DNA of 35,499 bases from Betaproteobacteria bacterium (lineage in GTDB: Bacteria; Pseudomonadota; Gammaproteobacteria; Burkholderiales; Rhodocyclaceae): NCBI GenBank assembly GCA_016868295.1, contig VGHJ01000027.1:1-35499 (forward strand). Direction: 5' to 3'. Each line of letters starts with the position of its first letter. Positions within the stretch are counted from its first letter, which is position 1. The notes under the pieces were generated by a model that was not told where the DNA came from, ran no database searches, and was given only the letters and a program-made list of their open reading frames with translations. This document shows positions 1-35,499 of the stretch, piece after piece. Made by a program: the position numbers and the translations under genes.

Positions 1-130
1 AGTCAGGATATGACCATATTCCTTCCGCTGTGAACAGCCCCTCGCCATGTCATTGACCGTGAACGAATTATCTGGCCGCGTTTGCATATGGCATGTCAGG
101 ATTTCATTGATTGTGAACAGGCCCTAGGGC
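1..130. repeat. Imperfect direct repeats at the window edge, possible remnant IS end
   Basis: Three related units carry GTGAACAG or GTGAAC (near 29-36, 59-64 and 112-119). Two of them are preceded by TCATTGAYY (about 50-58 and 103-111). GTCAGGATWT also occurs twice (2-11 and 95-104). Such multiple short terminal repeats resemble the ends of IS21-family elements, but no transposase is in the window and the element, if any, lies to the left. This is inference; the repeats themselves are seen. Confidence 0.35.
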
Positions 131-148
131 GCTCAGCCCGCCAGGGCT

Positions 149-1738
149 TCACTGGCCGCGGGCTATCCCCGGCACGGGCTGCGCCTGGCCGGCCGAGGCA
201 TGGGGGATCAGGGCAAACACTTCGCAACTGGGGCTTTGCTCGATCAGCCGCGCGACGCTCAGGCGCAGCGGGCCGTTGCGCTGCTGCAGATAGACGGAAA
301 CGCCGGGCCGGATGGCCTGCGCCGGCGCAATGAGCGCCGGCCCGTCGCCGGCCGCGGGCAGCTTCGGCAGCACGATGACGCGCACGGCCTTGACCTGCTT
401 GCGCCCCTGCCTGTCCGTGCTCTCGAGGGAGACCATGGTCGGCATGCCGCCCGGCGCCAGCTTCTGCAGGCCGAGTTCCAGGCTCTGCAGGTCGCCGGTG
501 ACGACGCGCCGCGTCAGGCACAGATGCACCGCGCTCTGGTCGCGCGGGCGCAGGCCGACGATCTCGCCGACCTTGACCGGCGCCGCGTTGCCGGCGATGT
601 ACTGCAGGGAGAAGCCGCCCGGGCTCTCGTTGCCGATGGTCCACTCGCTGGTGTCGACCCGCACCGGCCGGTCGTCGGTGCGGCGGCGGTTGGCCGGGCC
701 GGCGAGGTAGGTCCACAGCGTGTCCAGCCCGACGACGAGGTCGACGCGCGGCTTGAACTTCTGCCGGCTGAAGCGGCGCATCGGCGGCGCGCTCCAGAGG
801 CGGTGCAGGCTGCGCATGAGCGCCACGTATTGCGGCTGCTTGGCCGCCAGCGGCAGGCCGAGCCGGGCCGGCTCGACGCTCCTTTCGATGCCGGTGATCT
901 GGCCCTGCAGCTTGGTGAGCAGGCGATTGCAGCGCAGGACGAGGTCGTTCGGCTCGACCGGGGTCTTGCCGGCGCGCACGAGGGAGCGGCCGGCGCGCGT
1001 GTCCTTCGGCTTGATCAGGAAGCAGGCATCGAGCGGTTCGCTGACCTTCTTCTTCGTCGCGGCGGCATCCTCGATCAGCGCGTATTTGGCGTGGCGCTCG
1101 ACGTAGAAGCGCACGCGCTCGAGTTCGCCCGGCGCGAGCTTGTTCGGTTCGGCGAAGTCGAGCAGGAGCGCGTTGATGTAGATCTGCTCGGCATTTAGTT
1201 GCGCGCCCGGCGGCTTTTCCGTGGCGAAGCCGCCGAGGCGGGCGATGCGGTAGAGGCGGTGCATCTCGGACCAGGCCGATTTCGAGCCGCGCGCATAGAC
1301 GCGGTAGGCGAGGTCGAGCCGCTGCGTCTGGAACTCCATGGCGCGCGCGACGGCCAGCCGCAGGGGCTTGGCGAAGCCGATGCCGATCCACTTGTGGTTG
1401 ATCTCGTCGGCGACGCCGGCGTAGCCGGCCGCCATCGTCTTGAGCAGGGCGTTGCTGGCGATGAGCACCAGTTGCATGTCCTGTTCCAGGGGCAGGGCGC
1501 AGTTGGCGAGTTGCTTCTCCACTTCGCGCAGCAGCTTGCGCGCCGTGTCGAGCGTGGCCTCGTACAGCTTGATCCGCGTGCGGCTGTTGGCCCTGGCGAA
1601 CTGCTGCACTTCGTGCATGAGCGCCTGCGCGGCGACGCTGGGCCGCTCGAGGGGCAGGGTGGCGAGCCAGGCCTGGAAGCGATCGGGGTCGAAATTCGTC
1701 GCGCCGTTGCCGAGCGGCAGCAGTTCATTCAACTTCAT
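149..1738 (-). CDS. Conserved hypothetical protein with PilZ-like C-terminal region
   Basis: A 529-residue soluble protein that I cannot name. Residues 1-320 look helical, with many leucines and charged residues and no signal peptide or membrane segment. Residues 350-400 contain RTDDR (353-357) followed by NESPGG (370-375), which fits the RxxxR and [DN]xSxxG signature of c-di-GMP-binding PilZ domains, although the spacing of about 12 residues is shorter than usual. If real, it would be a c-di-GMP effector. It is transcribed divergently from the broken nuclease gene and has no evident link to hydrogenase. The start is the ATG opening MKLNELLPLG. Codon use matches the neighbours. The function remains unknown; the PilZ assignment is tentative. 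Confidence 0.7.
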   Translation of the reverse strand: MKLNELLPLGNGATNFDPDRFQAWLATLPLERPSVAAQALMHEVQQFARANSRTRIKLYEATLDTARKLLREVEKQLANCALPLEQDMQLVLIASNALLKTMAAGYAGVADEINHKWIGIGFAKPLRLAVARAMEFQTQRLDLAYRVYARGSKSAWSEMHRLYRIARLGGFATEKPPGAQLNAEQIYINALLLDFAEPNKLAPGELERVRFYVERHAKYALIEDAAATKKKVSEPLDACFLIKPKDTRAGRSLVRAGKTPVEPNDLVLRCNRLLTKLQGQITGIERSVEPARLGLPLAAKQPQYVALMRSLHRLWSAPPMRRFSRQKFKPRVDLVVGLDTLWTYLAGPANRRRTDDRPVRVDTSEWTIGNESPGGFSLQYIAGNAAPVKVGEIVGLRPRDQSAVHLCLTRRVVTGDLQSLELGLQKLAPGGMPTMVSLESTDRQGRKQVKAVRVIVLPKLPAAGDGPALIAPAQAIRPGVSVYLQQRNGPLRLSVARLIEQSPSCEVFALIPHASAGQAQPVPGIARGQ

Positions 1739-1849
1739 GCCGGAAGGATGTCATAAGCCTGTTTGAGTCGCCAGTGTACAAATTCACGGCTCCTGTCCGT
1801 TCGTCGTGCCCGGGCAGCCGCTCGTGCCGCCGTGTTCTACACTGCTTGC

Positions 1850-2453
1850 ATGCGCATCGTCACCTGGAACATCCAGTGGGGGCGGGGCTGCGACGGCCGC
1901 GTGGATCTCGCGCGAATCGTCCGCAGCGCCCGCGAAACGGCGGATTTCGATCTGCTCTGCCTGCAGGAGGTTGCCGTCGGCTTCCACGGCCTGCCCGGCA
2001 GCCGTGGCGAGGATCAGGTCGCCACCCTGCGCGGACTCCTGCCGGGCTATGCTATGGCCTTCGGCATCGCCACCGACCTGCCGGACGGGCACGAAGGACG
2101 CAGCCAGTTCGGCAACCTGGTCATGAGCCGCCTGCCGCTGCGGCAGGTCTTGCGCCACCTGCTGCCCTGGCCGGCCGATGCGGCCGTGCCTTCCATGCAG
2201 CGACTGGCGCTGGAAGTGGTGGTCGAGGCGCCGCGGGGACCGCTGCGCGTGCTCACCACCCATCTCGAGTACTACTCCGTACGCGCATACGGTCGGCCTG
2301 CATGGGGCCGACTGGCCCGACCGTCCATACTGCTGCAATTTCTTTTTCGTCAGCGAGGATATAGCAGGGCGGGTCAGCGAGGTTGCGGTCAACCAGGCGA
2401 CGGACGCATCCGACCACCAGCCCGTCCTGCTCCCGCTTTCCGACGATAATTAA
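1850..2453 (+). pseudogene. Endonuclease/exonuclease/phosphatase family gene with internal deletion and frame change
   Basis: The 5' part (1850 to about 2275) encodes a typical EEP-fold N-terminus: MRIVTWNIQWGRG, FDLLCLQEV with the metal-binding Glu, FGNLVMSRLPL and TTHLEYYS. Immediately after LEYYS the frame changes. A second frame then encodes the family's C-terminal end, with HTVGLHG, DWPDRPYCC and ASDHQPVLLPL before a TAA at 2451-2453. The middle of the domain, including the GDFN metal/phosphate motif, is absent. The simplest reading is a deletion of roughly a quarter to a third of the gene that also broke the frame, so the product is inactive. An upstream in-frame ATG at 1763 exists, but the family start is at 1850. 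Confidence 0.82.
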
Positions 2454-2471
2454 TTGAGAATTAAAGAGTTT
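2450..2471 (+). promoter_or_regulatory. AT-rich palindrome and IHF-like sequence upstream of the hyb promoter
   Basis: TTAATT-gag-AATTAA (2450-2464) is a perfect inverted repeat. It overlaps AATTAAAGAGTTT (2459-2471), which resembles the IHF consensus WATCAANNNNTTR with two mismatches. It lies 40-60 bp upstream of the sigma54-type element at 2512, where activator and IHF sites usually sit in NtrC-type promoters. The role is inferred from position only. Confidence 0.3.
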
Positions 2472-2511
2472 AGCGAGCCTGGAAAGCTGGTTTTCACTCG
2501 GCAAGTCTTAC

Positions 2512-2527
2512 TGGCAAGCGGATTGCT
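2512..2527 (+). promoter_or_regulatory. Sigma54 (-24/-12) promoter of the hyb operon
   Basis: TGGCAAGCGGATTGCT matches the RpoN consensus TGGCAYR-N4-TTGCW, with the invariant GG and GC at the correct spacing. Transcription would start near 2538 and leave a leader of about 195 bases before hybO. hoxA, encoded in this window, is an NtrC-family activator that works with RpoN, so HoxA control of this promoter is the natural inference. Confidence 0.72.
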
Positions 2528-2575
2528 GGCTGATTCATACAGGCCTCAAACAATTTCCCCCAAGCCCTTGTTCTG

Positions 2576-2608
2576 CATGCCCGCAGCAATTTGCCTTATG
2601 CGGGCATG
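2576..2608 (+). other. Leader hairpin upstream of hybO
   Basis: CATGCCCGCA (2576-2585) and TGCGGGCATG (2599-2608) form a perfect 10-bp stem with a 13-base loop. It lies in the predicted hybO leader, about 40 bases after the inferred transcription start. No T-run follows, so it is not a classic terminator. It could be a transcript stabiliser or a protein-binding palindrome. Confidence 0.45.
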
Positions 2609-2733
2609 AATCTTGTAATTCATCCGCAGAAGTACGCATGACCGGAGCGTGTCCGGCGCGGAAAAGAAGACCGGTGTTGGAGGGCTCCCGGCGCAGCCGG
2701 GGGCAGGGATAGGCCAAACGGAAGGATCGAGAC

Positions 2734-3894
2734 ATGAGCGAAACCTATATCGAAGAAACCACGGAAGCCGCCGCCAGGGTGGCAAGCCGCTTGCGCATCG
2801 ACCGGCGCGAGTTCATGCAGTTCTGCGCCGCGACGGCCACCACATTGGGACTATCGACCGGCGCCGAGGCGGCCATCGCCAAGGCCGTCGAGAAGGCGAA
2901 GCGGCCCTCGGTGATCTGGCTGCACTTCCAGGAATGCACCGGCTGCTCAGAATCGCTGCTGCGTGCCGAGCACCCGACGCTGGAGAAGCTCATCCTCGAC
3001 GTCATTTCGCTCGACTACCACGAGACCCTCATGGCCGCCGCCGGCCACCAGGCCGAGGCGGCACGCAAGGCCGCCATGAAGGCCAACAAGGGCAAGTACA
3101 TCCTGGTCGTGGAAGGCGCCATTCCGACCAAGCAGAACGGCATCTACTGCAAGGTCGGCGGGCAGACCGCGATCGACATGCTGAAGGAGTGCGCCGCCGA
3201 CGCCGCCGCGGTGATCGCCATCGGCTCCTGCGCCTCCTGGGGCGGCATGCCCTCGACCATCCCGTCGATCTCCGGCGCCGATTCCAGCCCGACCGGATCC
3301 TCGGGTGTGGCCGACGTGCTCGGCAAGCCGGTGGTGACCATCCCCGGCTGCCCGCCCAACCCCTACAACTTCCTCGCCACGGCGGTGCACTTCCTCACCT
3401 TCGGCAAGCTGCCCGACATCGATCAGCTCGGCCGGCCCAAGTTCGCCTACGGCCGCATCATCCACGAGCACTGCGAGCGCCGCGCCCACTTCGACGCCGG
3501 CCGCTTCGCGCTCGAGTTCGGCGACGAGGGCCACCGCAAGGGCTACTGCCTCTACAAGCTCGGCTGCAAGGGCCCGGAGACCTACGCCAACTGCTCGACC
3601 ATCGGTTTCGGCGACGTCGGCGAGTCGAACTGGCCGGTCGCCTGCGGCCATCCCTGCATCGGCTGCACGGAGAAGGGCATCGGCTTCACCAAGCCCATCC
3701 ACGCCACGGCGCAACTGCGCGGCATGAGCCCGCCCGCGTCCTACCCCGGCATCGTCGAGCAGCAGGGCAAGACCAGCTTCGCCTCCGCGGCGGCCCTGGC
3801 GGCCATCGCCGGCGCGGCGGCCGGCGGCGCGGCCATGCTGGCGAAGAACCTCGGCAAGCAGGACGAAACGCAAGCCCAGAAGAAAGGCGAGTGA
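2734..3894 (+). CDS. hybO: [NiFe] hydrogenase small subunit, group 1c (HybO type)
   Basis: Electron-transfer subunit of the membrane-bound uptake hydrogenase, 386 residues. It starts with a Tat signal (DRREFMQFC, Arg24-Arg25), so the folded heterodimer should be exported with HybC. Proximal-cluster ligands are C68, C71, C166 and C206. The distal cluster uses a His of HEHC (244-247) with C247, C272 and C278. The medial cluster uses C287, C308 and C311. The proximal motif reads ECTGC, with Gly rather than the extra Cys of oxygen-tolerant group 1d enzymes. Residues about 349-371 form a C-terminal membrane anchor. The start has a GGAAGGA Shine-Dalgarno sequence, and hybA follows after 2 bases. 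H2 oxidation coupled to quinone reduction is the expected role. Confidence 0.96.
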   Translation: MSETYIEETTEAAARVASRLRIDRREFMQFCAATATTLGLSTGAEAAIAKAVEKAKRPSVIWLHFQECTGCSESLLRAEHPTLEKLILDVISLDYHETLMAAAGHQAEAARKAAMKANKGKYILVVEGAIPTKQNGIYCKVGGQTAIDMLKECAADAAAVIAIGSCASWGGMPSTIPSISGADSSPTGSSGVADVLGKPVVTIPGCPPNPYNFLATAVHFLTFGKLPDIDQLGRPKFAYGRIIHEHCERRAHFDAGRFALEFGDEGHRKGYCLYKLGCKGPETYANCSTIGFGDVGESNWPVACGHPCIGCTEKGIGFTKPIHATAQLRGMSPPASYPGIVEQQGKTSFASAAALAAIAGAAAGGAAMLAKNLGKQDETQAQKKGE

Positions 3895-3896
3895 CC

Positions 3897-4874
3897 ATGG
3901 ACCGGCGCACATTCTTCAAGGCGTCGATGGCCGGCGGCGCCGCCCTCGCCACGGGGGCGGCCACCTGTCCGGCACAGGCGCGCGACAACAATCCCATGCC
4001 GGCCGATGCGGTCGGCCTGCTCTTCGATTCCACCCTCTGCGTCGGCTGCAAGGCCTGCGTGGCCGCCTGCAAGGAGGCCAACGGCATGCCGCTGGAGTTC
4101 TCGACGAAGGACCAGTACTGGGACACGCCGCTCGACATCTCCGGCAAGACGCTCAACGTCATCAAGGCCTACCGCAACGGCAAGATGGAAGTGAAGGATC
4201 GCGAGGAGAATGGCTTCGCCTTCATCAAGAAGTCGTGCATGCACTGCGTCGATCCCTCCTGCGTCTCAGCCTGCCCGGTCTCGGCCATGAAGAAGGACCC
4301 GAAGAACGGCATCGTCACCTACGACAAGGAGGCCTGCATCGGCTGCCGCTACTGCGTGGCGGCCTGCCCCTTCGGCGTGCCGCGCTTCACCTACGACTCG
4401 CCGACGCCGCAGATCAGCAAGTGCCAGCTCTGCGTGCATCGCCACAAGGACGGCAAGTACGCCGCCTGCGCCGAGGTTTGCCCGACCGGCGCCACGCTCT
4501 ACGGCACGGTGGCCGACATCAACAAGGAGATCGCGCGGCGCAAGGCGCTCAAGCCGGGCGAGAAAACCAGTTTCCCGCGCGGCAAGCTGGGCGGTCCCGA
4601 CCAGAGCTACCCCGGCGTGGCGGCGAAGTACCTCGACCACACCTACGGCGAGAAGGAATTCGGCGGCACGCAGATGCTGATGCTCTCCGGCGTTTCCTTC
4701 CAGAAGCTGGGCTATCCGGATCTGCCGCCGCGCTCGGACGCGGCCATATCCGAAAAGCTGCAGCACACGCTCTACGGCGGCCTGATCGCGCCGATCGCCG
4801 TGCTTGGGGCGCTGACTTTCATCGCCAAGCGCAACGTCAAGCCGGAAGACGAGGAGGGGAGCCAACATGGCTAA
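3897..4874 (+). CDS. hybA: Hydrogenase-2 iron-sulfur subunit HybA
   Basis: Periplasmic ferredoxin-like subunit of 325 residues that relays electrons from HybO to the membrane subunit HybB. It has a Tat signal (MDRRTFFKAS) and sixteen cluster cysteines in four groups: 48/51/54/58, 114/117/122/126, 147/150/153/157 and 176/179/191/195. This fits four [4Fe-4S] clusters, as in the DmsB/HybA family. A C-terminal hydrophobic segment (about 293-313) anchors it. The ATG at 3897 follows the hybO stop by 2 bases; a longer in-frame ORF upstream is a shadow of hybO. The last 8 bases overlap hybB. The codons for the C-terminal membrane segment contain one copy of the dispersed CTGACTTT repeat (4797-4820). 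Confidence 0.95.
   Translation: MDRRTFFKASMAGGAALATGAATCPAQARDNNPMPADAVGLLFDSTLCVGCKACVAACKEANGMPLEFSTKDQYWDTPLDISGKTLNVIKAYRNGKMEVKDREENGFAFIKKSCMHCVDPSCVSACPVSAMKKDPKNGIVTYDKEACIGCRYCVAACPFGVPRFTYDSPTPQISKCQLCVHRHKDGKYAACAEVCPTGATLYGTVADINKEIARRKALKPGEKTSFPRGKLGGPDQSYPGVAAKYLDHTYGEKEFGGTQMLMLSGVSFQKLGYPDLPPRSDAAISEKLQHTLYGGLIAPIAVLGALTFIAKRNVKPEDEEGSQHG
4797..4820 (+). repeat. Dispersed CTGACTTT repeat, copy 1 (inside hybA)
   Basis: GCCGTGCTTGGGGCG is followed by CTGACTTTC. It aligns with the other copies in this window, lies within the coding sequence of hybA and is translated as AVLGALTF. Confidence 0.6.
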
Positions 4875-6024
4875 TCACGCACACGCGCCGCGCCCGCTCG
4901 GCGGCAGCTTCCTGTCGCCCCTCACGCTGCTGCTCGGCGTGCTGGCGGCGATCGCCGGGGTCATCCTGGTTTATCGCTTCATCTACGGCCTCGGCGCCGT
5001 CACCAACCTCAACGACGGCTATCCCTGGGGCATCTGGATCGCCTACGACGTGGTGATCGGCTCGGCCTTAGCCTGCGGCGGCTACTCGATGGCGCTGCTG
5101 GTCTACATCTTCAACAAGGGGCAGTACCACCCGCTGGTGCGGCCGGCCCTGCTGGCCAGCCTGTTCGGCTACACCCTGGCCGGCGTCTCGGTGATCTTCG
5201 ACCTCGGCCGCTGGTGGAACTTCTGGCACATCTTCTGGCCCGGCTACGCCCAGGTGAACTCGGTGATGTTCGAGGTGGCGGTCTGCATCTCGGCCTACAT
5301 CGTGGTGATGTGGATCGAGTTCTCGCCGGCCTTTCTCGAGAAGTGGGGCATGAAGGACGTCAGGCAGAAGCTGAACAAGCTGCTCTTCTTCTTCATCGCC
5401 CTGGGCGTGCTGCTGCCCTCGATGCACCAGTCCTCGCTCGGCTCGCTGCTGGTCATCTTCGGCGAGCAGATCCATCCGCTCTGGCGCTCGGGCATGATGC
5501 TGCCGGTGATTTACCTGGTGACGGCCATCCTGCTCGGCTTCGCCGTGGTGATCTTCGAGGCGACGCTGTCCTCGACCGGCTTCAAGCGGCAACTGGAGAC
5601 CCCGGTGCTGACGCCGCTGGCCAGGATCATGTACTGGACGCTGGCCGCCTACGTCGCCCTGCGCGTGATCGAGATCGTTGCGCGCGGTGCGCTCGGCACG
5701 GCCTTCGCCGCCACCTGGCAGGCGTTCTGGTTCTGGGTGGAAATGGCCTGCTTCGTCGTGCCGCTGGTGACGCTGGCTTCGGAGAATGCACGCCGCAGCG
5801 CGTCGAAGCTGTTCGTCGGCGCCGTGCTGCTGATGCTGGGCGGCTTCATGCTGCGCGTCAACGGCTTCCTCGTCGGCTACATGACGGGCGAAGGCTGGAG
5901 CTATTTCCCCTCGCTCGCCGAACTGATGGTCACCATCGGCATCATCGCCTTCGAGATCCTGGCCTACATCTACATCGTCAGAAACTACCCCGTGCTGCCC
6001 GCCGCGCAGCCGGCTTCGCGCTAA
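4867..6024 (+). CDS. hybB: Hydrogenase-2 integral membrane subunit HybB (NrfD/PsrC family)
   Basis: A 385-residue polytopic protein with about ten hydrophobic segments. It belongs to the NrfD/PsrC/HybB quinone-interacting family that takes electrons from HybA without heme. The N-terminal region GAVTNLNDGYPWGIWIAYDV is characteristic of the family. This replaces the cytochrome b (HupC/HoxZ) of group 1d enzymes and supports the group 1c assignment. The start overlaps hybA by 8 bases, which implies translational coupling. The ribosome binding site of hybC (AAAGGAGAGG) follows its stop directly. In E. coli Hyd-2 this subunit allows reversible, proton-motive-force-linked electron flow; whether that holds here is unknown. 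Confidence 0.94.
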   Translation: MANHAHAPRPLGGSFLSPLTLLLGVLAAIAGVILVYRFIYGLGAVTNLNDGYPWGIWIAYDVVIGSALACGGYSMALLVYIFNKGQYHPLVRPALLASLFGYTLAGVSVIFDLGRWWNFWHIFWPGYAQVNSVMFEVAVCISAYIVVMWIEFSPAFLEKWGMKDVRQKLNKLLFFFIALGVLLPSMHQSSLGSLLVIFGEQIHPLWRSGMMLPVIYLVTAILLGFAVVIFEATLSSTGFKRQLETPVLTPLARIMYWTLAAYVALRVIEIVARGALGTAFAATWQAFWFWVEMACFVVPLVTLASENARRSASKLFVGAVLLMLGGFMLRVNGFLVGYMTGEGWSYFPSLAELMVTIGIIAFEILAYIYIVRNYPVLPAAQPASR

Positions 6025-6038
6025 AGGAGAGGTAAAAA

Positions 6039-7739
6039 ATGGGACAACGCATAACGATTGATCCGATCACCCGCATCGAGGGCCATCTGCGCATCGATTG
6101 CGAAGTCGACGGCGGCAAGGTCAAGAAGGCCTGGTCGTCGGGCCAGATGTGGCGTGGCGTCGAGCTCATCCTGCTCGGCCGCGACCCGCGCGACGCCTGG
6201 GCCATCACCCAGCGCATTTGCGGCGTGTGCACCACGGTGCACGCCATCACCTCGGTGCGCGCGGTGGAAAACGCGCTGAAGATGGAAGTGCCGCTCAACG
6301 CCCAGTACATCCGCAACCTGATCATCCTGGCGCACGCGGTGCACGATCACATCGTGCATTTCTACCACCTCTCCGCGCTCGACTGGGTGGATGTCGTCTC
6401 GGCGCTCAAGGCCGACCCGGACGCCACCTCGCGCCTGGCGGAAAGCCTCTCATCCTGGCAGGGCAACGGCAAGTTCGAAATGCGTGCCGTCAAGGAGCGC
6501 CTGAAGGGCTTCGTCGACGGCGGCCAGCTCGGCATCTTTACGAACGGCTATTGGGGCCACCCGGCGATGAAGCTGCCGCCGGAGGTGAACCTGCTCGCCG
6601 TGGCGCACTACCTGCAGGCCCTCGATGTGCAGAGGAAAGCCAACAAGATCGTCTCCATCCTCGGCTCGAAGACGCCGCACATCCAGAACGTGGCGGTCGG
6701 CGGCGTCTCCAACGCCATCTCCACCGACAGCTACTCCACCCTCGGCGTCGAGCGCCTGCTCGCCATCAAGGGCTGGATCGACGAGCTGGCCGACTTCGTC
6801 AAGAACGTCTATCTCATCGACGTCGCCGCGGTGGGCGCCTTCTACGCCGACTGGACCAAGTATGGCGCCGGCGTCACCAACTACCTGGCCGTACCGGACA
6901 TCCCGCTCGACACCAAGGGCACGCAGTTCGCCCTGCCCGGCGGCTACATCGCCAACAAGGACCTCGGCAGCTTCAAGCCGATCAAGACCTTCAACGACGA
7001 TTTCTGGGCGAAGGGCGTCGAGGAGAGCTCCAAGCACTCCTGGTACGAGGGCTCCAAGGCGCTGCACCCCTACAAGGGCGAGACCAAGCCGCAGTACACC
7101 GACTTCAAGGACGACGGCAAGTACTCCTGGCTGAAATCGCCGACCTTCTACGGCAAGCCGGCCCAGGTCGGTCCGCTCTCGCGCGTGCTGTGCATGCTGG
7201 CGGCCGGCCACGAGCCGACCAAGAAGTACGCCACCGCCGCGCTCGACACCGTCTCGGCGCTGGCCAAGACCAAGGTCGGGCTCGACGCCATGCACTCCAC
7301 CATCGGTCGCCATGCCGCGCGCGCCGTCTCCTGCGCGGTGCAGGTCGACATGCTCGCCGACCAGTGGCAGCTGCTGGTGAACAACATCGCCAAGGGCGAC
7401 GTCACCACCTTCAACAAGCCGGTCTTCCCGAAGGGCGAGATCATGGGCCAGGGCTACCACGAGGCGCCGCGCGGCGCGCTCTCGCACTGGGTCGTCATCG
7501 ACAACGGCAAGATCAAGAACTACCAGTGCGTCGTGCCCTCGACCTGGAACGCCTGCCCGAGGAACGAGAAGGACGAGCCGGGGCCGTACGAGGCGTCGAT
7601 CGCCGACAACCCGATCGCCGATCCCGAGCGTCCGCTCGAGGTGCTGCGCACGGTGCACTCCTTCGACCCGTGCATCGCCTGCGCCATCCACGTCACCGAC
7701 ACGGAGAACGGTAGCGCCATCACCGTCAAAGCCAAGTAA
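6039..7739 (+). CDS. hybC: [NiFe] hydrogenase large subunit, group 1c (HybC type)
   Basis: Catalytic subunit of 566 residues carrying the Ni-Fe(CN)2CO site. The L1 motif is RICGVC (C61, C64) and the C-terminal motif is DPCIACAIH (C545, C548, H551). A 15-residue tail after H551 would be removed by the protease HybD once nickel is inserted. The gas-channel positions equivalent to those studied in regulatory hydrogenases are Val63 and Leu111, the standard open type. A strong Shine-Dalgarno sequence (AAAGGAGAGG) precedes the ATG. A factor-independent terminator follows the stop. It is exported bound to HybO through the latter's Tat signal. Confidence 0.97.
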   Translation: MGQRITIDPITRIEGHLRIDCEVDGGKVKKAWSSGQMWRGVELILLGRDPRDAWAITQRICGVCTTVHAITSVRAVENALKMEVPLNAQYIRNLIILAHAVHDHIVHFYHLSALDWVDVVSALKADPDATSRLAESLSSWQGNGKFEMRAVKERLKGFVDGGQLGIFTNGYWGHPAMKLPPEVNLLAVAHYLQALDVQRKANKIVSILGSKTPHIQNVAVGGVSNAISTDSYSTLGVERLLAIKGWIDELADFVKNVYLIDVAAVGAFYADWTKYGAGVTNYLAVPDIPLDTKGTQFALPGGYIANKDLGSFKPIKTFNDDFWAKGVEESSKHSWYEGSKALHPYKGETKPQYTDFKDDGKYSWLKSPTFYGKPAQVGPLSRVLCMLAAGHEPTKKYATAALDTVSALAKTKVGLDAMHSTIGRHAARAVSCAVQVDMLADQWQLLVNNIAKGDVTTFNKPVFPKGEIMGQGYHEAPRGALSHWVVIDNGKIKNYQCVVPSTWNACPRNEKDEPGPYEASIADNPIADPERPLEVLRTVHSFDPCIACAIHVTDTENGSAITVKAK

Positions 7740-7768
7740 GCCCACGCCGTCCGGGCTTGCTACACTTA

Positions 7769-7799
7769 GGGGGCGGGCGAAAGCCTGCCCCCATTTTTT
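7769..7799 (+). terminator. Factor-independent terminator between hybC and hybD
   Basis: The stem GGGGGCGGGC (7769-7778) pairs with GCCTGCCCCC (7783-7792) around a GAAA tetraloop, with a single G-U pair. It is followed by T6 at 7794-7799. The shape is textbook. Its place inside the operon suggests partial termination, giving much more structural mRNA than maturation-gene mRNA. Confidence 0.88.
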
Positions 7800-7809
7800 C
7801 GGAGCGCCC

Positions 7810-8400
7810 TTGAGAGCCATCATCCTCGGCATCGGCAACACCATCCTTAGCGACGAGGGCGTCGGCGTGCACGCCGCCGAGGCCTTGCGCGCGGCCTATG
7901 CGCTGCCGGAAGGGGTGGAAGTCATCGACGGCGGCACCGCCGGCATGGAGCTGCTCGATCCGCTTGCCGGCATCGACCTGCTGCTGGTGCTCGATGCCGT
8001 CAAGGCGAAGCGCGCGCCCGGCACCGTGATTTGCCTCGTGGGCAAAGAGGTACCGGTGTTCTTCCGCAGCAAGCTCTCTCCGCACCAGGTCAGCATCTGC
8101 GACGTGCTGGCGAGCCTCGAATTCGCCGGCGATCCGCCGAAGGACCTGGTGCTGATCGGCTGCGAGCCGCTCAGCCTGGAACTGGGCACCGAACTGACGC
8201 CCACCGTTGCGGAAAAGGTGCCGGAGATGGTTGCCGCCGCCGTCGAGCAGCTTGCCGCGCGCGGCATCAAACTCGAACCGTGCCAGGACATCGTAGAGGC
8301 CGCCCCGCCGCCGGGCCGCCCCAAGGCGGGGCCAGTCAACGGTCTGCGAGCGGAGCGAGCCGAAGTCACCCCTTCTCTCGGGGAAGGGGTCGGGGGATAG
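7810..8400 (+). CDS. hybD: Hydrogenase maturation endopeptidase HybD
   Basis: Nickel-dependent-recognition protease that trims the C-terminus of HybC. The family's metal-sensing residues are at E16 (LSDEGVG), D62 (VLDAV) and H92 (SPHQ). The start is a TTG at 7810 with CGGAG five bases upstream; no ATG gives the conserved MRAIILGIGN beginning. The real domain ends near residue 165. The last 30 or so residues, including PPPGRPKAGP and TPSLGEGVGG, come from an intergenic repeat (8365-8399) that has extended the reading frame, making 196 residues against about 160 in E. coli. It lies just after the terminator, so it is probably expressed by read-through or a weak promoter. Confidence 0.94.
   Translation: MRAIILGIGNTILSDEGVGVHAAEALRAAYALPEGVEVIDGGTAGMELLDPLAGIDLLLVLDAVKAKRAPGTVICLVGKEVPVFFRSKLSPHQVSICDVLASLEFAGDPPKDLVLIGCEPLSLELGTELTPTVAEKVPEMVAAAVEQLAARGIKLEPCQDIVEAAPPPGRPKAGPVNGLRAERAEVTPSLGEGVGG
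8365..8399 (-). repeat. CCCCCGACCCC palindromic repeat, copy 1
   Basis: Read on the minus strand, TATCCCCCGACCCCTT runs into an AAGGGGTGAC arm and forms a stem-loop. It matches the copy at 33039-33073. It forms the 3' end of hybD and adds its last residues. Confidence 0.7.
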
Positions 8401-8404
8401 GCTT

Positions 8405-8650
8405 ATGTGCCTGGCCATCCCCTCGCGCGTGCTGGAGATCAATGACCAGATGGCCTTGGTCGACACCGCCGGCGAACAGCGGAAGGTCAGCCTCCTGCTC
8501 ATGCACGAGGAGGTCGCCGTCGGCGACTACGTGCTGATCCAGCACGGCCAGTTCGCCTACGAGCGCGTCGACGCCGAGCGCGCCCGCGAGTCCCTGGCGC
8601 TGATGGAAGAAGTCTTCGCACAGGGCCAGGCCGATGTCCGCGCCTGGTAG
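8405..8650 (+). CDS. hybG: HypC/HybG-family hydrogenase maturation chaperone
   Basis: An 81-residue protein of the HypC/HybG/HupF family that carries the Fe(CN)2CO unit with HypD and delivers it to a large-subunit precursor. It has the N-terminal MCLAIP motif, whose Cys2 is essential. Lying in the hyb operon beside hybD and hybE, it is probably the HybC-dedicated paralogue, while the second copy at 22485 sits with hypD. The start is 4 bases after the hybD stop, and the 3' end overlaps hybE by 17 bases. Confidence 0.93.
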   Translation: MCLAIPSRVLEINDQMALVDTAGEQRKVSLLLMHEEVAVGDYVLIQHGQFAYERVDAERARESLALMEEVFAQGQADVRAW

Positions 8651-9173
8651 CGGCGCCCTCCGGCTTCACGCCGCCGATCCCGCGCCGCTGCTCGAAGCCG
8701 CCTTCCGCCGCATCCTGGCGGAGACCATGGCCGACGTGCCGATCCTCAATCCCGCCCTGCAAGTCGAAGCCGTCGGCTTTGCGCGCCACGGAGACCACTG
8801 GCTCGGCATCCTCATCACGCCCTGGTTCATGAATCTGGTGCTGGCGCCGGGCGCGGCCGCATCGTGGCAGAGCGTGGCGCCGGGCCTGCGCCTGTTCCGC
8901 AAGTTTCCCTCGGGCGACTTCGCCTTCCTCGGCAGCAACGAGCCTGAAGTGGGCGAATTCCAGTCCTGCTCGCTCTTCTCGCCCATGGCGCAGTTCGCCG
9001 AGCAGGCCGGCGCGCGCGAGGTCGCCCTCGCCGCGCTCCAGGCCCTGCAGAGCGACCCCGCCGCGCCCGAGCCGGCGCCGGGCAAGGAAGCCTTCGACGA
9101 CCCGAAACAGGCCGCCCTCGAGCGGCCGATGAGCAAGCGCGAATTCCTCGGCGCGGTCTTCCGGCGCGGTTGA
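8634..9173 (+). CDS. hybE: [NiFe] hydrogenase assembly chaperone HybE
   Basis: A 179-residue cytoplasmic chaperone. In E. coli HybE binds the HybO precursor and helps couple cofactor assembly to Tat export of the Hyd-2 heterodimer. The family hallmarks are the central stretch DVPILNPALQVEAVGF, GHWLGILITPWFMNLVL (here with D for G) and FPSGDFAF. HupJ of rubredoxin-linked systems is related, but no rubredoxin domain is present here. The C-terminal RPMSKREFLGAVF is shared with many homologues. It overlaps the end of hybG and is the last gene of the operon; no terminator is obvious after it. Confidence 0.92.
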   Translation: MSAPGSGALRLHAADPAPLLEAAFRRILAETMADVPILNPALQVEAVGFARHGDHWLGILITPWFMNLVLAPGAAASWQSVAPGLRLFRKFPSGDFAFLGSNEPEVGEFQSCSLFSPMAQFAEQAGAREVALAALQALQSDPAAPEPAPGKEAFDDPKQAALERPMSKREFLGAVFRRG

Positions 9174-9179
9174 GCGCTC

Positions 9180-9204
9180 GCGGTCATGCAGGGGCTGACT
9201 TTAC
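9180..9204 (+). repeat. Dispersed CTGACTTT repeat, copy 2
   Basis: GCGGTCATGCAGGGG then CTGACTTTACC, in the 61-base gap between hybE and hicA. Confidence 0.6.
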
Positions 9205-9234
9205 CGGCCCTGGCGCACAGAGTATTCTTTCGCC

Positions 9235-9423
9235 ATGAAAATCAGCGAGGTGCTCGAACTGTTGAAGCGCGATGGCTGGTACCTTGTAGCAACGCGGGGC
9301 AGTCACAGGCAGTTCAAGCATGCGGTCAAACCCGGGAGAGTGACTGTAGCCGGCAAACCCAGCGAGGATCTCGCGCCCGGAACCCTGAACAGCATATTCA
9401 AGCAAGCAGGCTTGAAGAAGTAG
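9235..9423 (+). CDS. hicA: HicA-family mRNA interferase toxin
   Basis: A 62-residue protein with the small double-stranded RNA-binding-like fold of HicA toxins, which cleave mRNA in translation-blocking fashion. The catalytic His lies in GSHRQFKH (H24), and the beginning KISEVLELLKRDGW and VAGKPSEDLAPGTLNSI are typical. It is followed 8 bases later by its HicB partner, a standard toxin-first order. No link to hydrogen metabolism; it sits in the accessory stretch between the hyb and hox operons and may have come by transfer. Confidence 0.93.
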   Translation: MKISEVLELLKRDGWYLVATRGSHRQFKHAVKPGRVTVAGKPSEDLAPGTLNSIFKQAGLKK

Positions 9424-9431
9424 GAGAGACC

Positions 9432-9644
9432 ATGCGTTACGCCATCGTGATCGAACGTACCGAGAGTAATTTTTCGGCTTATGTACCGGATCTGCCGGGT
9501 TGCGTGGCGACGGGTGCCACCTTGGAAGAAACCGAAACGGCGATCCGCGAAGCCATCGCATTCCACATCGAGGGCATGCTGGAGGACGGCATGCCGGTTC
9601 CTCCGGCCTCCAGCCAGGTCGAGTATATCGAGATCGCCGCCTGA
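9432..9644 (+). CDS. hicB: HicB-family antitoxin
   Basis: A 70-residue protein with the partial RNase-H fold of HicB: MRYAIVIERTESNFSAYVPDLPGCVATG, then TLEETETAIREAIAFHIEGM. It neutralises HicA. No C-terminal helix-turn-helix or ribbon-helix-helix domain is present, so autoregulation would need the pair or another factor. A GGAGAG Shine-Dalgarno sequence at 9423-9428 picks the ATG at 9432 over longer in-frame starts that run through hicA. Confidence 0.93.
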   Translation: MRYAIVIERTESNFSAYVPDLPGCVATGATLEETETAIREAIAFHIEGMLEDGMPVPPASSQVEYIEIAA

Positions 9645-9649
9645 CCCGG

Positions 9650-10276
9650 TCAGGCTGACGCCACCGCCACGCCCCAGTAGTGATAAGCAGCGATGCGCGG
9701 GCCGGGCAGGTACATCGCCTGCACCTCCGGCTCGAAGCCCGCTTCGCGCAACAGGGCCGGGATGTCGCGGCCGAGATGGTAGCCGCCGGCGAGCGGGCCC
9801 CGTAGCGGCTGGAGGCGCGCCTGCCAGCGCCGCACGCCCTCGTCCGGCGCGCGCCCGTGCTCGGAAAACAGCAATCGCCCGCCCGGTGCCAGCACGCGCC
9901 GCGCTTCGCGCAGCGCCGCCACCGGATCGGGAATCGTGCAGAGCGTATAGGTGCTGACGACTGTATCGAAGGCGCGGTCGGCCAGCGGCAGGCGCTCTGC
10001 GCCGATGCCGACGAGTTCCACCGGCAGCCGCGCCGCACGGCTGCGCCGCAACGCCAAATGATGCATGCGCAGAGAAGGCTCGACACCGACGATGCCGCTC
10101 ACGCGGCCCGCATCGTAGAAGGGCAGGTTGAGCCCGGTGCCCAGCCCGATCTCCAGCACAAGCCCCTGCGCATGCGGAATGACCTTGCGGCGCTGCTCGG
10201 CGAAGGACTTCATCCCGCAGGCAAAATCGATCAGCCAGGGCAGGACGTGGCGTTCGTACCAGTTGGGCGTGCTCAT
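9650..10276 (-). CDS. Class I SAM-dependent methyltransferase
   Basis: A 208-residue cytosolic methyltransferase of the UbiE-like Methyltransf_11 type. Motif I is LEIGLGTGLNLPFY (41-54), the acidic end of strand 2 is VGVEPS, and FDTVVSTYTLCTIPDP plus RVLAPGGRLLFSEHG are motifs II-III. The substrate cannot be read from the sequence. I chose the start at MSTPNWYERH (10276) because the longer frame up to 10393 has no family similarity and runs through a dispersed repeat copy (10335-10359). It converges with hicAB. Confidence 0.85.
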   Translation of the reverse strand: MSTPNWYERHVLPWLIDFACGMKSFAEQRRKVIPHAQGLVLEIGLGTGLNLPFYDAGRVSGIVGVEPSLRMHHLALRRSRAARLPVELVGIGAERLPLADRAFDTVVSTYTLCTIPDPVAALREARRVLAPGGRLLFSEHGRAPDEGVRRWQARLQPLRGPLAGGYHLGRDIPALLREAGFEPEVQAMYLPGPRIAAYHYWGVAVASA

Positions 10277-10334
10277 GGGTAATGCGCGTAGGGGCCAGCC
10301 TGAAGTATAGAAGCGAACGCCGGACGCGGCGGCG

Positions 10335-10359
10335 GAAAAGTCAGTCGCCCCAGCACGGC
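10335..10359 (-). repeat. Dispersed CTGACTTT repeat, copy 3
   Basis: On the minus strand it reads GCCGTGCTGGGGCGA then CTGACTTTTC. It lies in the divergent spacer between the methyltransferase and the membrane-protein gene. Confidence 0.6.
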
Positions 10360-10441
10360 GGGCAGATTGCCGGCCGGCGCATCGCGATGGCATGATTCGG
10401 GAACGTCACAAGATCGATGGAACAAACTTGCCGGGAGGACC

Positions 10442-11004
10442 GTGAAGCCGATGCTCAAGACGCTGCTCATCGAGGAACTGCGCTTCCTGTTCTTCCGCCC
10501 GAACGGCCCGGCCATCCGCAGCCACTGGAAAGCGTTCCTTGCCTTCGGCCTGCTCTTCATCTCATCACCCTGACCGCGCCCCCGGTGGCGCTCTACGCCA
10601 TTCCAGTGGAGAGATTCATGGCGGCCGAGGCGGCGCGCAGCGCCAATGCCTGGTTCCTCATCGTCGTCGCCACCTGGCGGGTGGCGCTCTACGTGGTTTT
10701 CCTGAAGCGGGTGGCCGGGCTGTCGCCCGGCAACGTCGCGGTCGCCGCCCTGCTGCCCCTGGTCATCATCGTGATCGGCCTCACCATGCTCAACCTCGAG
10801 CACGTCGTGTTCAGCCTGATGAGCGGCATCCGTGAAGAGGACCGCAGCCCGAACGACGCCGCCTACGGCGTGGTGTTCATGCTCTCCATGCTGTCCTTCA
10901 TGGCCGCCCCGTTTCTCGCGCTGGGCTACCTGGTTGCGATCGTCAACGCCTTCAGGGGAACGGAAGAGAAATCAGGGGTGGCGCCGGGCAGGCGCGATGA
11001 GTGA
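10442..11004 (+). pseudogene. Small hydrophobic membrane-protein gene with a frameshift
   Basis: Starts at a GTG with GGGAGGA just upstream and reads MKPMLKTLLIEELRFLFF, then SHWKAFLAFGLLFIS up to about 10560. That frame stops at 10571-10573. A second frame continues directly with LITLTAPPVALYAIPVERF and three further hydrophobic segments to 11004. Joined, they give about 187 residues with about four transmembrane helices. One missing base within about 10555-10566 explains the break. It could be a true mutation, a sequencing error or, less likely, programmed frameshifting. I do not recognise the family. Confidence 0.68.
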
Positions 11005-11013
11005 ACGATCGGC

Positions 11014-11038
11014 GCCGTCCTGCGGGGACTGACTTTTC
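11014..11038 (+). repeat. Dispersed CTGACTTT repeat, copy 4
   Basis: GCCGTCCTGCGGGGA then CTGACTTTTC, in the spacer after the frameshifted membrane-protein gene. Confidence 0.65.
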
Positions 11039-11127
11039 AAAGGGGAATTGGTCTTCCGCCTGGTTGTCGGCCGAAGTGGAAGTTCAACCAGTCTTGCAGC
11101 AACTGAAGCTACCGACCCAATCCGGTC

Positions 11128-11147
11128 ATTCCCGCGAACGCGGGAAT
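11128..11147. repeat. ATTCCCGCG palindrome (REP-like)
   Basis: ATTCCCGCG and CGCGGGAAT are separated by AA. This is a widespread proteobacterial intergenic palindrome type (TCATTCCCGCGAACGCGGGA). It is non-coding and lies between convergent genes. Confidence 0.7.
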
Positions 11148-11208
11148 CCAGCGCCGTTGATACAGGCTCATCCGACTTGTGTTTGGGTAAGGGCAGTTGT
11201 TTTCCATC

Positions 11209-11238
11209 CCCCTCTCCCCGCAAGCGGGGAGAGGGGGC
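11209..11238. repeat. CCCTCTCCCCGC palindrome (REP-like), copy 1
   Basis: A perfect 14-bp inverted repeat, CCCCCTCTCCCCGC with loop AA. It lies 22 bases beyond the ltaE stop. It lacks the GGGGTGAGGGG tail seen in the other copies. It may work as a transcript end for ltaE, though no T-run accompanies it. Confidence 0.7.
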
Positions 11239-11260
11239 AGTGTGCTTGCGGCGGCGGATT

Positions 11261-12286
11261 TTACCCGGCCAGTTCCTTCACGTCGGCGATCAGGGCGTCG
11301 ACGCTCTCCGGCGTCGTGTCCCAGGAGCACATGAGACGCGCGCCGCCGGCGGCGATGAAGGTGTAGAAGCGCCAGCCGCGCTGGCGCAGCCCGTCCTGCA
11401 CGGCTTGCGGCAGGTCGACGAAGACGCCGTTCGCCTCGACCGGAAACAGCAGCCGCGCGCCGGGAATCGCGGCGAGGCCTTGCGCCAGGCGCCGCGCCAT
11501 GGCGTTGGCGTGGCGCGCGTGGCGCAGCCAGGCATCGCCTTCGAGCAGGCCGAGCCAGGGCGCCGAGAGAAAACGCATTTTCGAGGCGAGCTGGCCGGCC
11601 TGCTTGCAGCGCCAGGCGAAATCCTCGGACAGGCGGCGGTCGAAGAAGACCACCGCTTCGCCCACCGGCAGGCCCATCTTGGTGCCGCCGAAGCAGAGTA
11701 CATCGACCCCGGCGCGCCAGGTGATCTCGGCCGGCGCCACGCCGAGCGAGGCGACGGCGTTGCAGAAGCGCGCGCCGTCCATGTGCACGCGCAATCCGCG
11801 TGCGCGCGCCAGTTCCGCGACGGCGGCGATTTCCGCCGGGCGATAGACCGTGCCGACTTCGGTGGCCTGGGTCAGCGTCACCACGCGCGGCTTGGGGTAA
11901 TGGATGTCGCTGCGCCGCGCGATCACCTCGAGCACCGCTTCGGGCGCGAGCTTGCCGTCCGCGCCGCGAACGGTGAGCAGCTTCGAGCCGTTGGAGAAGA
12001 ACTCCGGCCCGCCGCATTCGTCGGTCTCGACATGCGCCAGCTCGTGGCAGATCACGCTGTGGTAGCTCTGGCACAGCGAGGCGAGGGCGAGCGAATTGGC
12101 GGCCGTGCCGTTGAAGACGAAATACACGTCGCAGTCGGTCTCGAACAGCGCGCGCAGGCGGTCGGAGACGCGGCGCGTCCATTCGTCGTCGCCGTAGCCG
12201 GGCGCGTGGCCGGCATTCGCGGCGAGCAGGGCCTGCAGGGCCTCCGGACAGATGCCGGCGTTGTTGTCGCTGGCGAAGGAACGCAT
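11261..12286 (-). CDS. ltaE: Low-specificity L-threonine aldolase
   Basis: A PLP-dependent enzyme of 341 residues that splits threonine or allo-threonine into glycine and acetaldehyde. It begins with the family signature RSFASDNNAGICPEAL. HMDGARF carries the PLP-pyridine Asp (D170), and the Schiff-base lysine is K203 in FGGTKMG. H81 (ICHELAH) is the usual ring-stacking residue. The start is the ATG at 12286, preceded on the minus strand by ACGGAGCCGCC. Longer frames to 12310 or 12325 lack a ribosome binding site and family similarity. It is a housekeeping gene of the accessory stretch, transcribed away from hoxF. Confidence 0.93.
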   Translation of the reverse strand: MRSFASDNNAGICPEALQALLAANAGHAPGYGDDEWTRRVSDRLRALFETDCDVYFVFNGTAANSLALASLCQSYHSVICHELAHVETDECGGPEFFSNGSKLLTVRGADGKLAPEAVLEVIARRSDIHYPKPRVVTLTQATEVGTVYRPAEIAAVAELARARGLRVHMDGARFCNAVASLGVAPAEITWRAGVDVLCFGGTKMGLPVGEAVVFFDRRLSEDFAWRCKQAGQLASKMRFLSAPWLGLLEGDAWLRHARHANAMARRLAQGLAAIPGARLLFPVEANGVFVDLPQAVQDGLRQRGWRFYTFIAAGGARLMCSWDTTPESVDALIADVKELAG

Positions 12287-12386
12287 GGCGGCTCCGTGTA
12301 GTGTATTCATGGAACCATAGCGCAAAGCCGCGCTTTCTGCCGGGCAAAAAAAGTCGAGGCAGGGCGCCGCGGCCGGCGGCCGCGGC

Positions 12387-12411
12387 GCCGTGCCGCCGGG
12401 ACTGACTTATC
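12387..12411 (+). repeat. Dispersed CTGACTTT repeat, copy 5
   Basis: GCCGTGCCGCCGGGA then CTGACTTATC, one base off the core. Bases 12385-12408 are identical to the copy near 30147-30170. It lies in the ltaE-hoxF spacer. Confidence 0.65.
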
Positions 12412-12450
12412 CCCTGAAGCCGGCCGAATGGAGAGACCGTTTCCGGCCGA

Positions 12451-12464
12451 TTGACCTAAGTCAA
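12451..12464 (+). promoter_or_regulatory. FNR/Anr-type box of the hoxFUYH operon
   Basis: TTGACCTAAGTCAA has the TTGA-N6-TCAA dyad of FNR-family sites. With the box centred at -41.5, transcription would start near 12499, and TAACTT (12486-12491) sits exactly where the -10 should be. This is the geometry of a class II FNR-activated promoter, so low oxygen is the likely inducing signal for the soluble hydrogenase. Confidence 0.72.
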
Positions 12465-12520
12465 GCCCTCCCCGGCGAATCGAAGTAACTTAGCACTATC
12501 CATCCTAGGCTCGCCGGAAC

Positions 12521-14308
12521 ATGCCCGAACAAGACGTTTGCGACCTGCCGGGGATCGTTGCCCGCTGGCACCGCGATCCCGCCAACCTGGTGCAGATCCT
12601 GCGCGACATCCAGGAAGCCTGCGGCACGATTCCGTCCGACACGATCGACCGCCTGGCGGCGCTGCTCGATGTGCCGCGCGTGCGCATCGAGTCGACGGCG
12701 AGCTTCTATGCCTTCTTCCGCGCCGAGTCGCACGGCGCCTACGAGATCCTCTTCTCCGACAACGTCATCGACCGGATGGCCGGCAAGGAGACGCTCAAGC
12801 AGTATTTCTGCGAGCGGCTCTGGCTCGAGCCGCGCAAGCTCTCCGAGGACGGGCTGGTGTACGTCGACGACACGGCCGACATCGGCCTCGCCGACCAGGC
12901 GCCGGCGCTGCTGGTGAACGGCTACGCGATTCCCTCGCTCGACCAGGCGCGCCTCGATCTCGTCGCCGAGCTGATCCGGGCGAAGAAGCCGCTCGCCGAG
13001 TGGCCGCCGATGCTGTTCGAGGTGCCCGACAACGTGCGCAAGCCCGGCCCGCTGACGGGCGAGGCGTTCGCGCCGGGTGCTGCGCTGCGGGCCCTGATCG
13101 CGCGCGGCGCCGAGGCGACGCTGGCCGATGTCGACCTCGCCAACCTGCGCGGCCGCGGCGGCGCCGGCTTCAAGACGGCGACCAAGTGGGCGAGCTGCCG
13201 CAAGGCGGAAGGGGAATCACATTACGTGGTATGCAACGCCGACGAGGGCGAGCCGGGCACCTTCAAGGACCGCGTGCTGCTCGCCAGCCACGCCGATCTG
13301 GTCTTCGAGGGCATGACGGTGTGCGCCCGCGTCATCGGCGCGCGCCAGGGTCTGCTTTACCTGCGCGGCGAGTACAGGAACCTGCTGGAAAAACTGAAGT
13401 CGGTCCTGGCGAGACGGCGCGATGCCGGGCTGCTGGGACAGAACATCCTCGGCGAACAAGGCTTCGACTTCGACATCGAGATCCACCTCGGCGCCGGCGC
13501 CTACATCTGCGGCGAGGAGTCGGCGCTGATCGAGTCGCTCGAGGGCAAGCCGGGCAAACCGCGCAACCGCCCGCCCTTTCCGGACCGCTGCGGCTACCGC
13601 AACCAGCCGACGGTGGTGAACAACGTCGAGACATTCGCCAGCGCGGCGAAGATCGCCGAGCGCGGCGGCGCCTGGTTCGCCGCCATGGGCACGCCGCAGT
13701 CGGCCGGCACGAAGCTGGTCTCGATCTCCGGCGACTGCCGGCGGCCGGGCGTGTACGAAGTTCCATTCGGCGTCACGGTGCGACAGATCCTCATCGACTG
13801 CGGCGCCGAGGACGCCCACGCCGTGCAGGTCTCCGGGCCGTCCGGCACCTGCATTTCCTTCCGCGAGTTCGACCGCCGCATCGCCTTCGAGGACCTTGCC
13901 ACGGCCGGCGCCTTCATGGTCTTCTCGCGCGAACGCGACATGTTCGAGGTGGCGCGCAACTTCACGCACTTCTTCGCCCACGAGAGCTGCGGCTTCTGCA
14001 CGCCCTGCCGCGTCGGCACGACGCTGCTGAAGAACACCATGGACAAGCTGGCGGCGGGCAAGGGCTCGGCCTACGACATGAACGAGATGAAGCACATCAT
14101 GCACATCCTGCGCGGCATGGCGCACTGTGGCTTGGGCCACACGGCGGCCAACCCGGTGGTGCAGACCATGGAAAAATTCCCCGACGCCTACGAGCGAAGG
14201 CTGAAGCGGCTCGACTTCGAGCCGGCCTTCGACCTCGACGGCGCGCTTGCCACCGCACGCCTCATTACCGGCCGCGACGACGAGTGGGCCCACCTCGCCA
14301 ATGAGTAA
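12521..14308 (+). CDS. hoxF: NAD-reducing hydrogenase diaphorase subunit HoxF
   Basis: A 595-residue fusion of NuoE-like (about 1-155) and NuoF-like (about 180-560) domains. It binds FMN and NAD(H) and exchanges electrons with HoxU. FMN and NADH motifs are GRGGAGF (211-217) and GAGAYICGEE (324-333). A [4Fe-4S] cluster is bound by C490, C493, C496 and C536. The NuoE-like part has lost the [2Fe-2S] cysteines: the region where NuoE carries its second Cys pair reads ADIGLAD (119-125) and the first pair region LFSDNV. It is the first gene behind an FNR-type promoter. Its last 8 bases overlap hoxU. The cytosolic complex couples H2 and NAD+/NADH. Confidence 0.96.
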   Translation: MPEQDVCDLPGIVARWHRDPANLVQILRDIQEACGTIPSDTIDRLAALLDVPRVRIESTASFYAFFRAESHGAYEILFSDNVIDRMAGKETLKQYFCERLWLEPRKLSEDGLVYVDDTADIGLADQAPALLVNGYAIPSLDQARLDLVAELIRAKKPLAEWPPMLFEVPDNVRKPGPLTGEAFAPGAALRALIARGAEATLADVDLANLRGRGGAGFKTATKWASCRKAEGESHYVVCNADEGEPGTFKDRVLLASHADLVFEGMTVCARVIGARQGLLYLRGEYRNLLEKLKSVLARRRDAGLLGQNILGEQGFDFDIEIHLGAGAYICGEESALIESLEGKPGKPRNRPPFPDRCGYRNQPTVVNNVETFASAAKIAERGGAWFAAMGTPQSAGTKLVSISGDCRRPGVYEVPFGVTVRQILIDCGAEDAHAVQVSGPSGTCISFREFDRRIAFEDLATAGAFMVFSRERDMFEVARNFTHFFAHESCGFCTPCRVGTTLLKNTMDKLAAGKGSAYDMNEMKHIMHILRGMAHCGLGHTAANPVVQTMEKFPDAYERRLKRLDFEPAFDLDGALATARLITGRDDEWAHLANE

Positions 14309-15029
14309 AACCTTCACCCTCGACGGCAAGGTCATTCCCTTCGAGGAGGGCGAGACCATCATGGAGGCGGCGACGGCGGCGGGCGTCTACATCCCGCACC
14401 TGTGCCACCACCCCGAATTCAAGCCGCACGGCTCGTGCAAGCTGTGCACGGTGAGCATCGGCGGGCGGCTCGGCGCCGCCTGCACCAACCGGGCCGAGGA
14501 GGGCATGAAGGTGGAGAGCGAAACCGAGGCGCTCAACGCCGACCGGCGATCCCTCGTGCAGATGCTCTTCGTCGAGGGCAACCACGTCTGCCCGTCCTGC
14601 GAGAAGAGCGGCAACTGCCAGTTGCAGGCGGTGGGTTACCACCTCGGCATGCTGACGCCGCACTTCCCGCATTTCTACCCGGCACGCGACGTCGACGCCT
14701 CGCATCCGGACATGCTGCTCGAGCGCAACCGCTGCATCCTGTGCGAGCTGTGCGTACGCGCCAGCCGCGACGTCGACGGCAAGAACGTCTTCGGCATCGG
14801 CGGGCGCGGCATCCGGGCGCGCCTCATCGTCAACGCGGCGACGGGCCGTCTCGCCGACACCGACTTTTCCGTCACCGACCGCGCCGCCGAGGTGTGCCCG
14901 ACCGGCGCCATCATCCGCAAGCGCTACGGCTTCACCGTGCCGATCGGCAAGCGGCTCTACGACCGCCACAGCATCGCCGAGCTTCCCCCTCTCCCCGCCA
15001 AGCGGGGAGAGGGCCGGGGTGAGGGGTAG
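14301..15029 (+). CDS. hoxU: NAD-reducing hydrogenase diaphorase subunit HoxU
   Basis: A 242-residue NuoG-N-terminal-like iron-sulfur subunit linking HoxF to the HoxYH hydrogenase. [2Fe-2S] ligands are C35, C46, C49 and C61. A His-Cys3 cluster is bound around H95, C97, C100 and C106. A [4Fe-4S] cluster uses C145, C148, C151 and C199. The natural protein ends near residue 227. The last residues (LPPLPAKRGEGRGEG) are translated from a REP-like palindrome at 14985-15026 that carries the stop shortly after. The start overlaps hoxF by 8 bases. Confidence 0.95.
   Translation: MSKTFTLDGKVIPFEEGETIMEAATAAGVYIPHLCHHPEFKPHGSCKLCTVSIGGRLGAACTNRAEEGMKVESETEALNADRRSLVQMLFVEGNHVCPSCEKSGNCQLQAVGYHLGMLTPHFPHFYPARDVDASHPDMLLERNRCILCELCVRASRDVDGKNVFGIGGRGIRARLIVNAATGRLADTDFSVTDRAAEVCPTGAIIRKRYGFTVPIGKRLYDRHSIAELPPLPAKRGEGRGEG
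14985..15026 (+). repeat. CCCTCTCCCCGC palindrome with GGGGTGAGGGG tail, copy 2
   Basis: CCCCCTCTCCCCGC (14985-14998) pairs with GCGGGGAGAGGG (15002-15013), followed by the tail CCGGGGTGAGGGG (15014-15026). It encodes the HoxU C-terminus, and its GAGGGG lies 4 bases before the hoxY ATG, where it may act as a Shine-Dalgarno sequence. Confidence 0.8.
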
Positions 15030-15030
15030 C

Positions 15031-15567
15031 ATGAGCAAGCTGCGCGTCGCCACCTGCTCGATCGCCGGCTGCTTCGGCTGCCACATGTCCCTGCTCGACA
15101 TCGACGAGCGTCTGTTCGAGCTGGTGAAGGCGGTCGAGTTCGACCGCTCGCCGATCACCGACATCAAGCACTGCGGGCCCTGCGACATCGGCCTCGTCGA
15201 GGGCGGCGTGTGCAACGCCGAGAACGTGCACGTGCTGAAGGAGTTCAGGAAGAACTGCCGCATCCTCGTCGCCATGGGCTCCTGCGCCATCACCGGCGGC
15301 ATCCCGGCCTGGCGCAACAATGTCGACCTGTGGGACTGCTTCCAGGAGGTGTACCACTACGGCATCGGTCTGGAGAACGGCCAGGTGCCGAACGACCCCG
15401 AGCTGCCGCTGCCCTTCGACAAGGTGCACCCGATCAACGAGGTGGTGCGGGTCGATCACTTCCTGCCCGGCTGCCCGCCGCCGGCCGACGCCATCTGGAG
15501 GTTCCTCACCGACCTCGCCGCCGGCCGCGAGCCGAGGCTCGACTACGAGATGCTGCATTATGATTAG
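15031..15567 (+). CDS. hoxY: NAD-reducing hydrogenase small subunit HoxY
   Basis: A 178-residue small subunit of the group 3d enzyme. It is much shorter than HybO and has no Tat signal or membrane anchor, so it is cytosolic. It carries the single proximal [4Fe-4S] cluster through C14 and C17 (AGCFGC) and the cysteines of MGSCAITGG and LPGCPPP. The ATG at 15031 directly follows the REP tail that also ends hoxU. An 83-base repeat separates it from hoxH. Confidence 0.95.
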   Translation: MSKLRVATCSIAGCFGCHMSLLDIDERLFELVKAVEFDRSPITDIKHCGPCDIGLVEGGVCNAENVHVLKEFRKNCRILVAMGSCAITGGIPAWRNNVDLWDCFQEVYHYGIGLENGQVPNDPELPLPFDKVHPINEVVRVDHFLPGCPPPADAIWRFLTDLAAGREPRLDYEMLHYD

Positions 15568-15650
15568 TTGTCGGTTACCAGTTCCCGGTTGTCAGTGGAT
15601 GGGTGCGCTGGCCGGAACTGGCAACCGGCAACTGGCAACTGGGAACTGAG
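15568..15650. repeat. GGCAACTG-type palindromic repeat, copy 1 (hoxY-hoxH spacer)
   Basis: The left part GGTTACCAGTTCCCGGTT and the right part CCGGCAACTGGCAACTGG are largely inverse complements. The right arm ends one base before the hoxH ATG. A longer hoxH reading frame through it is not family sequence. Confidence 0.72.
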
Positions 15651-17114
15651 ATGTCATTTCCGCTTGAAACTGCTGCAAACACGGACGCTCTTAAACGAGT
15701 CGTGATTGAGCCGGTGTCGCGCGTCGAGGGGCACGGCAAGGTGACGCTGCTGCTCGACGCCGACAACCGCGTGCACCAGGTGCGCCTGCACATCGTCGAG
15801 TTCCGCGGCTTCGAGAAGTTCATCCAGGGCCGGCCCTACTGGGAGGTGCCGGTGCTGGTGCAGCGCCTGTGCGGCATCTGCCCGGTGTCGCACCACCTGG
15901 CGGCCTCGAAGGCGCTCGACCTCATCGTCGGGGCGAAGCAGCTCACGCCCACCGCCGAGAAGCTGCGCCGCCTGATGCATCTCGGCCAGATCCTGCAGTC
16001 GCATGCGCTGCACTTCTTCCACCTCGCCTCGCCCGACCTGCTCTTCGGCTTCGACGCCGAGGTGGCGCAGCGCAACGTCGTGCACGTCGCCGCCGTCGCG
16101 CCCGAGGTGGCGAGGAAGGGCGTGCTGCTGCGGAAATACGGCCAGGAGATCATCCGCCACACGGCGGGAAAACGCGTGCACGGCACCGGCTCGGTGCCGG
16201 GCGGGGTGAACAAGAACCTGACGCGCGCCGAGCGCGTGGCGCTGCTGGGCGAGATCGACGCCATCGTCGAATGGAGTCGGGAGGCGGTCGGCATCGTGCG
16301 CGGGCTGTTCGAGAAGCACGCCCGGCTCTACGAGTCCTTCGGCCGCTTCGAGTCGAACCGCCTCGGCCTGGTGCGCGCCGACGGCGCGCTCGACCTCTAC
16401 CACGGCGGCCTGCGCGCCACCGACGCGCAGGGGAAAACGCTCTTCGACCACGCCGACTACCAGCATTACTACGAGTTGATCCACGAGGAGGTGAAGCCCT
16501 GGTCGTACATGAAGTTCCCCTTCATCGTGGAGCAGGGCACCGAGGCCGGCTGGTACCGCGTCGGCCCGCTGGCGCGCGTGGCGCAGTGCGACTTCATCCC
16601 GACCGGGCTGGCGGAGGCCGAGCGACGCGCCTTCCTCGGCTTCGACAACGGCGCGGCCCTGTCGGCTCCGCTCGGCTACCATTGGGCGCGCATGATCGAG
16701 ATGCTGCACGCCGCGGAGGGCATCAAGGAACTGCTGCTCGACAACGACCTCTCCGGCGGCGACCTCATCGTGCGCGGCGAGCGCCAGTTGCGCGGCGTCG
16801 GCGTCATCGAGGCGCCGCGCGGCACGCTGATCCACCACTACCGCGTCAACGAGGATGACCAGATCGTCAGCGCCAACCTGATCGTGTCGACCACGCACAA
16901 TAACCAGGCCATGAACACCGCCGTGCGCGAGGTGGCGCGCCAGTACCTCGACGGGCGCACGCTGACCGAGGGCCTGCTCAACCACATCGAGGTCGCCATC
17001 CGCGCCTTCGATCCCTGCCTCTCCTGCGCCACGCACGCGCTGGGCAAGATGCCGCTCGAGCTGGAGCTGGTCGATGCCGGCGGCGCGGTGATCGATCGCC
17101 TCGTGCGCGGCTGA
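15651..17114 (+). CDS. hoxH: NAD-reducing hydrogenase large subunit HoxH
   Basis: Ni-Fe catalytic subunit of the soluble hydrogenase, 487 residues. RLCGICP holds C74 and C77; DPCLSCATH holds C456, C459 and the cleavage-site His462. The 25-residue tail ALGKMPLELE... is removed by HoxW. The start is the ATG at 15651 (MSFPLETAAN). The earlier in-frame ATG at 15603 would translate the intergenic repeat. The surrounding GGGAACTGAG gives only a modest ribosome binding site, derived from that repeat. No hoxI gene follows. Confidence 0.96.
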   Translation: MSFPLETAANTDALKRVVIEPVSRVEGHGKVTLLLDADNRVHQVRLHIVEFRGFEKFIQGRPYWEVPVLVQRLCGICPVSHHLAASKALDLIVGAKQLTPTAEKLRRLMHLGQILQSHALHFFHLASPDLLFGFDAEVAQRNVVHVAAVAPEVARKGVLLRKYGQEIIRHTAGKRVHGTGSVPGGVNKNLTRAERVALLGEIDAIVEWSREAVGIVRGLFEKHARLYESFGRFESNRLGLVRADGALDLYHGGLRATDAQGKTLFDHADYQHYYELIHEEVKPWSYMKFPFIVEQGTEAGWYRVGPLARVAQCDFIPTGLAEAERRAFLGFDNGAALSAPLGYHWARMIEMLHAAEGIKELLLDNDLSGGDLIVRGERQLRGVGVIEAPRGTLIHHYRVNEDDQIVSANLIVSTTHNNQAMNTAVREVARQYLDGRTLTEGLLNHIEVAIRAFDPCLSCATHALGKMPLELELVDAGGAVIDRLVRG

Positions 17115-17119
17115 AGGCC

Positions 17120-17581
17120 GTGCTGATCTTCGCCTGGGGCAACCCGAGCCGCGGCGACGATGCCCTGGGCCCGGCGCTGATCGAGCGCATCGGCGCGGCG
17201 CTGCCGGCGCATCCGGAGTGGGGCGAAGTCGCCCTGCTCACCGACTTCCAGTTGCAGCCCGAGCATGCGCTCGACCTCGCCGGCCATGGGCGCGTGCTCT
17301 TCGTCGATGCCAGCGTCTCTTGCGCCACGCCCTATGTTTGCGCCCCTCTGCGCCCGCGGGCCGGTTTCGGTTACACCACGCACGCCATGCAGCCCGAGGC
17401 GCTGCTGGCGGTGTTTCGCCAGGTCACCGGCCGCGAGCCGCCGCCGGCCTGGCTGCTGACCATCCGCGGGTACGTTTTCGAGCTGGGCGAACCGATCAGC
17501 GCCGGGGCGCAGGCCCATCTCGAGGCCGCCGCGGCCTTCGTCGCATCCCTCCTGTCTGGCGACTGGCAGCGCCCTGACTGA
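17120..17581 (+). CDS. hoxW: HoxH-specific maturation protease HoxW
   Basis: A 153-residue member of the hydrogenase C-terminal endopeptidase family. The metal-sensing acidic residues are in NPSRGDDALGP (about 8-18) and LFVDAS, and the His is in THAMQP. Adjacent to hoxH it should trim HoxH, while HybD serves HybC; the two proteases are diverged, as expected for substrate-specific enzymes. It starts at a GTG (17120) 5 bases after the hoxH stop. Its 3' end overlaps the FNR-type box of the next operon. Confidence 0.92.
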   Translation: MLIFAWGNPSRGDDALGPALIERIGAALPAHPEWGEVALLTDFQLQPEHALDLAGHGRVLFVDASVSCATPYVCAPLRPRAGFGYTTHAMQPEALLAVFRQVTGREPPPAWLLTIRGYVFELGEPISAGAQAHLEAAAAFVASLLSGDWQRPD

Positions 17582-17591
17582 TCCAGGTCAA
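17578..17591 (+). promoter_or_regulatory. FNR/Anr-type box of the hyp operon
   Basis: CTGATCCAGGTCAA fits TTGAT-N4-ATCAA with two mismatches. Centred at -41.5 it predicts a start near 17626, and TACTAT (17615-17620) sits at the -10 position. The box overlaps the hoxW stop codon. It would give the maturation and regulatory genes their own oxygen-responsive promoter. A leader of about 140 bases, AT-rich at 17675-17710, follows. Confidence 0.62.
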
Positions 17592-17765
17592 CGAACACCA
17601 TTTCTCCTGCCGGTTACTATCTTTCCGCTTAAAGCACCGGAGCGGTCACCGCTTCCGTATTGCGGCGCCATGATTTACATAATACGTTGTTAATAAACAG
17701 TAATATATTATCCAGCCGCCGGCATGTTTCTTGTTATCCATGAGGGCTCGCGAAGTGGAAAGAAA

Positions 17766-18857
17766 ATGATCGCCGAAGGCAAGCTGATATTCGACATCGC
17801 CTGGGACGACCGGGCCATCGCAGGGGCGAAGGTGCGCTCCTCGCGCCCGGTGTTCGCCTGCCGCGTCCTGGAAGGCCGGCCGGCCGAGGACGTGCTGAAA
17901 CTGGTGCCGATGCTGTTCAGCATCTGCGGACGCGCCCAGTCCGTCGCCGCGGCGGCGGCGGTCGACGCGGCGCGCGGCATCGAGGCGGATGCTGCGACGC
18001 GCGAGGAGCGCGAGCGCGCCATCGCCGCCGAGTGCCTGCATGAATACGTCTGGCGCCTGTTCATCGACCTGCCGGCGCTGCTCGGCGAGGCGGCGCGGCC
18101 GGGCGATCTCGCCGATTTGCGCCGGCGCATGCCTTCGGAGGCCGGCGAGGCCGAGTGGCTGGACATTGCCGCCGACGCCGAGGAGCTCCTCGAGCAGCGC
18201 GTCTTCGGCATGCGTACGCGCGACTGGCTGGCGCTCGACGAGGCGCGCCTGGCGCGCTGGGTCGACGACGCGGCCCTGCCCGCGCCGCGCATGCTGGCGC
18301 GGCTGCGCGGCTACCGCTTCGGCGCACCGCGCGCCTTCCTGCCCTGGCTGGACGAGACGGCGCTGCGCGAAGAGATCGCACCGCAGATGGCGGCGAATCC
18401 GACCTTCGCGGCGAAACCGCTGTGGCAGAGCCGGCCGGCCGAGACCGGTGCGCTGGCGCGCCAGCGCCTGCAGCCGCGTGTTGCACGTGAGTTGGCGTCG
18501 AATAGATTGTCGGCGCGCCTGCTGGCGCGGCTGGTCGAGCTGGCGGCGCTGCCGGCGCAGCTGCGCCGCCCGCAAGCGATCGGCGTGCGCGCCGTGGCGG
18601 CGGGCAACGGCGTCGGCCTCGCCGCGGTGGAGACCGCCCGCGGCACGCTGATCCACCGCATCGCGCTGGAGGGTGAGCGCGTGGCGCGCTATGCCATCGT
18701 CGCGCCGACGGAATGGAACTTCCACCCGCAGGGCGCCTTCGCGCGCGGGCTCGCCGGCGCCGAGGCGCGCGACGAGAACGAGGCGCGTCAGGCGGCGACG
18801 CTGCTGGCGCACGCGCTCGATCCCTGCGTGGCGTATGAGGTCAGGATCAATGCATGA
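17766..18857 (+). CDS. hupK: HupK/HoxV-like degenerate hydrogenase large-subunit homologue
   Basis: A 363-residue protein with the outline of a [NiFe] large subunit but half the ligands. The N-terminal motif is FSICGRAQ (C54 kept, second Cys lost), and the C-terminal motif is DPCVAYEVRI (C354 kept, second Cys replaced by Tyr, no final His). This is the pattern of HupK/HoxV, thought to be a scaffold that holds the Fe(CN)2CO unit before transfer to the true large subunit. The ATG at 17766 is preferred (GGAAAG upstream and a family-like beginning MIAEGKL); an in-frame ATG at 17724 is possible. Its end overlaps hypA by 8 bases. HupK/HoxV usually accompanies group 1d enzymes, not Hyb-type ones. 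Confidence 0.85.
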   Translation: MIAEGKLIFDIAWDDRAIAGAKVRSSRPVFACRVLEGRPAEDVLKLVPMLFSICGRAQSVAAAAAVDAARGIEADAATREERERAIAAECLHEYVWRLFIDLPALLGEAARPGDLADLRRRMPSEAGEAEWLDIAADAEELLEQRVFGMRTRDWLALDEARLARWVDDAALPAPRMLARLRGYRFGAPRAFLPWLDETALREEIAPQMAANPTFAAKPLWQSRPAETGALARQRLQPRVARELASNRLSARLLARLVELAALPAQLRRPQAIGVRAVAAGNGVGLAAVETARGTLIHRIALEGERVARYAIVAPTEWNFHPQGAFARGLAGAEARDENEARQAATLLAHALDPCVAYEVRINA

Positions 18858-19191
18858 GATGAGCCTCGCCGAGGGCGTGTTGCAGATCATCGAGGACCAC
18901 GCCGCCAAAGCCGGCTTCGGTCGGGTGAAGACGGTGTGGCTGGAGATCGGCGCGCTCTCCGGCGTCGAGACCGAGGCGATGCGCTTCTGCTTCGACGCGG
19001 TGACGCGCGGCAGCGTGGCCGAGGGTGCCGCGCTGGAAATCGTCGCCGTGCCCGGCACGGCCTGGTGCATGCCTTGCGGCCAGCAGGTCGCGATGGCGGA
19101 ACGCTACGACGCCTGCCCGCGCTGCGGCGGCTACCAGTTGCAGGTGCAGGGCGGCACGGAAATGCGGGTCAAGGAACTTGAAGTGGATTAG
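18850..19191 (+). CDS. hypA: Hydrogenase nickel incorporation protein HypA
   Basis: A 113-residue nickel metallochaperone that works with HypB to load nickel into the large subunit. The N-terminal MHEMSLAEG provides the Ni-binding Met1-His2-Glu3. The zinc site is two CxxC pairs, WCMPC and CPRC (about residues 72-95). The start overlaps the hupK-like stop. It is followed by a repeat-filled 89-base spacer before hypB. Confidence 0.96.
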
Positions 19192-19272
19192 GAGCGGTTG
19201 CCAGTTGTCGGTTCCCGGTTGCCGGAAGGCGGCAACGCGAACCGGCAACTGGCAACGGGCAACTGGGAACTG
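19192..19272. repeat. GGCAACTG-type palindromic repeat, copy 2 (hypA-hypB spacer)
   Basis: Contains GTTGCCG-gaagg-CGGCAAC (perfect 7-bp stem) flanked by CAGTTGTCGGTTCCCGG on the left and CCGGCAACTGGCAACGGG on the right. It closely resembles the copy at 15568. It fills almost the whole spacer and ends just before the GGAGGAAAC ribosome binding site of hypB. Confidence 0.72.
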
Positions 19273-19280
19273 GAGGAAAC

Positions 19281-20156
19281 ATGTGCACGGTATGCGGCTG
19301 CGGCCAGGGCGAAACGAAAATCGATGGCGATCACGAACACGAGCATCGCCATGAGGACGGCACGGTGCACAGCCATGCCCACCATCACGACGGCGAGCAT
19401 GTCCACACCCACCCGCATGCGCCGGGCGGCCTCAGCTATGCGCCTCGGCATCATCATCATGGCCACGAACATTCCCATGCGCCGGGCCTTACGCCCGGCC
19501 GCATGGTGCAGATCGAGCAGGACATCCTCGCCAAGAACAACGCCTACGCCGGCGCCAACCGCAAGCTGTGGCGCGAACGCGGCCTGTTCGCCATCAACCT
19601 CGTCTCCAGCCCCGGCTCGGGCAAGACCACGCTGCTGGTCGAATCCATCCGGCGCCTCGCCGGCCGCCATCCGCTGGCGGTGATCGAGGGCGACCAGCAG
19701 ACCAGCAACGACGCCGAGCGCATCCGCGCCACCGGCGCGCGGGCCATCCAGGTGAACACCGGCAAGGGCTGCCACCTCGACGCGCACATGGTCGGCCACG
19801 CCTTCGAGCGGCTCGATCTCAATGCAGGCGGCCTGCTGCTGATCGAGAACGTCGGCAACCTCGTCTGCCCGGCGGAGTTCGATCTGGGCGAAGCGCACAA
19901 GGTGGTGATCCTCTCCGTCACCGAGGGCGAGGACAAGCCGCTCAAGTATCCGAACATGTTCGCGGCGAGCGACCTCATGCTGCTGACCAAGACCGACCTG
20001 CTGCCGCATTTGAGCTTCGACACGGCGAAGTGCATCGAATACGCCCGCCGCGTGAATCCGAAGATCGAGGTGATGCAGGTCTCGGCGAAGAGCGGCGAGG
20101 GCATGGACGGCTGGCTCGCCTGGCTGGAGCAGGGCGTCGCATCCGCGAAGAACTGA
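19281..20156 (+). CDS. hypB: Hydrogenase nickel incorporation GTPase HypB
   Basis: A 291-residue SIMIBI-class GTPase that drives nickel transfer. It has the high-affinity Ni motif CTVCGCG (C2, C5, C7), then a histidine-rich stretch with 20 His between residues 18 and 66 that likely stores nickel. The P-loop is SPGSGKTT (110-117), followed by EGDQQTSND and the base-specificity motif TKTDLL. The first ATG, with GGAGGAAAC upstream, is clear. hypF follows after 1 base. Confidence 0.96.
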
Positions 20157-20157
20157 G

Positions 20158-22467
20158 ATGACCGTCGCCGCCCGCGCCACTGCCGTCGTCTGCCGCCGCA
20201 TCCGCGTGCGCGGGCAGGTGCAGGGCGTCGGCTTCCGGCCTTTCGTCTATCGCCTGGCGCAGGAGTTGAACCTTGCCGGCTGGGTGCGCAACGACGGTGA
20301 GGGGGTGGACATCGAGGTGCAGGGCGTGGTGCAGGCGGTCGAGGCGCTGATCGTCCGGCTGGAAATGGAAGCGCCCCCGCTGGCGAGCGTCACCGCCGTC
20401 GAGGCGAGCGAGGCGCCCGTCACCGGCGCAGGCGGCTTCGAGATAAAAGTCAGTCGCCACGGCACGGCGAACACTTCCGTGACGCCCGACGGCGTCACCT
20501 GCCCGGACTGCCTCGCCGAGTTGTTCGATCCCGCCGGCCGGCGCTGGCGCCACGCCTTCATCAACTGCACGCACTGCGGTCCGCGCTATAGCCTGACGCG
20601 CCATCTTCCCTACGACCGGCCGCAGACCAGCATGGCGGCCTTCGCCATGTGCCCGGCCTGCCGGGCGGAGTACGACGATCCGGCCGACCGGCGCTTCCAT
20701 GCCCAACCGAATGCCTGTCCCCAATGTGGCCCGCGTCTCGCTTTGCGAGACGCGGAGGGCGGGCCGCTGTCTGTGGATGATCCCATCGCCGAAACGCTCG
20801 CCCGTCTGCAACGCGGCGAGATCGTCGCCATCAAGGGCCTCGGCGGCTACCACCTCGCTTGCGACGCGACGAACGCCGAAGCCGTCGCCCGACTGCGCGA
20901 ACGCAAGAACCGCGAAGAAAAACCCTTCGCCGTGATGCTGGCCAACGCGGCGTCGGTGGCGCAGTTTGCCGAAATGAACGACGCCGAGCGCGCGCTGCTC
21001 GAATCGCGCGAGCGGCCGGTGGTGCTGTTGCAGAAACGCGCCGGCTGCGACGCCGCGCTGCCCGGCGTCGCGCCGAGCCTCGGCGAACTCGGCGCGATGC
21101 TGCCCTGCACGCCGATCCAGTTCCTGCTTTTCCACGAGGCGGCGGGCCGCCCGGCCGGCACCGCCTGGTCTGCCGTTCCGCAGCGACTGACTTTGGTCAT
21201 GACCAGCGCCAACCCCGGCGGCGAACCGATCGTGCGCGACGACGATGAGGCGCTGGCGCGGTTGGACGGCATCGCCGACGCCTTCCTCATGCACGATCGC
21301 GAAATCGTCACGCGGGTGGACGACAGCGTCGTGCGTGCCAGGCAATTCATCCGCCGCGCCCGCGGCTTCATCCCACAACCCATCAGACTCGCCAAACCCG
21401 GCCCCTCCGTCCTCGGCACCGGCGGCTTCCTCAAGAACACGATCTGCCTCACGCGCGGCGACGAGGCCTTCCTCTCCCAGCACATCGGCGATCTCGACAA
21501 TGCGCCGACCTGCCGCGCGCTGGAGGAGACCGCCCAGCGCCTGATGGACCTGCTGCAGATCGAGCCGGAGATCGTCGCCCACGACCTGCATCCTGATTTC
21601 CACGGCACGCGCTTCGCCGCCGATTTTGCGCGCAGCCGCGGCCTGAAATCCATCGCCGTGCAGCACCACCACGCCCACATCGCCGCGGTGGCGGCGGAGC
21701 ATGGCGTGACGGGGCCGCTGCTCGGCCTCGCCCTCGACGGCGTCGGCATGGGAACGGACAAGGGCATCTGGGGCGGCGAGCTGCTCGCCGTCGACGGCGA
21801 ACGCTTCGACCGCCTTGGCCACCTGCGCGAGCTGGCGCTGCCGGGCGGCGACAAGGCGGCGCGCGAGCCCTGGCGCATGGCCGCCGCGGCGCTCTTCGCC
21901 CTCGGCCGCGGCGGCGAGATCAAGGCGCGTTTCCCGCAGCAGCGCGCCGCCGGGGCGATCGCCATGATGCTCGGCGGCAACGCCCACACGCCGCCGACCT
22001 CGAGCTGCGGCCGCCTCTTCGACGCTGCGGCCGGGCTGGCCGGGCTGCGCGAGATTGCGGCGTATGAAGGGCAGGCGGCGATGCTCTACGAAAGTCAGGC
22101 TGCGCAATACGGCGAGGTGGCGCCGATGCCGGACGGGTTCGTGCTGAACGACGACGGCACGCTCGACCTGCTGCCGCTGCTTTCGCGCCTGGCCGACGAG
22201 CGCGACGCAGGTTTCGCCGCCGCGCTGTTCCACGCCACCTTGTCGGAAGCGCTGGCGGCCTGGGCCGTGTGTGCCGGCGCAGAGTGCGGACTGCACCGCG
22301 TCGCGCTGGGCGGCGGCTGCTTTCTCAACCGCATCCTGAGCGCCGGCGTACGGCGGTGTCTGGAAGCGAAAGGATTCGAAGTGCTGGAGGCGCGGCGGGC
22401 GCCCCCGAACGATGGCGGCCTGAGCCTCGGCCAGGCCTGGATTGCCCAACAGGCAACCGGCAACTGA
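20158..22467 (+). CDS. hypF: Carbamoyltransferase HypF
   Basis: A 769-residue protein that turns carbamoyl phosphate and ATP into the thiocarbamate on HypE, source of the CN ligands. Domains in order: acylphosphatase (about 12-100, [10 protein letters not shown] with R27 and RND with N45); two zinc fingers (C115/C118, C137/C140, C165/C168, C187/C190); YrdC-like (about 205-390); and Kae1-like (about 400-760, [15 protein letters not shown] and LGGGCFLN). The coding sequence contains three copies of the dispersed CTGACTTT repeat (20444, 21172, 22090), translated in frame. The last residues, QQATGN, come from the GGCAACTG-type repeat. Confidence 0.96.
20444..20468 (-). repeat. Dispersed CTGACTTT repeat, copy 6 (inside hypF)
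   Basis: On the minus strand it reads GCCGTGCCGTGGCGA then CTGACTTTTA. It encodes about KVSRHGTA in HypF, in the linker before the zinc fingers. Confidence 0.6.
21172..21196 (+). repeat. Dispersed CTGACTTT repeat, copy 7 (inside hypF)
   Basis: GCCGTTCCGCAGCGA then CTGACTTTGG, encoding AVPQRLTLV next to the conserved [11 protein letters not shown] of the YrdC-like domain. Confidence 0.6.
22090..22113 (-). repeat. Dispersed CTGACTTT repeat, copy 8 (inside hypF)
   Basis: On the minus strand it reads GCCGTATTGCGCAGC then CTGACTTTC, the most diverged left half. It encodes ESQAAQYGE in the Kae1-like domain. Confidence 0.5.
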
Positions 22468-22478
22468 CAACTGGAAAC
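22450..22478. repeat. GGCAACTG-type repeat, copy 3 (hypF-hypC junction)
   Basis: A short, half-length copy: CAGGCAACCGGCAACTGA and CAACTGGAAAC. It provides the hypF stop codon and most of the 17-base spacer before hypC. Confidence 0.6.
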
Positions 22479-22484
22479 CGAATC

Positions 22485-22721
22485 ATGTGTCTCGCTATAC
22501 CGGTGAAGGTGGTTGAGCTGCTCGACGGCGATGAGGCGACGGTCGACGTCGGCGGCGTGCGCAAGGCGATCTCGCTGGCGCTGGTCGACGGCATCGCGGT
22601 CGGCGACTACGTCATCCTGCACGTCGGCTACGCCATTCAGAAGCTCGATCCGGAAGAGGCCGAGAAGACGCTGGCGCTGTTTGCCGAGTTGGGCGAGAAC
22701 CTCGGAGCGGCGCCGGCGTGA
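22485..22721 (+). CDS. hypC: Hydrogenase maturation chaperone HypC
   Basis: A 78-residue HypC-family protein with N-terminal MCLAIPVKV (Cys2). It works with HypD to build Fe(CN)2CO and passes it on, probably to HoxH and the sensor HoxC, while the hybG product at 8405 would serve HybC; this division is inferred from gene position. Its last 4 bases overlap the GTG start of hypD. Confidence 0.94.
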
Positions 22722-23851
22722 AGTACATCAATGAATTCCGCGACGGCAAGACCGCCCGCGTCATCGCGGCGGCCATCGCCGCCGAGACGCGCGCCGACCG
22801 CCGCTACCACATCATGGAATTCTGCGGCGGCCACACCCACGCCATCTCGCGCTACGGCCTCTCCGACCTCTTGCCGCAGAACATCCGCCTCATCCACGGC
22901 CCGGGCTGCCCGGTGTGCGTGCTGCCGATCGGCCGCATCGACAACGCCATCGACCTCGCGCTCAACCGCGGCGTCATCCTCGCCACCTACGGCGACTGCC
23001 TGCGCGTGCCGGCCTCCGGCGGCCTGTCGCTCTTGAAGGCCAAGGCGCGCGGCGCCGACGTGCGCATGGTGTACTCCAGCGCCGACGCGCTGAAGCTGGC
23101 GCAGGACCACCCGGAACGCGAGGTGGTGTTCTTCGCCATCGGCTTCGAGACCACCACGCCGCCCACCGCCGTGGCGCTGCTGCAGGCGGAAAAGCTCGGC
23201 CAGAAGAATTTCTCGGTGTTCTGCAACCACGTGCTGACGCCCTCGGCAATCGCCAACATCCTCGAGTCGCCGGAAGTCAGGCTGCACGGCACGGTGCCGC
23301 TCGACGCCTTCATCGGCCCGGCCCACGTGTCGACGGTGATCGGCAGCCAGCCCTACGAGCATTTCGCCGAGGAATACGAGAAGCCGGTGGTGATCGCCGG
23401 CTTCGAGCCGCTCGACGTCATGCAGGCCATCCTCATGCTGGTGCGGCAGCTCAACGAGGGCCGCGCCGAGGTCGAGAACGAGTTCTCCCGTGCCGTCACG
23501 CGCGCGGGCAACGTCAAGGCGCAGAACCTGGTGGCCGAGGTGTTCGAGCTACGCAAGAGCTTCGAATGGCGCGGCCTCAACGAAGTGCCCTACAGCGCCC
23601 TGCGCATCAAGGCGAAGTACGCCGCCTTCGACGCCGAGCGCCGCTTCGGCATCGAATACAAGTCGGTGGCCGACAACAAGGCCTGCGAGTGCGGGGCGAT
23701 CCTGCGCGGACTCAAGCGCCCGCAGGACTGCAAACTGTTCGGCACGGTGTGCACCCCGGAGAATCCGATGGGCTCCTGCATGGTGAGCTCCGAAGGCGCC
23801 TGCGCGGCCCATTACACCTACGGCCGCTACAAGGATGCGGTGGGTGTTTAA
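22718..23851 (+). CDS. hypD: Hydrogenase maturation scaffold HypD
   Basis: A 377-residue iron-sulfur protein on which the Fe(CN)2CO unit is assembled with HypC. Conserved motifs are FCGGHTHAI (C36), GPGCPVC (C64, C67) and GFETTTP. C-terminal cysteines in [20 protein letters not shown] and [10 protein letters not shown] hold the [4Fe-4S] cluster. The GTG start at 22718 overlaps the hypC stop. The TAA stop ends right at the first of two facing REP-like palindromes. Confidence 0.96.
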
Positions 23852-23892
23852 CCCCCTCTCTCCGCAAGCGGGGAGAGGGCTGGGGTGAGGGG
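23852..23892 (+). repeat. CCCTCTCCCCGC palindrome with inward tail, left arm of the DUF559 cassette
   Basis: CCCTCTCTCCGC (23854-23865) pairs with GCGGGGAGAGGG (23868-23879), one G-T pair. The tail CTGGGGTGAGGGG (23880-23892) points toward the DUF559 gene. The tail is the exact inverse complement of 24235-24247. Confidence 0.85.
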
Positions 23893-23908
23893 AAGACGTG
23901 GGAGTCAG

Positions 23909-24295
23909 ATGAACGAAGCCGCCAGGACATTACGACGCAACCAGACCGACGCCGAGAGATTGCTCTGGCATCACTTGCGCGACCGTCGTCTGGATGGCTG
24001 GAAGTTCAGAAGGCAGCATCCGATCGGTCCATATGTGCTTGATCTTTATTGTGCGGATGCAAACCTCGTGATCGAAGTCGACGGCGGTCAACACGATTAT
24101 GACGAGCACAGAAAACATGACGAGAAGAGAGCAGCCTACCTCGTCAGTCAGGGGTTAAAAGTGATGCGATTCTGGAACAACGAAGTGATGGAAAACACCA
24201 TGGGTGTTCTCGATGCGATTCGTGAGGCGTTGGGCCCCTCACCCCAGCCCTCTCCCCGCGAGCGGGGAGAGGGGGAGGTCGGCGCGCGTGAGTAA
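23909..24295 (+). CDS. DUF559 / Vsr-like putative endonuclease
   Basis: A 128-residue member of the DUF559 family, related to very-short-patch-repair and restriction endonuclease folds. It has RRNQTDAERLLWHHLRD (E16), FRRQHPIGPYVLDLYC (D45), LVIEVDGGQH (E56, D58) and GLKVMRFWNNEVM. The acidic residues fit a PD-(D/E)xK-type active site; activity is not shown for most members. The ATG at 23909 has GTGGGAG upstream. The last 20 residues or so (PSPQPSPRERGEG...) are translated repeat sequence. The gene sits between hypD and hypE, exactly framed by two facing palindromes, and has no known role in hydrogenase maturation, so it looks inserted. Its stop overlaps the hypE start by 8 bases. Confidence 0.88.
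   Translation: MNEAARTLRRNQTDAERLLWHHLRDRRLDGWKFRRQHPIGPYVLDLYCADANLVIEVDGGQHDYDEHRKHDEKRAAYLVSQGLKVMRFWNNEVMENTMGVLDAIREALGPSPQPSPRERGEGEVGARE
24235..24275 (-). repeat. CCCTCTCCCCGC palindrome with inward tail, right arm of the DUF559 cassette
   Basis: The tail CCCCTCACCCCAG (24235-24247) faces inward, followed by CCCTCTCCCCGC (24248-24259), loop GA and GCGGGGAGAGGG (24262-24273). It is in inverted orientation to 23852-23892. Its GAGGGGGAGG end is the likely Shine-Dalgarno sequence of hypE. Confidence 0.85.
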
Positions 24296-25337
24296 CGTCA
24301 GAAAAGGCTACATCCGCCCCGTCGACTTCAAGCATGGCCGGGTGGACATGACGCACGGCAGCGGCGGGCGGGCGATGGCGCAATTGATCGAGGAGCTGTT
24401 CCTCGCCGCCTTCGACAACGAGTGGCTGCGCGCCGCCAACGACCAGGCCTGCTTCGCCGTGCAGGGCGGGCGCATGGTGATGGCGACCGACTCGCACGTC
24501 GTCTCGCCGCTGTTTTTCCCCGGCGGCGACATCGGCTGCCTGTCGGTGCACGGCACCATCAACGACGTCGCCATGTCGGGTGCGAAGCCGCTCTACCTCT
24601 CGGCCAGCTTCATTCTGGAAGAAGGCTTCCCGCTCGCCGACCTCAAGCGCATCGTCGACTCGATGGCGCAGGCGGCGCGCGAGGCCGGCGTGCCGATCGT
24701 CACTGGCGACACCAAGGTGGTGGAGCAGGGCAAGGGCGACGGCGTCTTCATCACCACCACCGGTGTCGGCGTCGTGCCGGCGGGCGTGAACATCTCCGGC
24801 GACCGGGCGCGGCCGGGCGACACGATCATCGTCTCCGGCACCCTCGGCGACCACGGCGTCGCCATCATGGCGCAGCGCGAAAGCCTCGGCTTCGAGACGA
24901 CCATCCGGTCCGACACGGCGGCGCTGCACGATCTGGTGGCGCGCATGGTCGCGGCGGTGCCGGACATCCACGCCCTGCGCGACCCGACGCGCGGCGGACT
25001 CGCCACCACGCTCAACGAGATCGCCCGCCAGTCCGGCGTCGGCATGATGCTGCGCGAGGAGGCGATCCCGGTGCGGCAGGAAGTCGAGGCTGCCTGCGAG
25101 CTCCTCGGCCTCGATCCGCTCTACGTCGCCAACGAGGGCAAGCTGATCTGCATCTGCGCGCCGGAGCACGCCGACGCTCTGCTGGCGGCGATGCGCGCGC
25201 ATCCGCTCGGCGCTGAGGCGGCGATCATCGGCTCGGTGCACGAGGATCCGCACCACTTCGTGCAGATGGAGACCGGCTTCGGCGGCAAGCGCATCGTCGA
25301 CTGGCTGACCGGCGAGCAACTGCCGAGGATATGTTGA
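24288..25337 (+). CDS. hypE: Carbamoyl dehydratase HypE
   Basis: A 349-residue AIR-synthase-fold enzyme that dehydrates the carbamoylated C-terminal cysteine to thiocyanate and hands CN to iron on HypCD. It begins SNVRKGYIRPVDFKHGRVDMTHGSGGRAM, with VMATDSHVVSPLFFPGGDIG and AMSGAKPLYLSASFILEEG typical of the family. It ends exactly with the required PRIC (C349). The start is the GTG at 24288; frames further upstream only read through the REP element. The repeat replaced the natural upstream region and now seems to supply the ribosome binding site. Confidence 0.95.
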   Translation: MSNVRKGYIRPVDFKHGRVDMTHGSGGRAMAQLIEELFLAAFDNEWLRAANDQACFAVQGGRMVMATDSHVVSPLFFPGGDIGCLSVHGTINDVAMSGAKPLYLSASFILEEGFPLADLKRIVDSMAQAAREAGVPIVTGDTKVVEQGKGDGVFITTTGVGVVPAGVNISGDRARPGDTIIVSGTLGDHGVAIMAQRESLGFETTIRSDTAALHDLVARMVAAVPDIHALRDPTRGGLATTLNEIARQSGVGMMLREEAIPVRQEVEAACELLGLDPLYVANEGKLICICAPEHADALLAAMRAHPLGAEAAIIGSVHEDPHHFVQMETGFGGKRIVDWLTGEQLPRIC

Positions 25338-25348
25338 AAAGGCGGCTG

Positions 25349-27091
25349 ATGAAGATCCTTTTTCTCACTCACTCTTTCAACAGCCTCGCCCAGCGCCTCT
25401 GGGTCGAGCTGACGCGGCGCGGCCACGAGGTTTCCATCGAGTTCGACATCAACGACAACGTCGCCGTCGAGGCGGTGGCGCTGTTCCGGCCCGATCTCGT
25501 CATCGCGCCCTTCCTCAAGCGCGCCATCCCCGAGGCGGTGTGGCGCGAGCGCGTCTGCCTGGTGGTACATCCGGGCATTCCCGGCGACCGCGGCCCCTCG
25601 GCGCTCGACTGGGCGATCATGAACGGAGAGACGGAGTGGGGCGTCACCGTGCTGCAGGCGAATGCCGTGATGGACGGCGGCGACATCTGGGCGACGCGCG
25701 GCTTCCCGATGCGCGCCGCGCGCAAGAGCAGCCTCTACCGCAACGAGGTCACCGAGGCCGCGACGGCCGCCGTGCTGGAGGCAGTCGAGAAGTTCGAACA
25801 GGGCGGCTTCAAGCCGACGCCGCTCGACTATGCGAATCCCGCCGTGCGCGGCAGCGAACGCCCGCTCATGAAGCAGGAGGCGCGACGCATCGACTGGACG
25901 CGCGACGACACGGCGACGGTGCTGAAGAAGATCCGCGCGGCGGACAGCGTGCCCGGCCTCGCCGACCGCCTCCAAGGCGTCGACTGCTGGCTGTTCAACG
26001 CGCATCCGGAAGGCGCCCTGCGCGGCGCCCAGCCCGGCGCGGTGATCGCCCAGCGACAGGGCGCGCTGTGCCGCGCCACGGTCGACGGCGCGGTGTGGAT
26101 CACCCACGCCAGGCGCAAGTCCGACCAGCCCACCTTCAAGCTGCCGGCGGCGCAGGCCATCCCCGAAGCAGCGGCCGGCGTGCCCGAAGCGGCGCTGCCC
26201 ACGCTGCCGCCGCGCGAAGCTTCCACCTGGCAGGACATCGCCTACGAAGAGGAGGGCGGCGTCGGCTTCCTGCATTTCGATTTCCACAACGGCGCCATGT
26301 CTGCCGTCGACTGCCTGCGCCTGCGCGACGCCTTCGTCGCGGCGACGCAGCGCGACACGAAAGTCATCGTCCTGATGGGCGGGCCGGACTTCTGGTCGAA
26401 CGGCATCCACCTCAACGCCATCGAGTCCGCCGACAGCCCGGCCGACGCCTCCTGGGCCAACATCGTCGCCATGGACGACCTCTGCCGCGCCATCCTCGAT
26501 TGCGGCAGCCACTATGTCGTCGCCGCCATGCAGGGCAATGCCGGCGCCGGCGGCGTCTTCCTGGCGCTGACGGCGGATTGCGTGCTGGCGCGCGAGGGCG
26601 TCATCCTCAACCCGCACTACAAGGGCATGGGCAACCTCTACGGCTCGGAGTACTGGACCTACCTTCTGCCGCGCCGCGTCGGCGACGAGCGGGCGCAGGC
26701 CATCACGCAGAACCGCCTGCCCATCGGCGCGCGGGAGGCAGTGGCGCAGGGGCTCATCGATGCCTGCTTCGGCGCCGACGTGCCGGCCTTCGTCGCGGCG
26801 GTGAAGGCGCAGGCGATGGCGCTGGCGGCACGGCCCGACCTCGCACAACTGATCGAGGATAAACGCGCCGCCCGCGCCCGCGACGAGACGGCGAAGCCGC
26901 TCGAAGCCTATCGCACCGAAGAACTCGAGCGCATGCGGCTCAACTTCTACGGCTTCGATCCGAGCTACCACGTCGCGCGCTACCACTTCGTGCACCGCGT
27001 GCCGCACGCGTGGACGCCGCTCCATCTGGCGCGGCACCGGCGCAGGATGTGGCAGAAACAGGCGAGCCTGAAAACTCGCCATGCAGCCTAG
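25349..27091 (+). CDS. hypX: HypX/HoxX, formyl-THF-dependent CO-ligand synthase
   Basis: A 580-residue two-domain protein. The N-terminal formyltransferase-like domain (about 1-275, LVVHPGIPGDRGPSALDWAI) binds N10-formyl-tetrahydrofolate. The C-terminal enoyl-CoA-hydratase-like domain (about 300-560, FHFDFHNGAMS-like start, MGGPDFWSNGIHLN, MQGNAGAGG) decarbonylates a formyl intermediate. In Cupriavidus HypX supplies the CO ligand under air. The start is the ATG at 25349 (MKILFLTHSFNSLAQRLWVEL) with AAAAGG upstream; the ATG at 25331 overlaps hypE and is less likely. The gene lies between hypE and hoxA, the same order as in the Cupriavidus megaplasmid. Confidence 0.94.
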   Translation: MKILFLTHSFNSLAQRLWVELTRRGHEVSIEFDINDNVAVEAVALFRPDLVIAPFLKRAIPEAVWRERVCLVVHPGIPGDRGPSALDWAIMNGETEWGVTVLQANAVMDGGDIWATRGFPMRAARKSSLYRNEVTEAATAAVLEAVEKFEQGGFKPTPLDYANPAVRGSERPLMKQEARRIDWTRDDTATVLKKIRAADSVPGLADRLQGVDCWLFNAHPEGALRGAQPGAVIAQRQGALCRATVDGAVWITHARRKSDQPTFKLPAAQAIPEAAAGVPEAALPTLPPREASTWQDIAYEEEGGVGFLHFDFHNGAMSAVDCLRLRDAFVAATQRDTKVIVLMGGPDFWSNGIHLNAIESADSPADASWANIVAMDDLCRAILDCGSHYVVAAMQGNAGAGGVFLALTADCVLAREGVILNPHYKGMGNLYGSEYWTYLLPRRVGDERAQAITQNRLPIGAREAVAQGLIDACFGADVPAFVAAVKAQAMALAARPDLAQLIEDKRAARARDETAKPLEAYRTEELERMRLNFYGFDPSYHVARYHFVHRVPHAWTPLHLARHRRRMWQKQASLKTRHAA

Positions 27092-27101
27092 GGGGAAACA
27101 C

Positions 27102-28556
<1,455 letters not shown>

Positions 28557-28748
28557 CCCGCAATTCGACGATCGGTTCCCGCAACAGGCGAAGTAGCGCA
28601 TCGAGCCACTCCTCCTGTTGCTGTCGGCTGCGGCCGGCAGGTAGGGCCGGCCGGCAAAACCGATGAGCAGCACGGCGAGGCCGGCCAGTGCGGCTTTCTT
28701 CATCGCCAGCCTACGGCCCGGTACTTTCCGCGTGAATTCAGCGCCCAT
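28557..28748 (-). other. Spacer with an uncertain short coding remnant
   Basis: The 268-base gap between hoxA and the next gene holds no convincing intact gene. On the minus strand an ATG at 28748, with CTGGAGGACAGG upstream, and an internal one at 28703 open a signal-like hydrophobic peptide, MKKAALAGLAVLLIGFAG. About 30 codons on, a different frame reads QQQEEWLDALLRLLREPIVE, also plausible coding. This could be a small frameshifted gene cut off by hoxA, or chance. Confidence 0.25.
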
Positions 28749-28824
28749 CCTGTCCTCCAGGGTTTGGGCATATTGTCGGGCCGCTGCTGACTCAGGATGT
28801 GAGCCAGTTGCAGCGCACGACTTA

Positions 28825-29172
28825 CTAGCCGCCGCGCGCCGCCTCCCACCCCAGCATGGCGAGCTTGCGCTCGCTGCCCCAGCGGTAGTGGCCGGCCTCG
28901 CCGCTTTCGCGGATGACCCGGTGGCAGGGGATGAGGAAGCCGCAACCGATTTCCATGCCGAGACCGTCCGACTTGATCTCGCCGGGCGTCATCGCCTCGC
29001 AGCTCACCATCAGGTCGTGCAGGCGGCTGGTGCTGCTCAGGCCGGCGTCGGCGGCGATCTCGTCCAGCGTCGGCTGCGCGCCGGCATGGGCGCGGATGAA
29101 GGCGATCGCCTTTGCGATCGTGTTGTAGTGTCGGTTGCACTCGGCGGCATCAGGCACGGCTGCGTCAGGCAC
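28825..29172 (-). pseudogene. Ada/MGMT-like O6-methylguanine-DNA methyltransferase gene with two in-frame deletions
   Basis: A 115-residue product. The beginning (YNTIAKAIAFIRAHAGAQPTLDEIAADAGL) is the AraC-type helix-turn-helix of the two-domain Ada/MGMT family. It jumps directly to SSTSRLHDLMVSCEAMTPGEIKS, the end of that domain, and then from MEIGCGF to LIPCHRVIRESGE with the methyl-acceptor Cys83. Family members are about 270-290 residues, so roughly 50 residues of the DNA-binding domain and more than 100 of the methyltransferase domain appear missing, both in frame. It starts at a GTG (29172) overlapping the EamA stop by 8 bases. It is probably non-functional; a mini-protein is a less likely alternative. 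Confidence 0.72.
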
Positions 29173-30061
29173 GACCTGTCTCCGTGCGCGCAAACAAGCT
29201 GCGGATGGAGAAGCCGGTCGCGAGCGCCGTGCCGGCGAGCACGAGGACGCTGCCGGCGAACGTGTGCCAGCCGACCGCCTCGTCGAGAAACAGCACGCCC
29301 CACAGGATGCCGAACACCGGGATGAGGAATGTGACGGTCAGCGCGGACGAGGCGCCGAGATCGACGACGAGGCGGAAGTAGAGCAGGTAGGCGATGCCGC
29401 TGCAGAGCACGCCCAGCGCGACCACCGCGAGAAGGATGCGGCCGTCCGGCAGCGTCTCCGGCCAGGGCGCGAGCAGGGCGGCGGGAATCAGCAGCAGGGT
29501 GGCCGCCCACATGCTGCCGTGCGCGTTGGCGAAGGGTTCGGTCGCGCGGGCGGAGCGGGCGTAGACGCTCGAGACGCCATAGCAGAGCGCCGCGCCGAGG
29601 GCGGCGACGATGGCGAGGCCGCCGCCGGCGGGCAGGGACAGCGTTTCCACGCCGGCGAGCAGGGCCACGCCGGCGATGCCGAGCAGCAGCCCGATCAGCG
29701 GCCTGGGCGCCAGGCGCGTCCGCGTCCATGCCGCGCCGAGGGCGGCGGCCCAGGTCGGCGCGGTGGCGTTGAGGATGGACAGCAACGAGGCCGAGACCGT
29801 CTGCGCCGCGTAGGCGAACAGCAGGAAAGGCAGGGCCGAGTTGAACAGGCCCAGCATCAGGTAGTGACGCCAGTGTTGCCGCGCGTCGAGGATTCTTTTC
29901 AGATACAGGGCGACGGCCAGCAGGAACACGGCGGCGAGCCCGACGCGGGCGAAGATCAGCAGGGAGGGGCCGAGCACGGGTGCGCCGATCCGGATGAACA
30001 GGAAGGAGGCGCCCCAGATGGAGGAGAGCAGAACCAGGCGGGCTAGGCTGGCGGGATCCAT
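29165..30061 (-). CDS. EamA/DMT-family transporter
   Basis: A 298-residue inner-membrane protein of the drug/metabolite transporter superfamily with about ten transmembrane helices in two EamA repeats (about 5-135 and 150-285). Signatures are SSIWGASFLFIRIG at the start, NATAPTWAAALGA in the first repeat and LGVLCSGIAYLLYFRLV in the second. The substrate is unknown; such proteins usually export amino acids or metabolites. It overlaps the following Ada/MGMT-like gene by 8 bases. No relation to hydrogenase is apparent; with prfC and the Ada remnant it separates hoxA from hoxBC. Confidence 0.9.
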   Translation of the reverse strand: MDPASLARLVLLSSIWGASFLFIRIGAPVLGPSLLIFARVGLAAVFLLAVALYLKRILDARQHWRHYLMLGLFNSALPFLLFAYAAQTVSASLLSILNATAPTWAAALGAAWTRTRLAPRPLIGLLLGIAGVALLAGVETLSLPAGGGLAIVAALGAALCYGVSSVYARSARATEPFANAHGSMWAATLLLIPAALLAPWPETLPDGRILLAVVALGVLCSGIAYLLYFRLVVDLGASSALTVTFLIPVFGILWGVLFLDEAVGWHTFAGSVLVLAGTALATGFSIRSLFARTETGRA

Positions 30062-30148
30062 GGCGTTTCCAAAACAGTCACGTTGAATCGCAGTATGTCA
30101 GGATCGGAAGATTCGGCAATCCGGTTCTTGCGCAAGGCGGCCGGCAGC

Positions 30149-30173
30149 GCCGTGCCGCCGGGACTGACTTTTT
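30149..30173 (+). repeat. Dispersed CTGACTTT repeat, copy 9
   Basis: GCCGTGCCGCCGGGA then CTGACTTTTT, abutting the 3' end of prfC. Bases 30147-30170 are identical to 12385-12408. Confidence 0.65.
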
Positions 30174-31792
30174 CAGGCGTGGCTGACGCGCTGGCCGTGC
30201 TCGCGGGTGGTGTGGAAGCCGACCTTGGGCCAGCGTTCCTGGGTGACCTGCAGGTTGTACTTGTTGGTGGCGAGGAACACCGGGTTGCCGTCGACGTCGC
30301 TGGCGAGCGCGGCGGCCTGCTCGCGCTCGAAGTCGCGCCGCGTCGTCTCGTCGGGGTAGGTGAGCCAGCGCGCCGTCGAGATGCTGGCGGCGTCGTAGAG
30401 GGCGTCGACCTTGTACTCGGTGGCGAGGCGCTGGGCGACGATCTCGAACTGCAGCACGCCGACGGCGCCGAGCAGCAGGTTGTTGCCCACCGTCGCCTGG
30501 AACACCTGGATGGCGCCTTCCTCGCCGAGTTCCTGCAGGCCCTTCTCGAGTTGCTTCGACTTGAAGGGGTCGCGCGGCCGCGCGACGCGGAACAGCTCGG
30601 GCGCGAAGTAGGGGATGCCCTTGAAGCCGAGCGCCTCGCCCTCGGTGAGCGTGTCGCCGATCTGCAGCTGGCCGTGATTGTGGATGCCGATGATGTCGCC
30701 GGCGACGGCGTCCTCGCTCGCCACGCGCTCGTTGGCCATGAAGGTCAGGGCGTTGGCGAGCTTCATCTCCTTCGCCGTCCTGCGGTGACTGACTTTCATG
30801 CCCGGCGTGTAGCGGCCGGAGCAGACGCGGAAGAAGGCAATGCGGTCGCGGTGCTTCGGGTCCATGTTGGCCTGGATCTTGAAGACGAAGCCGGAGAAGG
30901 GCGCCTCGGCCGGCTGCACCATGCGCGTGCCGCCGTCGCGCGGCTGCGGCGGCGGCGCCCACTCGACCAGCGCCTGCAGGATCTCGCGCACGCCGAAGTT
31001 GTTGATGCCGGAGCCGAAGAACACCGGCGTCTGCTGCCCGGCGAGGAAGGCGGTGATGTCGAAGGGGTGGCTGGCGCCCTGGATCAGCTCGACGTCCTCG
31101 CGCAGCCGGCCGATCTCGAGCGGGAAGCGTTCGTCGAGCTTCGGGTTATGGATCCCCTCGATGAGTTCCGTTTCGCCGCCGGCGCGCTCCTCGCCCGGCG
31201 TGAAGCGCATCAGCTGCTCGTGCAGCAGGTGCCAGACGCCGCGGAAGGTCTTGCCCATGCCGAGCGGCCAGGTGATCGGCGCGCAGTCGATCTTGAGGAT
31301 CGACTCGATCTCCTCGATCAGTTCCATCGGCTCGCGCACCTCGCGGTCCATCTTGTTCACGAAGGTGATGATCGGCGTGTTGCGCAGCCGGCAGACTTCC
31401 AGCAGCTTGATGGTCTGCGCCTCGACGCCCTTGGCGGCGTCGACCACCATGACGGCGGCGTCGACGGCGGTGAGCACGCGGTAGGTGTCCTCGGAGAAGT
31501 CCTGGTGGCCCGGCGTGTCGAGCAGGTTGATGGTGTGGCCGCCGTAGTCGAACTGCATCACCGAGCTGGTGACCGAGATGCCGCGCTGCTTCTCGACTTC
31601 CATCCAGTCGGAGGTGGCGTGGCGCGCGCTCTTGCGCGCCTTCACCGTGCCCGCCATCTGGATGGCGCCGCCGAACAGGAGCAGCTTCTCCGTCAGCGTG
31701 GTCTTGCCGGCGTCGGGGTGGGAAATGATGGCGAAGGTGCGCCGCTTCTGCACGTCGCGCAGCAGGTCGGCGGGGAAAGTCGGGTCATTCAT
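30173..31792 (-). CDS. prfC: Peptide chain release factor 3
   Basis: A 539-residue translational GTPase that recycles RF1/RF2 from the ribosome. G1 is SHPDAGKTT (24-32), G3 DTPGHQDF (92-99) and G4 NKMD (146-149), followed by the beta-barrel and RF3 C-terminal domains. The start is [14 protein letters not shown] at 31792; an upstream extension to 31927 is not family sequence. No good Shine-Dalgarno sequence is visible. One dispersed-repeat copy (30774-30798) lies in frame and encodes [10 protein letters not shown], where relatives have a different, conserved stretch; this region may have been altered by the repeat. It is a core gene lodged between hoxA and hoxB. Confidence 0.95.
30774..30798 (+). 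repeat. Dispersed CTGACTTT repeat, copy 10 (inside prfC)
   Basis: GCCGTCCTGCGGTGA then CTGACTTTCA, antisense to prfC and translated in the other direction as part of the RF3 beta-barrel domain. Confidence 0.62.
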
Positions 31793-31921
31793 GAGGGGGC
31801 GGATTATAGCAGCGGCGTGCTGCAACGCGGCCTTCCGATGCCGGGTGCATTTTGGCCGCCACGCGTCCGCCACGCGGCCCCAATGCCCATGCAAACAACT
31901 GATTCCCATGGCGATTATGTC

Positions 31922-31937
31922 TGGCATGGAAATTGGA
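31922..31937 (+). promoter_or_regulatory. Weak sigma54-like element upstream of hoxB
   Basis: TGGCATGGAAATTGGA has a good -24 half (TGGCATG) at the right spacing, but the -12 half is TTGG instead of TTGC. The change hits an invariant base, so activity is doubtful. In Cupriavidus hoxBC is expressed at a low constant level, which would not need this site. Confidence 0.25.
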
Positions 31938-31992
31938 AAGCTTTTGACCGGCGCGCTTGCCTGGCGCGGCAGTCCACGGCAAGCTCGGCCCC

Positions 31993-33033
31993 ATGAACGG
32001 CGCGCATGAACCCGGCTTCTTCGAGATGAAGTCCACTTTCAACCTGCTCTGGCTGCAGTCGGCCGGCTGCGGCGGTTGCAGCATGTCGCTGCTCTGTTCC
32101 GAGGCGCGCGACCTCACCGCGGCGCTCGAGGCGGTGGGCATCCGCATCCTGTGGCACCCGAGCCTGTCGGAGGCGAACGGCGACGAAGTGAAGCGCATCT
32201 TCGAACAGTGCCTCTCCGGCGAAGTGGCGCTCGATGCGCTGTGCGTGGAGGGCGCGCTGCTGCGCGGGCCGCGCGGCACGGGCCGCTTCCACCGCCATGC
32301 CGGTTCGGATGTCGCCATGATCGAGTGGGTGAAGAAGCTCGCCCATGTTTCGCGCCACACCCTGGCCGTCGGCAGTTGCGCCGCCTGGGGCGGCGTGGCG
32401 GCGGCGGGGGAGAACGTCACCGACGCCTGCGGCCTGCAGTTCGAGGGCGACCAGCCCGGCGGGCTGCTCGGCGCGGCCTGGCGCGGGCACGGCGGGCTGC
32501 CCGTCATCAACATCGCCGGCTGCCCCTGCCATCCGGACTGGATCACCGAGACGCTGACGGCGCTGGCGCTGGGCGCCTTCGGCCAGCAGGATCTCGACAG
32601 CTTCAACCGCCCGCGCTTTTTCGCCGACCACCTGGTGCACCACGGCTGCACGCGCAACGAGTACTACGAGTTCAAGGCCAGCGCGCACAAGCCTTCCGAC
32701 CTCGGCTGCCTGATGGAGAACATGGGCTGCAAGGGCACGCAGGCCCACGCCGACTGCAACATCCGCCTGTGGAACGGCAACGGCTCCTGCGCGCGCGGCG
32801 GCGCGCCGTGCGTCTCCTGCACCGAGCCGGGTTTCGAGGAGCCGGGCCATCCCTTCCACGAGACGCCGAAGCTGGCCGGCATCCCCATCGGCCTGCCCAC
32901 CGACATGCCGAAGGCCTGGTTCGTCGCGCTCGCCGCCCTGTCGAAATCGGCGACGCCGAAGCGCGTGCGCGAGAACGCCGTGGCCGACCACCAGGTCGTC
33001 GTTCCCGCCGTCAAGAAGACAGGCCTGAAATGA
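31993..33033 (+). CDS. hoxB: Regulatory (H2-sensing) hydrogenase small subunit HoxB
   Basis: A 346-residue small subunit of the group 2b sensor hydrogenase. No Tat signal and no membrane anchor, so cytosolic. The proximal cluster begins with AGCGGC (C26, C29), and [16 protein letters not shown] is highly typical of HoxB/HupU. Distal and medial ligands lie in [23 protein letters not shown] and ADCNIRLWN through [10 protein letters not shown]. In Cupriavidus the HoxB C-terminus also mediates contact with HoxJ. ATG 31993 gives an N-terminus like known HoxB proteins; ATG 32026 is an alternative. The stop is followed by a palindromic repeat and then hoxC. Confidence 0.94.
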
Positions 33034-33038
33034 CGACC

Positions 33039-33073
33039 TATCCCCCGACCCCTTTCCCGCGGAAAGGGGTGAC
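33039..33073 (+). repeat. CCCCCGACCCC palindromic repeat, copy 2
   Basis: TATCCCCCGACCCCTTT with loop CCCGCG and the arm GAAAGGGGTGAC. It is the inverse of 8365-8399 and fills about half of the hoxB-hoxC spacer. Confidence 0.7.
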
Positions 33074-33109
33074 GCTGGTTCAGCCGCTGCGCGGCTTCCG
33101 GGGTATGGC

Positions 33110-34537
33110 ATGACCCGCATCGTCGTTGGCCCCTTCAATCGCGTCGAGGGTGACCTCGAAGTCACGCTGGAGATGAAGGACGGCGTCGTCGCCGAGGCCT
33201 GGGCCGGCTCGCCGCTGTATCGCGGCTTCGAGCAGATCCTGCGCGGCAAGCATCCGATGGACGCGCTGATGTTCGCGCCGCGCATCTGCGGCATCTGCTC
33301 GGTGTCTCAGTCGGTCGCCGCTGCCACGGCGCTGGCCGATGCCATGGGCCTCGCCCCGGCGCCGAACGGCCGCATTACGAAGAACCTCGCCCACGCGGTG
33401 GAGAACGTCGCCGACCATTTCACGCACTTCTATCTCTTCTTCATGCCCGACTTCGCGCGCGCCGAGTACGCCGGCCGTGCCTGGCACGAACGGGCGACGG
33501 AGCGCTTCCGCGCCGTGCGCGGCAGCGCGACGGGAACGATCCTGCCGGCGCGCACGGCCTTTCTCACCGCCATGGGCACGCTGGCCGGCAAGTGGCCGCA
33601 CAGCCTGGCCATCCAGCCCGGCGGCGTCGCGCGCGCGCTGGAGTCCTCGGAGAGGATCCGCCTGTTCGGCCTGCTGCGCGATTTCCGCCGCCACGTCGAG
33701 ACGACGCTGTTCAACGACGAACTGGAAGCGGTGGCGGCGCTCGACTCCGTCGCGGCGCTCTCGCGCTGGGCCGGCGAGAAGCCGCGCGGCGACTTCGGCG
33801 CCTTCCTCGGGATCGCCGAAGATCTGCAGCTCGAATCGCTCGGCCGCGGCCTCGACCGCTTCATGAGCTACGGCAACTATCCGCAGGCGGAAAGTCAGTT
33901 CCTGCGGGGCGGCGTCTGGGACGGGAAACTGCATGCGCTCGACGCGCAGGCCATCGCCGAAGACATCAGCCACGCCTGGCTCGAGGGCGAGACACGCCAC
34001 CCGGCGCAGGGCGTCACCCGGCCGCAGGACGAGAAGGCCGCCGGCTACACCTGGTGCAAGGCGCCGCGCCTGGCCGGCCAGCCGATGGAGACCGGCGCCC
34101 TGGCGCGGCAGGCGGTGAATGGCCACCCGCTGGCGCGCGATCTCGTCACGAACGGCGGCGGCAACGTGAAGAGCCGCGTCGTGGCGCGCCTGCTCGAGAT
34201 CGCCGTGCTCCTGCCGGAGATGGAGACGTGGGTGCAGCAGTTGGCGCCCGGCGAGCCCTTCTGCACGCAGGGCGAGATGCCGCGCGAGGCCGCCGGCACC
34301 GGGCTGGTCGAGGCCGCGCGCGGCAGCCTCGGCCACTGGATTTCCGTCGAGGGCGGGCGCATCGCCAACTACCAGATCGTCTCGCCGACGACCTGGAACT
34401 TCTCGCCGCGCGACGGCGAAGGCACGCCCGGCCCGCTCGAGCAGGCGCTGGTCGGCACGCCGGCGGGCGAGGGGAATGTCGCCGTGCAGCATGTCGTGCG
34501 ATCATTCGATCCGTGCATGGTGTGCACTGTCCACTAA
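33110..34537 (+). CDS. hoxC: Regulatory (H2-sensing) hydrogenase large subunit HoxC
   Basis: A 475-residue Ni-Fe subunit. RICGIC holds C60 and C63; the C-terminus is DPCMVCTVH followed directly by the stop, so there is no peptide to cleave and no protease is needed, a hallmark of sensory HoxC/HupV proteins. Ile62 and Phe110 occupy the two positions whose bulk narrows the gas channel and gives oxygen insensitivity in Cupriavidus and Rhodobacter sensors. One dispersed-repeat copy (33890-33913) lies in frame (AESQFLRG). The ATG at 33110 yields the family beginning TRIVVGPFNRVEGDLEV. Low-rate H2 turnover here should signal to HoxJ. Confidence 0.96.
   Translation: MTRIVVGPFNRVEGDLEVTLEMKDGVVAEAWAGSPLYRGFEQILRGKHPMDALMFAPRICGICSVSQSVAAATALADAMGLAPAPNGRITKNLAHAVENVADHFTHFYLFFMPDFARAEYAGRAWHERATERFRAVRGSATGTILPARTAFLTAMGTLAGKWPHSLAIQPGGVARALESSERIRLFGLLRDFRRHVETTLFNDELEAVAALDSVAALSRWAGEKPRGDFGAFLGIAEDLQLESLGRGLDRFMSYGNYPQAESQFLRGGVWDGKLHALDAQAIAEDISHAWLEGETRHPAQGVTRPQDEKAAGYTWCKAPRLAGQPMETGALARQAVNGHPLARDLVTNGGGNVKSRVVARLLEIAVLLPEMETWVQQLAPGEPFCTQGEMPREAAGTGLVEAARGSLGHWISVEGGRIANYQIVSPTTWNFSPRDGEGTPGPLEQALVGTPAGEGNVAVQHVVRSFDPCMVCTVH
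33890..33913 (-). repeat. Dispersed CTGACTTT repeat, copy 11 (inside hoxC)
   Basis: On the minus strand it reads GCCGCCCCGCAGGAA then CTGACTTTC. It is translated as AESQFLRGG in HoxC. Confidence 0.58.
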
Positions 34538-34546
34538 GGGGTCGTC

Positions 34547-35041
34547 ATGGAGCGATTCACCATATCCCTCGACGAAAAGCTGGCGAAGGAATTCGACCGG
34601 CTGATCCGCGAGCGCGGCTACGACAACCGCTCTGAAGCGGTGCGCGACATCCTGCGCGAGAAGCTGGAGTCGAGCCGCCTCGCCCGCGAGGAGGCGCCCG
34701 ACTGCATCGCCGCACTGTCCTACATCTTCAACCACCACGAGCGCGACCTCGCCGAGCGCCTGACGGCACAGAGCCATGACCACCACGACCTCACCGTGTC
34801 GACCATGCACGCCCACCTCGACCACGACAACTGCATGGAGACGACGATCCTGCGCGGGCCGACCAAGGCCGTGCGCGAATTCGCCAACGCGGTGATGGCC
34901 GAGCGCGGCGTGCGCCACGGCGCGCTGAACCTGGTGCCGGCGGATGTGAACGCCGGGCGCAAGCACCGACATGGTCAACCTCGCGGCCACCACCACGGGC
35001 CGGACCATCCCTATCACGTGCATAGCCGGCCGAAGAGCTGA
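34547..35041 (+). CDS. nikR: Nickel-responsive regulator NikR with His-rich tail
   Basis: A 164-residue transcription factor. The ribbon-helix-helix DNA-binding domain (1-50) begins MERFTISLDEKLAKEFD, and the ACT-like nickel domain follows (52-135). The square-planar nickel ligands of E. coli NikR (H76, H87, H89, C95) correspond to H77, H88, H90 and C96 here. The protein is about 30 residues longer than E. coli NikR because of a C-terminal tail with 8 His from residue 140 on (GHHHGPDHPYHVH), which could bind extra nickel. It lies 9 bases after hoxC and overlaps the hoxJ start by one base, so it is co-translated with the H2 sensor. This position is unusual. Confidence 0.94.
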   Translation: MERFTISLDEKLAKEFDRLIRERGYDNRSEAVRDILREKLESSRLAREEAPDCIAALSYIFNHHERDLAERLTAQSHDHHDLTVSTMHAHLDHDNCMETTILRGPTKAVREFANAVMAERGVRHGALNLVPADVNAGRKHRHGQPRGHHHGPDHPYHVHSRPKS

Positions 35042-35499
35042 TGGCGCGCCAGGATAAAGGCGAAGGCAAGGAAACCCAGGGCTACCTGCCGACCCTGCCG
35101 GCGCATGTCATCGAGAGCCCGCCCGAGGGCGTCGGCGAGGACGTTTGGATCGACGTCATCCGCAAGATGGACGAGGTGTACTCGGATCTCCTTCAGTACG
35201 AGGTCGCGCTGGAGGAGAAGAACGCCAAGCTCGAGGAGACGCAGAAGTTCATCTTCAGCGTGCTCACCTCGATGTCCGACGTGCTGGTCGTGTGCGACCG
35301 CCACGGCGTCATCCAGGAGGCGAACCAGGCGCTGGCCGACCTGGTGGGAAAAAGCGAGGAGGAACTGCGCGGCACGCCGCTCATCGACCTCTTCGCCGAC
35401 GACGCCTCGAGCGAGCAGGCGCGCCGCTTCCTGCGCGACCTGCACAGCGAGCGCATCCACGACTGCGAGCTGCACTTCAAGTGCCGCTACGCGCAGGAG
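35041..35499 (+). CDS. hoxJ: HoxJ-type sensor histidine kinase, N-terminal part only
   Basis: The first 153 codons of a gene running off the window. No membrane segment is present, so it is cytosolic. A coiled stretch (about 40-70, EVYSDLLQYEVALEEKNAKLEETQKF) leads into a PAS domain (about 68-150, SVLTSMSDVLVVCDRHGVIQEANQALADLVGKSEEELRG). This matches HoxJ/HupT, whose PAS domain contacts the HoxBC sensor and whose kinase domain acts on HoxA. Kinase motifs are not visible because the window ends. The gene context (hoxB-hoxC-nikR-hoxJ) supports the name. Confidence 0.88.
   Translation, partial: MARQDKGEGKETQGYLPTLPAHVIESPPEGVGEDVWIDVIRKMDEVYSDLLQYEVALEEKNAKLEETQKFIFSVLTSMSDVLVVCDRHGVIQEANQALADLVGKSEEELRGTPLIDLFADDASSEQARRFLRDLHSERIHDCELHFKCRYAQE

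What the first reader, a model, noticed from the sequence alone, without database searches (positions are those of the whole stretch)
4797..33913. Eleven-copy dispersed motif ending in CTGACTTT, both orientations, inside and between genes
Copies at 4797, 9180, 10335(-), 11014, 12387, 20444(-), 21172, 22090(-), 30149, 30774 and 33890(-) align over about 25 bp. The left half is close to GCCGTSCYGCRGGG and the right half is ACTGACTTTY. Ten carry the exact 8-mer CTGACTTT. By a hand estimate at about 67% GC, less than one would be expected by chance in this length on both strands. Six copies lie in frame inside hybA, hypF (three), prfC and hoxC, and the prfC copy coincides with an atypical amino-acid stretch. 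This does not look like a transposon or a normal REP. Options are an uptake or segregation signal, a recombination site, or a small mobile repeat that tolerates insertion into genes.
Basis: partly seen in the sequence, partly recalled or inferred. Interest (0 to 1): 0.85.

Follow-up and report, generated by a model that had tools for sequence, protein, structure and literature searches.

The report
Probable DNA uptake signal in Rhodocyclaceae
A 24-letter DNA sign is written hundreds of times, in place, across the genomes of a group of environmental bacteria, and it behaves like the self-recognition tag that two other bacterial families use to pick their own kind's DNA from the surroundings.

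Summary
The repeat is an ungapped bipartite motif, CGCCGT-N10-CTGACTTT. The window holds 14 copies at up to 2 mismatches against 0.28 expected. In sampled sequence the halves stand 10 bp apart in 214 of 216 cases (spacings 4-18). I extrapolate to about 560 copies in this genome and 650 in its complete relative Candidatus Desulfobacillus denitrificans. Thirteen of 16 genomes of the genus hold 212-506 copies. Nine of 68 Rhodocyclaceae genera carry it or dialects of it; outside the family it is nearly absent. It is not a mobile repeat: orthologues show in-register substitution. Its core is 95% conserved where flanks are 73%. It has decayed in one congener that has almost no copies. It lacks strand bias, and in the complete genome it avoids divergent regions, favours convergent ones, and forms three head-to-head hairpins next to stop codons. 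These traits match uptake sequences (Neisseria DUS, Haemophilus USS). Best explanation: a third family with uptake-sequence-biased natural transformation. Preferential uptake could not be tested, and no receptor was identified: competence genes searched are also present in non-carriers.

The parts
4795..4820 (+). motif copy (exact bipartite core) inside the HybA-like 4Fe-4S gene 3891-4874, encoding IAVLGALTF
   Evidence: kept in the G010 orthologue
9178..9203 (+). motif copy (1 mismatch), 4 bp after the stop of called gene 8634-9173
10336..10361 (-). motif copy (exact core), between called genes or in the N-terminal part of methyltransferase ORF 9650-10393 (start codon uncertain)
11012..11037 (+). 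motif copy (exact core), 7 bp after the stop of called gene 10585-11004
12385..12410 (+). motif copy ending CTGACTTA (1 mismatch), between called genes
13395..13420 (-). weak copy (2 mismatches, CCGACTTC) in the 51-kDa-type gene 12521-14308; the G010 orthologue is a good copy (27.7 bits)
14843..14868 (+). weak copy (2 mismatches, CCGACTTTT) in gene 14301-15029; not present in the G010 orthologue
20445..20470 (-). motif copy (exact core) in hypF, antisense, IKVSRHGTA
21170..21195 (+). motif copy (1 mismatch) in hyp[10 protein letters not shown]
22090..22115 (-). motif copy (exact core) in hypF, antisense, ESQAAQYGE
23272..23297 (-). weak copy (2 mismatches, CTGACTTC) in hypD
30147..30172 (+). 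motif copy (exact core) directly next to the prfC stop codon
30772..30797 (+). motif copy (exact core) inside prfC (RF3), antisense, MKVSHRRTA
33890..33915 (-). motif copy (1 mismatch) in the hydrogenase large-subunit gene 33110-34537

Best explanation
The motif is probably a DNA uptake sequence. In carrier lineages (Ca. Desulfobacillus and eight other Rhodocyclaceae genera) a surface receptor of the competence machinery would prefer DNA bearing CGCCGT-N10-CTGACTTT or the lineage's dialect. Fragments that gain a site by mutation are taken up and recombined more often, so sites accumulate by substitution wherever the protein or the regulatory context tolerates them. They are kept at fixed places, drift into genus dialects, and erode once a lineage loses the preference. 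Some intergenic sites, paired head to head, may double as terminators. Shown here: abundance, architecture, in-place origin, conservation, dialects, decay in one congener, hairpin pairs. Inferred: natural competence, the receptor, the uptake bias, and that low-copy lineages lost a preference.
For: Genome-wide excess. Fixed spacing, 214 of 216. Both strands, no clustering in the sampled complete genome. Origin by substitution in register and use of rare codons. Core identity 415/435 against 628/856 in flanks over 29 orthologous sites. In G547, which has almost no copies, three of four prfC/hypF sites are gone and the fourth is weakened, and 92 kb sampled held one hit. Nine carrier genera with dialects. 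Sites two- to fourfold enriched outside genes; no coding copy in the frame that reads TGA. In G010 3 sites between divergent genes (12.9 expected), 14 between convergent genes (6.2 expected), and three hairpin pairs 2-6 bp from a stop codon. Fewer sites in low-GC stretches. ComEC and a set of type IV pilin-like genes in G000. Passages of two papers report dialects, a UGA in one frame, and terminator-forming inverted pairs for DUS/USS (PMC3630211; PMC12616744).
Against: No transformation data for any carrier. Machinery does not tell carriers from non-carriers: ComEC in 38 of 40 genomes, including G547 and non-carriers (the two without it, G541 and G577, are low-copy genomes but only about 80% complete). 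GspH-type pilins in 38 of 40, and the two without a match, G010 and G046, are carriers, which speaks against a GspH-type receptor at that threshold. N-methyl pilin signals in 20 of 20, with 5 in carrier G000 and 6 in non-carrier G547. No pilin tracks the dialect: minor pilins differ strongly between G000 and G010, which share a dialect, and the PilA-like protein is 89% identical between those two but 44% to the closest one fetched from G121. The GRxR motif reported for FimT of gamma-proteobacteria (PMC8897410, passage) is not evident in these FimT-like proteins. The motif is longer than DUS. Close head-to-head pairs are few (3 among 249 sites in the G010 sample, none among 91 in G000). The convergent/divergent bias is weak in G000 (4 against 2.3; 3 against 5.3).
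Confidence: 0.75

Rival explanations
1. The motif is the binding site of an intracellular chromosome protein (nucleoid organiser, segregation or recombination factor, a Chi-like role) and is kept by selection at hundreds of places.
For: A long bipartite site with fixed spacing looks like a protein site. Sites are more evenly spaced than random in the G000 sample (mean 3.90, variance 1.15 over 20 stretches, one of them 15 kb). Surface machinery does not distinguish carriers.
Against: No strand bias (139+/124-), unlike KOPS or Chi as I recall them. Poisson-like counts along the complete genome, unlike regionally clustered sites such as matS or parS (recalled). Dialects and near-absence among close relatives would require hundreds of sites to be re-selected.
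Confidence: 0.17
2. The motif is mainly a transcription terminator or other RNA-level element that spread through the genome.
For: Three head-to-head pairs fold into hairpins of -28 to -46 kcal/mol with T tails beside stop codons; excess between convergent genes in G010.
Against: 182 of 249 (G010) and 60 of 91 (G000) sites lie wholly inside called genes, on both strands of the gene (114 same, 68 anti; 35 same, 25 anti). Only 3 close head-to-head pairs seen.
Confidence: 0.04
3. A miniature mobile repeat that inserts into genes.
For: Many dispersed copies in both orientations.
Against: prfC has no codon gained or lost at the site in 30 of 30 genomes, and most hypF rows likewise; no conserved flanks; copies differ from each other.
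Confidence: 0.01
4. Chance or a by-product of codon usage.
For: One frame encodes a membrane-helix-like string AVLxGLTF and holds 136 of 149 same-strand coding copies.
Against: 214 against 2 for spacing; 141 against 3 for the reversed control; rare codons (ACT 3.2% of Thr, TTT 10.4% of Phe); five of six frames are used.
Confidence: 0.01

Closest known systems
DNA uptake sequence (DUS) of Neisseriaceae, read by the minor pilin ComP
   Same: Many dispersed copies; dialects; UGA in one frame; inside and between genes; terminator-forming inverted pairs; DUS begins with GCCGT, as this motif does after its first C (PMC3630211, passages).
   Different: DUS is 10-12 bp with a CTG core; this has two conserved arms 10 bp apart over 24 bp. 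Receptor and uptake preference are unknown here. Different family.
Uptake signal sequence (USS) of Pasteurellaceae, ComN/PpdA predicted as receptor
   Same: Genome-wide enrichment, two versions, inverted repeats as terminators (PMC3630211, passages; PMC12616744, abstract and passages).
   Different: Unrelated sequences (AAGTGCGGT and ACAAGCGGT).
KOPS, Chi, matS, parS and similar chromosome signals (recalled)
   Same: Short, overrepresented or repeated, often inside genes.
   Different: As recalled, those are strand-biased or regionally clustered; neither was seen here.
REP/BIME, MITE, Correia elements (recalled)
   Same: Many dispersed copies.
   Different: As recalled, those insert as units and are palindromic or near-clonal; this is substituted in place.

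Membership tests
Uptake sequences (DUS/USS) | Strong genome-wide overrepresentation of one short motif | tested here: met
Uptake sequences (DUS/USS) | No strand or replichore bias | tested here: met
   68/73 and 202/201 in G000, a draft; 139/124 along 1.2 Mb sampled from the complete G010 chromosome
Uptake sequences (DUS/USS) | Sites arise by substitution and are conserved at orthologous places | tested here: met
Uptake sequences (DUS/USS) | Lineage dialects within a family | tested here: met
   dialect samples are small (2-15 hits per genome)
Uptake sequences (DUS/USS) | Inverted pairs placed as terminators | tested here: inconclusive
   3 pairs beside stop codons in the G010 sample, none in the G000 sample; termination itself not tested
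Uptake sequences (DUS/USS) | Competence machinery encoded | tested here: inconclusive
   ComEC in 38 of 40, GspH in 38 of 40, N-methyl pilins in 20 of 20 genomes, carriers and non-carriers alike; dprA, comEA, pilQ not searched
Uptake sequences (DUS/USS) | Preferential uptake of motif-bearing DNA by living cells | not testable with these tools
   needs an experiment
Uptake sequences (DUS/USS) | Specific surface receptor | tested here: inconclusive
   the pilins fetched from eight genomes include none that tracks motif or dialect
Neisseriaceae DUS proper | GCCGTCTGAA-type sequence with CTG core | tested here: not met
   consensus differs after GCCGT and has a second conserved arm
Mobile repeat (MITE/REP) | Insertion relative to empty orthologous sites | tested here: not met
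KOPS/Chi-like polar signal | Replichore strand bias | tested here: not met

The most novel reading that the evidence does not exclude
Rhodocyclaceae are a third bacterial family with sequence-tagged self-recognition in natural transformation, using a new, longer, two-arm tag with at least three dialects over nine genera and repeated lineage losses; its first arm (GCCGT, GCCGTC in one dialect) may share ancestry with the Neisseria tag.
Probability: 0.7. Interest if true: 0.92.

Novelty: new variant of a known kind. Interest (0 to 1): 0.86.

Why it matters
[quoted passage not shown] A third, environmental family with dialects and low-copy close relatives would allow comparative tests of how uptake tags originate, drift and die, would help find the receptor by gene-loss comparison, and would give a DNA fingerprint for gene flow among these bacteria, one of which is known from anammox reactors (PMC8402940, listing and start of abstract).

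Tried and rejected
Rejected or undecided. (1) Mobile repeat: no insertion at orthologous sites. (2) Strand-biased signal: the truncated listing looked one-stranded for G010 and G073, but sampled sequence of G010 showed 139+/124-; I read the listing as an artefact. (3) A carrier in another family, G168: nine identical 23-mers. I fetched eight of the nine places; they lie in one repeated element with near-identical flanks (one copy differs on the left side, one on the right), so they are not the dispersed motif. (4) ComEC, GspH or N-methyl pilin presence as an explanation of who carries the motif: no. (5) A pilin that tracks the dialect: none among those fetched. (6) Viral contigs: 7 stretches with the window genus's dialect and 80, the cap, with the CCGACTTTT dialect; 55 of 85 loci have a single generalised match. 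Not decisive, because such contigs can hold host flanks. (7) Literature: the listings (14 of 14 papers; 15 of 50; 0; 15 of 205; 12 of 593, all without the uptake terms, so a weak test; 0; 0) showed no report of uptake sequences in Rhodocyclaceae; I saw listings, not the unlisted papers, and the library holds only open-licence papers.

Weak points. Gene calls come from my own codon-score script, so coding fractions are approximate. Dialect consensus for g2, g19, g23, g38 and g64 rests on few sites, and the automatic consensus for g2 and g23 was noisy. A low count in a genome can also mean an unseen dialect; only G547 was sampled for that (92 kb, one hit). Searches were script errors, repeated. 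One search used a consensus one base too long; the first three patterns and one search used a spacing one base short; all found nothing.
Full report
What is there. The window lies on contig 27 of a 2.67 Mb draft genome of 118 contigs. CTGACTTT occurs 10 times in it against 0.28 expected. The full motif, CGCCGT-N10-CTGACTTT, occurs 14 times at up to two mismatches against 0.28 expected. In a 430,499-base sample of this genome (window plus 20 stretches) CTGACTTT and its reverse complement are the most overrepresented 8-mer pair (75 against 2.2 under a third-order Markov model), and the logo of the 75 copies shows sharp edges with no conserved flanks. A weight matrix built from those copies finds 91 sites at 14 bits or more and 90 at 16 or more, against 1 and 0 in a simulated sequence of equal length; the matrix was trained on 75 of them. 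In 1,595,000 sampled bases of G000 and G010 the two arms stand exactly 10 bases apart 214 times, 7 apart twice, and never at the other spacings from 4 to 18. Extrapolating from the samples (91 in 430 kb; 249 in 1.2 Mb) gives about 560 and 650 sites per genome.

Who carries it. A strict form of the motif, CGCCGTSCYGCGGGGACTGACTTTT, was sought in the collection of 84,980 species genomes: 60 stretches, of which 53 are labelled Rhodocyclaceae, Rhodocyclales, Sulfuritalea or Candidatus Desulfobacillus denitrificans (AP021857.1, 3,145,360 bp, the length of the single contig of G010, so I take G010 to be that genome). Seven are labelled otherwise (two Betaproteobacteria, one Pseudomonadota, one each Bacteroidia, Thermoanaerobaculia, Acidobacteria, Phycisphaerae). 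They come from metagenome assemblies and may be misbinned; I did not check. Of 16 genomes of the window's genus, 13 hold 212-506 copies at up to one mismatch and three hold 57, 24 and 15. A generalised pattern over 248 family genomes of 68 genera (97 with any match) gives 72-605 copies in 39 genomes of nine genera (g1, g2, g9, g19, g23, g38, g46, g64, g66). The other 59 genera have at most 11. Six genomes in those nine genera are low (G547 3, G637 15, G641 0, G577 4, G620 3, G084 1); four of the six are less than 90% complete, and an unseen dialect is possible. Over 369 genomes of the class, 20 have a match and none but G000 has more than 2. Over 399 genomes of the order with the one-mismatch pattern, 137 have a match, outside the family nearly all with 1-5; the exceptions are G230 with 14 and G168 with 9.

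Dialects. Small samples of other genera show the same architecture with other letters: CGCCGTSYYGCCAGCRCCGACTTTT in g9 (11 strong sites in 40 kb); roughly GCCGTNYCGCCRGCGCCGACTTTT in g46 and, on few sites, g2, g19 and g64; CGGCGTNYYGCCRCGGCTGACTTTC in g66. Some non-carrier genera hold a handful of dialect copies close together (G129, G083, G056, G055), which looks like imported DNA; I did not test this.

How it got there. Four motif places in prfC and hypF were compared: prfC in 30 of 30 genomes, the hypF places in 23, 23 and 28 of 30. Within the genus the motif letters are kept while neighbours change. In G547, a congener with almost no copies, three places are gone (7.6, 2.8 and -3.8 bits) and the fourth is weakened but still recognisable (24.9), against about 28-38 bits in genus carriers. 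G549, with 57 copies, has lost the prfC place. In other genera the codons differ. prfC shows no codon gained or lost at the place; hypF shows some gaps and insertions in distant rows, and in G538 a nine-codon insertion interrupts one place. G023, a carrier of genus g23, is weak at two of three hypF places. Between G000 and G010, 31 sites fell in orthologous alignments. I dropped two weak ones (12.4 and 19.0 bits); of the other 29, 25 keep 14 bits or more, and four had an alignment gap or a lost site. Identity over the 29 is 415/435 (95.4%) in the core, 222/261 (85.1%) in the middle, 628/856 (73.4%) in 15-bp flanks, with 82.7% over all aligned sequence. Coding copies use rare codons (ACT 3.2% of Thr, TTT 10.4% of Phe). 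This is maintenance of a DNA sequence, neither insertion nor protein constraint.

Where it sits. In the 1.2 Mb sampled from G010 there are 263 sites at 10 bits or more, 139+ and 124-, with no visible replichore bias, and 249 at 14 bits or more with Poisson-like counts per 20 kb (mean 4.15, variance 4.06). In G000 counts are more even than random (3.90, 1.15; 20 stretches). Low-GC stretches of G010 have fewer sites (Spearman 0.52 over 60 stretches; mean 3.1 below 65% GC against 4.4 above). In G000 60 of 91 sites lie wholly inside called genes, 18 between genes and 13 across a gene end; in G010 182, 45 and 22 of 249. About 90% of the sequence is called coding, so sites outside genes are two- to fourfold enriched depending on how the overlaps count. 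The same-strand frame that would read TGA is used by 0 of 149, as it must be. Intergenic sites in G010: 3 between divergent genes (12.9 expected), 14 between convergent genes (6.2 expected); in G000 the same direction but weak (3 against 5.3, 4 against 2.3). Three head-to-head pairs in G010 fold to -27.8, -46.2 and -35.6 kcal/mol and stand 2, 6 and 4 bp from the stop codon of a called gene; G000 has no such pair in its sample.

What it most likely is. Passages of two papers report for DUS or USS the traits dialects, a UGA in one frame, placing inside and between genes, and terminator-forming pairs (PMC3630211; PMC12616744). An accumulation process driven by uptake bias would explain why hundreds of places in unrelated genes keep the same letters, why the letters drift by genus, and why they decay in a related lineage. 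Machinery: ComEC is in G000. Contig 47 of G000 encodes four pilin-like proteins in a row: one PilE-like (only the N-terminal pilin signal and sub-cut-off matches), one with a GspH match that I call FimT-like, one PilV (above its curated cut-off), and one of 398 aa with no NCBIfam match that I call PilW-like from its N-terminus, size and place; a 1521-aa ORF follows that may be PilY1, a guess from position. But the same machinery occurs in non-carriers, two carriers (G010, G046) have no GspH match, and no pilin fetched tracks motif or dialect. The receptor is open, and the claim rests on pattern, not on an uptake test.

Relation to known kinds. It works like a DUS or USS; membership is unproven because preferential uptake cannot be tested here. 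It is not the Neisseria DUS: the shared GCCGT (GCCGTC in the g9 dialect) may be ancestry or chance. I found no report of such a tag in Rhodocyclaceae in the listings seen.

Noticed in passing
G230:C45:4500-12500 (L379): A genome of another family in the same order holds five window-dialect copies at 14 bits or more in 8 kb (GC 72%), although the one-mismatch pattern finds only 14 in its whole genome: an imported island or a misbinned contig.
   Followed up: partly
L371-L378: In G168 (another family) a 23-mer close to the motif recurs nine times; in the eight places fetched it sits inside one near-identical repeated element.
   Followed up: yes
G129, G083, G056, G055 (listing): Non-carrier genera hold small clusters of dialect copies, possibly DNA imported from carriers; the motif could serve as a tracer of gene flow.
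   Followed up: no
L235 (G538 hypF): A nine-codon insertion interrupts a motif site that is intact in sister species.
   Followed up: no
window 8365-8401, 11193-11235, 23837-24276, 33037-33073: GC-rich inverted repeats of about 28-41 bp (CCCCTCTCCCCGC...GCGGGGAGAGGGG and a second type), unlike the motif.
   Followed up: no
window 15615-15648, 19225-19272, 22447-22480: Short direct repeats of the type GGCAACTGGCAACTGGGAACTG.
   Followed up: no
window 2734-27091 and 33110-34537: A dense [NiFe] hydrogenase region; of ten genes scanned, two large subunits, one small subunit, diaphorase-type genes, hypF and hypD were recognised by Pfam.
   Followed up: partly
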